Assembly (NCBI GenBank): GCA_018902385.1
Contig: JABSSW010000006.1
Location: 962,458 to 1,026,457 of the forward strand
Source: Physcia stellaris
Taxonomy: Eukaryota; Ascomycota; Lecanoromycetes; Caliciales; Physciaceae
Direction: 5' to 3'
DNA length: 64,000 nucleotides
The position numbers and the translations under genes were made by a program. The notes below the pieces were generated by a model. It searched no databases. It saw only the letters and a program-made list of their open reading frames with translations, and had not been told where the DNA came from. This document shows positions 1 to 64,000 of the stretch, one piece after another. How positions within the stretch are numbered: the stretch's first letter is position 1; every line of letters starts with the position of its first letter.

Positions 1-601
1 ATTTGGCTTGAGATCATTCACCATTAAACAGGCAGTGCACCTAAACACGTCCACATCTTGGGGCCATCGTACGTGAGAATCGCACGTGGCACATCTGCCT
101 TCACGAGAGATAGAGTCCTATTAGAGTTCTGGGAATCAGTCATACAATCTTGAAAAGAGGCCGAGCTTGAATATTTCTACAGCCACATCTCTTGCGCTGA
201 TGATGGTCATGGCTCCTGCCATCGTTCAAGGGATGTACAGAAGCGCGACACAAGCTGATGGAAGGGCTTACGGTCTGCGGATGGCCGATTAGATCGGCTG
301 TAGGATTTGTCGGCATGCCGACGAGCTGGGTTTTTGCGTCAACAACATCATCATCATCATCCTCATCATCGACTTCATCTTTGGCAGACTTTTTCTTGCC
401 GCTTCCAAAGATAGATGGAAAGGGATGGCTGATGGATCGGCCATGCTGTGAGGTTCTGCGAGGTAGTGAATTGCTCGATGGCTGAGAAGGTGGGCTTCTG
501 AGCGGTGTGGGAAACTCGTTCGCTGGGGTCGACAATGTGGAAGTGGAGGTATTGGGATAAGCAGAGGAGCCAAGGAACAAACGTGTGGGCCAGGAAGGCA
601 T
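1..601 (-). CDS. HUL4-like HECT E3 ubiquitin ligase, N-terminal part (runs off the left edge)
   Basis: This is the 5' end of a minus-strand gene that leaves the window. The start ATG is at 601-599; exon 1 is 601-272. An intron 271-118 (donor GTAAGC, acceptor TAG, phase 0) leads to exon 2 from 117 leftwards. The protein begins MPSWPTRLF, followed by a Ser/Pro-rich disordered stretch, a GSGKKK patch and an Asp/Glu-rich run at residues about 75-85. Exon 2 reads GRCATCDSHVRWPQ then FRCTACLMVNDLKP, a double CxxC zinc-ribbon-like motif that I know from the N-termini of fungal HUL4-type HECT ligases, which attach ubiquitin to nuclear and cytosolic targets. The catalytic HECT domain would lie outside the window, so the family call rests on the N-terminal motif only. 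Confidence 0.72.
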
Positions 602-1261
602 CGAAAAAGAGCTGTTTTGAGAAAAGAATCATTAACCTCGAGTATCTCTATGCCATGACCAAGGAGTCGTTGGTGGGCGACACGTTGGCCAACGGCTGGC
701 CGGTGTCATAGAAACGGAGCTCTTTCCCACACGGAAACTCATGGGCAGCAGTGCAAGTGCGAGGCGGCCTACTGAGCATGGCTATCATTGTGCTTCAGGG
801 AGTCTGGTTGACGTGAAGAGGTGGGAAGGACTGAAGGGCCAATAATTCGATACGAGGCTAACCGAGTCCTTCAATAATTCATAACTCATTGTTCACTGTT
901 CAGCTCCTCTTCCCGCTGTGGCTTGACCTACCCCTACCTGAAAAGGATCTAACACGCATGCATGATCATGCAGAGTTGCATAACGAAGTTGCCAGATCTC
1001 ACGTACGTACTACTCAGTCAATGAAGCTGTCTCACAGCTGGGTTTACCAAAAGGGTGCCCAACACATAGGACACGGCTTGATGCGCGCGCACAACTCCAG
1101 CTCTGTCGTGGAAAGAGGGTTCAGCTTGCTACTCTACTTTCTGCCTATTGCTGCTTACAACATGCATTCACCGTTGCCCTGCAGTCATTAACGGTTGTAC
1201 GACAGACCTTTGCACCGAGCACTTCGGAAGGATGCTGTAGAGGTCGGATGCAACTCTGCGA
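602..1261. other. intergenic, HUL4 promoter and RPL15 3' side
   Basis: This 660-base gap holds the upstream region of the HUL4-like gene and the 3' side of the ribosomal protein gene. The only open frame of note (889-1191, plus) has no recognisable motif and I do not regard it as a gene. I see no RNA gene or repeat. Confidence 0.6.
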
Positions 1262-2097
1262 TTATCGGTATCTCCAATAAGACTGAGTGTTGTGGCGCTT
1301 CCACGTCTTCCTTCTACCGGCGGTGGTCTTGTTGAATCTATGGCCCTTGCCGAGCCCACGAGACTTCTTCCCAGTTGCTGTCAAGCCTCGAGACTCACGG
1401 TGCTACTCAGCGGTCAGTTCACTGTAACTCCTTGGGGTCATCACGCTGCAAACGGACCTTGTGGACTGGTTTAACGATCCAGTTGATGCGGGAATCGCGA
1501 CGGATGGCTTTGTGCTGAGGGTCGACAAGGATGATTTCGAAATACTTGTAGGTCGAGTCCTGATTGATCCAGTAGGAGTTCAGGACTCGAAGGTTTGCAC
1601 AACGTCGTCCCACCCGCTCCTCAGCTGTAGATTTCAAGGAGCGTTGGTATTTAAGTTGGTTGACACCCTGATTGGTGGGTTTGCCTGGTAGAATACATGT
1701 CAGAACATGTACTGTAGCTACGCCGAAGGGTATTAGAGATACCATAGGTTGCACCCTTAGGAACTGGGCGCTTTCGTCCCCCACGCCGTACGCGTACGCG
1801 GTAGATAACATATCCTTGCTTAGCCTTGTAACCGAGACGACGAGCCTTGTCGGGACGCGAAGGACGAGATGCTCGATGAATGACATTTAATTGACGCAGC
1901 TATATTGATGCACTCTCAGCAATGTTCAACGAGTGTATAGCAAGACACGGAGAGCGTCACAAAACCGCCAGTGTATACACAATTCTGTGCGAATCGAGAG
2001 ATGAGCTCACCTCCCAGCATCGAACGCGCAAGAGGAAGCGTAGAACGTCGGATTGCTTCTTCTTCTGGAGCTCTTCGACGTACTTGAGGGCACCCAT
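1262..2097 (-). CDS. RPL15: 60S ribosomal protein eL15
   Basis: Structural protein of the large ribosomal subunit, acting in the cytoplasm. Four exons on the minus strand: 2097-2011, 1899-1743, 1684-1458 and 1402-1262, summing to 612 bases (203 aa plus TAA), against 204 aa in yeast. Introns are 111, 58 and 55 bases with GT...AG ends (donors GTGAGC, GTATCT, GTCCGT). The sequence begins [20 protein letters not shown], continues with RCWE joined to [20 protein letters not shown] across intron 1, GATYG joined to [19 protein letters not shown] across intron 2, and ends with [17 protein letters not shown]. All joins keep frame and reproduce the conserved eL15 sequence. Multiple introns near the 5' end are usual for ribosomal protein genes. 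Identity is essentially certain. Confidence 0.97.
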
Positions 2098-2506
2098 CTG
2101 CACAGATAACTTTGTCAGATTATGTTTCAATAGCCATAAGATAGACGCCAAAAGAATCGCTATCGGACCTCTACCACGACTTACCTTTGCGTATTGATGT
2201 TGAACTTGACGTAGAAGATTGTGTAAAATAGTTTTGTGTGGGGAATCTAAAAGTGCAGTCCACCTAAGCGAGCTTGGCGAGACACTAACTGTACCGCGCC
2301 GATACTAGTGCATTTCCACGGTAAATGTGCATAAGGTAAGTATAAGTACATGTACATAGCTACGGAGCACTGAGTACCTCTGATTCTTCTACTCCTGAGG
2401 TACTACTACTCTATGTCGTGAACCTAAGGTATTGAGCCTCAATTGACAATGGATCAAGCTCAGGCACATCCATTATCAGCGCGATAAGGACTACATCTGC
2501 TTTCCA
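2098..2506. promoter_or_regulatory. RPL15 upstream region
   Basis: These 409 bases are the promoter and 5' leader of RPL15 and the 3' flank of the next minus-strand gene. I could not pick out a specific transcription factor site with confidence. Confidence 0.4.
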
Positions 2507-3485
2507 CTATTTTGTTAGACAACCGGCCAGCCGCTTTACACCTCTACTTGTTTGTCTTGCAGCACTCCCCCAACTCATAGCTCCCACGTTCGAAATCGTC
2601 TCGGACGCCTCACCTTGGCCTCCATTTATCTGCGCAATCAGGCCGTCCCAAGTCTCTGTCTCCGCCCGGATAGCGTTGAGGTGCACGGACTCCTGCTTTC
2701 TTTTACTCTTGTCCATGCTAAGTAGCCCTTGAATTTGACCCTTGACTTGGCCTTCTCTGGCCGTAAGGATGCGATCCAGTCTCGTAAAGTCGCCTGCCCA
2801 TTTCTCTTTGTTCAGGCGCGAGCCTTTGCTTGAGACTACTCGCTTCGACAATACGGCAAATTGATCGAGAAGGTCCTTGGATTCGGACAGTAATAAGGCT
2901 GCCTTCTCATGGCTTGGGTGCAGCGTCCAGCTCTCTGGCTCAGGAAGCATTTTTTCACGCTCCTTGTCGCCTAGAAGGTGCCGTAGAGCTAGCACCAGAG
3001 CTTGCTGCGATTTACGACTCTGCTCCAGCCTAGAGAATCGTGTTTAAATGCAGTCCAATCGGCTCGAAGACGGGGAAAAGCAACTCACGTCTCCTTCGCT
3101 CTGCCCTCAAGTAGTTTCTGTAACGCTCCATGTCGTTCAGAGACCAGGTTCCGGAATTCCATGACATGTAGGTTAGTCATCGCTGCAGCTTGTTTTGTCC
3201 TCGTCGCCTTGGTAGCTTTTAGGAATTGCCTATACCCCGTGTAAGCATGCGAACGCCGTCGCATTAAAGTACTACCTACTGGCTTTCGAGGTGTCCTTGA
3301 TCTTCTTCCGATTGCGCATTCTCGCTTGCAGCAAGCTGCTCTTGGGTCTGAATGGTTTTTCCCTTCTTAGGCCTGGGGATGGAGGTCTCGTCTCCGTTGT
3401 CTACTCCACTCAAAATGTGTAAGCATAATACATGATATGGAGTAGACTCACCTTCGTTCAACTGGCGTTTTGCCTTCCCCATCAT
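2507..3485 (-). CDS. unrecognised protein, 272 aa, predicted helical/coiled-coil
   Basis: Four minus-strand exons fit together in frame: 3485-3452, 3400-3280, 3229-3089 and 3029-2507 (819 bases). Introns are 51, 50 and 59 bases with donors GTGAGT, GTAGGT and GTGAGT. An in-frame TAG lies upstream of the double ATG at 3485, which supports this start. The protein opens with a basic/acidic disordered segment (MMGKAKRQLNEDNGDETSIP, then PRPKKGK). A long helical, charged region rich in Leu, Lys, Glu and Gln (about residues 55-240) looks like coiled coil; a short Ser/Arg tail ends GCLTK. I do not recognise a family. A kinetochore or complex-scaffold protein is possible from the coiled-coil look but unsupported. 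Conservation of the ORF across three introns makes it a real gene. Confidence 0.75.
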
Positions 3486-4304
3486 CCTATTGAGATTTAT
3501 ATGGCTGGTAATGCGTGGAAATGTTCGCTAATAAGTGAAGCGATGTACTGGATCAATGCTTGCAAGACCAGATCTGGGTATGGAAATGTTGGAAGGGCTA
3601 GGGCTCATGCCATCGTTGAGGACAAAATCTCGAGAATAAATTCACTGCAATTGAACCGGGCAACTCAAGCATCAGCAGCACATCGCTCTATCAGAGAGGT
3701 ATACTCAATTGGATACTGAACGCATTGACGGCTGCGATCAGCGGAGAAGACGTACAGTCGTATCCTGATCTACGGTGTAAGAGTACGCGTATGAAATGTA
3801 GCAAGACAACTGTGTGATATTCATATTTTCAGGACTAGCTACCGTTTCAGCTGTGGGCAAGATAGCTAAGAGTTCGGCTTTTCCATAGAGTGCCTGTAAT
3901 GCTAGTAGTTGGCCACCAGTAGAGTTATCCAACCACCCATTTCAATCTACCTGGGAAGATTTTCCCAGTGCATGTGAATAAATCATGGCTTCATACATCT
4001 GAGGTCATACGATCGTCGGCAGTTCGTTACGTTGTCCTGGTCGGGACTTTCAGTTCAGAAAAGGCGCTCGCTGCTAAGGATAATTTTGGACTCTGTAGAA
4101 AACCGCTGTATGATCTATGGATAGTGTTTGAAGGACTTTTAGTGGGAGGAGCCTCCCTCAGGAGCTGAAAGATAAATATGCACGGAACATGGTGATGACC
4201 TAAAGCCGGTCGAGAAGGACTGAGCCCCGGGCTTAGTCCGTAAGAGAGAAACCGGCTTAGACTACACAACCAGGTAACTGATTTGGTGGTATCGTAGTAA
4301 TGTA
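3486..4304. other. intergenic between the coiled-coil gene and PSP1 gene
   Basis: This 819-base gap holds the promoter of the coiled-coil gene and the 3' UTR of the PSP1-domain gene. A 64-codon minus-strand frame at 3738-3932 could be an upstream ORF or leader exon, but I find no splice join that makes it part of a protein. Nothing else is evident. Confidence 0.5.
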
Positions 4305-7100
4305 CTAAGACCCAAGCGAGAGTCCCTGGAAGGCATGGCTCCAGTCATTCCTGTGAACCTGGGATTTCCTCACTACGCCGTTGTTTGCATCTGGCTGGAG
4401 TCCGTAGGCGGGATGCTGTAAATTAGCGAGGTGGTAAGGAGCTGCGGCATACCGCGTCTGTAGACTAAGAAGCTGCTGCCCACCATTACCATAACCGACT
4501 GTAGCATGATCGGCTTGGTGAGTCTCAGGTCCAAGCGGCTGGAAGGTCTGATACATGTGAGGCAAAACCAAGCCGCTGGAGCCAACGTCTTGACTTGGTC
4601 CCCAAGGACGATCAAATGAACCATGGGGGGCACCTGACGGCCCTACGGTCGAGTACGACGAATTAGACTTTTGCTGTAGTGGTGAGGAGTACGAGTCCGC
4701 CTCAGGGTTGAAGGCTCCAGGGCCCAAACCGGAAGGTAGTTGCAAGCCCGCAACAGGTGTCACAAACGATGCAGGATTGATAGCGGACATCCAGATACGA
4801 GTTTTGTAAATCTTGAACAGATCAGTCACTAATGGATTGAAATTGATGTAGGAGTCCGCGAAGTAGTAGAACGTCAACTTCTTCCAGTCCCTAAGATGAC
4901 GAGGTCAGTACAAAAGGCTGACCAGGAGGGGATCTGTTTACATTTGGAATTCCGCGTCCAATATCTCCATGTTGAGCCGATGTTCAACAACCTTCTGCTG
5001 ACATACACGCTTTGCTTTGGCTTCATTGCCTTCTTTATCCCTCAGAGTTTGTATCTCGTGGGCTTGTGCAAGGCGCTTAATCATCTTAGGCTTTAGATCG
5101 CTGCTTGGCAAATCTGATCCACTAGCAGAAGGTCCCATGGACATAGCAGGAGCATTGCGTGTACTACTCTGAGTAATCAATTGGCCGTTCGGGTTTGCGC
5201 CGGCTGGTGTTCCATCTTGGCAGTGACGAGAAAATACCATTAGCCATCGATAGTGCTCCTCTGTATAGCTTTCCTTCATTTCTTTAGCCTTTGACCAAGG
5301 AATGTTGTCATGCGCTACAGTTCCCAGATCTGTGCCTCTATCAGCTTCGACAATTACCAAATCGCCTGGTTTAACCTGGAGACCGGTTCCTTCTTGGACG
5401 TAGAACACGTCGGCTCTGCAAGCCTTGAACGTGACAATGTATAGTGATTGTTGAGTGCGGGATTGAAGATTTCCGAGATGTTGGCCACGTTGAGCGTGGG
5501 ATAGGTAGGGAGGGCCGAGGGTCTGGGGAGAAAGCCTAGAATGACTTTCTCCAAGCTCGTTTCGAGAGAAGTAGGTAACTGCAACTTGGCGATCACGTAA
5601 ATGCTCGAGTTCTAATTGTTGTTCTTGGAGTCTTTGACGTATACGAAATTGATCATACTCACCACTATCGCCCTGTGGAGGGCGTATCACTTCACCATAG
5701 GCAGATGGGCTGCCGTGTTTTCCACCAGGTCTCAAGCCGGAACTAGGAGCTCCAGCCGCGTAGCTCTTCTGTGATTCGGTTGTGGAACTCAAAGAAGTCT
5801 GACGTGTCGGTACATCGGCAAAGGAATGGCGACGGCTTTGAGGTTGTTCGCCCGAACCTCCGAAACCCAACGAGCTTTGCCAATGGCCTTTTTTTACGCT
5901 CTCCAAAGTTCGATTTTCGGGAGCGCCGGCCGTGAAATACTGTGTGCCACCTTTAGCTCCATATTCACTAGCTCGACGTCCTGGTGCGCCTCCGTACGCA
6001 TAGACTTGATTAGCGTCTGAATCATCCACATCATACAATGCAGATTCTGACTCTTCAGGAACGGATCCTTGTATACGTTGATGGTATACCTGTGCAGTGT
6101 TTCTCGGCATTTGCGAAGCGGAATTAGTCGTCGCAGCTCGGCTCCTACCTTTCGAACCCTCACCCCGATCGGCTGCTGCTTGTCTGAGGAGAGCATTTTC
6201 CATCGCTAGCTGCTCAATGGTTCTTGCCTGGGTAGATAGCTTCACACCAGCTTCGGATCCATTGGAACTTTCATCGTCATCCTCAACTTCTTGAAGCTGC
6301 TCCAGAAGAGTCGGATCATGCTCACCAAGCATACTCAGGCGCGAAGGCCGATGTTGAAGACCACCGTAAGGCACGCCGCTTCTGGTTCGACCATTTGGGA
6401 AATGGCTACCGAGACCGGTTGGTGTAGTGTTCGTCGTGTCTGGGTCCAGCTGACCGACTGAGTAGGACTGAGATCGATATGTTTTCAAGGTTGGCTGCAA
6501 GGGTATTGCAAAGGGGATCGCAGCCTCCGGTGCATTATCCCGTGCCAGCGGTGGGCTTGAATGGGCGTCCTCGGTATAAAAACCAGCAGACCCCGGAGGC
6601 ACCAAACTTGTAGGTGAAGGAAGGACCTCGGTTAGGCGCGTGGGTGGTCCTCTCTGCGAATCGTTGGTCCATATTGCGTTACCCCAGGGAAACATGACGC
6701 CACTGGATGAGGGTCTGCCCATAGCGGCGCTTGGTGATGGCCCGACGTTCGCATTCCAATTTATCGAATCCGCAGCAGGAGTAGCCGGATGAGAACTGGC
6801 CGGCGAGAACGACCCGCTACCGCTGAACGAGCCTTTACGATGCGGCGCTTGTTGCACCTCCGTAAGCCATGAAGGGCGTCTTGCCTGCCTTGTTCCGTGG
6901 CTCTGGTTTAAGGAGTGCAGACGATGGTACTGGTCTTGTTCATCATCGGAGGAGGCAAGCGCCTCTGAATCTGGAGTCGATCCGCGGATACCTGCTTTAG
7001 CTTTTTCCAGAAAGATAGAAGCGTTGCTCCCCGGAAACCCGCTGAAGGACGTGCGTTTTGTAGTAGCCCCTTGAAACTGAGGGCCATTGTTTGCAGCCAT
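4305..7100 (-). CDS. PSP1-domain protein (polymerase suppressor 1-like)
   Basis: Two exons: 7100-4942 and 4890-4305, with a 51-base intron (GTAAAC...TTAG) joining CAA AT to G GAC TGG in frame; 914 aa. I chose ATG 7100 (MAANNGPQ) because the frame extends further only to a GTG. The first 540 residues are low-complexity, Ser/Pro/Gly-rich, with a short Gln/Leu-rich helical patch (EQLAMENALLRQ). The PSP1 C-terminal domain begins near residue 545 with SLYIVTFKACRADVFYVQEG and LQVKPGDLVIVEADRG, and ends with TFYYFADSYINFNPLVTDLF in exon 2. The domain is shared with yeast Psp1, a suppressor of DNA polymerase alpha defects, and with a bacterial family; its biochemical role is not settled. A Gly/Gln/Asn-rich tail of about 170 residues follows. 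Domain call is firm, function is not. Confidence 0.9.
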
Positions 7101-9963
7101 AATCAGATCGAACCTCAAGACAGGCCAGTGGCAATGATACACTAGGCACCTATTTAACTTTAATTATCAGAAAATACTCTAGCCATCCTACAAGAACACA
7201 AAAAGGTCACCAGGGCATACCTGTAAGAACGAGATAAAGTGAGGATTTGATGTCTGGATTCAATAGACAAGATATGCTAGGAAGCCAAAGTATTGAACCA
7301 GATTTAAGAAAGGTTTGAACTACTAGCGGTTAGATATGAGCTACTGCAGATTGTAGGCCCAGTAGCAGGCATCATGGAGCCCAGATCAAGGGAAATTGTG
7401 ATATTGTAGTGAAGAGAAAGGTGACCCATACTTTCAATAGTGTTGTTCACCAGAGATAAAATATTGTAAGTTGTGTTTCCCGTGATGTCAGGCTTGGCAG
7501 GTTTCGGTCTCTAGGGTCGAAATGAGAGATGCTAGAGCAAGTTGGGGCAAATCGGTGAGGTAGATGTTACAGTCCAGCAAGATTGACCTGGCTTTAGTGA
7601 CTAGGCAATAGTAGGGTCGTCCGTTCTGACAGGACGGTTATCAGGGTACAACTTCAGCTAATTAAGTCTTCAATAATGGCAAGTAGATGAGAGACAGAAG
7701 TGAATCCGTACTCGCCGCTGTGATTTAAAATGAGTAATATTATGGTGCTTCTCGGCGGAACGGGGCACACTTCCCCGGCCAGATCTAATAAATCTCTTTA
7801 ATTTTGTATACAGCGAAGATGAATAAAGCGCATCCAGAGCCAAGTCTGAGTGGGGAATTTCTTCTGCTTTTCAAGACTGTCAGTATAAAGATGACAGTAA
7901 CGCATTAAATACATCCCTGGTCTAGCGGGATGGCTGGTAGACGCATGAAAATCAAGCCATATTGCAGAGCAAGTGAATAAACAGAAAGCTAACAGTCGCT
8001 CGGTTCCCTACCTAGACAGCTTGACACGGGAAGACAACCATAGACTCACCAACCTTCTCTATCCGCTAACATTGACTGAAGTCTGCTCTACGGGTGGACA
8101 GTTGTAAAAGAACACGAGGACCCGGATGGGATGCGAGATCTATATGTGTAAGAGTATCTATTCTTGTTCAGCAGGCGATTGCGCAGCTTTTCCGAGGATC
8201 GTCGCAGAACGCAAAGGTAGCAATGCAAGCGTAGAGAGTGGGCACTTTACCATTAACACTGGACCGGCAAAGAGAACGCCACTAATTATACATGTGCAGA
8301 GAAGAAGGAAAGACGCCAGGGGTCGGGTCGTTTAGAAGTCGGTCCAAGGAGGAGATATCGTCCCCTCGGATCCTGCGTACGGCTGCCGCAATCGTCTCCG
8401 GTGGGCAGAAGCCGACAAATGGGGGTAGAGTCTTATTCTTCTTCCGATCGACGCTGCTATACAGTCTGAATTCGAGCGAGGATCTTGAGGTGAATATTGG
8501 CAGTCGGGTTCAACACGACACACTGCACGGAGAGAACAGGTTCAAGGTATCGTTCGCTTCGATCGTTTCACGGAAGGACAAGGGCGAGATCTTTACCCTT
8601 CGATGATTTGACTTTGAATCCCCGGGTACTGTGTAGAGAGCGTTCGAGGACAAGGCGAGGTTTCCGAGGGTAAGCCGAGGGGGGTATTTTGACTGGGTAC
8701 GGTCGGTTTGTCAATTGGCGCTGTGAGGAAAGAGAGCTGGAGTTTGGCTGGGGTTCGAGTATGCAGCAATGAATTCGCGTCCATGAAGGAAGGAAAGACG
8801 AACGTGGTCGGCAAGGAAAGTTGAGTAGAGTGGTGACTCTCTCTTCAAGGTGGGACACGGATGGGGTTGACGCGAACGGAGGCTAGATGGAACAAGGTTG
8901 CAAGCCGTCGGGAAAATGCGCCAGTGGCACCCACAGGCGACCATGACACTACTGGACGCTCCCTAAACGACGATCGACGTGGAGAAATGTGTTATGTGTT
9001 TGGCAAATACTACTACTGCTCTCTTTCCACACCTTGGGAAGAGCGGGGTGGAAGATGCTGCAAGCATGACGATCCCCGCAGGCCGCGAGGAGTATATGTC
9101 AATCACTTCCACCACCAATTATGACATCCCAAATCCCGCAATGGAACAGCCGGCGATTTGATAGCTGTAAGGTGAGTAAGTAGTATATGTGCTCCTCTGC
9201 CGTTGGGAGATGCAGATCCAATGCCTCTTCGAAGCCCACACAATTGATGCTCGGCAAGGCTCGGAGACGTCTGAAGAGACTCAAATCCAGTAGGCTGGTA
9301 TCTAGAATATTATATACCATCATGTAGATCCGAACATCAATTCGTTGAAAGTATAGTACGTATTGTCATGCACTGGGTAATCGAACCGAGAGCGCGCTAG
9401 GAGTACAGCTTTTAGGTAGTGCCTTCGAATAGGTACATGTAAATGATGCAGATTTCCCCAGAGACAGCTGACTCCCCGAAAGGACCCCTGCCTTTCCCCA
9501 CAACCTCATTGGGACTAGAGACGGAATGATCGAGATGCACGACCAATATCCCTGTTTCACTGATGCTATACTCAAATGCCGCTCACGACAATCTCATACT
9601 AGCCAATTGAAGTTTCGATTGTCTGCTATCCCCGTCCCCATCGCCATCGCCAGGGCGTTAAGTCAGCTGAAATCAAGCCCCCTCGAAGATCTTCTGCCTT
9701 TTCGAAGGCTGTTGCTCTGTTGCCAATATCAGCTGCTAACAAAGCATTACATATCTGGTCCATGGGATTTTGGACTTCGTCATTTTGACAATCCAGTTGG
9801 TCAGAGATTGTATCAACAGCTGTGCTTTGGAAATCGCATCGTTACAACACCGATGATGGATAGAACTATCAACCGGAGCAACTGCTCGTCCCAGCGGATG
9901 ACCGACCGTGCAATACGAACAGGTCAGGGAACTGCGTGCAAAGTTTTGTCCCCACCGAATGGT
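7101..9963. other. long intergenic region upstream of PSP1 gene
   Basis: This 2.86-kb gap holds the leader and promoter of the PSP1 gene and ends at the NFU1 stop codon. On the minus strand, 8,560-8,900 is pyrimidine-rich (CTCTCTTTCC, CCTTCCTTC runs), as in many fungal promoters and transcription start regions. This suggests a long, perhaps spliced, 5' UTR. Open frames such as 8126-8335, 8292-8606 and 8861-9124 have no recognisable motif and no splice joins that I could support. No tRNA or repeat seen. Confidence 0.45.
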
Positions 9964-11035
9964 TCATGCCTCTACCGTGTCGAGACTGCCTTTCCCAACC
10001 GTTGAGGCTACGGCTTGAGGGCCTTTTTGTTCCTTCAGCTTCTCTTCAAACTTGGCGAATTCCTTCATGGCAATTTCTTCTTCTTGATCAAGGACTTGGG
10101 TGACCCCCTGCACCTCCTCAATCTGCGAATTGGTAAGTCATGGCCACCAATTATGGTTCATAGGTCATAGCTGGGTGCGCACATAATGCATAAGCATGCT
10201 TTCGATACCGTTCTTCAGGGTGACAGTGCTCGAATCGCAAGTGCGACATGCGCCACGCAATTTCAGAAGAACATGTCCATTCTCTAATCCCCTAAACTCA
10301 ATATCTCCGCCGTCATCTTGAATGGCCGGGCGTATTCGCGTATCCAGTAATTCCTTAATCATCCCCACCACCTCGCTGTCGCTCTCGTTATACTCGAGTG
10401 TGTCATGTTCGCCACCTTCCTGCCCAGGCTCGGACGATCGGTTTTCAACAGTGTTGACAACGGCTTCGCCCGACGTAACGGCCTCGGTAATCAAACTAAA
10501 TACCTCGGGCTTGATATGCGCCCAGCTGGCGTCTTCGGCTTTAGTAACCGTTATGAAATCCGAACCGTAAAAGACAGATGTGATGCCATCAACGTTGAAT
10601 AACCTTGCTGCCAGTGGGGATGGATGGGGTGGTGCGAGCGTGGACCTTGGCGAAAGATATTCAAGGAATGGAGATGAAAGAGTATCAGGGAGGACTTTTG
10701 AATTAGGCAAAAATTTCAACGCCTGATACCGAAATGTTAGCGTTGAGGTATTAGAAGTGGGCATGCTCGCCTACATCAGCATTGGGAGTTGTCTCTGTCT
10801 GGATGAACAGGGTTCGTGAGCCCTTTTTCGAGGGAATCTGGGGAGCTTGCGTGAGCACGAGACGGTTAGTCAACACCGGTCTAGTATATGCGCCAAAAGA
10901 AAGTAAAGGCCGCGCAGTGGACGTTTGATGAATGCCTCTGCAGGTGGCAGCTGTGTGCGAAGGTGCAAAAGTGCCACGCGATATGAATCTTCGCAGTTGG
11001 CTTGTGACTTGTCCAGTGGAAATCTTAGCAGCCAT
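9964..11035 (-). CDS. NFU1: mitochondrial Fe-S cluster scaffold NFU1
   Basis: Nfu1 helps pass 4Fe-4S clusters to mitochondrial targets such as lipoate synthase. Three exons: 11035-10775, 10722-10183 and 10122-9964 (960 bases, 319 aa). Introns are 52 bases (GTAGGC...GCTAAC...CAG) and 60 bases (GTGCGC...GCAG), both phase 0. The start ATG 11035 is the first in frame (upstream there is only a GTG). Residues 1-45 are Arg/Ser/Thr-rich with RGIHQTSTARP, a typical mitochondrial presequence. The Nfu N-terminal domain follows (FIQTETTPNADALKFLPNSK to SLITEAVTSG). The NifU-like C-terminal domain has the cluster-binding CRTC at residues 246-249. The acidic tail (LDQEEEIAMKEFAKFEEKLK) is usual in fungal homologues. 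Divergent from the next gene, sharing a 382-base promoter region. Confidence 0.95.
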
Positions 11036-11417
11036 GGTTAGGCACTTACACACGCCAGAAGCGAAAGAATAGAGCAGCGAGAGCAGGTGGTGCAGACCAA
11101 CACTTCTATTTACTACCTAGTCGTCGAGGTGTGCGTCATTTTGGTACTAGTAGATACATTAAGTTCGGCGATAGTAGAAATGAAAATTAGGCTTATCTCC
11201 GGCTTTTATTATCGAGCTTACGAGTACATTATTTTTGAATTACTCTAGTGAAATACCTTATATCAGTGAGAATGATACTGTATCAGTAGCAGTCAGACTT
11301 GAGGAGATGATCCCCTTGCTTTGATTCGATGCACGTCATTGTAGTCCTTTCGTTCGTGACCGGCTTTGAAGCACAAAACGAGAGATTCAGACACTGATTA
11401 AGAAGGATAAGCACAGA
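11036..11417. promoter_or_regulatory. shared divergent promoter of NFU1 and the zf-HIT gene
   Basis: The two genes start 382 bases apart on opposite strands, so this segment must hold both promoters. Part of it (about 11,145-11,280) is AT-rich. No specific site identified. Confidence 0.55.
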
Positions 11418-12071
11418 ATGAGTATGATTTCAGAGTGCAAAGTGTGTGGCAAAGAAGTTTCGAAGTACAAATGCCCGAATTGCCAGGTCCCGTAGTAAGT
11501 AGAGTATCCTTTTCATCTCGCATTTCTACATTCCCAGCGTACTGAGTCTACTGCTACCTTTAGCTGTTCAGTCGATTGTTACAAACGGCACATAGCTGAA
11601 CATCTGGACCCATCCGGTTCTCTGAAACCTCTTACAATCGCAAGTGGCTTACCGCCTTCTCCATCCACTGTCATAACACCTAGCGCATCGACAAAACCAG
11701 GCTTTCGCCCTGATCATCCCATATTGATGTCACAACTTGAAGCCAATATTTCTGGAGAATTGCAACGTTCCTATCCCCAGCTGCGTGAGCTGCTTCTCAT
11801 AGTATACAAGTCGACCCTCGACCCAGCCGCGAATGATGACACAATGACCCCTCGTACGCAAGGCCACTCTATGCGCGAAGCTAGACAAGGCATGAAGTCC
11901 CAAAAAAATCATCATATTCAAAAAAAGCTGCCATGGTCTCAACAGCGAGGTTTCCAGGATGGACTTTCAACACTCCGAAAGTTGAGAAACAAGGACAACA
12001 CGAATGGCAAGGCTCTACAAGCCTTTTCAGAGCGAACTATTCAGTCGATTCCCAATTTTAACACGAGATGA
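11418..12071 (+). CDS. HIT-type zinc finger protein (Hit1/ZNHIT3-like)
   Basis: Two exons: 11418-11494 and 11564-12071 (585 bases, 194 aa), with a 69-base intron (GTAAGT...TTTAG) splitting a Tyr codon. The N-terminal zf-HIT reads CKVCGKEVSKYKCPNC, then QVPYCSVDCYKRH, with paired cysteines and a final His over residues 7-36; this compact finger matches Hit1/ZNHIT3. Hit1 works with Rsa1/NUFIP in assembly of box C/D snoRNPs in the nucleus. The rest is a Pro/Ser linker, a helical stretch (SQLEANISGELQRSYPQLRE) and a basic C-terminus (KLPWSQQRGFQDGLSTLRKL). Other zf-HIT proteins exist (Bcd1, Ies/Swr subunits), but short length and an N-terminal finger favour the Hit1 group. Confidence 0.85.
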
Positions 12072-12851
12072 GTGTCAAAGGCAGTATTGGTTTTAATGGT
12101 TTCCATATGCGAGAGATTTGTCAACGAAATGTCTCTGATATAATAATTGACAGGACATTGCGTCCAACTAACGTAAATCACATTACGACCTAGACATTAC
12201 CAGAAGACTATGTACCACAGTCATTGGAGAGATCACTGTGGTTCAGATTTTAGGACGCTCCTCCCACATGTATAAACCTGCCGGTATCTGTGAGTTCACT
12301 ATACTCAATCTATGTATCAAGGCATGTTTCTGGTCCTTCTGGATCCGAGCATCTCACCAGTTCGGGTCGTGCTATCTCATGTCTAAAAGGAAGATGCGTA
12401 GCGCCTAGCGTACATTTTGCCATTTCACAGGAATAGACCCATACGACAAGTCTACTTGAAGCCGCAATCCAAGATCTGTATGTGCCAATCGCATCATAAC
12501 TAATCAGGGTCCTGAGTCCGACTTATATCATGTTGCTCCATGGATCACAAAGTGATTTGTCAATATCAACACGAACGAGGTCGTTGTCTTCAGATAAAGA
12601 AGCGGATACTGATTTTCAGCGGCAGACTGGGGGAAAATCGCATATGTCGTTTTTGGTGGGAGTATCCCATACTGAAACCTTAGACTATGTACAATCCGAA
12701 ACTTCATAAAAGTTCAACTTGATTGACATGATAGATGAGCCTCCTGCACATCGTAGACCTTATTACACGTTGCTCATTACCCGTCTTACTGTGAATAGTC
12801 GCTGCGCAATGCATATCATTTTAAACGGAGAGAAACGAGATGAGGGTATCA
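12072..12851. other. convergent intergenic region
   Basis: 780 bases between the 3' ends of the zf-HIT gene and the RasGEF gene. It should hold both 3' UTRs. I see no open frame, RNA gene or repeat in it. Confidence 0.6.
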
Positions 12852-15800
12852 TTAACGCTGAAACCAGTTGAATCGACGCCGAGTCTCACCAACGCCGGGA
12901 CCTTCTATCTGAATGCTACGTTCGTAAAGTTCCTAGAACGATTCAATCAGCCTTCTTGTAATTTATCGTCCAACTAAGCCTGAGGGCTAAGAACAAACGC
13001 GCCAGCCTTTTACATATGCTGAAAGAGGGTTTGTTTGAAAAAGTGTGGCTGTTGGAACTTACATCGTCATCTTTCGTAAATTTTCCGTCCAGAATCAGTC
13101 TTTGTATTTCCTCATTGCGTGATATTGTTGGGTATGGTGTCCCCTGACTTTTCTGTATGCCTACGATGACTTCACCCATGATCTCGAATTTCTTCCAGTT
13201 AATCCGAGTCATGCCAGCATCGAGGAATGTCTTATTTCCCTCCTCGGCGAGAACCAGATCTCGCCGGTGCAGAGGCAGGAATGGAATGCGTTCAGTGGAT
13301 GTGTTGGCCCAGCCTAGTCGATATGCGAAATGACTTTTTTGTGTTCCCATAAGAATTTCCAATCGCATGAACTGCTTTTGAACTTGATGCGGGATCATTT
13401 CCCACGTCTGGGCTAGCCGATGTACAGCTGTACCATTTACACCTGCGACAATAGCACCCAAAGAATTGTAATTGTTTAGCTGACGGAGTTTCTAAGATTA
13501 TGTCAGCCCATAATCAGCCCACACACCCGCCTGACTGACCCATGCTATGCTCATGAATTTCTCCAGCATCTTAGCGCGATGCTTCGGCTTGTCACGTAAT
13601 AGTATCATGTTGGCGACCCAAAATGCAACATGATTGAAATGTTCAATCATTCGATTTACGTGCTCTAAGCTTTTCCATTTTTCCTTCTCGTGCCCTGAGA
13701 GACTAACGTGTCTGACTAGATCTCTAGGCCTAATGGAAGAGAACATTATCCAATCAATACGGGTCAGCTCGCGAGCGACATCTTCATCCGCAGTCTCCAT
13801 CAGCTGATGCCACTGTATTTTGGTCAGCACGTTCTTCGGCGTAGGGTTCAAGTATTGTGCATGGCGTTGTGCGTTCTCGGCAGAGTTCAAGAACGTTTGG
13901 AAGGAGCCCGCTGATGGGGTTTCCGATCGCCCAACGCTTGACGAAAACGACGGAGTGGCCGAGCTTCTGGGGTGGTGCTGCTTGGGTGCACCATCTGTCT
14001 TCCCAGCTGCTGAAATATCTTCGGTGGAAGAATCTGCGTTCGAAGTTGACACTATACTCTGGACGGAAGACATACTGAGGAAGCTCTCAATAGTATTAGC
14101 TCTACTCCGACTGGTGTCAGAGCACGCCCATATAGTGTCATCATCCTCTGACACAACTTCCAAACATGATCCTATCTCTTTGCCAGCAACAGCAAAGGAC
14201 CTACTGCAGGAGAGACTTGATACAAAATGCGTAACTACTCGCCGTGTCTGAGGGTGCGCGAAATCTCCAGGGTAGTCGGAAATCCACTGAGCGAGGACGG
14301 CTAGGTAACGAAGCTGGGATGTCATACGACAGATTTGAGGATGACTACTATCGTTGAGCGACTGAAACCGATGGATGATGGCTGATGTCAACTCAGAGGG
14401 TGCAGCAAACTTCCGATAAAAGCACAGAAATATTGCTGCGAATTTGATGTCTGCTTTAGATGTAGCTTGCGCAAGTAGTCGATCCACAAGATTATCAAAG
14501 GAAAAGCCGATATCTTTTGACTCATCATGAGCTATAGCCTCTGAAGACTCACTATTTGCGCGAACCTGGCCGATATGCTCGTCTCTAATCTGAAGGAAGG
14601 AGTCCGTGATGCTCATGGCCCCCGGCCCTATCTCGGAGTGCTGCTGTTGGCTCATGGATTTTGGGGATCCCCCTGAGTCTCGATCTTCAGTATCGTCATT
14701 GACGCTAGGAGGCTCTCGTGGTCTTCGATATCCTTCGTTAACATTTTCTGGGTTATGGAGAGCTCCGCTCCGGATTTGACCTTCTAAGTCAGAATTAGGA
14801 GAACTTGGCGAGGGGGATTGACGGTTTTTAACTATGTAATCTTTCAATCGAGGTAAGCCTCCTGGCTCCGTCACCGTCGACCCAGGTGAGTTTAGAACAG
14901 TGTCTCGTGACATTAAGAAAGGCAGCTCCGAAGTAGCACGAACGTGCTTTGCCTTCGTGGCTGTGGTCGGTCCTGCAGAGTTTGAACTAGAAGACTGGGA
15001 AGTCGTCAAAGCACGTGCACGCGCTGGCGCTGTCCGATTTAACGGAGATGGCACTCCTTGTTCAGAATCAGCTATCGGCTACGAGAAATCTCTGTCCCAC
15101 TCATATATAAGGGGGTTCGGATGGCTGATATCTCAAGAGATGGGCGAAATGAGGAAGTCGTTGGGGATCGGACGATAGTATCCATGCTTACCAGATCTTT
15201 CTGATGTTATGATTCTCAGGATAATGGAAACACAGCGTTTGTGGGTCTCAGGGGCGATAGCTGAAGTTTGGAAAGACTCAACTCCTTCCAACTCGTTGCA
15301 GAACCCCTCCATCCTGCAGGCATCGACCTCCCACGAGCTAGGTGGATTGTCGCACTTGGAAGACACAAGTACGGTCGGCATCGCTGCCTTGGAAAAAGCG
15401 TCTAACATTGATCACCACGTTAGCCCGGCCACTTCTTGTCCCAAGGAAATATCATTGACAAAGCTCATCCCTATTCTACACGCTAAGCGAGCAATTTTAC
15501 GAGATTTCTGACGAACTTGCAAAACCAGCAAACTCACTCAAGACATTGGGTACTCGGCTCAGGCTTTGCTCATCCATAACATTGTAGAGAACGAAAACCC
15601 CATCCACTGGGGGTGTAGATTGTCCGCCGACGGTCCGAGGCCACACGATATCGCGTTCCGCGTTGATAGTGAGATCGCTGATTTGAATTTCAAGCAGGCG
15701 AAGTACGGAAACAACGCCTTCTAAAGAGACTTTTTTGGTAGCTGAGGGGGACATTGAAGGTCTTTTCAGATCAAGCGCGCATTGGACGAAAGTCGATTTC

Positions 15801-16244
15801 CCAGCTTGATTTGCGCCCAGTACCGCTAGAGTGACTTCTCGCATTTTGGCCGAGGTCGTTCCCTATTATATGTAAATTCCAGTCAGCCTTCAATGGAACG
15901 TAGGATTGCTCGGTGCACTGATTATCTTCGAAGGTACTGGGGACACTTGCCATGTGCGTACATGACTCCTGCTGTCCAGCGGTACGCGATGACGGATCGT
16001 CAGGCGCAGATGGCGGAGGTTGCGCGCCCTCCTCTTCCCTTGGCGATGGTTTGATCGTACCATGTCTCGCGCGAGCGTCGTGTTTGATCTTCGCCGACTG
16101 GGCGACTAACGGTGCCGATTTGACGCGATCCTTGAGCGGAGGTCGAGAGCCCGACGTTGGTGGCGACAGTGATTGATGTGAGTCCCGAGATGGTTTGGAA
16201 GCCTCGCCGTATGATCTTGTCTTCTTGGAACGCCTGGACTCCAT
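12852..16244 (-). CDS. Ras guanine-nucleotide exchange factor with N-terminal P-loop domain
   Basis: Predicted 973 aa in six exons: 16244-15900, 15862-15538, 15401-15192, 15071-13540, 13491-13063 and 12932-12852 (2,922 bases, in frame throughout). Residues 1-115 are disordered. Exon 2 opens a small-GTPase-like domain: VLGANQAGKST (P-loop, about 131-139), then DGVFVLYNVMD and PTVLVSSKCD. After a Ser-rich linker come a Ras exchanger motif region (FSFDNLVDRLLAQATSKADI onward, about 475) and the catalytic RasGEF (CDC25-type) domain from about 700, with RIDWIMFSSIRPRDLV, HFNHVAFWV and LGAIVAGVNGTAVHRL. It should activate a Ras-family GTPase by GDP release. GTPase-like plus RasGEF in one chain is, to my knowledge, an established filamentous-fungal architecture. 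Intron 1 has an unusual donor (GTTCCA), so the exon 1 junction is the weakest part; the gene could instead start at ATG in exon 2. Confidence 0.88.
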
Positions 16245-17372
16245 TGGTGTCCGGCTAACTCTTCATTGTTGAAGCTGAAGCAGTAGATCAGACGGACGGC
16301 TGGCTATAGCAAGCATCTGGTGTCGAAAGACCAGGGACGTTTGGAGATTTCCTGCCGTACGAGTCGTTGCTGCCTCGCTGCAGGAACGACGTGAAGCAGC
16401 ATTGGAAGACGCCGTTGATGGATGGTCCAGTAGAGTCGGCCAAGATATTCAGAAGACTGCTTGTGTGATAAATTTCGAATCACATGTCACGCGGCTACTT
16501 GTGGGGAAGACATGAGGAGAATGATGGAGAATTTTGGAACGAGTCTAGGCTTCCGTGTCGTCGATTAAAGTATCTAGAGCAGCGTCCAGGAGCATCGTAC
16601 CGGAAAAGCCCACTAAGTGGCTAAAGCGAGTACGTACGTAAGGTACGTGTACTCTATGTAGTCTTTACGCCCACTTACTCTCGTACTCTTCCGCGCTCGG
16701 AGCAATGCCTTTCCAATCAAGACGATACCGCCAAACGCACGTGCTGTCCAGGGTCCAGGCTTTGAGCCGTTGCTTTAGCGTACCCTGTACCTCGTACCCT
16801 AGCGTTCATCGCTTGAGATTCAGATAGAAAACGAATAATATAATAAATTTTAACATTTTACCCTAAATTGGAACCTTGCAAGGGACAATGCCATCATTGA
16901 CAATCGACTCCCATGCCAGCTGAGCAGGGGGCAACAATAGAAAACGTCATACGCAGGGTAAGATCATCGTAGTGGCACCTTCAATGCCTGACTGGCAACA
17001 TCCAGACTCGCTGCTACCTCTAACGTACTCGTACTTCTCCTCGCCAATAATGTAGCCGGGAAATCACGGATCCACAGCGTAACAAGCGAGCTTTCTAGCC
17101 CAGCACACCTCAAACTACTTTGCTACCTTATTTTACAATTCGCGGTGGGGGCACCGCTAACTTCCTGACCAATCTTATGCACCAAGATCAGTATCATATA
17201 TCTACCTTCTAATTCGCACAGTGCATTTGGTGGTGGTATCTCCCTCGCTGTGCTTACCTACCGCTTTGATGGTCCTCTAGTAAACCAGCAAACGCCTGCC
17301 ATTATAGTTCCGCGGCATGACAAGACCAGAATTTGTGAGACTCTCTGGCTTTGAATATGATGATCACGTCAG
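16245..17372. promoter_or_regulatory. divergent promoter region, RasGEF and downstream gene
   Basis: About 1.1 kb between two divergently transcribed genes. Pyrimidine-rich patches and GTAC-rich short repeats (GTACGTACGTAAGGTACGTG at about 16,630) occur. No ORF or RNA gene that I can support. Confidence 0.5.
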
Positions 17373-18420
17373 ATGATTGCTCACCCGGTAACCCAGGTCC
17401 CCTCTCAACATCTGCCCGTCCGATCAAAGACCTACCCTCTCCGTGATTCGGCAAAGAAGTCTCGACGTGCCAAGCATGGCGAGGGTTTGGATGCAGCGGA
17501 ATTATACAAGCGCCTGAATGAGTTGATAAAACAGGACCGTGGTCGGTATTTTCTTGGTCATCAGTACCCCAAGCCGAACCGAGCCACAATCTCGTCCAAG
17601 CCATATCATCATGTACCTCAGACAGCCGCCAGGGACTTCACGCGCACTACAGCCATAAAAACCGACCGCGACAAGCCCGGACTGCTGTTCTCACAATCCC
17701 TGCCAACACCAAACACTTCAGCGCAGCTATATGAGCATAGAGATGCCTGGCAAGGACCCAAAGCATCCAGCTTTGACCTTCCGGGGTCACATGCCACCGT
17801 CAAAAGATCGTGGGATGCCGCAGGGTTACAGCGTAGTAAGACTTCAGGAAAGGAAAGGTTGATGCTAGACCGTTACCGCGATCGAATCAAGGGCCATGGC
17901 GAGAACATCTATGATTCACTGGTGGAGGCTCGCATAGCCATCCGACGTTCAAGTACAGGCGATGTGGTTAGCGAGCATCTGCCAACCATTGATCTTGGAA
18001 TTCAACCAGGGTCACACGCGCTTGCTCACAAAATTACTCGACAACACCTTGAAGACAAAACAGACTGTACGTACAATCAGGAGCCTCCTCTTTCCCTTAT
18101 TCTCAGCTGGGCTTAAGGTTCGACCAACTTTCAAGAGGTGATAAAAGATTCGAGATTCCACGACGTATCACGGCTCAATAAATCGGAGTTTCCCAGTACG
18201 TAACTATGCTGACTCCGAGAATTCATTAGGGACACAGAATGACGTATGCGAAGACGAGGCCAAGCACAATCTGACAGAATGGATGGCGCCGTTGTTCCGG
18301 TCCCTAGCCAAGAAAGGTGACATAGACTCCGATGTTGCTGCTGGCGGAATTTCGCACCGGTCGCGAGGCAAGAATTGGTCTCGGCGTCGGTCCAGCCTTC
18401 TGTCCCGATATTTTGGCTAA
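17373..18420 (+). CDS. unrecognised basic protein, about 294 aa
   Basis: Best model: exon 1 17373-18066 and exon 2 18230-18420, intron 163 bases (GTACGT...GCTGAC...TTAG, phase 1); 885 bases in frame. A less likely alternative inserts a small exon 18118-18195. Visible segments: RSKTYPLRDSAKKSRRAKHG, DAAELYKRLNELIKQDRGRY (amphipathic helix), a Ser/Thr-rich middle, SGKERLMLDRYRDRIKGHGE, and a C-terminus LTEWMAPLFRSLAKKGDIDS ending RRSSLLSRYFG. No transmembrane segment or catalytic motif seen. I do not recognise a family. Codon use is normal and there is no trace of the AT-directed mutation that begins about 230 bases downstream. The N-terminus is uncertain: another ATG lies in a different frame at 17357. 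Confidence 0.65.
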
Positions 18421-18649
18421 AAGACATCCGAACAGCCTTGAGCTTCATCATTACCGAAAAATGTCTGTAATCTGATCATTGTTTCACACTCCAGGTCTGA
18501 TTCAGTAAAACTTGACTGCTCAGAATAATGCCTCACAATCTCCTGATATTGCGCCAGGCCGAGGAAGAGACGATGTTTCTCACTATAGATCTCTTCTCTC
18601 TTGTACTTCTGTCTCTAGGTCCTAGTCTCGTGTATGGTCTCTCAATGTA
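18421..18649. other. last GC-normal DNA before the AT-rich block
   Basis: 3' flank of the last euchromatic gene. Composition is normal (frequent CT, CC, AG, GG) up to about 18,650, after which these dinucleotides drop away within roughly 100 bases. Confidence 0.7.
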
Positions 18650-19299
18650 ATAGAATCTTGCATCTACAATTTTGCGTAAACTTGTCATTGATGAAACTTA
18701 ATAAAACTTCAACATTCGATTGCAAAATTAAATGAGTCAAATCATAATTGTGTGAATCAACAATCGTTTCTTTTTCGTTAATTAACACGCGAATTTTTTC
18801 AATTTGCGAATAAACATAAAAAATACGATTCAAACAACGCTTTTTCGCATTCAATAAAATCGATTCGAAAATCATTGCAATGATTTTACATGTTGCGAAT
18901 TCGTAACATATTGCGTTAAATTTTTAACAAACGCAAAAATTTTATAAATCGACAATAAAATAACGATAATACGACAAGTAAAAATACAAAATCAATATTT
19001 CAAATTAAAATCATAATTTAAATTTGAATAACAAAATATAAAAATCGATTTTCGAAAATATTATATTACAATTGTGATGATTTTGATTTCGAATATTATG
19101 TTATATCAAAATCGTCAAACATGTTAATTTGATCGAGTTTAACGTTTTGATCGATAAAATATAACATTTCGAAAATTTTCATTTTTTTCGTTTTCACGAT
19201 TCAATTTTATCATTATTCACAATGTTATCACGATGATTCATCATCGTTTTGTAAATATTGTTACGAACATGTTTGACAAATAAATTTAACAAATAGATA
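18650..19299. other. AT-rich sequence without recognisable feature
   Basis: Left margin of the AT-rich block, before the pogo-like element. A 77-codon minus frame (18642-18875) is Lys/Ile-rich and unrecognised. Confidence 0.4.
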
Positions 19300-19337
19300 C
19301 AGTAAATTCTCGTTACAGAAAGTCGAAATTTCGAAAA
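19300..19337 (+). repeat. left terminal inverted repeat of the pogo-like element
   Basis: Begins CAGTAAATTCTCG directly after a TA; its mirror is at 21741-21778. Both copies keep the ApG in ACAGAAAGTCGA, so mutation of the ends is incomplete. Confidence 0.75.
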
Positions 19338-19612
19338 CATAAATTTTTTGTAACTCGAAACTTCTTGTAAGTCAGATGATTGAAATCTAGAATTATGTTA
19401 CAATTCTAGAAGTTAAATTTTTCTGAGCAAATTATCGCAATTTATTTTCAAAAATATCGAGCAAATTTTCATACAAATCGATTCTATTTTTTCAGCGAGA
19501 TTTTCTGATTTATTAAAAAATCAATTCGTTCATTTTTGCAGTCTTTACATCAACGTATGAGTGCGAAGATTTTTCGCAAATCAAATGCAAATCAACTATT
19601 CAATTATTTTAA

Positions 19613-19840
19613 TCATCGATTTAATTTTATTTGTTGATCGACATATTGTTTTCTTCGTTCGATTTTTCGTTTATATCGTTCAAGTTGACAAATGACTTCA
19701 ATATCGTCATGCTTCTGTTGTTTTTCGTACAATTGAATGAGTTTCAAAGTCGCAATAGCGATTTTGACGATAATTTTGAATTTCACTTTTTTCATTTTCG
19801 ATTTTGATTTCGTTAATGATTTTTCAAGTCGATATTTCAT
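19613..19840 (-). pseudogene. decayed helical reading frame inside the pogo-like element
   Basis: A Lys/Glu/Gln-rich segment (KYRLEKSLTKSKSKMKKVKF; QLERYKRKIERRKQYVDQQI) that ends in a stop near the left end. Upstream on the same strand the frame continues with similar composition, interrupted by TGA codons. It probably is the C-terminal coiled coil of the element's protein. Family not recognised. Confidence 0.4.
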
Positions 19841-21401
19841 AATAATCTTTTCACAATCTTTTCATCGTTCTTGTCAATCGAATCGATTATTATTTCGACT
19901 TTTGAACGATCGTAATGAGCGATCGATCAGTCGTTGACGTCAGACGTACGATTTTTACGTTTCAAAGCAATGATATTTTTGATCATTTGCAATCGAACGT
20001 TTTGCAAAATCTGTTTCGATTCAGAAAATTGTTGCATTGTTCGATCATGTTTTCGACTAAATCGTCGTTTGTTTGAATTATTTGATACATTCATATTCGG
20101 AATCAATACGATTGATTTGATTCAGCAATTGTTGATAATTTTGACGATGATTTTATTCTTTCAAATTTCAACGACTCATTTGACGATTTTCAGAACGTTG
20201 ATGATTTGATGTAAATTTTTTTCGAATTTTGCATCGAATTTTTTCACGCAATATCGAAATCATTTGTTTCGATATCACAATTTTCATGACGCAATGATAT
20301 TTTGATCGAGCGATTGACAAACGCTCGTGATATTGATCGACAAAAACAAGATTTTAATATTTTGCATGAATTCGTTTTCTTTCAATTTTCGTAAATCAAT
20401 ATCGATTTCATGCGTCGAAAAGTCATCTATTAAAAGCACGCATTTTTCGTTGAATATTTTTTTTCGAAATCAGTTCAGATATTCGTCAAATATTTTATCA
20501 ATTATTCAAGCAAATCGATTGCTTCGTCACATCATACGTAAATTTTCGACGTTTACATCATGAAATTCGAACGCTCGAAAATTCATGACAATTTCAATCA
20601 ATCATGATTTGAGCTTATGCGAATCAGAAACATTGATGCATAAAATCGTCGTTATTTTGATTTTGTTTTTTTTTATATTTTCTGTTGATTCGTTCGAAAG
20701 AATATTATCAAACATTGCTCGTCAAAATCATTTTGTTTCATTCATATTGTATACATCATGCAACGAGAAGTCAAAATTCAATCAAATTTTGATTTCGTTG
20801 CGTAACTTTTCAAGATTTTGTTTCAATTGTTGTTTATTCATTTCGTTTGATTCGTCATGTCGAACATGTTTTTTCGTATGATGACGAATTTTGTATTCGT
20901 CTAATCAATCATTCGAAGTTTTGAATTTCTTGATCGTGCTTTTGATTTTTTGATATTCAGAAATCAGCTCGGCAAGTTTATTTCAAATCTTCAAAATTCA
21001 TTTTTTCAGTATATTTTCGTTTATAGACATTCGTTGCTTTTTCTTTTTCAATTGTCATTGAAACAACGCATTTTTCATTTTTTTTCATTTTTCTTGTCTA
21101 TTACGACAATGAGAGTTTTGAATTTGAGTGTCGTCAAGTCAAAATTCATGCGAATCGATGCAACGACGAATTACATCGTTTGAAAAATCGTCGTTTTCGT
21201 ATTTTCGACGATATATTTGTCTAACGATTGCGTATGAAAAAGATTTATTTTGTTTCAAACAATAATCGAATCAGAATTTTCTAATGAATTTTCGTTGTTT
21301 CACGATATAATTGTGACGTTTTCGCTTCGACGAAGAATTTATAAATGTGTTGAATGAAATAAGATTGCTTTGAATCAACGACGAAACAGAAACAAAAAAA
21401 G

Positions 21402-21593
21402 TTGAAATCTGAAAGAAAATCGAAAAAATATATTCATGACGAATTCAACGATGTTGAGAAAACGAAATTGACAAAATTTGAAAACACGAATGCAAAAAAT
21501 AAAACATCACGAAAATGTTCGATTTGTATGAGCGATTTTCAACGAATCAACGATTCAAATCGTGTTTCAAATTTATGCGAAGTTTGCATTTGA
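21402..21593 (+). pseudogene. small frame with CxxC...CxxC zinc-binding motif
   Basis: Near the right end of the pogo-like element, on the plus strand, a 63-codon frame is Lys-rich and ends with CSICMSDFQR, then NLCEVCI: two CxxC pairs 18 residues apart, as in a zinc ribbon. It faces the minus-strand frame at the other end. Whether it is a separate gene of the element or a nested insertion is unclear. Confidence 0.35.
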
Positions 21594-21740
21594 TTCAATT
21601 AATTTTTTTATTAATTTTTTTATTAATTTTTTTACAAAGAGTCTGATCAATTGTATCGAAGTATTTCGTGTAAATCGAAATTTCGATGATTATATCAAAA
21701 AATCAAAATTTCGACGTTTGACATTTTTTGTAAAGCGAAA

Positions 21741-21778
21741 TTTCTTATAATTCGACTTTCTGTAACGAAAATTTATTG
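21741..21778 (-). repeat. right terminal inverted repeat of the pogo-like element
   Basis: Read on the minus strand it begins CAATAAATTTTCGTTACAGA and is followed outward by TA. Matches the left repeat apart from two transitions in the first 28 bases. Confidence 0.75.
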
Positions 21779-22606
21779 TAATTAATATGATATGTGATCG
21801 AACAACGAATTATGTTTTAATTTTACGTTGAAATTAACGTGATTTGAAATTTGACGTCGCACATTGTTTGCAATTTTAACATTTTGTATTTATTTGTTTT
21901 TGCAAATTTATTGTTTTCGTTTAATTAATCAATAATACGTTTATTCAAACACGATTCATGATATTACAATAAATTTTCAATTTTATCGTTCGTCGTGATA
22001 CGCGAACGTTCAAAAATAAAATTTCAAATCGATCAAATTCTTTTGACGAAACAAACAACGAAAAAATTCTGTTGATCAAACAAACGATCAAAAAAAAATT
22101 TGACGAGACATTTGACGAAAATCGTAAAATAACAAATCGAATTTTCACGCAAACGACGATAAAAAACGACGAAAAAAAAATTGATTCGATTAATTTTTTT
22201 TTTTATCATTTTTCAATTTTTCATTTCTATTTATGACTCAAAATCATCACGAAACAACTTTTTTCGAATTTTTTTATTTCGATGAAACAACGTTTCAAAA
22301 CGTTACGTTTCAATGTAAATCGTATGTTGCACGAAATCAATGATAATTTTCTCGACGAAAATTTCGTCGAACAATTCAAACGTCATCGATTTGTTTCAAC
22401 GATCGAATTCATAAAAATGAAAAATAACAAAATCATTCATTTTTTGAACATCGTCATTATCGATCAGCTAAAATGATAAGTCAATCAAAAAATCAACGAT
22501 TTTTTGAAAAAAATCGATCGAATACGCATCGATCGTGACAATTATTTGAACGTTTTGATTTAATATCAAAATTTGTACAATATTGTCAACGTCGATCGTG
22601 ACGAAT
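21779..22606. other. AT-rich sequence between elements
   Basis: Mutation-saturated DNA between the pogo-like and Ty3 elements; ends with the CGAAT target site at 22602-22606. The frame 22282-22476 (plus) has no recognisable motif. Confidence 0.4.
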
Positions 22607-22761
22607 TGTTACAAATCGATTTTTGTCTGATTTGAAAAGCTTGTTTTTGTTTGATTTCATTGATTTGACTAATCGACTTGACATTGACATTTATTCGAGT
22701 TTTTTGTATTTAACATTTTATCATTTTCTTATTATTTCATCAATGAATCAATGTTTTTACA
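22607..22761 (+). repeat. 5' LTR of the Ty3 element
   Basis: Starts TGTTACAAATCG, ends TGTTTTTACA; 155 bases. Matches 29943-30097 along its whole length with mostly C/T and G/A differences. Confidence 0.9.
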
Positions 22762-23450
22762 ATTAATAATATCATTTTATCAATCAATCGTTATTATCGC
22801 ATCAATTGATTGCGTAATAACATCAATCAAATCAACTTTTGTAATCTATTTGCAAAAGTTTTTTGTTTTTTTTCAATTCGTGTTACATCGATCGATTTCG
22901 TCAATTTATTTATCAAGTTTTTTTGCTTTTTCATTGTATGAATATTTTATCTCAATTTTATCTTGATTTATCGACAACAACAAATTGTATTTGTTTTTCT
23001 GTGTGTTAGAAAGTTTTTCACAATTCGTTCAAACTGATTTCTATCAACAATTTCGTGTCATCAATTTTCATTTCGAAAACACACGAGTTTCATCGTTTTC
23101 TTCAAACTAAACATCGTGAAATCGAAAAATTTAACGAAAAAATCAAACAAATCATAATTGTTATCGTCGTTTCGAATTTTTCTTTTAGTCGTTTTGCATT
23201 CAGTTTTCGAAATACAATCAAATCAATTTTTTCGAAATCGATCGAATTTTCTGTCGAATGAAATACGAATATCAATGTTTTTCGACGAGTTGTTCAAAAA
23301 TTTCGTGAATATATTACTGTTTACAGAATTTCAATTATTTTTCGAAATTTTTTGAATTCACACATTACGAATTCAATTTTCAACATTTTCAACTCGTCGA
23401 ACGATTCGTCAATTACAAAATTTTTTTGAATTTCACGTCATCGTGACGTT

Positions 23451-24760
23451 TTGCTACAGTCGATTGTAAAAACAATCGAACGACGACGAATATTTACGTT
23501 CAGTTTTTCGTCAATTATCAATCAAGATCAGCGAAGTCGAAATCTATTTCTATTCGAATTTATTCGATTCAACGATATCAATAACAATTTTGCAAAAACA
23601 TTTGATTCAAATTCAATTGATATTCGAATCATCTCAATTATTGAAAAAAAAATTCGTGACAACATGAATCAAAATACGCAAATTGACAATTCAATTCAAT
23701 CGTTTGCGTTTGATTTCAACGAAACTCAACGTCGTGAAATAACGAAAATCGTTGTTGTCGTTTTAGAACATCGACGTCGTGATCGAAATGACGATGAAAA
23801 TTTAAGTTACAATTCGTCGAATTTCGATAACAATTTTCAGTTTTCAGTTGATCATAACAACAATACTGACGAGTAAAAAATGAAAAATATTGACTTTTTC
23901 GATTTTGATTACGATAACGACATTATCGTCAACGTGAATAAATCAATAAAATATTTCGACAAACACATTTATTATATTGATGTTTATGTTTTCGTCGATC
24001 GTTTGAAAAATCTAATTTCGTTACGAAATGAAAACAAATTTCGTATTGTTTTGTCACAATGTTTTCGTGATTACGTTCAAGAATGACATTCATTGATTTT
24101 GTTCGAATTGAAAAAGAATTTGTTACGAATCGTTTCGTTAATCATTTGATATCAGATTTTAATCAAATCATTCAAAAAACGAACAGTTCAAACATTACAG
24201 AATTTACAAAAAAAACAATATATCATGTCAGACGCTAAACAGCAACGTAATTCTCGTATGTACGTTCAAAACATTTTTCGACATATCAGAATCGTTGAAT
24301 TCGAATTTGTTTTCAATCAATTTATTTTAATTTGATTTAATTTTGATTATGAATTTCGACGCGACATTTCAAAATCAAAATCGAATATTACGATACGAAT
24401 TTTTCTTGATCATTTGAAGAAAAAATTCGACATATGATTCGACATAGTTAACAAGTTCGTTTTTAGTTCGAAATTTAACAATAGCAATCGTTTCAATAAA
24501 CAAAACAAACGTGATCGACAAAACGAATTTTCTCAATCGTCAAATGAATTTAACGCTTTTTTTTTTCAAGTTTATCGTTTTGTCGATTATTTCGTTTTCG
24601 TTCAACAAAAACAAATTTATCAAAAACAGTCGTTCGTTCAATCAGAACGTCGTCAAATCGTTTTGTTATTCGCAAAGCAATTATTGCTGTTAACGTCAAA
24701 AAACGCGTTCGATTTCAAAAATCAATCACGTCAACAAAAAAAAATTTGACGATCGTGATA
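23451..24760 (+). pseudogene. Ty3 gag remnant
   Basis: Two consecutive frames (23451-23876, 23880-24086) and broken continuations encode a gag-like protein: FFDFDYDND, YYIDVYVFVDRLKNLISLR, IVLSQCFRDYVQE, then YIMSDAKQQRNSRMYVQNIF in the next frame. These follow the order seen in ascomycete Ty3 gags (capsid helices with a VFVDRLK block and a late YVQNIFRH block). Gag forms the virus-like particle. Stops are largely TGA where Trp is expected (EWHS, NSRMYV context). Confidence 0.75.
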
Positions 24761-24789
24761 ACAAAAATTTCAAATGTAAAATTTATGTT

Positions 24790-25404
24790 TTGAATGAATT
24801 TGAAAAGAAAAACGATCAAAAATCAATTGAGAAAGATTTTTTCATCGACGAGATTAGCGAAAATCAATCAGCATATTATTTCGAAAATTTAATTTATTAT
24901 GATTTTGATCATTTTAACGATTTTGATCATGAATCGACAATTAATCATTTCATTTTGTCAATCGTTTTTATTTGTCGTCGTTGTACAAAGTTTTTCGTTT
25001 CAAACAACAAATTTCATAATCACATTCGTAATGTCGAATGTTCTGATTTTAATGTTCGATTGAAAAAGTTTTTTTCAAATCAACAATTGAATTTTTTTAA
25101 AAAATCGAAATCGATGTTATCGATTCACATGTCGTCATTATTTTTATTATTAAAATTATCAAAAACTCATTTGAGTCAAATTTTAATCATGATTCAATAT
25201 CGATTGTTTCGTCAAATGTTGATTTTTCAAAAAATATTGAAATTGATTGTGAATATCGTGACTGAAATTACGCGAAAATTGACGTTGTTTTGTTCGAAAA
25301 AACTGAATCAAAATTCGTTTGCATTGATATTGAATCAAAAATCATTATTGCGAATCGTCGATTTTTTTTTCGTCAAAATTTTGATTTGTTTATACGTATT
25401 ATGA
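24790..25404 (+). pseudogene. zinc-finger segment between gag and protease
   Basis: A 204-codon frame with an acidic, Tyr/Phe-rich N-half (YYFENLIYYDFDHFNDFDHE) and a finger CRRCTKFFVSNNKFHNHIRN: C-x2-C-x12-H-x5-C. The same finger type recurs at 35.9 kb, 40.7 kb and 57-58 kb in the other LTR elements. In this position it may be the nucleocapsid-type nucleic-acid-binding part of Gag. Confidence 0.65.
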
Positions 25405-25660
25405 TTACATTTTTTATTGTACGAGAAATAATTATTGATCAACATCAAATTTTTGAATACGTCATTGTTTCGATGTATTTTTTTGATCAAAAAAATGACA
25501 AAATCGTCAAAATTATGATTCGTCGCGAAATTCATTTGATGAACAATTTCAAAATCAACATGTTCATCGACAATGATGTCATTGATTTTGAAAAATGAAA
25601 CATTGACAACGAACATAACAAAATTACGATTGACAATTGCGACGTTATTATTTTTATTAA
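25290..25660 (+). pseudogene. Ty3 protease-like segment
   Basis: Frame with YVIVSMYFFDQKND, IMIRREIHLMNNFKINMFID and NDVIDF, matching the second half of a retropepsin-like domain (the IDND block corresponds to the IGND commonly seen before the flap end). A closely similar remnant occurs at 36,328-36,615 in the neighbouring Ty3 element. The active-site Asp region is not clearly readable. Confidence 0.55.
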
Positions 25661-26399
25661 CATTCGTCGTCGATCGTCAATTGATCAATCGATGCACAAA
25701 TCAATGCATATCAAAAAAACAATCATTGTTTCGTCGCAATCAGAAATGATCATTTCAATTCATTATTTTGTCGACAATATTTTTAATGATTGAGATTATT
25801 TTTTCGAATCAAATGAAATTGAACTTATTTTGTATGTTCATTTTATAAACATTTTTATCGAAATTATTCTTGTTCGTAATGACGACAAGCAAATTGTCAA
25901 AATTTCACGTAATTATCGTTTAAATTATTTCATTGAATTCGATTATTTAAACGCGTTTTTCGTCAACGACGATAACGTTGATTTGATCATGAAAACATTT
26001 CGCATTATTCACAAAATCTCGTGATTCAAAAAAATTATCGTCATTTTCGTCACGACGTTGATCGCTATTATTGTCGTCGTTACGTCAATTCAACTAATCA
26101 TCATCGTTATTTCGTTGACGATACGCATCGAATCGATTTCGTTTCTGATCAATGTTGACAACGTTAATTTGTCACAAATTTTCATTTTATTTAACGATTT
26201 GCGAAAACTTTTCGATTTGCGAAAATTTTCCGATTTGCGAAAGTTTTTCACAAATCAGACTTTCGACTTTTCAAAAAAATTGAAATTTTCGATTACGTTT
26301 ATCATTTCATCGTCGAACATTGTGTTATTCAATAATGTCACTATTTATTTTTTCGACGAGACGAAAGCTTTTCGCAATCTGATCGTTGAATTTTCGATT

Positions 26400-27220
26400 T
26401 TGTGAACAAACAGCGAATTTGCTGATTTATCGAAAAAAAATTGAATGAAAATATTTCTTAAAACAGACTGAAAAAATAAAATCTTTGAAAAGACTAAAAT
26501 GTATTTTTTGAAAATTAGAAATCGTGCTTTTGTCGATAAAATTTTCGACGAATTACACGATTTAAATCGATTATTTTGAATCAACGAATTTATTTCATTC
26601 AGTTATTCAGTGTTTTGTGTTTGAAAAAACGTTAATGAAAAGCGTAAAAATCGCGTTGTCGTAAATATTCGAAAATTTAATGTCATCATTCAATCGAATG
26701 TTTATTTTTTGTCGTTTCAAATGAAAATCATTTCAATCGTCAAGAATTGTTTTTATATTATTGTCGTGAATGCATTCGTTTTTTTTTATCAATGACGAAT
26801 ACATTCAAATGATCGACACAAATTCATTGTAATGAATTATCGAAATCAGAAATCATTCAACGTTGTCGTAATGAAATATAAAAATTCGTCTGTTTACGTG
26901 CAACGACAAATTGATCGATTATTTCGTGTTTATCGAAAATTTGTCAAAACATACGTTGATGATATCGTCATTTTTTCACGAATTTGACAAGAACACGTTA
27001 ATCATTTGCGTCAAATATTTATCAAATTGATTAACGTCAATATATTCATCAAATTTATTAAAACATTCATTGATTATTCGTCAATGCAATTATTGAATCA
27101 GAAAGTCGACTCGCTTGATTTATTCACTAGTGAAAAAAAACTGAAAATCATTGCTAAATTTCAGTTTTTTCGTATTTTTCGTCAACTGGAAATTTATTTT
27201 GATTTTACTGATTGAATGAA
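26400..27220 (+). pseudogene. Ty3 reverse transcriptase remnant
   Basis: Readable pieces in order: KIFDELHDLNRL, VVVNIRKFN (the first catalytic region), VYVQRQIDRLFRVYRKF, then FVKTYVDDIVIFSRI with the YVDD box (about 26,940-26,985), followed by a TGA and QEHVNHLRQIFIKLINVNIF, and LNQKVDSLDL with a palm/thumb motif. This is unmistakably a Ty3-type RT. The stop after FSRI stands where Trp is expected; CAA and CGA codons around it are intact. Confidence 0.9.
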
Positions 27221-27276
27221 AAAATACGTTTTATTTTACGTCGACGTGTCAAGATCTTTACAAAAAAAAAACTATT

Positions 27277-28038
27277 TTGCTAAAGTCTGTTTTCAAGAAA
27301 GAAAACGCTAAAAAAACTTTCGTTAATCGAATTAAAATCGACAATGCAACGTCAAAAAAACGAATTTCATACGAAATACTTCAATTTTTATTTTCGAAAT
27401 TTTTTTATTTCATTCATCATGATTCGAAACGTCAAATTTATGTGAATTTGAATGTCAACAAAAAGTTCGACATCGACGTTGTAATTTATTATGTTAAAAA
27501 TTTTTTTATCAAGTCAAACGAATATTCAGTCAAATCGTTTATTCAGTCAATAATGTTTTTGTTCAAATTACTGAATTCGATCGAAATTCGCTATTGATCG
27601 ATTGAGATGAAAATCGCTGACATAATGTGAATATTGCGAAAAATTCGTTATTTCATCGAATCATTCATTTCGTTTATCGTTATTTACATTGATCATGACG
27701 TTGCGTTAAACATAATCAAACAAATTATTTTTTCGTTTTCGTCGACAAATAAATTGAATTTTCGACTAATTCGTGTCAGCGATTATATTCAACGTTTCGA
27801 TTTGAATATTCGTCATAAATCAAACAAGTTTCATTTTGTGTCGAATGTCTTGTTTAAATTCGTTAATTTCAACGATTCACAAACATCGTCGAAAGAAAAA
27901 CTCGATGCTTTTTTCATTTTCGTCGACGTTGACACAAATCATTCAAATGTTGACGCATACTTTATTTGCTCGTTAATAAAAATGAATGATGTTTTTCGAC
28001 TAAAAATTCTAAATAATTACAAAATCGATTTTAGTTGA
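27277..28038 (+). pseudogene. Ty3 RNase H remnant
   Basis: Frames 27277-27597 and 27634-28038: RQIYVNLNVNKKFDIDVVIY (first catalytic region), SIMFLFKLLNSIEIRY with the Glu region, then VIYIDHDVALNIIKQ (TDH-like block) and FRLIRVSDYIQRFDLNIRHK ending in NVLF. Order and spacing match Ty3 RNase H. Confidence 0.88.
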
Positions 28039-28047
28039 AATCGAATT

Positions 28048-29250
28048 TTGAACGTCTTAAACATCGAAAACGACGTCAATTTTTTTTTTGAAAAAAAAAA
28101 TCAAAAATTTATTTTTCGCGTTGATGATTTTATTGACGATCACGTTTTCATTTTTCGTCGACTTTGTATATCAAATGCGATCGTCAAAAATGTGCTGAAA
28201 ATTGTTCATGACGACTCAAATGATCATTCAGAATACGCAAAATGTTATGAGCAAATCGCTTCGACATAATATATTCGTAATTTGATTCGTCAATTACGCG
28301 ATTATCTGAAATATTGTTCAAAATGTCAAATTAATCGAATCAAACGTCATCAATCACACGATTCGTTACAATTTATTTTGTCGTCAATCATTTCTTTTCA
28401 CACGTTTAATTTAGATTTTATTTTTGCGTTGTCAATATCACGCGTCGAACAATTCAACGTCGTTATGTCGATTACGTGCAAGTTCACAAAACGAATTATC
28501 ATTGTGTTAGACAAGAATATTTGAACAATCGCTCAATGAAGTCGAATTTTACTGAATCAATTTGATTTCGACGATTGAAAATTATTCAAAATTTTGATAT
28601 TTGATCGAGATCGAAAATTCATGAAACATTTCTGACGAGAAATTTTCACACGTCTTGATGTGAAATTATTGTACAATACAGTTTATCATTCACAAATCGA
28701 TGAACAATCGAAAAAAATTAATCAAACAATCGAAAAAAACTGATCAAACAATCGAAAAGAATTAATCAAACAATCGAAATTGTTTTCAGATTTCTCATTA
28801 ATGTGTTGAATAATTTCGCAAACTGAATTGAAATCATATCTGATATTCAACGAGACATTAACAATTCGATAGTCATCGTTATTGACAAAACGTTTAACGA
28901 AATTTCGTATGAATTTATTTTTACGCAAATTTTCGATTTGTTGAAATTTTTCGAAAAATCGTCGCTATCGTTATCGCAAATAACTCGACAAAAAACTGCA
29001 AATGTTTTGATTTTTGCACAAATGAATTTCAAATTCTATTACGATCGCAAACATCAATCGATTAATCTCGTCGTCGACGATTGAGCACAAATTCGTTTTC
29101 ACAAAAATTACGACATTTTTTCGATCGCAATGCTAAATAACAAATTTAATTAACAATACATTGCGTTTTTTCGTGTCACGAAAAAAATCGATAAATTAGT
29201 TTATCGACTGAATATTTTCAAAAAATAAATTATTCATTCGATTTTTTTTA
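28048..29250 (+). pseudogene. Ty3 integrase remnant
   Basis: Zinc-binding HHCC part: IVHDDSNDHSEYAKCYEQIA then LKYCSKCQINRIKRHQSHD. Core: FHTFNLDFIFALSIS (first Asp), CKFTKRIIIV, ILIFDRDRKFM (second Asp), LLYNTVYHSQIDEQSKKINQ (Glu region, normally QSERTNQT). A 22-base tandem triplication sits just after this motif (28,705-28,770). Multiple TGA stops at Trp positions. Confidence 0.85.
28705..28770 (+). repeat. 22-base tandem repeat, three copies, in the integrase remnant
   Basis: Units start CAATCGAAAA and end ATCAAA at 28705, 28727 and 28749, followed by a partial fourth CAATCGAAA. Units differ by a few substitutions. 22 is not a multiple of three, so the expansion shifts frame. Confidence 0.85.
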
Positions 29251-29339
29251 TCGTTCAGTTGAAATCATGTTTTGATTCAGTTAAAAAAATTTTTCGACGT
29301 CATCGTTTTATTCAATCGAATTTTGTTTTCGTCGAAAAA

Positions 29340-29560
29340 AACACTGATTTGATCAAGTTTTTTGAACTGAAACGTATCATCAACAAGCGAATGATTGTTC
29401 GACGTGAAATCGAATATTTAATTAAATAAAAAAATTATGATTCAAAATATGATGTTTGAAAAAATTTATCGAAATTGAACGATGTCATGAATCTGATACA
29501 GAAATATGAAAATTCAATTCGTCATATGATCGATTTATTTGATCGTCATCGTTTGTCGAA
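29340..29560 (+). pseudogene. chromodomain at the end of the Ty3 polyprotein
   Basis: FFELKRIINKRMIVRREIEY, then LIK-stop-KNYDSKYDV-stop-KNLSKLNDVMNLIQKYEN. This matches the chromodomain pattern in which a conserved Trp lies before KGY and another before the RN/KN; both Trp positions are now stops (TAA and TGA). Chromodomains direct such elements to modified histones. Confidence 0.8.
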
Positions 29561-29942
29561 ATCAATCATGTTGAAAAATTTTTCGCAAATCAAAATAAAG
29601 CGATTTTCGTTAACAACAAGTTTATTACTAGAAAATTTTTCGCGAACAAGACAAATTTCGTCAACAACAAAATTATTATTTCGTCATCGATTTTCGTTTT
29701 TCGATTTTTAATCGTCGTGTTACGAAAATTTTTTTTAATTATCTTGTCGACGTCGCAAATATCGTTAATTTTCTCGTTCGAAACGTTGATGTTACGTCGC
29801 TCGAATCGATTAACTAAAAATTGAAAAATATCTGAAAAAAAATTATTGTTAAAAAGAACGTATGACTAAAAGTTTATTGAAACATGATTAGAATAATTAA
29901 AAGTTACGAAAACGTAATCGATTTTTCTTTATTGAAACAGAT

Positions 29943-30097
29943 TGTTACAAATCGACTTTTGTTTGATTTGAAAAGTTTGTTTCTGTCTAATTTCATTGAT
30001 CTGATTAATCGACTTGACATTGACATTTATTCGAACTTTTTGTATTTAGCATTTTATCATCTTTTTACTATTTCATCAATGAATCAATGTCTTTACA
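29943..30097 (+). repeat. 3' LTR of the Ty3 element
   Basis: Starts TGTTACAAATCG, ends TGTCTTTACA; followed by the CGAAT duplication. Confidence 0.9.
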
Positions 30098-30894
30098 CGA
30101 ATTGATCAATACAAACGTTGAATTCGATAAAATTCGTAAACAAATGAATACATTGAAAATTAATTACGAACAAACGCGTGATCGACTTTTAATCAAACAA
30201 CACGATTACATTTTTTTCAAAAAAATCACGACGTTTTGTTAATCACGATTCGCAATCGTACACGAAATTTTGATAACGACGATAAAAAAACGACGACAAA
30301 ATCAACGTAATTAATTTTTTTAATAAAAACAAACGACGTTCGAAAATTTATTCAAATTTTTCTAAATTCATCGACGAAATGAAATTTATTTAACGAATTT
30401 GAAAAACAAAAATGCATAATAAAATGACAATCAACGTTGATTATTACGATACGAATATAATCGCAATCATTATTGTGATTGATTGAATTGAAAACGATAT
30501 CGATAATTACATACAATCGATACGTGATATCGACATAAATCATTTCAAAAACTGACATATAATGTTGAAATTTTTGAATTTCATTTTCGAAAATTTTGAT
30601 TTCAAACGCAATATGCGTATTCAATTTCGAATATTGATCATGAATACACAAAACTTTCAATTTTTTTATTTCATTTTTTTTTTCGTTTTAACAATTCAAT
30701 CGATTATAACGAAATCATCAAAATCGAAAAATTAATGAAAAAAAATTTCTGAAATTTGAAAAAAAACAATGAATGTATATTTTCGCGAATTCATTACGTT
30801 CGATGAAATTCGAATCATTTTGCAACAAATATACAATCGACAATCGAATTTTCGAAAAAAAAAATCGCGATTCGTCAACAACGTTTTGAATTGT
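30098..30894. other. AT-rich sequence between Ty3 element and gag-only element
   Basis: Mutation-saturated. A 102-codon minus frame at 30352-30660 has no recognisable motif. Ends with the ATTGT target site at 30890-30894. Confidence 0.4.
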
Positions 30895-31054
30895 TGTTAA
30901 GAAAAATAATGTTTAATGCAATTGTTGATAAATAAATTGTTAATTATCTAGAAAAATGTGTGCGAAAAAATATTTACATGTTCGTTTTGATCGTTTTGAT
31001 CGCGTTAATTTCATTGAAATTGTCACGTAATGTTTTCGACGTCAATTTCTAACA
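30895..31054 (-). repeat. 3' LTR (minus orientation) of the gag-only element
   Basis: About 160 bases; shares TTTACATG, CGTTTTGATCGTTTTGAT and GTTTTCGACGTCAATTT with 33078-33222. Confidence 0.85.
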
Positions 31055-32002
31055 ACATGTTCACTTTTTAAAGAAAAAGACGACGTTTTCGTCGTTTCAC
31101 GAATTTTTCAAATTTTTCAATTTTTCGTGCGATATTCATGATCTAATATTTATGCGATTGACGATAGAAAGTTCAGAAAATATGTCGATGAATGCGAAAA
31201 AGTCAAAAAAAATAACGAATAGAAAATAATAATACAATTGAAAATTTATCGAAACATTTTCGCAATCATGTTTTGATGCAAAAATTGCAAATTCGAAATT
31301 TTCGATTTTAATAAACGAGCGCTTCAGACGATCGAAAAATCAAATCGATTAATATGACGAAACGTTAATTATTTTTTGTTAATTGATCGATATTTCGTTT
31401 TCGTCAAATTCGTTCTTTTCGATTTCATTTAAATGATATTCATAGAAAATATTCTGAGCGACGATTTCGACTAAATAAATTTGACGAAATTTATCGTCAA
31501 CGAACGTTTTCGACGAGATTTTGAAATTGTTGTTTTGATCGTTACGATTGATGTATTGTTAACGATACGAGAAAGCATTGAAAAATTGTTATTGACGTTG
31601 ATATGCGATTTGACGATCTTGACGTGAAATCTGACGATCGATCATTTCGTATCAAATCGAAATTTTGACATCGATGTTCTTTAAAAATCGCTTGATAATG
31701 ATTTGAACATGTGATTCGAATATATCGCGACGAAACAAAACGTCGATTCGATTTCAAATCAAAATTAATTGATTATAAATATCGAAAAAATTGATTGTTT
31801 TGACATAACGAAACATTTGCAAAAATCATGTTTTAAATGTTATTTTTCGTTTGATATCATTCAACGAATATTTCTGATTCGTCAAACGACTTAAAACGAC
31901 GACAATTCGAATCTTGAAACGATTGATCAAAATACGACTTCAATTATCGAATTTGACGTCACGAAGTAAATTTCGATAATTGTCGTCAATTTCGACGATG
32001 TA

Positions 32003-32528
32003 TCATTTCAGAATCTCGTCATGCAAACATGCAATGACGAAATTCTCGATGATTTTCTCGTCATGTTGTTTGATTATATTTTGTAAACGTTCAACGAACA
32101 TATACACGTTTTTGTAAAACACGTGTTTGTTCGAATAAACGATAATTGTGAACGATTTATTTTTTTCTTTTTGTTCGAAATCAAAAAAATTCATTTTTTC
32201 GATTTTGAGTTTCGACGTGAAATTGTCGACGATTAAAAAAAATAAAAATCGTTTGAAAACATCAAATGCGAACGATTTCGACTCGCGAATGATCAAATTT
32301 CAAAATGTTGAAAAAAAAAATAAAACGTTCAGAAAATGTCGATGCAAAAAACTTTAACGTTGTGAAAACGATTTGAATCAAGAATTGATTGAATGTTTTT
32401 GATAAAATTCGAATCAAAATCGCTTTTATTGCTTTCTGTATGACGATTTGTAGAAAATTTTTTTTTTTCAAATCGTTTTCGAATTTTGCAATAATCAAAT
32501 CGTCAACGAAATTACGTAAATCGTTCAT
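32003..32528 (-). pseudogene. gag remnant of the gag-only LTR element
   Basis: Minus frames 32528-32262 and 32296-32003: MNFFDFEQKEKNKSFTIIVY, HVFYKNVYMFVERLQNIIKQ, then NFVIACLHDEILK. The VYMFVERLQN block corresponds to VYVFVDRLKN in the Ty3 gag at 23.9-24.1 kb, and the later ACL block to SQC. So this is the same gag family in a separate element. Confidence 0.7.
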
Positions 32529-33077
32529 TTGATTTTGATTAAACTCAAAAACAAATTGTCATTGATTCGATTTGTTGAAAACGACAAGAAAAAATTGATT
32601 CGAAAACGAAATCGACGAACGAATGATTTCGAACTGTTTATCGAAAAATTTGTTGAAAAAATTCGACGAAATGACATTTTTGTTTTTGATCATCGAAACA
32701 AATTGAATTTTTTGAATTTGTTGATCGATTTCGAAAACATCGTTGTCGCTGTTTTGAAATGTAAAATTTTCGATTTTTGAAATCATCGAAAATTGTTTGC
32801 GATCGCGTTTTGAAATCATCGTTGATTTAACGTTTATTATCGACGAAAATTGAATTATTGTAAATTATCAAAAAAATCGTTTATCGAGTTTTAGAAATTT
32901 GTTTAATGAAATGCAAATTCGAATAAATGACGAAAAATTGCAAAAATTATCAAATGAATCGTTGTTTTTCGCGTTTGAAATAAATTATCAATGAATCGTT
33001 TACAGAAATTTAAAATTTGTTATGTTTTGCAAAAACTGAATATGACAAAAAACAAATCGATAAATAATGTTATCAAT

Positions 33078-33222
33078 TGTCAAAAAAAATAATGTTTGAT
33101 GTAATTGTTGATTATTTAGAAAAATGTGTGTAAAAAGATATTTACATGTGCGTTTTGATCGTTTTGATTGCGTTAATTTTATTAAAATTGTCACGTGATG
33201 TTTTCGACGTCAATTTTTAACA
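33078..33222 (-). repeat. 5' LTR (minus orientation) of the gag-only element
   Basis: About 145 bases, read on minus it starts TGTTAAAAATTGACG; followed on the plus strand by the ATTGT duplication. Confidence 0.85.
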
Positions 33223-33227
33223 ATTGT

Positions 33228-33451
33228 TTCAATTCAAATCAATTTTTGTGATTTCGATTTCGATGTTTTTTGTGAAATTTGTTATTTCGATTTTTTTCGC
33301 GAAATTTGCAATTTATTTTCATTTCAACGTTAAAATCAAAATTCGTGATTCGATGATTGACAAATTGATCGTCACGAACAAATGTTTTACATGCGATGAA
33401 ATCGATTACGTATAAAAAAAAATTCGAACGTTCACAAACATCAAAAATGTT
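33228..33451. other. AT-rich spacer
   Basis: Short mutation-saturated spacer between two LTR elements; contains part of a Phe/Lys-rich frame (33224-33415) without motif. Confidence 0.35.
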
Positions 33452-33620
33452 TGTTAAAATATTTAATCAAATTTGACAGAAATTTCTGTTTGTTGATCAA
33501 TAAAATTGATTAATGTTTGTCAATTGAAATTGATCATATGTAAATTAATGTTTTTTGCTTATAAACAGATTTCGTTTCATAAAATTAATACATTTGTTTA
33601 CATTTTTTTTGTTTTTAACA
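33452..33620 (+). repeat. probable 5' LTR of the truncated Ty3 element
   Basis: Begins TGTTAAAATATT and ends GTTTTTAACA, with the leader homologous to that of the first Ty3 element immediately after. No second copy found in the window, so the left end is inferred. Confidence 0.5.
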
Positions 33621-34439
33621 ATATGATAATATTATCGTTACAATCAATCGTTATTTTGCATCATTGATTGCATTGTGACAATTATCATACAAAATATTTT
33701 GTTGATTTAATTTGTTCGTTTTTGTTTTATTAAAATTTTTGTGTTTTCGTCGTTTTGCTATTCGATGATTTTATTTTTCGAAAATTTTTCGATCGATTTT
33801 CATCAATTGTCATTGTTTGAATATTTTTTTTGTTTGTTTTTTCGATTACATTTGCTAATCAATTTGTAAAAATTTTTCAAAAATTTTTTTACATTTTGTT
33901 TGTCAAAAATTTTTTCACATTTTGTTCGTCAACAAATTTTCGACAAACAATTTCAATTTGACGTTTTCGAATTTCGTTTTGTCATTAAAATTTTTCAACA
34001 TTGTTTTTCAATTTGACGTTTTTCGTAAAATCGATCATCGATACGTTACAATTATTTCGAACGAATTACGATTCATTTTTGACGTTATCGTTTTTACAAA
34101 TTTTCGATCAATTGTGATACGTCGACAAATTCGTGACAATAAAACATTTTTTGTCGAATCGTTTGTTTATTTTTCGAAATGAATTACAATCAAATCAAAT
34201 TTTCGAATTGTTGCGAAAAATTTTTACAATCAAATTGTTAAATATCGTCAAATTCAAATTTATCGCAACTTTTTGCATTTCAAATTCGATGAAACTAATT
34301 CGACGTTCAATAATAATATCGATAACACGTCAAAACGAAAATCATCAATTTTTTCAAATATTTCACGTATATCACGTCGACATTAAAACGTTGACAACAC
34401 ATTTATCATTCGTCAACGTTTTGAATTCGACGAAACAAT

Positions 34440-35460
34440 GTTCACATTTAACGTATTATCGTTGACAAATTCAAAAACGTCAATCAACGTTAACAACAAT
34501 TTTGTTGACATCGATTTCGATGTCATTGATTCGATTGACATTCGACAAACGTTTAATTCACAAAAATCGTCAATTACAATTGAAAAAATAATGAAAAACG
34601 ATTTCAATATATTTGATTAATCGACATTTTCGAATTAACAACGTATTGAATTGAAAAAAATGATCATTTTTGTCGTCACGTTTGTTATACGTGAAATTGT
34701 CACGTCAACATTCAATGATAATAATAATGACGATGAAAAAAACGTTAATTTGTTTTCAATTGACGTTAATTTTTCACAATTTGACAACGTTAACGATTGA
34801 AAATCGAAAAATATTGAATTTTTTGATTCGAAATACGAAAAATCAATTCACATCGACGATTCAATCGTCAATATTGATCGTCACGTATTTTATCGAAATA
34901 TTTATGTTTTTATCGACAAATTAAAAAATATGACATCGTTACGCGAAAAAAATAAATTACGCATCGTCATTTCGCAATGTTTACGTGACATCGTTTTGAT
35001 ATGACATTTTGCGAAATTGTCAAATTTCGAAAAAAATTTGTTTCGAAATCGTGTTACGTTGATTAATTGATACGATATATTGATTGTCAAATTCAAAAAA
35101 CGAACGTCAAAAATTTTTGAAAAATTACAACGTTTTCGTTACATCATGATTGACGCACGAAATGCACGCAATTCGCGTTTTTATGTTCAAAAAATTTTTC
35201 GACATGTTAAATCGATTGAATTAAATTCAATTTTCAATCAATTCATTATGACGTGAAATAATTTCGATTGAAAATTTCGTCAACATGTGTCAAAATCAAA
35301 TTTTGATGTCATTATACGTCAATTTCTTGAAAAATTGAATAAAAAAATCGAAATATGATATAACATGATTAAACATTTCGATCGAAATCAATTTCGAAAT
35401 CAATTTTTCGACAATAATAATAATCGAAAATTAAACGCAAATAACAATAACAATAAACAA
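34440..35460 (+). pseudogene. gag remnant of the truncated Ty3 element
   Basis: In order: FFDSKYEKSIHIDDSIVNID, RHVFYRNIYVFIDKLKNMTS, IVISQCLRDIVLIWH, then YIMIDARNARNSRFYVQKIF and FNQFIMTWNNFDWKFRQHVS. It parallels the gag at 23.5-24.7 kb block by block. Broken by several stops. Confidence 0.75.
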
Positions 35461-35610
35461 AATTTTAAAAATGATCGTGTCGATGATCGAATTGATAATT
35501 ATTACATTTATCAATCGACGTTTTAACAATTTCGTTTCGACAATTTTTCATATTAAAATCGAATTTATCAAAATAATTAACAATCAAACAATCGTCAATT
35601 ACAACGCGTT

Positions 35611-36195
35611 TTGTCATTCGAAAAACAATCATTGCATATCATCGACGAAAACGCGTCAAATTCGCGAAAAAATCAAAAATTTTCACGAAACGTTGAACAA
35701 TTTGTTAATAATAATCGATCAAATGACAACAACAATATTCGTCAAAAAAATAAAATTTACGTCGTTGATGAAAATGACGAAAAAAAAACTATTAAAAAAT
35801 TTGTTGAAAAATTCAACAACAATCAAAACGTTTTTTATTCGCAAAATTTCAATTATTATGATTCGAATTACGAATTTGACGATTTTGAAAACGACGTTTT
35901 CGCAATTTATTTCGTGATTTTTACGTTTGCAATTGAATGTCGTCGATGTCACAAAACATTTGAATTTAATAATCAATTACATGTTCATTTACGTATCGAT
36001 TGTCAAATTGATTTGCGAAATTTTTTTACAATTTTAATCATGTCAATCGTAATCAAAACATTAATTGATTTTTTGTCGAAAATTTTAATTTTTTTGAAAA
36101 AATCGAAATCAACAAATTTAATCAAAACGTTAATAATTTCGTCAAACGTCGACGTTTTCAAAAATTTCGACATTGATTTTGAATTTCGAAATTAA
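35611..36195 (+). pseudogene. zinc-finger segment of the truncated Ty3 element
   Basis: 194-codon frame with FYSQNFNYYDSNYEFDDFEN and the finger CRRCHKTFEFNNQLHVHLRI followed by a Cys: C-x2-C-x12-H-x4-C. Equivalent to the segment at 24,790-25,404. Confidence 0.7.
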
Positions 36196-36327
36196 TCGTA
36201 TGTCAAAAAAAAATGTCGTTAATCGAAAATAAAAAAAAAACGACGTGTGTTTCGATACAAATGTTAACGTAACGTTAATAAACGCAATTTTTTTTATCGA
36301 CAAAATTTTGACGTTTCGATACGTCAA

Positions 36328-36615
36328 ATGATTACGTTTTTTACAATGCGTAATTTAAATATTTCACAATATCAAAATTCAAATTATGTTATTGTATCAA
36401 TGTATTTTGTCGACGTCAAAAACGATAATTCAATCAAAATTTTTATTCGTCGCGAAATATATTTAATAAACAATTTCAAAATCAACATGTTTATCGATAA
36501 CGATGTCATTGTGTCAAAAAACGTCGTTTTCGATTTAATCAAAAAACAAATTTTTATTGATAATTGTGACGTGATTATAATTTTTGACATTCGTTCACGC
36601 GTTAATCACGTTTAA
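36328..36615 (+). pseudogene. protease-like segment of the truncated Ty3 element
   Basis: NYVIVSMYFVDVKNDNSIKI, FIRREIYLINNFKINMFIDN, DVI...DNCDVII: nearly the same residues as 25,460-25,600 in the first Ty3 element. Confidence 0.6.
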
Positions 36616-38292
36616 TAACGTTTTATTCATGTCAAAAAAATTATTGTGATGTCGTCACGTAATCAAATGATTATTTTTATACATCATTTCGTTAACGAAT
36701 TGTTCGTCAATCGCGATTTTTTATTCGAATTTAACGAATCGAATTTCATTTTATATGTTCAATAATTGACGTCGATATTAAAATTTTAAAAATCAAACGA
36801 TTCGAATAAAATCAAAATATCACGCAATTTTCGATTAAACAAATTAATTGAATTTGATTTTCGCAAATTTATCATTTAAACGAAAATAAAAACGTCGACG
36901 AATTGATTAAACGAAAATTTAAATTTGAACAAAAATCGTTATTTAATTCAAAAAAATTTATAACAATCGTCGTCAATCACAATCAAAATTATTGTCGTGT
37001 TAAATATCGTTTTTTTTTATCGATTTCATTTTGTCAAAAATTAATGTCGATTACGTAAAAAAATTCAACGTTGTCGTTTTTATATCAAAATTGTCAATAT
37101 TCGAATTGCAAAAACTGTTTTTTTTTAATTTTTGTATTTTGAACAAAAAAAATTTTAATTTCAAATCGAAAATTTTTTTTATTCGAAATTATCAAAATTA
37201 CGTTTACGATAATCGATGTTAACGATTTTTTTTTTTCGCAAACAATTTTTTTGAAATAATTTTTTTAACGATGCAAATTTCGTCGATCAAATAATACGTT
37301 ATTGATTTTTTCAAAAACATAATCGACGAATTTTTTCGCATTAAAAAACATTGATTTCAATCAAAAATTGTTTCAAAATAATTGAAAACGCAAAATTATT
37401 ACGAAATCTGATTGAAAAAATAATTAACGACGAAAATCAAAAACATTTGACAACGATAAAAATTCAAAAATTGATAAAATATTTATCAAAACGACAAAAT
37501 TGATTTGTTTTAAATCATTATTCAAAAATATCAAACAATATATTAAATCGTTCAATTTAAAATTTCGATAATCAAAAATTTCAAAATAATTGTATATCGA
37601 TACGTGAAAAACAACGTTCAAATCGAACACAAATCAAATGTTTATTTTTTTATCAAAATTGAACAATCGAAAAATATTCGTCGTTCGCAATTGTTTTTTA
37701 TTTCGTAACAAAATTTTTTATCAACGTTAAAAATGTAATTTCGAACGACAAATTTCGATTACGTATCGATAATCAAAATCATCAAACAACGATAAATTAC
37801 AAAAATTTATCGATTGAACATGTATACGATAAAATAAATTGATTTTATTATTTTCAAACATTAATATTCAATTTAGAAAACGTAAAAATTAATGCAATTT
37901 TTTTTTAAAATTCGTTGAAAAACATACGTTGATAGATCAACGATTTTATTTTGAAAATGTTAACAAAAATGCAAACGAATATTTTAAAAATTTACGACAT
38001 TCGAAAATCATTCGTTTGCAAAAATTTCGAAATTCGAATCGTAAAATCATTTACGTCGAATATATGCAAATACATTAACGTCAAAAAAAATGTTCGATTG
38101 ATTTTGACGACATTTTTCGATTTAATCGTTTAATATACATAATCAAAACATTGATTTTTTATTGTTTAAATCGAAAACGTTTTGTCAAAAACAAATTTCA
38201 AACAATTGAAATTTGTTTTAAATTGTTACATTGTGATTCAAATTTTCATTTGTTTTAATTGTTTCAAAATTTTCAAAACGTATTAAAGAATC

Positions 38293-38472
38293 ATGGGTTT
38301 TTACCATTCTTTTGATTGAATTTTTTATTTTTGTAACATGATGCAGGTGGAGCACAAGATTTTTGTGCGGGTGCCAAGGCACTAGTCCCAACAAGGACGC
38401 ACTAGTTCTGTTTTTCGATGATTTTATACCAACGTTTTTTTGTTTTGAACATGCGGAGGCTGTTTTCCAACA
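38293..38472 (-). repeat. 3' LTR (minus orientation), partly mutated
   Basis: Matches 41406-41590: both have ACCATTCT, TTGTAACAT, ATGCAGGTGG, the CACTAGTCCCAACAAGGACG core, and end GCGGAGGCTGT...CAACA. This copy shows scattered C-to-T/G-to-A changes. Confidence 0.8.
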
Positions 38473-39712
38473 TCAAAATCAGCAATTTGCTTGTGTTTTT
38501 GCCCTGTATCAAATTTTTCCATTTTTTAGATTTCGCGTTTGTTTTGAAATTTTTGTTTTAAAATGATCCGTTAAGTCATTTTTATCGATGCGAATTTATC
38601 GATTCGATTAAATTATCAAGCGAAATTTTGATTGATTGTTTTTATCAAAGCTCCGAAAACAAAATTGGTATTTAATATGCGAAATCGTTTTCAGAAATGA
38701 ACGAATCGTTATTGATTTTTCGAAACGTTTTTTATAATTCAGATTTGCAATTTTTTTCATTGAATTGTAAGGCGTTCGACCGAGCATCTGAATTTTCGAC
38801 CGTGCAAAATATGATCTCAAATATTTTTTCGTTTTGAAGCATCGATTTTTTTACATGGAATTTTATAGAAGGTACAAATCGAGCAACGTTTATTTTTGAG
38901 TTTTGTTGGCGAATAAAATAATAAACCATTTAGCATCAATTCGATTTCAAAATTTGCGTTTTTTATATTTTGCGGCATCAATGGTCGAATACCCATGCGA
39001 TTTCGATGTAGGAGGTCCATTAAGGTATTTTCGACGACGATTTTCAATTGAGACGTTTTCGTAGAATTCGTTTTTTTTTATTTCGTTGTTTTTTTTGTTT
39101 TCATGAATCGGCAGGCTTTTCGGCAATTGACACGCGATGCGAAGTTTGCAAAAATTTGAAAACAAAACGAAAATTGCCAGAGAATCAGGTCGATTTTATC
39201 AAAAACAGATATCCAGCATATTTGTTTCTTGATCGAGTTCTTGCTTTTCTTGACCGAGTTCCTAGTCTGCAATTCGAATTATTGATATCAAGTACGCTTG
39301 TTTCGAAGCGGTAAAACAATTTTTTTGTTTCCATTTTCCGAGTGTTTAATGAAAATACAGTCACATTTCGAAGTTGAAATAATTTTTGAAAGGCATTGTT
39401 TTTTCCGTTGATTGTGATTCGATTTTCGGGCGAATAAAATTTGCAGAGTGTAGGGAGTAGGTGAAAATTCAAATTTTTCAAGACGAAGCCACAAAATTCG
39501 TAAGTTTGTTGCATTAGTGAAACAATAAAACAAAGCATACAACAACTTTTTCCCCAGGTCAAAGGGCGGGAGGGGCGGGACATTGAATTTTTTAAAACAA
39601 CAACAAAATTTTTTAGCTCCCCCAGGCCGATCAACGGTTAATGAGGGTGGGCGGGCAAAAACAACAAACAAACAATTTATGAATAACTTTTGATGTAATG
39701 AAATCGAGGAGG

Positions 39713-41010
39713 TCAATACCCCCAAAGTAGGGTGCAGAGGAGCGAAACGCCAATAGCGCATCCCCATGGGTATCCCATTGTTCTCAACTCTGGAGGCATT
39801 TGGCATGGCCCAACCGGTAGGCCGATAGGTGGCAGAACGCCCTTGGCAATGCCTGCAAACAGGAGGCGGGCGCGAGAATGCCGAGAAAGAGGGGCGCACC
39901 GAAGCAAATCGAGAAGGAAAAGAGGTAGGTGAGGCCGAGGGCCACCGCGAGACCGAAAACTGGCGCGGAACGCTTCCGCGGGCATGTGTTGGCCCAGATG
40001 CTTCGGATTTGGCCGATTTCGAAGCAGGTGAGGCCGCCGCATGGAAGTATGACGTGATGCGGCTTTGTATGGGGCCACATTTGCTTTGGGACTGCATTTG
40101 CCGAAGCTGCGCGGAGACAACGGCTTGTTCTGACTTGGCTGCAGGCCAAATGGACTCGGCTTCCCAGCGAACATGCGGTGTAGATCGTCCACGGTCAAAC
40201 AAGGCTTCTGGATCCGAATGCCTTGGTGTTTCGGTGACGGGGTACGAGGCGGAGTTGGCGGGCAAGCAATGCTTGCATTCTCCAACGGTTTGCACACCAA
40301 TTTGGGTGTCGCAATCGGGAGACGTGAGGGTTTCGGCGCAACAGGCCGTGAGGCAATTTCCGCCCAAGATATCGGCTTTCTTGGTGTTGCAGCCGACGAG
40401 GAATCTGAAGGGGTTTCGCAAGGAGGTGTGCTCTCTGAACGCTCGCGTACAATTTCTGGTGTAGGAATCGCGAGAGGTAAGAGCTTCGGTGACGAAGGAG
40501 GTGACGAAGGAGGTGAGGAGGTTATCGATTCGGTGACGAAGGAGGTGACGAAGGAGGTGAGGAGGTTATCGATTCGGAAGCAGGTGAAACAACAGACTGC
40601 TGAGCAGGCTTCGGCTTCTTCGCGTGCCGAGTGCGGATATGCTCGTGGAGCTTGGTGTTGCTATCGAATTTGGCCGAGTGCTTGCAACGCCTGCACGTAA
40701 ATCCTTCTGCCCGTTTCTTGGCTAGGCGGGCCTCCTCTTGTTGTTTCATCAACTCCTTCGCTTCCTGCTTTATCTTGCTCTTCATTCCCAACTCGTGCTT
40801 CCGCACAAGATATCCTTCCTGTACTCTTTTTGCTTGAATGAACCAAGCGCATTTCTGACTTGTTTGACCCTGTTGATGCTGCTCGTACAAGAATCGAAGA
40901 TCTTGCGTTACTGATTCATTCGGAGAGATGCAGGTGCAAAGAAGAGGAGACCAAGGAAGGAAAGCGGGCGGCGATTCGGAGGTGGCCGCAGGAGTAGATG
41001 TAGTCGTCAT
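39713..41010 (-). pseudogene. zinc-finger protein of an LTR element, frameshifted by a 44-base duplication
   Basis: Start MTTTST at 41010. An acidic/aromatic N-terminus is followed by a Lys/Glu-rich helix (KQEAKELMKQQEEARLAKKR) and a finger CRRCKHSAKFDSNTKLHEHI ending RTRH. A Ser/Pro linker (SSPPSSPPSSP) follows. There a 44-base tandem duplication (40488-40575) shifts the frame into a premature stop. Downstream of the repeat, reading resumes in another frame with PKLLPLAIPTPEIV, SWAEIASRPVAPKPSRLPIA, CLTVDDLHRMFAGKPSPFGL and HMPAEAFRASF, ending at 39713. The CLTVDDLHRMFAGKP motif recurs in degraded form at 58.35 and 59.24 kb. Codon composition is normal, so the gene was intact recently apart from this event. 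Function unknown; likely Gag-like nucleic-acid binding. Confidence 0.75.
40488..40575 (+). repeat. 44-base tandem duplication, two exact copies
   Basis: Units 40488-40531 and 40532-40575, each GGTGACGAAGGAGGTGACGA...TTATCGATTC, and each containing a 12-base internal repeat GGTGACGAAGGA. Its length (not a multiple of three) breaks the zinc-finger ORF. Confidence 0.95.
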
Positions 41011-41405
41011 TCTGACTGAGTGATAGGTAGATTTCGCGTAGAGGTCCGAGTAGATATACGCGAGTTCGTAAGGTAAGGTCGATAGATAGGCGAGTTCGTA
41101 AGGGATTCGCAAGGTAGGTAGGTAGGTCGAATTCGAAAGGGACTCGCGAAGGGTGTTCGGTAGGTAGGTGTTACTGCGTGTAACTGAGGGCGTACTGGAT
41201 AGTACTGGATATTGCCAATGCAACTGAGTCAATTCTGGTCTGACAAGACTGGATGCTTCGAAAGCTGGTTACTGCTGGAGTACTGCAATCTCTGCTGTAC
41301 TGCCTGGCGGCTAGTTACTACTTGCTCTGGCATGCGCTCATGCTGTAGCTGGTCTCGAATGTAGCGAAGCTGCTAACCCGGGTCTCATAACCTATTGAAA
41401 GATGT

Positions 41406-41590
41406 ATGAGTGACTACCATTCTATTGCTCTGAATCTCGTTATTCTTGTAACATACATGCAGGTGGGAGCACAAGAAGTGTGCGGATGCCAAGGCACTAG
41501 TCCCAACAAGGACGCACTAGTTCTGCTTTCGTCAGGTTATACCAACTGAATCCTGACTGCAGCACACCCGCGGAGGCTGTATTTTCAACA
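41406..41590 (-). repeat. 5' LTR (minus orientation), unmutated
   Basis: GC-normal copy ending TTTTCAACA at 41590, with mutation-saturated DNA starting immediately after. On the element's sense (minus) strand, GGTTATGAGACCCGGG follows shortly inside the LTR and could be a primer-binding site. Confidence 0.78.
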
Positions 41591-44500
41591 GAATCGAAAA
41601 TAAATAATTACGTGTCAACAATCATGATACAAATTTACAAATGTTTGTTTAATTTATATCATTTACAATCGACATTATAATTATCGCGATTTACGATTTA
41701 TTTTTCAAAAATTTCAAAAATGATTTCGATTTTCAAATGTACATCAAAAACATATTCAATAAATTTCGTTTTGTTATGATATTTTTTGTAATCACAATCA
41801 TACATCATGCGATTAAAAAATTCTTTGCGAATGACAAAAAAACAAACATGACATTCGAAAATTTGACAATGAAAAATATAATACACGTCGTTTCGATTTT
41901 TTAAAATATTGATATGCAATAAACAATTACGAATTTTACATGTTTACATAAAAAATTTGAATTTTCAAATTGAAAACGAAATTTGCAAATATTTTTAAAA
42001 CAAAATCAAAAATCGAATTACAATCAACGCAAAAAACAATAAAATATCAAAAATCGAATTGAAATAAAATTATTCGATCGAAACAATCAAAATTTTACGA
42101 AACAACAAAAAAATTGTTTCACGAATTTTTACGTTCAACAATTGTCAAATTGATATCAATAATTCGAATTTGATCGATGAAATTGTCAATCGAAATGTTA
42201 ATGTCAATTCAACAAAATCATATCATGTTTTTTGAAAAAAAAAAAATTGACACGATTTCAAAATGTCGTTTCGTTTTTAATTTTTTACAAACAATGATCG
42301 CGTAACATTAATTGTCGAAAATTCAAATGTCGATTCATTGAAAACAAAAAAACAACACGAAATAAATAAAGAAAATCGCTATTTGTACGATTTTTTTCTA
42401 TTGCGTGCAATTTTCTTTTGAAATTAGAATTTTCGAAAAACGAAAACAAAATTTTCGAATATCAAAAAATGAAAAGAAAATCACATTTGAATGCGTTTCA
42501 CATTAAAATTTCATCATTGTATTAAATCAAATCAATTCGTATGTTAAATATATTGTCGTATTCGATCAATGAAATCGAAATTATTACAAAGAAATCAATT
42601 CGTTCGAATTCGAAATTTTTGCAACAATGTATGATCGCGATATTGATTTCGCAAAGCTCGAAATCGTCAAAATCGTCAAAATTTTCGAAATTTTCTCTTT
42701 TATTTTCTAATTCGCTTTGTGTTTTTTTCGCTTGTTTTTTCGCTTTGATTTCGTTTTGTTTTCGTTGTTGTTGAATGATTTTGAATCGAAATGAATTGAT
42801 TGTACATTTGATTGAATCACTGATTATACATTTGATTTGAAAACGATTGAATCGAAATCGAAAAATCGAATTGAAATCTTTGTTGAAAATATGAAATGAA
42901 AAACGAATCAAACATCGAAAATTCGAAATAAAAAATAAACGATCGAATAAATTGAAACGAAATAAATCGCACAAAAAAAATTGATTAAAAAAAGAAAATT
43001 GATTGAAAAAAATTTGTACGTTCGAAATAAAATCAATGATTTCAATATATTCGAATCGCGAAAATTTTCGACGAATGAAATTGTCAAATGCTCGTTGTCG
43101 TTTTTTTGTACGATTTCGTCTTTCTGTTGTTTTGATCTTGTTGCGATTTTGTGATTTTCGAAAACGATTTTTCGTGAACATCGTTGTTGAATTTTGTATT
43201 TGTAACAAAATATTTTGAACAAATGTATTATTCTCGTCGTCGTCAACGTTCACGAATTCATCGAATTCATTGTAATGACGAATAAATTTCTTGAATTTTC
43301 AATACGAATGTATATCGATCAATTTCAATATTTTTCATTTTCAAAATTCGTTCGACGTTTTTCGATGACGTGCGCACAAAAAAATTCATGATTTTTTTGA
43401 AAAATTTCGTACAAACAAATAAATTGATATTTTTTTTTCGTTTTGACAATTTTGATATTGATTGTCAATTTTTTTAATGCAAATGACGTGACGTAAATTT
43501 AACGTTTCGATAAATGATTTTTCGAAATTTGTGATTCAATCGTTTTTAACAATTTCGAAAACAACAATATAATTGTTTCGTTCACGATCGCAAATGATGT
43601 TGAAAATATCGATTATCGTTTTCAATTTTTTTGAAAATTCATTAATTTTTTCAAAAAAACATTGTTGTTTTTGTCGATGAAAATTGTAAAATGATCGAAA
43701 TGCATGACGAAATTGATTTATATTTTACATTTTTTTTTTCGTCAAAAGATTGTTTTTTCAAATAAAAACAAATATTTTCGTTTACAAAATTGTACGTGTT
43801 TTGAAATTTTTGTCATATTGAATCGAAATTTTGCTGATTGTCAACGTACAATAAACGATAAATGTTTTTCGTATTTTTGATTTTGATATTTTTATTGTAT
43901 TCGTCGAAAAATACGAATCAAATTTTATTTGTAAAAAAAATATTTTTTGCAATTGACGACAATGTTTTGTTTCAAATGTCATACACACAAAACATGTTTG
44001 ACGATTGATGATATTTTTTTTGCGATTGTTGCAAATATATTGAATTTATCATTTGAAAATTATACAATCGAAAACGATATGTTCAAATGTTTGTACAGAT
44101 TTTTGATGATCGCAAAAAGTCATTTGTAATTTTTCAATTTTTCATTTTTGAAAAACGTTTGTTTCGCATAGAAAAACGTGTTCAAACAAGTGATTTTTGT
44201 ACAAACGATCAACGACATTCGATAACGATTGATTTTGTAAATACAATTTATTATCATGATTTTCTCGTTGACTCGAAGCATATTCATGAACGTCTTGTTG
44301 AATCAATACATATAAAAAATCTTTTTCGTCATTGAATTCAATTTCACACGAATTCATCATTCATCGAAATTGTTTTGAAAATACACATTGAAAATTTGAA
44401 TGAAAATTTTATTGTTTATTTTTTTCGCTCGAATGAATTGCAAAACGTTCGAAATATTTCGAATTTCGATTATTGAATCGTTTGAATCATCGTTATCGTA

Positions 44501-45936
44501 TTTGATGTTGATAAAACTCAAAATTTTCGAAAATTTCTTTTTGATTTTGTATTGAGTCAAAATATCGATTTGAACGTCAAATTTTTTCATGAATTGATTT
44601 CGAAATTTAATGTGAAAAAATTGAACATTTTTTTCGTGATTGTGAGTCTCGATATTGATTCGTTTGAATGTTCAAATATTGTTTTCGAATTTCGCAACGA
44701 TTTGAAAAAAGCAATTTGTACGTTTCGAAACGACGTTTCGATTTTTTTTTTTGTTCGTATTATTTCTGACTTTTTAATTTTTAATACAGCAAAAATATGC
44801 GATAGTCTTTTCGTCTTTTTTGTTTCATTTGAAATTTTTAATGATTACAACATATTTTTGATTTTTGATGAAATCATTGACGATTTTCAAAAATTCGAAA
44901 AGATTTGCATATTGATTTTTCAAAAACGACGACGTCATGATTTCATCGATCGATTCGAATTCGTTGATGATAAAACGACGTCGTACGAAAATATTCGTCG
45001 TCATATTGAATGAAACAACACGTTGTTGAAAATGTAAAAATGATGCATGAAATTTGATGTGACATATATTTCAACGATGTTGCGAAAACAATTTTCGATG
45101 TTTGAAAATTAATTTTAGAAAATTTTTATCGATAATTTATCGATAAAATCGAAATCATTTCGAAAAATTGCACGCAATAGAAAAAAATATGCAAATAACG
45201 ATTTTCTAAATAAAAACGAACTCAATACGAAAACGAAAAAATTGAAAAACGTGTCGAAAAATTGATAAATCAAATTCACATATGCGATGTCAATGTGTTT
45301 ATTGTTCAATTATAAATAACAAAATATAAAAAACGAAAATTTTGAAATCGAATCGTCGAAAAAAATGAAATTTATCATTTTATTGAACAACAAAACAATC
45401 AAAAATGAACGTTCACGTACGATTTGAATTGACAAACATGATATAAAAAAAATGAATGTACAAAACGAAAAAATATTTGAACATATTTTGCATCGAAAAT
45501 TTTGATTTATCAAAACGAATAAAAATTACAATTCAATGAAAAAAAAATTGCAAATAAATTATAAAAAACATTTCGAAAAATCAATAACGATGCGAAATAA
45601 TATGATGATAAAAACGATTTAATATATATTGAATACAAATTTTGCATTTCGTGTTTGATAAAAACAATCAATCAAAATTTGATTGATAATTTAATACGAA
45701 TCAATAAATACAATAATGAAAATTGCGTTAACGATTATCGTAAAACAAAAAATTCAAAACATACGCGAAATGAAAAAAAAGTAAAACAAATTTGATATTA
45801 CAAAAACAATACAAATTGTCAATAATTTAAAAATCGAAATGACGTTATGAATATTCAAATAAATAAAAACGATATGAATATTCAAAACAAAAAAACGATA
45901 TAAATATTCAAATAAAAAAAAAAAATATGTATATTC
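41591..45936. other. AT-rich block without delimited element
   Basis: 4.3 kb of mutation-saturated DNA. Longer frames are 42522-43253 (minus, 243 codons, Phe/Arg/Asn-rich) and 44552-45013 (plus, 153 codons, FHELISKFNVKKLNIFFVIV). I recognise no domain in either and find no terminal repeats. Probably older transposon remains. Confidence 0.4.
42522..43253 (-). pseudogene. 243-codon decayed frame, family unknown
   Basis: The longest uninterrupted frame in this stretch (DDDENNTFVQNILLQIQN; RRNRTKKRQRAFDNFIRRKF; QQQRKQNEIKAKKQAKKTQS). The charged helical C-half looks protein-like rather than random. No family recognised, no start context supported. Confidence 0.3.
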
Positions 45937-46133
45937 TGTGAAATGTAAATGCGTTGATATGATACTAATACATAATTACACGAAAATATCGAAATGAAAA
46001 ACAAATATCTAATAAATTTGCGAAAACATATGTAAAAAATTTGATCATAAACGAATTTCGATTTTGTCATTCGATATGATAAAATAAAAATGTTAATTTT
46101 GTCAAATGTTGAATTCGATGCACGTTCGTTACA
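45937..46133 (-). repeat. 3' LTR (minus), mutation-saturated copy
   Basis: Begins TGTGAAATG and ends CACGTTCGTTACA. Aligns end to end with 48329-48524; differences are nearly all C-to-T or G-to-A. Confidence 0.9.
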
Positions 46134-48328
46134 TTATTTTTCGTTTTTTTTCAATTTCGTTTCGAAACGATAATTCATTGTTTTTTTTTTCTTCATCGAT
46201 TGACAGAATACGTGACGTCGATAACTTGTTTGTAAATGTGTAACGTGCATATTGAACGCGACAATCGTGAAAACGTACAGAAATTTGAAATGAAGTTGAC
46301 GAAAACGATTTCTGTATGTTAAATGTGATTAGAAATTTTACTTTTTGAATCATAACGAAAGAATTATTAAGACATGAAATAAACGAAAATATCGCGTCAT
46401 TTCGTATGATAAAAGAACGTTTTCTTTTGCAAATTTCTGAGCATGCGTTTGCGATGTTCATTAATAATGATACACAGAAGAAAAAATGAAAACGTTTTTC
46501 GAAATCTGATTCAAAATCTGATTACGAGACATGAGTCGTGATATTTGCAATTAGATGATATGATATGTCATTTTCGAAATATTCGAAATCGAGAATCTCA
46601 AAGCAAAAATGAAAGACGTGTTGAAAAAGTTGAGACGTTAATGACTTGTTTTCTTCAAATCTTTGATATGAATAGAAATATCTGTATTTGATCGACGATT
46701 GCAAACTAATGCGAAATATTTGAGATCGAAAACATTGCAGTCAAGTAGCAATCTAATACTTCGAATAAAAGATTGTTGATGATTCGTGAAGTCTTTTTCG
46801 TGATCTGTCAGAAAACGTAAGTGACAGATTCTCGATGCAGATCTTTGCACGTGTCAGACTGATTTTGTATGAAGATATTGAGAGACACGAGCGCTTTGAC
46901 GAGAAAACTGATTCGAAATCTATTGCAGAAAATGCTGCAGATTGTGACAAGAATGTAAATGTCGGAGCAAGCAAGCAATTGACTGCTGACTTCTCGAAGA
47001 TCTAGCATGTAATTTCGGATGTGAAGAATCTGAGATTCGAGCTTTTGAATGTAATGAAGGCATTAATTTAGGCGTTGAATCCTTGCAACATCAGACCGAT
47101 TATACGATGAGACGAGCGTTTTCGTCATGTTAATAGAACCAGCGCAACAGCGGTTAACGCATCGATACTTACGCATATGCGAGAGTTGGTGTGTACATCG
47201 TATCCAACAGAGCATGAGTGTAATGAACCTTCTGGATTGAAGTGATATTGACTTTATCGCGGAATTCGGGAATCAGGGCTAGTTGCTAGACAAACAGGTG
47301 TGATTCTGGTATGTTCTCAAACAAGTCAGATGGTGCTGATATCGAATGCTGAGGAAGAGCTTCGCTAGAAGATTCTTGACGTTTCTGGTGCAAAGTTCTG
47401 AAGGTTTGATATTGAGTTCAACACCGAGACAGGAAACAGATGCTGATATGTTAGGTAGATAGGTAGGATGTCGAAAGACTCTCGAGTGAGGAGGATGGTT
47501 CCAATACTAGACGTTGATGGAGGTTTGAACAACCTTCCTGATCGATACTGAGGCTACCGCTGAGGCGAGAGAGTATGGTCGATCGGTAAAGAAGACAGGT
47601 ATGTTTTGGCAATGTTCTCGAAAGGGATAGGTAGTCTCGGTATTGAGGCAACGTGGATATTGAGGGCCTCTTGACTTGATATCACAGTCACCTCCGTACA
47701 GCTTCCTGACTGAAGTATTGAAGCAATCGAGTAGAGAGGAGAGGATGGTCGAGTTGCTGGTAAAGTAGGTAGGATTCTGAAGGATTCTCGAAGAAGGTAG
47801 ATGGTTCGAGTTCGACCGAGGAGGTGAAGGTTCGATCGAAGGTTTCTGGCCAAATGACGAGGTTTTTGGTTCGACCTCTGGTCGGATATTTCTGATATGG
47901 TGTTTTCGTGACTTGGTGGCCTAGGCCTGGTTTATTGATATGTAATGATGTCACAAGTGACTCCGAACGCCTTCATGGCCTGTCGGTTAATGGGTGCGTA
48001 TCAACGCTCGAGGGTATCAAACAACCGTCGCTTCGGTCAATAGCAGAACAACCTCGTTCTCGCTAGAGTACCGGAATGGCCCTTCCGTGGAAGTCCACAC
48101 TCGAAACCGCTGTTTCCTGAGGAGTGACCTGGGTGGAGTAGAGCTTCGTTGCTCTCACTCAGACCGCCTAGACTTTCGACCTCACGTGAGCAAAACTACG
48201 TCGTCCTCGCTACACGTCTAGGATTTGATTGTGACGTCTTAGATCTTCGCGTTTGTTTGGGGTCTTGTTTATTGAATAAGCTGTCGTACCCCGAGCAGCT
48301 TGAAGGAATTAGGGTGACTTCGATATAA

Positions 48329-48524
48329 TGTGAGATGTCATGCATTGATATGGTACTAATACATAACTACACGAGGATATCGAAGTGGGGAGCAAATATC
48401 TAGTAGGCCTGCCAGAGCATATGTAGAAGGTTTGATCATAGACGAATCCCGACCCTGTCATCCGATGTGATAAGATAAGAGTGTTAGTTCTGTCAGATGT
48501 TGAATCCGGTGCACGCTCGTCACA
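48329..48524 (-). repeat. 5' LTR (minus), nearly unmutated copy
   Basis: Begins TGTGAGATG and ends CACGCTCGTCACA; 196 bases, GC-normal. It serves as an internal reference for the ancestral LTR sequence. Confidence 0.9.
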
Positions 48525-49223
48525 TAGAACACAACCTATAAAAAAATGTCTTTGGTTACCCTTTTTTGGCTTTTTTTCCCAGTCGGGAAGTCAACTCTCT
48601 TGCGGCAGAAACATCAACTTTCACCCACGATCATTCACAATGCACCATACTCATGAAGTGGACTATAATTGTAGCGCTTTTCGAGCGCATTTCAACGCTG
48701 TAACAATGAAAGAAAAGTGAGCAATATTGACGATGATATTTGCTTTGAAAATATTGAGGTTTTCGAGCTGCCAAGTCTTTTGTTAAATTCGATAACTTTC
48801 ATCAATTGAAAATTCAAGTTCTCAATCGAAGATATGTCAAGATCATCTCAAAGTAATTTCAAGAAAGACTTGCTTGCACCTGAAATTCAAATAAGAATTT
48901 TTTTAAAAAAATTCAGAGTCTCTTGTATTCAAATAAAAAAATCGATATGAATATTCAAAACGAAAAAACTAACATAAACGAAAAATTATCAAAAAAGAAA
49001 AAGAAAATTGATGCATGACGCGCACGAAACAACGTGAAAAAAACATAAAAACGTTCAATTAACAAACACGTTAAAAATATTAAAATAATTTGATAAATTT
49101 TGAAACATTTTAAAACAAACAAATGTTTCAAATGTAAATTTTAAATCGACGATAAACGATTTAAAACAAATTTCAATGATTTGAAATTTGTTTTTGATCA
49201 ATTTTTGTTAATTTGAAACAATG
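48525..49223. other. unmutated segment grading into AT-rich DNA
   Basis: 48,525-48,900 has normal composition, with a 79-codon plus frame (48481-48720) of no known family. From 48,900 the DNA is saturated. At 49,160-49,185 there is a short hairpin (AAACAAATTTCA...TGAAATTTGTTT), also found near 38,200. Ends with the CAATG target site (49219-49223). Confidence 0.45.
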
Positions 49224-49439
49224 TGTGACGAACGTGCATCGATTTCAACATCTGAAATCAACATTTGATCAATCATTAAAATTAACATTTTTATTTTATC
49301 ACATCGAGTGACAGAATCGAATTTCGTTTATGATTAAAATTTTTACATATGTTTTGTCAAATTTTTGTATTTGTTTTTTTCATTTCGATATTCTCGTGTA
49401 ATTATGTAATAATATTATATTTTTGCATAACATTTCACA
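49224..49439 (+). repeat. 5' LTR of the large element
   Basis: 216 bases, begins TGTGACGAACGTGC, ends ATTTCACA. The following TTATATCGAAATCA equals the mutated form of TTATATCGAAGTCACC next to the intact LTR at 48,329 (minus). Confidence 0.9.
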
Positions 49440-50623
49440 TTATATCGAAATCATTCACGTCATGTTCGTTTAAAATACGCGAACATTAAATAAACAAAAC
49501 ATTTTGTTTTTCAATAAAGTTCAATGATAATGAAACATAATAAATTCGTATCGTTCGATCATTCGAAAAAACATCGAAACAAACAACAATGAATTCGTTG
49601 TGAATGTAAACAAAAACGAAACATAATAAATTCGTTCGTTTGCGTCGTTTGATTTTCAAAACAAACGAATTTACGCGATAATTTTGATTCACAAATAAAT
49701 TTTTTTCTTTTTAAACGTTGATTTAGATTCGTTTTATCACTTCTGACGAAACATTCGTGTTTGAAATTCAAAAAATCAAATTTAAATTATCAAAAACATC
49801 ATACAAAAAGTATTTGAGCAAAAATCGAATCAAAAATTTCGTCGTTGAATCAAAAATCAAATTTTTGATCATCAATATTCGAAACATTTTTTTCATTCGA
49901 AAATCTTTCGAAATTCTATCAAATTTTTTCGCAAATCGATTGTTTTCTTCTATCAATTCGATAATTTCAATATCGAATCAAAAAACGATTCAATAATTCG
50001 TTAAAAAATCATTTAATTTTTTATCAACATTTGATATTGCAATCAATTTTTTTGCTCGAAAAGCAATTCGAAAACGTTTTTGTTGATTTTAATAAAATGA
50101 TTTCTTTTTTTAATTTTTGCGATGAATTCAATATTAATTTTTCGAAATTTCATATCGAAAATTATTACATCACATATTTTCGAACGAATTTTTCATTTTT
50201 TCGATCGAATTCGAATCATTTATTTGTTTCGAAAACTTTTCAGAATTTTCATCAAAATTTCTAGCGAATCGATCATTTTTTCGAATCTCGATGATAACAT
50301 CAATACTCGAATCAAAAATCAATCAATTTTTCGACAAAATTTTCAATATTGACAATTTCATATCGATACATGAATCATTTTTGATTTTTGAAAGTTTTCA
50401 AAAATTGTATTTGTTTGATCATCAAATTGACTTGAATTTTCGTCATTTGTGATGAAGTCGATAACATTCGAAATTCAAATTTCAAATCAATTTTTCAAAT
50501 TTTTCATATCTTCGTTCATTATTTCGATAAAAAGTCAATATTGAAACTATTTGTCTTTTTCGAAATCATTGCGAAATCATATTCATTTATTTAGTCAATC
50601 AACGTTTTTTTCAAATTTCTGCG

Positions 50624-51062
50624 ATGTTCTCGATACTTTCGTTGCTTTCGAATTTCGATTTTTTCGATTTTTCTCGAGATATCGATTTTTTCAATTCGAG
50701 TTTGTCATGTTTTGATTCGAAAATCAAACAATTCAATGATGTCACGAATTTTCTACGAAATCTTGAACACTGTCAGACGTTATATCGATATCGACGAACA
50801 AAGTCGCTGAATACATATTTTGAATTCTCAATGATCTCGTCTGAAAATGATACAAGAAACGATCGCATTTCAATTTTCTGTTTCGTTTTGAAATGATTTT
50901 AACGAAAACATTTTCTTCGCAAAAACAACGAGAACTGAAAACAATAATTCAAAAACGAGCAAAACGTATTGCTCGAAAAGTCGCAAAACGAACTGAATTA
51001 AACACGATTACTGTAAAGTCAACATCAAAGTTTCACGATATTGATACGTTTGATTTATCAGT
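50624..51062 (+). pseudogene. gag-like segment of the large element, 5' part
   Basis: Frames include FNDVTNFLRNLEHCQTLYRY, then (from 50,893) QKRAKRIARKVAKRTELNTI and FHDIDTFDLS. The last frame is cut by the Copia insertion and resumes in phase at 56,407 (VCNESDFEQYNEIANFCNIL). The helical basic run followed by an acidic DxxxFD block resembles gag proteins of ascomycete retroelements; specific family not certain. Confidence 0.55.
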
Positions 51063-51238
51063 TGTCAAAATAACAATAATTTTGAATGAATGCATTAATT
51101 CAATTAATTAAAAAACATTTATCTAAAAAATGAAAATACATGATGTGAAAATGTCAAAATGTTAAAAAATACGTGATGCACGAATCGTCATATTATTCGA
51201 TTAAATCATTTATTGTTTTGAATTTTTATGTTTCAACA
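51063..51238 (-). repeat. 3' LTR (minus) of the Copia element
   Basis: Starts TGTCAAAATAACAATAAT, ends ATGTTTCAACA; shares CATGATGTGAAAATGTCAA and CGAATCGTCATATTATTCGA with the other copy. Confidence 0.9.
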
Positions 51239-51379
51239 TTTTTTTTTTTTTTCAATAATGATCGAATCGATCAAAACAACAATTTTTGAATCATGATATG
51301 ATAAAATTAAATTTTACGTATCGTTTTAATAAATCATTTGCAACAAAATAAAAAATCGAACATGCGTTTTGAACGTCAA

Positions 51380-51790
51380 AATTTTCGTTAATTCATCGAC
51401 AATCATGTTGACGATAAAAACGTAATCGATTTGAATTAATTTCTTCTCAATGATTTCACGAATTCAATGATATTTGACGTCAATGTGTTTCGTTCGTTTG
51501 TGAAATTCGAAATTCTTGTTGAATGCAATGACGTTTTGATTATTCGTTCAAATTAATGCAGAAACGACATCAATGTGATCGAGTTCGAATAGTAAAACAC
51601 GAAATCATTTGACTTTTTTATTCGTTTCGTTCAACGCGTAATATTCGAACTCACAACTCGATAAAGCGACGAGATTTTGACGTTTCGAAATTCAAAATAT
51701 TGTTTCGTCGACAATAAAAAATACATATTTATTGATCGAACGACGATTTTTTACGTTTTTTGTTCAATTTGCATCGATAAATTCATGAAA
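51380..51790 (-). pseudogene. Copia RNase H remnant
   Basis: KNRRSINKYVFFIVDE, then ISKRQNLVALSSCEFEYYAL (the SCE-EYYAL block) and FHKRTKHIDVKYH. These are hallmarks of Copia RNase H. Confidence 0.85.
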
Positions 51791-53100
51791 ATTCTTCTCG
51801 TCGTGAACGTATTCGATGTCATAACGAAATGTGCTCTGAATGTATTTGAATAAACGTTGAAAAACGATCATATGAATAAAATCGAAATTGAAACAAAATC
51901 TATTGAATAAACAAATTGTATACATGATATTTGAACGAATATTGATTGCAACATACATCAATGACTTTACGATCGAATCATATCAATACAAAATGTCGTC
52001 ATTGATTTGTTGATTTTCTTTGATAAAAATCAAAACGTTGACAAGTTCAAATTTCATTGACGAATTCACAAATAAACATTTATTCATGTCGAAACGTTTC
52101 AATATTTTTTTTAAATATGTAATTTGACGCAAAAATATGAAATCATTTTTTTTAATCATTTCGATGTTTAAATAATGTTGTGCGAAATCGAAATCGATCA
52201 TTTCGAAACGTTTATTCAATCGAATTTTAATGAAATTGATGTATTTGATATCGAAATCGAATAAAAATAAATCGTTCACGTAAACAACGATGTAATATTT
52301 TTTGTTTTTCGAAACGAAAACATTATGATCGAATTCAATAATATCGAAATCGAATTTTTTCAAATAAGAATGTAAAATTTCATATCATACGCGAAATGAC
52401 TGTTTGAAATCATATAAAATTTTCAAAAAATGACAAATCAATTCAGAATTTTCGATAAAATCGATAAATTGATTGACATATACATTTTTATTCAACAATT
52501 CATACAGAAAAGTTGTAACGATGTTCATTTGTTGAATTTGTAAACGTCGTTTTGTTGCAATTGCAAACAAAATACGAAACGAAAAAAATTTCACAATTTC
52601 GATTCAAATTTCGTTGTAATTTATTTTTTTTTGTTGTTTGTATTCATGTACAATTCAACGAGCTTTGAATCGAAATATTTGATCGTCAATTTCATATTTT
52701 AATTTGAAAATTCAACGATCAATAATAATCGTTCGTTTTTGTGATTTGTTGATTAATTTTCAGATGTCGTTTTTGATATGAAATGCAATTTTCAATTTCA
52801 TTGCGACTTTTCAATCTGATCAATAAGAAAATTTAAAAACTTTTTTGTAATTCATTGATTCAAAAACGTGATCGAAATCGAAATTTTCATCGTTTTGTAA
52901 TGCATGAAAAACACGAATCATATGAATGTGAATTTTGAACATTTGCTTGATTCGATACACGTTGTTCACGATATTGACAAATTTTTTTGATTTTTTGATG
53001 TTTTTTATGCGTTTGATGTCAAAATTGTTTGTTTTGTAATAATTCGAACGTGTAATTGCATCGACTTTCAAACGAAAATCACGATTCGAAAATGATGACG
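51764..53100 (-). pseudogene. Copia reverse transcriptase remnant
   Basis: In order on minus: RTIIIDRWIFKLKYEIDDQI, KARWIVHEYKQQKKINYNEI, FRILFAIATKRRLQIQQMNI, VTTFLYELLNKNVYVNQ, LKILYDFKQSFRV, YYIVVYVNDLFLFDFD (YVND for the catalytic YVDD), QHYLNIEMIKKNDFIFLRQI, then SNIMYTICLFNRFCFNFDFI. All are Copia RT landmarks. The second Asp of the YVDD box is Asn in this copy. Confidence 0.92.
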
Positions 53101-53440
53101 AAAATGTTTTATTTCGTTTTTTGCGTGTTGATGTTAATGAAATCGATTGAATGAATGTATCATTTGTCAATTCGTTTTCATTCAATTTTTCGCGAGTTTC
53201 GAAAATTGTATTTTCATTTTGCAATGAAATTCTAAAAGAAAAAATTGAAATTTCAGAAATAAAATCATCAAATAATGAAAAATTCTGAAATTCATCGATA
53301 AAAGTCGAGTTCGAATCGTTTGAATAATCATGACTTTTCGAAACTTCGACAAATTTCTTTTTTTCAAATTTTGCATTTTTTGCATTTGAATCATTTGCAT
53401 TTGATTCGTCGTCACGTGACGAGAGAAATTTCGACGTCAT
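52820..53440 (-). pseudogene. linker between integrase and RT of the Copia polyprotein
   Basis: 206-codon acidic, Ser/Asn-rich frame (FLSSRDDESNANDSNAKNAK) ending in NYKKVFKFSYW that runs into the RT. Such a low-complexity linker is normal in Copia polyproteins. Confidence 0.65.
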
Positions 53441-53819
53441 TAAAATCTGAACAAAAACATCTCTTTTTGAATGTGCTTTTTCTGAAAGTGAAATTTCTTT
53501 TGAAAAATCAAGACTTTTTTCGAATCGAAAATCGAATCAAACATCGTTTTTCGAATGTCAAAATTCGTTTATTTCGAATTCGTCGTTGTGTTCATGAAAA
53601 TTTGAAAAACTCGATGATTTTGATCGTAATATGAATAATTTTCGTCGAATCGAACGTTTTTAATAATGTGAATTTTTCGAATGCGTGAATTGTAAATTTT
53701 TCATTGATTATTATTTGCGTAATTTACGAAAATGTTTTTTCATGAACGATCGTCAAGTTTGTGACGTTTGATGATTTTGAAAACGTGAATATATGTTTTG
53801 CAATTCAACGTTCGAAAAT

Positions 53820-54420
53820 TAAATACGTTGAAAATTTTTCGTTGATCGTTTCGAACGATGTAATAATTTTATTATTATCATCGTTTGTAATAATGATGCG
53901 ATTTTTGACGTAAACGACGTTTTCGTCAATGAAATTTCAAAAATTTTTCGATAATCGCATGTTTTTCAATACAAAACGTACAAAATTCATGACGATATAC
54001 ATGATTCGTTCGATGTAATCATTTTGTTGAAACGTATCGAAAACAGAAAATTTTCATTGAATATCGATTTTTTTAAAATAATTATTGAAAACGATGAAAT
54101 CGAATTCGTCGTTTGTTACAATGATTTTGACATCGCATTTCGTTTGACGTTTTATTCAAATGACGAAATCGATTACACATTTGTATATTTCGAATTTATG
54201 TTTTCGAACGAATCAAAACATCATGTCGATGTCGTAACATTTGATAAATATGAATATACGATTATTTTTCATCGTTGTAAAAAAAAAATCGTCGATGTTA
54301 ACGCTGATTTTGATCGCAAATTCTGTAAATTTTCAAATAAAAATTTTGAATATTTCGATTTGTTGACGATCGAGCATGCAAAATTCGCAAAATGCATTTG
54401 ACACAAAATTTTTGACTTTT
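53820..54420 (-). pseudogene. Copia integrase remnant
   Basis: DDFFFTTMKNNRIFIFIK (first catalytic region), VKIIVTNDEFDFIVF (second Asp, normally RTDNG-EF), VFDTFQQNDYIERIMYIVMN (Glu region, normally TPQQNG), and WNFIDENVVYVKNR. Several TGA stops at Trp positions. Confidence 0.82.
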
Positions 54421-55074
54421 TTCATATCGATAATTTTATTGAAATTTGCGATGACGTTACGATATTTCGAATGAATCAAACGACGATGTCAAATTTTCAA
54501 ATCGATAATAAATTTAATAAACGCGAAAACGTATGTTTTTGACACGAATATCGCAAAAATAACAATTTTCGTGACAGTGAAAATCGTATTTATCGAATTC
54601 TGAACGATACGCAATACGAAAAAATCGTTAATTAAATCGATTTGAATTATCAAATCGTCGTTTTTGTGTAATTCGATTGATTTATCAACAAAATATGTAA
54701 TGATTCATTGTCGATGATACAATTTCGATGTATTGATTAAATTGACGATGAAATCAAAAATATACATAACATCAATAAGCGTCAAAATTTTCTTATTAAA
54801 AAGAATAATAATAATATTGTTTAAATTTTCAACGTTGAATGTTTATCGTTTGTTGTATTTGCGATATCGTTGATTTTTTTCAATTGTTTTGAAAACAACT
54901 TTTTATTGTTTGAACAATGATGAATGATTTCGAAATCGAAAATTCAAATAAAAAATGAAAAGCGATTAAAAATCATTTTATTAATCGATATTTGCATTAT
55001 TTCAATGTGAACTTTTGATGTAAAGAAAATAATGAAATCAAAATTCGTTATAATAATGTTTTTTTTTTGCTCGA

Positions 55075-55614
55075 TTATTCATTCAAAATAACGAGTTTTT
55101 TCAAATCAAATACAATTGATTGATTTATGATTTCGTGAATTTTCACAATCGCTGTTATCACAAATCTCGTTTTTATTCGAACAATGCTCATTGTCGAATT
55201 GATAAATGATGTAATATTTTTTGCATAAAAATCGAATAAAATCATTATTGTTATCTGTATCACGTTCATTTTCACGATCATTTCGAAAATTGCGATCGTC
55301 ACGATTGTTATTGTTGTTGTTATTTTTGTTATCGTCGATTCGAATCAAATTGAAATTGATCAAATTTATTCGATTTTTTTTTTGTTCGACAGCGATAATG
55401 AACTTGTCGATATCAAAAAAATCATTGTTTTTTTTGTTTCGTTGTTTTTGACAATTAAAAACGTCTCGAAAATTGAATCGAGATTATTGAGCATTTTTAT
55501 TATTATTGCGTTTTTCATCGTGATATTCAAATCGATGATTTCTTTGAAAATGTTTTTGTATGCGATTTCATATTTCGTAACATTTTTGCAATTCGAATAA
55601 TGAATTTGTTTCAA
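55075..55614 (-). pseudogene. Copia gag remnant with zinc knuckle
   Basis: QIHYSNCKNVTKYEIAYKNI, FKEIIDLNITMKNAIIIKML, NNLDSIFETFLIVKN; then an Asn/Asp/Arg-rich run encoded by GTT/ATT repeats and a knuckle with CKK, HCSNKNEICDNSDCENSRNH. Frames 55614-55366 and 55363-55106. Confidence 0.75.
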
Positions 55615-56227
55615 ACGATTAAAAACGAATCATTTGTAAAATCAACTTTGTGATAAATATCGTTTTTTTAAATAATTTCATGTTTTTTTCGCAATTCAAA
55701 CAGAATCGAATAATTGTTGTATGTTGAAATCACACATGTTGACAATTCGATCAACAAATGTTGAATTTTTTCGAATTCAAATCAGAAAATTTTGTTCGAA
55801 ATTTCGTTTCTGAATATACAACATTGTTTTTCATATTTCGTCATTTGATTTCACAAACTTCTTTCGAACATTTTGTGAATCGAAAAATTCGTAAAGTTTT
55901 GCAATTCGCATGACGTTGATCATTTGACGATTTCATTCATGATAATTTTGAAAATTTGTCAATTTTGAAAATTTTCAAAAAAAATTTTCTCGATTTCGTT
56001 CGTCATTTTGATGTAATATGTGCATTCTAAAATCGAATTCGACGAAGTTGAAATAAATAAAATAATGTAATAAAAATGATTGAAATTCGAAAATCGATGA
56101 AATTGTTCGCGTTTTTCGAATTTGTTTTGCAATACAACAATGTTGTAAACGATTGTTCAATAGAATTGATTCAAAAATTCGACGCTCTGTTGTTTTATAA
56201 ACAAGCAAAAGTTTCGAATTCATAATT

Positions 56228-56401
56228 TTTCAAAATAACAATGATTCTGAATGAATGCGTTGATTCAATTAATTAAAAACATCTATTTAAAAATGAAAAT
56301 ACATGATGTGAAAATGTCAAGATGTTAAAAAGCACGTGATGCACGAATCGTCATATTATTCGATTAAATTATTTATTGTTTTGAATTTTTATGTTTCAAC
56401 A
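56228..56401 (-). repeat. 5' LTR (minus) of the Copia element
   Basis: 174 bases matching 51063-51238; terminal TGT at the left has decayed to TTT. Followed by TCAGT. Confidence 0.88.
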
Positions 56402-56406
56402 TCAGT

Positions 56407-56600
56407 TTGTAATGAATCAGATTTCGAACAATATAACGAAATCGCGAACTTTTGCAACATTTTGAACAATGTTAACATCTATATCGCAAGTCGAATTTGT
56501 TGAATTTATTGTCGAAATGTCTGTGTGATTTCGCGTTTGAATGATTCAAAATTCAATTTGAATTTATTTCGTTGAAACGTTTCGATAGAATTTTAACGAA
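56407..56600 (+). pseudogene. gag-like segment of the large element, 3' part after the nested insertion
   Basis: Continues the frame broken at 51,062 once the nested element and one copy of TCAGT are ignored: CNESDFEQYNEIANFCNILN, then NVNIYIASRIC and a stop. Confidence 0.5.
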
Positions 56601-56729
56601 AGCGTTTTCAGAAACGTTCATATGACGTGTTTCAAAAAGTTCGAATTTTCACTTAAGTACACTCGATGTTATATCAAAATCGATCGAGATTTCATCAGAT
56701 TTTGAAATTACAAACGTTCGAGTAATTTG

Positions 56730-58110
56730 CAAATTTTGCAAACAAAATTTCAATTTCAACAACGAATTATACGAGCATATTCGCAATCATGAAATTTCGA
56801 AATTCGTTAAAAATTCGCATTTTTCGATCAATGTAATCAATTTAGTATGCGAAATCGAGAAAAATCATTCGTTTCGCAAAAATCGCATGAATCATTCACA
56901 AAATTTCAGAAATCGATATTCGAATTTGCAATAACAATTGAAACAATCATTTTATTGAAACGTTCGATTTTTCAATCTTTACACTCGAAATTGCATCGAA
57001 ATCGATGAAAAATTATTAACGTGTCGACATTGCGACGAGATTTTCAATTTCAAAAAATCGTTTCGCGAACATAAACGCGAACAACATGCAAAGAAATCTG
57101 TCATTAATTCGTTTTTTCGATTTCGTGCATTCAAATCAATATGCAAAGCAAAAAAAAAATCAACAATCAAAAATGTGACGACTTTGTTTGTTTCGCAAAA
57201 ATTGTAAATTTCTGCTCAAAAATTTCAAAAAATCGATGTTCAAAAACGTTCAATCGTTAATTCACATTTTTCGATCGATACAATTCAATCAACATGTGAA
57301 ACAAAAAAAACATCAACAATTATTTGTTTGTTTTCGTCGTTGAAATCATTAATTTCTATTGTAACATCAAAACAAATATTTAAATTAACATTAATTTTCG
57401 AAATAATCATTTCATTAAAAAGTTTTCATTTTTTAATTCATACATCAAAAACTGTATCAAAATCGAAAAAAAAATGAATCAATTCAATGTTTTTTTATTT
57501 CGTCGAAATCAACATTTCAAACGTTCGAATCAAAATATCAAAAAATTTTTATGCAAAAGTTTTCAGAAATTTGTTCGTTTTTCACTAACGAATTCGTCGA
57601 GAAATCAATTGTCACATGCACGTCGTTTTCGCAAAAATCATCGATCTTTTTTGCAACATCAAAAATCTGATATCAAATATGAAAACAATTTCGCAAATCG
57701 ATTCGTCGAAACGTTCGAATTTTCTGATTATAATATTCGAAATCACATTCGAATATGCGAAAAATACATCAGATTCGATTGCAAAAATCGCAAAAATCGC
57801 AAAAATTTTCGCAAAATCGATCGCGAATATTCGAATTCAAATTGTTCGTTTTCGCATAAAATTAGAAATTGAACGAGCAATTTTTCAATTATTAACATTC
57901 GAATTTGCATCAAAATCGATGAAGAAATTTTCGATTAAACAGATCGTTTGCGTTCGAATTTGCAAACGTTGCAAACAAAATTTCAATTTCAATAACAAAT
58001 TTCACGAACATATACGTCAACATCATGTTCGAAATTCGATTAAAAGTTTTGATTTTCGAATTTTTGCATCAAAATTTACATATAAAATCAAAAAAAAAAT
58101 CAACAATTGA
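56730..58110 (+). pseudogene. array of degraded C2H2 zinc fingers
   Basis: At least three fingers in different frames: CKFCKQNFNFNNELYEHIRN at about 56,730-56,790; CRHCDEIFNFKKSFREHKRE at about 57,020-57,080; CKRCKQNFNFNNKFHEHIRQ followed by HH at about 57,960-58,030. The last has a classical C-x2-C-x12-H-x4-H pattern. Their mutual similarity suggests internal duplication within one protein, or several genes in tandem. Confidence 0.6.
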
Positions 58111-58347
58111 ATGTTTTTTTGTTTCGTTCGTTTCGTTTATTTTTTTGCAACATCACGAAATCAGATATTTTCGACGAAAATAATTTCGCAATTTCTATTA
58201 TCGAAATGTTCGAATTTTTCGATTGCGACATACAAAATTAAATTAAAATCGATAAAAAACGCAATCGTCGTTTGTTCGTTCGTTTTTTCATTTACTTTTT
58301 CAACATTTGTTCGAAAACATCAAGAATTTTACATTTAAAAATTCTAT

Positions 58348-58877
58348 TTGATTGTGAATGATTTGAATCGCATGTTTGTTGAAAAATTTAAATCGTTGAA
58401 TTTGCAACAACATCATAATCGTCGTTTTTTCAACAAAGTTTCGATATTCGTCAATTTCGCTCGATCAAATCTTATTTCATTATCGAAATTCTGTTCGACA
58501 TGTTCGATGAAAAATTCAAAAAAACGAATTTATTTCAAAGTCAAAACAACGTTTTTTTTCAAACATTTTCAAATCAAATGCAAATCATCGTTTATTTCAA
58601 GTTTACAATCAATCAGAAATCGTCAATTGATCAAATTTCGAAAAATTCAAAATCGAAAATTTCGAAACAACACATGTTTGCGAAATCAATTCGCATTGTT
58701 TTCAACAAAAACTTGTTTGAAAAATCGATCAAATCATTATACAAATTGCTTTATGTTTTCGACGAGATTTCTTTTTTCATTTTCATACTTTTTCGTCTTT
58801 TTTCGATTTTTTTTTTTGTTTTCGCATTCGTTTCGATCATTTTCGCTGCACGAATGAATTGTATTAACGTTTATTAA
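58348..58877 (+). pseudogene. DDLxRMF-motif protein remnant, first copy
   Basis: Reads MIVNDLNRMFVEKFKSLNLQ, QHHNRRFFNK, then in the overlapping frame NLFQSQNNVF and QHMFAKSIRIVF. These blocks line up with LTVDDLHRMFAGKPSPFGLQ, PSQNKPLSPRSF and QHMPAEAFRASF in the unmutated protein at 39,713-41,010, in the same order. Confidence 0.6.
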
Positions 58878-59199
58878 CAAGTCGTTTCGATCATTGATCG
58901 TGTCAATATTGAATTTATCGTTTCGAAACGAAATTGAAAAAAAAACGAGAAATAAATTGCTCGAATATTCAGTCACGAAACATTAAAAGTTCGAATTTTC
59001 AATGTTTTACATTCAAAATCACGTACAAAATCAAAAAGAAATTAACAATCGTTTGTTCGTTTGTTTCGTCAATTTTTTCGTTTTTGCAACATTTACATTG
59101 ATATTTGAATCAATATCATCGAAATGTTCGCATTTTTCTATTGCGACATTTAATATCACATCAGAATCAATGAAAAAATTATCAATTTTATCTTTTCGA

Positions 59200-59300
59200 A
59201 CATTCGTATCAAAACATCAAAAATTTTATTTCATTATTCATGATTTGATTCGCATGTTTCGTGAAAAGTTTAAATCATTTGATTTACGTTAATATCAAAA
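59200..59300 (+). pseudogene. DDLxRMF-motif protein remnant, second copy
   Basis: FIIHDLIRMFREKFKSFDLR, preceded by FVSKHQKFY as the first copy is preceded by FVRKHQEFY. A tandem second copy of the same C-terminal motif. Confidence 0.55.
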
Positions 59301-60597
59301 AAATTTTGTTTTTTCGCAAACTTTTGACGTTCGATCATTTGTCACATGTCAATTTCGTATTATCGTTTATTTTTTGTTTGCAATCAATCAAAAGACATCG
59401 ATTAATCAAAATTTAAAAGTTCGAATTCGAAAAGTTTTTAACAACACATGTTTTCGAAATATTGTTTATTAATGATTGACGAAATCATCTGTAAAATTTT
59501 TGCAAACTATTTGATTTTTAGAAAATTTATTACATGCACGTTCTGCTGAATTCAATGTACGAATCAATTTTCATATATGCGCAAATATCAATGCGTTAAA
59601 CATCGAAGCAATGATTCTATTGACATGACGAAATTGTTTGTTTCGTGATGCAATCGATTTGATGTTTTAAACGATCATTTTCAAATGATCGTCGAAATTG
59701 TTTTTGAAAAATTGTTTAAATCAATTATTTTTCAAAAAAATTTATTACATTCAAATTGCGTTGAATGCAATGTACACATTAATTATTGCGTATGCATAAA
59801 TATCAACGCGTTAAACGTTGTTGCGTTGATTTTATTAACATGATCAAATTGTTAATTTTATCGTATAATTCGTTTGATGTTGCAAGAATTCAATGTTCAC
59901 ATTAATGTTTTCATTACATTTAAAAGTTCGAATTTTCGATTTTTTACATTCTAAATTACGTATTAAATTCTGAAAAAACAAATTTTCGTTTTATCATTTA
60001 CGTCATTGTTTGCATTTTTCGCGAATTGATTGCGAATCAATTTTTTATCAATTGCAATGATTTCGATTTCAAATATTTCGCATAAATTTGCATTCGTCAT
60101 TAAAGCACAAATATTTTTATTCACATCGAAAGTTTGATAAAAACGAATCGTTATTTTGATCAGAAATTCAAAACGTTGAACAATTTTCTCATTTCGATTA
60201 GTCGATTTCAAAATTTTCGAATTTCAAATATTTTCAAATGATTTATCATATCATTTATTCACAAATATCATGATTCATGTTTCGCAATTCGATTTCGAAC
60301 AGAAATTCGAAAACGTTTTTTCATGTTTTTTTTTGTATTTGTATTAATTATTAATGAATATCGCATGCATGTTCAAAAATTTGTCAAAAAAAACGTTTTT
60401 TCATCATACGAAATGACGCGATATTTTTGCATATTTCAATTGTTTTAATAATTTTTTCACATTTCGATTCAAACGTCAACTTTTTCGAAAATTTTCATGT
60501 CAAAAAAAACGATCGTTTCATCATATTAAACGTCAAATATTTTTGACATTCAACGATTTTCGCAAATACAAAATCAAACAGTTTGCAAAAAATTTTT

Positions 60598-60632
60598 TCG
60601 TCGTTTTCGTCGTTTTCGTCGTTTTCGTTTTT
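60598..60632 (+). repeat. short tandem repeat TTTTCGTCG
   Basis: Three to four 9-base units just inside the 3' end of the large element. Confidence 0.8.
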
Positions 60633-60788
60633 TCAATTCAGATTTTTGATCGTCTTCACGATTGTCGCGTTCGTTATGAACGTTACACGTTTACGAACAA
60701 ATCATCGAGATCACGTACTCTGTCGATCGACGAAAAAAAAAAAATCAATTGATCGTTTCGAAACGAAATTGAAAAAAACGAAAAATAA

Positions 60789-61003
60789 TGTGACGAACGT
60801 GTATCGATTTGACATTTAAAATCAATATTTGATCAATCATTAAAATTAACATTTTTATTTTATCACATCGAATGACAAAATCGAATTTCGTTTATAATCA
60901 ATTTTTTTATATATGTTTTGTCAAATTTTTTGCATTTGTTTTTTCATTTCGATATTTTCGTGTAATTATGTAATAATATTATATTTTTGTATAACATTTC
61001 ACA
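60789..61003 (+). repeat. 3' LTR of the large element
   Basis: 215 bases, begins TGTGACGAACGTG, ends ATTTCACA, then CAATG. Confidence 0.9.
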
Positions 61004-61101
61004 CAATGAAAAACAATAATTTTGATTATTTGATTAAACGATTCGAAATCGATTTCGAACGTCGAAATCAATCGAACATTTTTCTCGACGAAACGATCGT
61101 G

Positions 61102-61210
61102 TGTGACGAACGTTTCGTCGATTTCAACATTTGAAATCAACATTTAATCAATCATTAAAATTAACATTTTTATTTTATTATATCGAATGAAAAATCGAAT
61201 TTCGTTTATG
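61102..61210 (+). repeat. truncated LTR of the TGTGACGAACG family, plus orientation
   Basis: Starts TGTGACGAACGTTTCG and follows the LTR sequence to TTTCGTTTATG, where it is abruptly replaced by an inverted copy of the same LTR. Confidence 0.8.
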
Positions 61211-61424
61211 TGTAAAATGTTATGCAAAAATATAATATTATTACATAATTACACGAAAATATCGAAATGAAAAACAAATACATTAAATTTGCAAAAACAT
61301 ATGTAAAAAATTTGATTTTTTGAATGCGTCAAAACGAATTTCGATTTTAACATTCGATGTGATAAAATAATGTTAAATCGATGTTAATTTTGTTAAATGT
61401 TAAATTCGATATACGTTCGTCACA
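61211..61424 (-). repeat. LTR of the TGTGACGAACG family, minus orientation
   Basis: Reads TGTAAAATGTTATGC to CGTTCGTCACA and is followed by TTATTTTTCGTTTTTTTTTT, the complement of the family's polypurine tract. It is therefore the 3' LTR of a minus-strand element whose interior extends to the right. Confidence 0.8.
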
Positions 61425-64000
61425 TTATTTTTCGTTTTTTTTTTCAATTTCGTTTCGAAACGATCAATCAATTTTTTTGTTTTTAACGATTAACGATTTG
61501 CGCGATTTAAATGCGTTATTGAATGACGTTAAATTGAATAATTGATAAATGAACAAATAAATTCGAAATATTGCGAAATCGATTTCGTTCGCGAAATCGA
61601 TTCGTCAAAATCGTGAAAACATCAAATCGATTTACAATGAAATGAACAATTTGATTATGTTAATAAAATCGTCGTAACAATGTTTAAAATTTTGATAATT
61701 TCGCGTATGTGAAAATTGATATATACATCGCATGCGACAAAACGTAAATATAATAATATCGTGAAAAATAATCAATTCATACAATTCGTCAAAATAATTT
61801 CGAAAAATATTAATAAACAAACAATTGAACGCGTTAACGATTTTGAAAATTTTTGCAACATCAAATTGATATCACGAAACGAACAATTTGAACAAATCGA
61901 TAAAATTTTTATCATCACGATTAACAGCGTTGATGTTATCGCATATACGATGTTTGATTCGTACATTACATTCAACGAAATATGTATGTATTAAATTTTT
62001 GAAAAACAAATATTTTGAACGAATTTTACAAATAATTTCGCGTGTCATTAATAAACAATTGAAAATTTTGTTGACGAATTTGTAAATATTTGAATTTTTT
62101 TGACAATTTGCGTTTATTTATTTTATTGCATAACATTTTATATTATCATTTATTGTTCAATAAAATTTGACGACAATTTTTGAAAATGTTTTTGACATAA
62201 TTCAATTTTTCATGCGACGTAAATTTTGATTGTAAATAACGCGAAATGATAACGAAACGAATAATAAAAAAAATTATTGAAATCAATTTGAAAATGAATT
62301 GTAACGAATTCGTTAACAATTTTTTGATCGATTATAAACAATAAAATTCATGATTTAATTATTTCGCAAAACAAATTTTGTTGTTTTTGAATTAATTTCG
62401 TGAAAAACATTCACGATGTTTTGAACATTTTGAAATTTGTTGTCGTCAACGTAATATTATGTTCGATCGTGAAATTTTCATTCGAATCATTTGCAACGAT
62501 ATTGTAATCGATGATAATAATATCGAAATTTTAATATAATATCGAATTTTCATTCAAATATTTCATTTGCAATGTGATTTTGAAAAATCATTATGTTGTT
62601 TTTTCAACGAATTTTTAAAATTTTTTTCAACAATCAAAAATGAAAAAATTGAATAAATGTGTATGTCGTCAAACAATTTCAATTCATGAACGAAAATTTT
62701 TTTTTTTGAATTATTTTGTATGAATTCAATTTTTGTCATCGAATTTGTTTAATGAACGAATCGTTTTTATATGATAACGATTTAATCAAAAATAATTTTT
62801 ATTTCAAAATTTATAAACAAACGAAATTTGTTGATTTGAATCGTATTTTTTTGTTTAACGTCACATTGATTTTGACGTATTCGATAATACGATTCATTTT
62901 TCGACAATGAATTCGTTTTGTTTAATTAACAAACGTTTTTTAATGATTTCAAAATCATTTAAATTCGATTCAAAAATCATTCGAAAATGATAATTTTTAT
63001 TAATGAAAAAAATGAATTCGATAATCGTTGAAACATCGTTATTGTCAACGAATTTCATGATATTTATTCAATCAATTCAATCGTTTTGACGATAATTGCA
63101 ATACAAACGCAATCGAATTTCGATATTTTGATTCGTTCGTTCGATTTGATTATCGATTTTTGATTGAAAAACGATAAATAATTTACATTTGATTTTTAAT
63201 CGTTTACAAAAAAATTTTCAAACGCGATTTACGAATTGATCATTTCGATTTAAAATGATAAAAAAAAATAATTCATGAATACGAAATACGTAATGTATTA
63301 ATATTTTGACACAAATTTGCATTGTTAAATTATCGTCATCGATTACGCAAAAAACGTAATGACGTTTTTTGATTAAACGATCGATAATAATACAAATGAT
63401 ATTGTTGTTTTTGAAATCAAATAATTCGATTACGAATTTATCGAAATATTCATTTATCGTTGATTAAAAATCGACAACGAAATTAACAATTCGTGACGAT
63501 TATCGTGTGAAAATTTCGATCGTTGACATTTGTGACAATTTCGAATATAACGTTTGATAAATAATTTCATATTAAATCAATAATAATAACGTTTAATGAA
63601 TTTTCAATACGATTCATGTTCGAATGCATAAAAAAATTGATCGTAAACTTGTCGCGAATTATTTCAATCATGAAATTTAATCGATTTGATATTTATAAAT
63701 TTTTGTTTTAAATAAAATTTCGTTTCGATTTGAACATTTTTATAAATTTATTTTTCGTTGATAATTTGATTATCGATCAAAATTTGACGATAGTTCTGAT
63801 TTTTCTTTTTTCGATTAATTTGCATTACAGCGTTCGTACAAATCGTTAAATGGCGTTTATTGAACATAATTGAAATCGAAAAAAAAAAATTTGTTTTTAT
63901 AAAATTTTTCACGTCGTTTTCGTTGAACGAGAATTGAACATTCGAATCAAAATATCAATTTTAACGTTTTTGACGTCGAATTGATATTGAATTTTGATAT
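61425..64000. other. AT-rich sequence, probably the interior of a minus-strand LTR element
   Basis: Mutation-saturated to the right edge. By position it should be the inside of the element whose 3' LTR is at 61,211-61,424, with the other LTR beyond the window. I recognise no protein domain in the short frames (for example 61716-61994, 62716-62910). Confidence 0.4.

Follow-up and report, generated by a model that had tools for sequence, protein, structure and literature searches.

Layout of the window and its repeats

The window, meaning the whole 64,000-nucleotide stretch of Physcia stellaris DNA analysed here, contains gene-bearing DNA and AT-rich blocks that have lost C before a pyrimidine (CpY), separated by two islands. 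Its features, with the basis of each, are as follows.

1..18600: control, gene-bearing DNA, about 49% GC, no CpY loss (dinucleotide profile and ORF domains)
18700..38290: CpY-hypermutated block 1, AT-rich repeat DNA (100-bp and 1-kb profiles, C/(C+T) by context)
24001..28500: dispersed repeat inside block 1 (copies on other contigs)
26643..27071, + strand: reverse-transcriptase remnant inside block 1 (tblastn)
38300..41590: island 1, CC/GG present (profiles)
41591..46850: CpY-hypermutated block 2 (profiles, C/(C+T) by context)
42367..45216: nested 2.85-kb insertion in block 2 (copy comparison)
46900..48850: island 2, CC/GG present (profiles)
48900..64000: CpY-hypermutated block 3, reaching the contig end (profiles, C/(C+T) by context)

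Open reading frames in 1–18600 carry PSP1, RasGEF and Nfu/NifU domains. Across the window, ARAGORN returned no tRNA or tmRNA and an Rfam scan gave nothing at gathering score. The left edge of the AT-rich block lies at about 18,600–18,800; from 18,701 to 19,200 the 100-bp profile holds no CC or GG and 0–2 CT/AG per 100 bases. The edges of the hypermutated blocks are sharp.

All parts of the block that we searched are dispersed repeats. Full-length mutated copies of 24001–28500 lie on contigs C16 (93%) and C4 (92%) and partial copies on C63, C23, C78 and C33, and there are many more distant copies besides. The reverse-transcriptase remnant, broken by two stops, shares 54.5% amino-acid identity over 143 residues with an unmutated fragment, L050. 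The nested insertion has a mutated copy on C94 (90%), and its flanks directly adjoin each other at other loci.

A reading of the islands as genes was dropped, as both contain dispersed repeats. In island 1 the repeat spans 39478–41591, and the other two copies fetched (L026, L027) are likewise unmutated; the copies are 83–86% identical over aligned columns along about 2 kb, with a GC content of 0.51–0.52. No Pfam match above cut-off was obtained for two ORFs of this island, and a zinc-finger-like stretch leads us to guess that it is possibly the gag end of a retroelement. In island 2, 47663–48524 is copied on C42 and C6 (85%). At CpC sites the window carries T 32 times and the C42 copy 10 times, a loss which suggests that this island may be lightly mutated.

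Context and spectrum of the cytosine loss

The preliminary description had proposed that C is kept before A or G and lost before a pyrimidine. Its hand counts proved identical on recounting for 24001–24060, and for 45001–45060 they differ in a single value (CA is 4, not 5). We carried out the comparison that it had suggested, observed over expected (O/E) dinucleotide ratios in 18650–64000 (here with the islands included) against 1–18600. The proposal holds: the block shows low values for CT (0.30), AG (0.33), CC (0.19) and GG (0.34) and none for CA (1.25), TG (1.15) or CG (2.97), while all of these dinucleotides and TA lie at 0.76–1.10 in the control. Neither of the two outcomes it had named as contrary appeared, since CpA is undepleted and TpA is under-represented (0.43–0.44). 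The CpA/TpG loss and TpA gain of canonical CpA-type repeat-induced point mutation (RIP) are thus absent, with CpA at 1.25 and TpA at 0.43.

The shortage is genuine and far outside chance. With islands and edges removed (19001–38000, 41901–46700 and 49101–64000; 38,700 bases), we counted 5 CC+GG against 1318.9 in 50 mononucleotide shuffles (SD 32.9, minimum 1249) and 802 CT+AG against 3731.3 (SD 51.6), and found no depletion of CA, TG or CG. Expressed as C/(C+T) before A, C, G and T, the block gives 0.508, 0.001, 0.499 and 0.055, and the control (1–18000) 0.580, 0.440, 0.443 and 0.505. The residual CpT is hardly influenced by the base at −2, −1 or +2, except that none follows C, where CC is gone.

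The direct mutation spectrum was read by comparing an unmutated reverse-transcriptase fragment with seven mutated relatives over about 3,300 aligned bases. C had changed to T at 357/369 CpC, 361/420 CpT, 34/467 CpA and 16/406 CpG sites, that is, at 718/789 CpY sites overall. C>T changes total 768, T>C changes 30 and transversions 9; as the relatives share history, these counts are not independent events. The four 5' contexts of CpC behave alike (ACC 103/103, CCC 52/56, GCC 100/105, TCC 102/105), indicating that the 3' base decides, and the second C of CCA changed in 8 of 117 cases. In a second, noisier family the rates were 52–56% at CpC and 51–52% at CpT; CpA and CpG stood at 19–24%, with transversions just as frequent at these two. 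A dispersed rRNA-gene copy (L051), compared with the Rfam consensus at conserved positions, had changed at 14/16 CpC, 10/23 CpT, 0/17 CpA and 0/20 CpG. For 5.8S, the sole match reported is a mutated copy.

Both the copy spectrum and the rDNA therefore agree with a process that targets C before a pyrimidine, as the preliminary description had it, with the qualification that the preference is very strong and not absolute: about 7–10% of CpA is changed, in the reverse-transcriptase spectrum and in the comparison of the window with C16 and C4. The order is CpC at least equal to CpT, both far above CpA, and CpA above CpG. In that three-copy comparison (24001–28500) transitions make up 290/301, 325/345 and 350/367 of the mismatches. 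Majority polarisation gives more T>C (279 and 169) than C>T (200 and 83), but it is weak, and a T>C excess is expected if two copies share an older change. When the nested insertion is compared with the copy on C94, changes in one direction are more numerous at CpA (82) than at CpT (41).

C-to-T change on both strands of repeated DNA, the mark of RIP, was found. We classed 916 windows of 300 bp (L005–L030 and the window): both strands are depleted in 378 and intact in 460, and 77 are intermediate; a one-strand tract, the sign of a single RIP event, occurred in 1 of the 916, inside island 1, and we claim nothing from it. Our hand tally of stops in 150 scored RVT_1 matches gave about 250 TGA, 34 TAA and 3 TAG. 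Since the loss of CpY converts TGG (Trp) to TGA but leaves CAA, CAG and CGA alone, nearly all stops are former tryptophans, and the damage to proteins is unlike the usual one in arising almost solely at Trp codons.

The signature recurs in AT-rich DNA sampled on other contigs, a sample standing in for the genome-wide repetition that had also been suggested. In the 73 AT-rich kb found among 20 stretches sampled from the 44-Mb genome, C/(C+T) before A, C, G and T is 0.467, 0.015, 0.494 and 0.048, and CT reaches CA in none of the 73 kb. The single AT-rich spot among 20 interior spots carries the same CpY signature. The sampled stretches also contain 112 GC-rich kb, and these, like 1–18600, are of normal composition.

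Hypermutation has not reached every repeat. RIP is described as requiring copies that exceed about 80% identity and 400 bp in length (PMC2621366). Island 1 (83–86%, about 2 kb) and a young pair, L032/L033 (96.6% alike, 477 bp), lie above both values and are not hypermutated. The pair differs by 14 transitions; CpY accounts for 10 of them and CpA or CpG for 4, an excess that may be the first trace of mutation, in counts too small for proof. Together with the copies of island 1 and most of island 2, these sequences suggest that the process is weak now or bound to a threshold.

Candidate processes and enzymes

The direction of change, its context, its dependence on the +1 base, its near-saturation and its occurrence in repeats and in sampled AT-rich DNA elsewhere are established. 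We consider it likely that the block consists of clustered transposons and other repeats in which RIP, or a process much like it, has changed C to T on both strands through an enzyme that wants a 3' pyrimidine. In Neurospora, RID carries out RIP during the sexual cycle. By analogy, a RID-family cytosine methyltransferase-like protein would act here in the sexual cycle, before meiosis, and its contacts at +1 would select for a pyrimidine or for the purine paired with it. The minor activity on CpA could come from a second enzyme or from relaxed specificity.

Other processes were weighed against these data. Ordinary CpA-type RIP with products that other mutation altered afterwards, or repeats that are biased in composition by nature, would fit the low rate of CpA change. 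We judge both refuted by base context and copy spectrum: TpA stands at 0.43, CpA is retained, CC and CT are normal in L031, a relative of these elements that is unmutated, and the change between the two states falls at CpY. Very improbable, too, is a cytidine deaminase of the APOBEC/AID kind that edits transposons as single-stranded DNA or cDNA. Such enzymes typically leave clustered C-to-T changes, but they read their context from the 5' neighbour, a property that defines the family; here the 5' base matters little and the 3' base is decisive, the second C of CCA escapes although it is a target of the CC type, depletion is equal on both strands, and a dispersed rDNA copy is mutated as well. 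A search for APOBEC_N gave no match, but the controls were equally silent and the search carries no evidential value.

We regard it as quite unlikely that silenced repeats were methylated at CpC and CpT and that their 5-methylcytosine then deaminated slowly and spontaneously, a course resembling methylation induced premeiotically (MIP) followed by decay. The genome does hold DIM-2, and in fungi with this enzyme heterochromatic repeats are usually methylated. Nevertheless, the ratio of 718/789 CpY sites to 9 transversions and 30 T>C looks far too lopsided for a clock, and the loss of CpC with retention of CpA would still require a methyltransferase of identical CpY specificity; repeats that are methylated yet unmutated, as in MIP, are not what we see, for the repeats are mutated. 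A last alternative, unlikely but carrying some weight, differs from our preferred reading in the enzyme alone, and assigns RIP mainly to DIM-2, by the heterochromatin route, with a CpY context of its own. It can point to an intact-looking orthologue with a 1118-aa frame and to the second RIP route of Neurospora, which is run by DIM-2 (PMC12543289). According to the same source, Rid1, but not Dim2, was required for the k-mer shift inside repeats in re-analysed Neurospora crosses, and the targets of the DIM-2 route are said to be single-copy regions bordered by repeats. The edges here are sharp, which also counts against this alternative.

As for RIP by an enzyme that would prefer a 3' pyrimidine, genes of the RID and DIM-2 types suggested earlier are present in the genome. 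We found two RID-type genes, one on contig C5 with an EQT triad and one on contig C6 with an EET triad, and one DIM-2 orthologue (match to PDB 9bap, E 5e-188; 1118-aa open frame). The EQT-type RID and DIM-2 look intact as well. Both triads are described for the RID family, and the EET triad for Botrytis Rid, in PMC6709928, by whose account no in vitro methyltransferase activity had been shown for the RID/Masc1 family as of 2019. Among the three candidates we favour, by analogy, the EET-triad paralogue on C6, because Botrytis has both a reported EET-type RID and a reported CpT signature. We further propose, as a possibility that we hold tentatively, that the RID family split in this lineage and that the EET paralogue, as the CpY mutator, replaced the CpA type in repeat defence. 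If so, the choice of RIP target would be an evolvable property of RID, which would exist in CpA, CpG and CpY forms, and in Botrytis and Sclerotinia two RID enzymes would together produce the mixed CpA/CpT signatures.

Relation to known RIP and to RIP indices

Neurospora crassa RIP resembles the process in C-to-T change on both repeat strands, AT-rich blocks and the presence of RID and DIM-2 genes. Its order, CpA>CpT>CpG>CpC (quoted in PMC5496416), is nearly reversed in Physcia stellaris, with CpC and CpT far above CpA and CpA above CpG. Botrytis cinerea, Sclerotinia sclerotiorum and Magnaporthe oryzae show mixed CpA/CpT signatures in which CpT is targeted, and predominates in two of the assemblies (PMC4352252); CpA is there a partner or the main target, while here it is nearly spared and CpC, which the main text of that paper does not mention, is hardest hit. 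CpT-to-TpT change likewise forms a large share of aligned changes in RIP-capable control fungi (PMC7882544) and in Neurospora Tad1, where CpA change is also highly increased (PMC2621366), and the descriptions consulted include no sparing of CpA. Trichoderma reesei illustrates that RIP context varies among species, but it places CpA and CpG first, then CpT, and CpC least (PMC5496416). RIP-like mutation in basidiomycetes (Microbotryum and others) shares a non-CpA context and differs in targeting CpG (PMC4352252), the most protected context here. In the literature searched we found CpT-biased RIP already in print and no report of a CpC-first, CpA-sparing form.

A screen of 1,239 genomes from 2025 describes a CpA preference as common to RIP-like defences (PMC12543289). 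The near-opposite preference seen here suggests that the defence enzyme has another target, and a natural enzyme set whose target is nearly inverted offers a strong handle on the protein that touches the base and sets the context in RIP.

The usual indices miss the signature: in 19001–38000 TpA/ApT is 0.44 (control 0.76) and the composite −0.80 (control −0.45). As they call this DNA un-RIPed, such fungi may be counted as RIP-free in surveys. The preliminary description had held that no standard index would detect the pattern, which is correct for these two and not for the CpC and CpT indices defined in RIPCAL (PMC2621366), which give 0.001 and 0.065 in 19001–38000 against 0.785 and 1.02 in 1–18000.

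Loss of C before pyrimidines in the block

The window forms the final 64 kb of contig C6, in an assembly of 44.0 Mb and 147 contigs. The AT-rich block that fills its right-hand part contains the following features:

~18,600-18,800: left edge of the block, where CC, GG, CT and AG all but vanish over two hundred bases
24001-28500: dispersed repeat with full-length relatives on contigs C16 (93%) and C4 (92%)
26643-27071: reverse-transcriptase remnant with two stops
~38,300-41,590: island 1, interrupting the block
42367-45216: 2.85-kb insertion with a copy on contig C94; its flanking sequences adjoin each other elsewhere
~46,900-48,850: island 2, interrupting the block

The block is repeat DNA in the stretches compared for copies (24001-28500 and 36000-49500). 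The former also has partial relatives on C63, C23, C78 and C33 and many others that are more distant; the latter has many relatives too. The insertion at 42367-45216 is nested in a repeat of ~1.5 kb, which is found unbroken at many other sites in the genome.

The preliminary description had proposed that C is kept almost only before A or G in 18650-64000, and this is borne out both by dinucleotide counts and by the share of C retained in each context. Over 38.7 kb (the block minus islands and edges), CC+GG occur 5 times against 1318.9 expected (SD 32.9) and CT+AG 802 times against 3731.3, expectations being drawn from 50 shuffles. CpG reaches 3.5 times its expectation, a necessary consequence of the loss of the remaining C's elsewhere, and TpA is low (0.43 observed/expected). 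Residual CpT is barely shifted by the base at -2, -1 or +2; the sole clear departure is its absence after C, because CC is gone.

Table. Share of C retained, C/(C+T), by the next base
Sequence; A; C; G; T
Block; 0.508; 0.001; 0.499; 0.055
Control, 1-18000; 0.580; 0.440; 0.443; 0.505
73 AT-rich kb elsewhere in the genome; 0.467; 0.015; 0.494; 0.048

Direction of change between copies

Spectra of change were drawn from two reverse-transcriptase families and the fragment L050, among 20 fragments fetched. L031, an unmutated fragment on C52 (GC 0.50, without stops), served as ancestor stand-in for seven mutated relatives (L037-L041, L043 and L046; GC 0.25-0.30), with 768 C>T changes, 30 T>C and 9 transversions in total; these are site counts rather than independent events, since the seven copies have a common history. 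CpC changed at 93-100% with each of the four 5' neighbours. The same trend appears on a noisier background in a second family of greater divergence (L032 or L033 against L045 and L047); here transversions from C match C>T in frequency at CpA and CpG.

An external ancestor is provided by L051 (C41:44800-46700), a dispersed rDNA copy that covers the 5.8S and the beginning of the large subunit and is mutated at CpC and CpT (together CpY). It was compared with the Rfam consensus at conserved (capital) positions with a conserved 3' neighbour, over the whole 5.8S and the ungapped conserved pieces of all but one of the conserved large-subunit rows. Over all capital positions, changes other than C>T amount to 2 T>C and 1 A/T. 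This result is independent of any transposon assumption. The 5.8S of L051 was the only 5.8S match reported in the genome search, and the assembly may lack the functional rDNA array.

Table. C-to-T change by context (changed sites/sites, or percentage)
Comparison; CpC; CpT; CpA; CpG
L031 to seven copies; 357/369; 361/420; 34/467; 16/406
Second family; 52-56%; 51-52%; 19-20%; 23-24%
Window remnant against L050; 28/37; 28/47; 20/54; 12/56
rDNA copy against Rfam consensus; 14/16; 10/23; 0/17; 0/20

CpY loss converts TGG to TGA but does not touch CAA, CAG or CGA, whereas CpA-type RIP is expected to produce many TAA and TAG. Of 527 candidate RVT_1 matches, 150 were scored; their stops comprised ~250 TGA, 34 TAA and 3 TAG, in a tally made by hand with a possible error of one or two; 10 of the 150 were free of stops. 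Stops in the seven L031-related copies arose from TGG-to-TGA in 12 cases, TGG-to-TAA in 2 and CAG-to-TAG in 1.

Proposed mutator and relation to RIP

It is the 3' base that determines the context. APOBEC enzymes read the 5' side, and thus do not fit as the mutator; a genome search for APOBEC_N gave no match, but its controls were silent too. The 3' context fits a DNA methyltransferase-type enzyme, which would flip its target C and read the next base pair. Slow decay as the source of C-to-T change is argued against by a CpY change that is near-complete with hardly any other divergence, and an active mutator is therefore favoured.

A PF00145 search of the genome returned three genes:

Contig C3: DIM-2 orthologue, 1118-aa frame (PDB 9bap, E 5e-188)
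Contig C5 (L007): RID-type gene, PPCQ, triad EQT in motif VI
Contig C6 (L005): RID-type gene, PPCQ, triad EET in motif VI

In the DIM-2 orthologue the DNA_methylase match is well above cut-off and the BAH match sub-threshold. The in-frame stops of the RID-type genes seem, by eye, to be explained by GT..AG introns, and structure searches with both frames listed only other methyltransferases as matches. The EQT triad is described for Masc1, PaRid and the Rid of N. crassa, and the EET triad for the Rid of both B. cinerea and P. destructans (PMC6709928). Amselem et al. suggested that a motif within the RID proteins of Botrytis, Sclerotinia and Magnaporthe accompanies the CpT bias of these fungi (PMC4352252). 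Given the EET triad and this suggested association, the C6 gene is a first candidate for the enzyme, by correlation only.

The RIP preference of N. crassa is given as CpA>CpT>CpG>CpC, and that of T. reesei as led by CpA and CpG with CpC lowest (both PMC5496416). Monilinia shows CpA change plus CpG-to-TpA and CpC-to-TpT double changes (PMC8959702), Phialocephala is of CpA type with two RID-like genes (PMC5148876), and Badet and Croll 2025 describe a CpA preference common to RIP-like defences in 1,239 genomes (PMC12543289). CpT change in itself has precedents, because CpT-to-TpT was dominant in the alignments of RIP-capable control fungi of Van Wyk et al. (PMC7882544) and RIPCAL found much CpT change in Tad1 (PMC2621366). 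RIP that takes CpC first and spares CpA was not found in the literature searched, which covered few subscription papers, and may exist in print. RIP with a nearly inverted context is the best reading of the feature, which would then be a variant of a known process; RIP sensu stricto, premeiotic and RID-dependent, is our inference.

Spread through the genome and repeats without hypermutation

The CpY feature is real and strong, and is present wherever AT-rich DNA was sampled in the genome. We took 20 stretches (12 are contig starts, three surround the methyltransferase genes, two adjoin the window and three are interior), with 73 kb AT-rich (GC <0.32), 112 kb of GC >0.42 that is normal and 13 kb intermediate. 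CT reaches CA in none of the 73 AT-rich kb, and four exceed 5 CC+GG, two of these being at block edges. Among 20 interior spots, each 1.5 kb long, one is AT-rich and carries the signature. Among 916 windows of 300 bp (L005-L030 and the window), both strands are depleted in 378 and intact in 460, 77 are intermediate, and depletion of one strand only occurs once.

CpA is not immune. In two polarised three-copy comparisons, CpT changed at 109/148 and 33/40 sites, CpA at 54/566 (9.5%) and 45/451 (10%), and CpG at 30/562 and 3/408; the polarisation is weak, because majority T>C (279 and 169) outnumbers C>T (200 and 83), a pattern that older changes common to two copies would produce. Sites with C in the window insertion and T in its C94 copy number 82 CpA, 41 CpT and 27 CpG. 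CpA change seems to continue after CpC and CpT are exhausted.

Hypermutation does not reach every repeat. Island 1, a dispersed repeat, shows none, and neither do two other fetched copies at 83-86% identity. Island 2, also a dispersed repeat, keeps its CC and GG; against the C42 copy, the only one fetched, T replaces C at 32 CpC sites of island 2, with the opposite at 10, and thus the island may be lightly mutated at CpC. L032 (C5:1166521-1166997) and L033 (C12:60312-60788) are young reverse-transcriptase fragments in long open frames, 96.6% alike and not hypermutated. Of the 14 transitions between them, 10 fall at CpC or CpT (8 of these with T in L032) and 4 at CpA or CpG; this may be a first sign of the mutator, in a number too small for proof. 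Repeats of this kind indicate that the process is either currently weak or restricted in its recognition.

Two minor observations were made. Island 1 carries a C2H2-like stretch. The start of contig C2 (L014, C2:1-10000) has a GC of 14-26% and CpA lowered in places, with C/(C+T) of ~0.2-0.5, and is perhaps the most aged mutated DNA seen.
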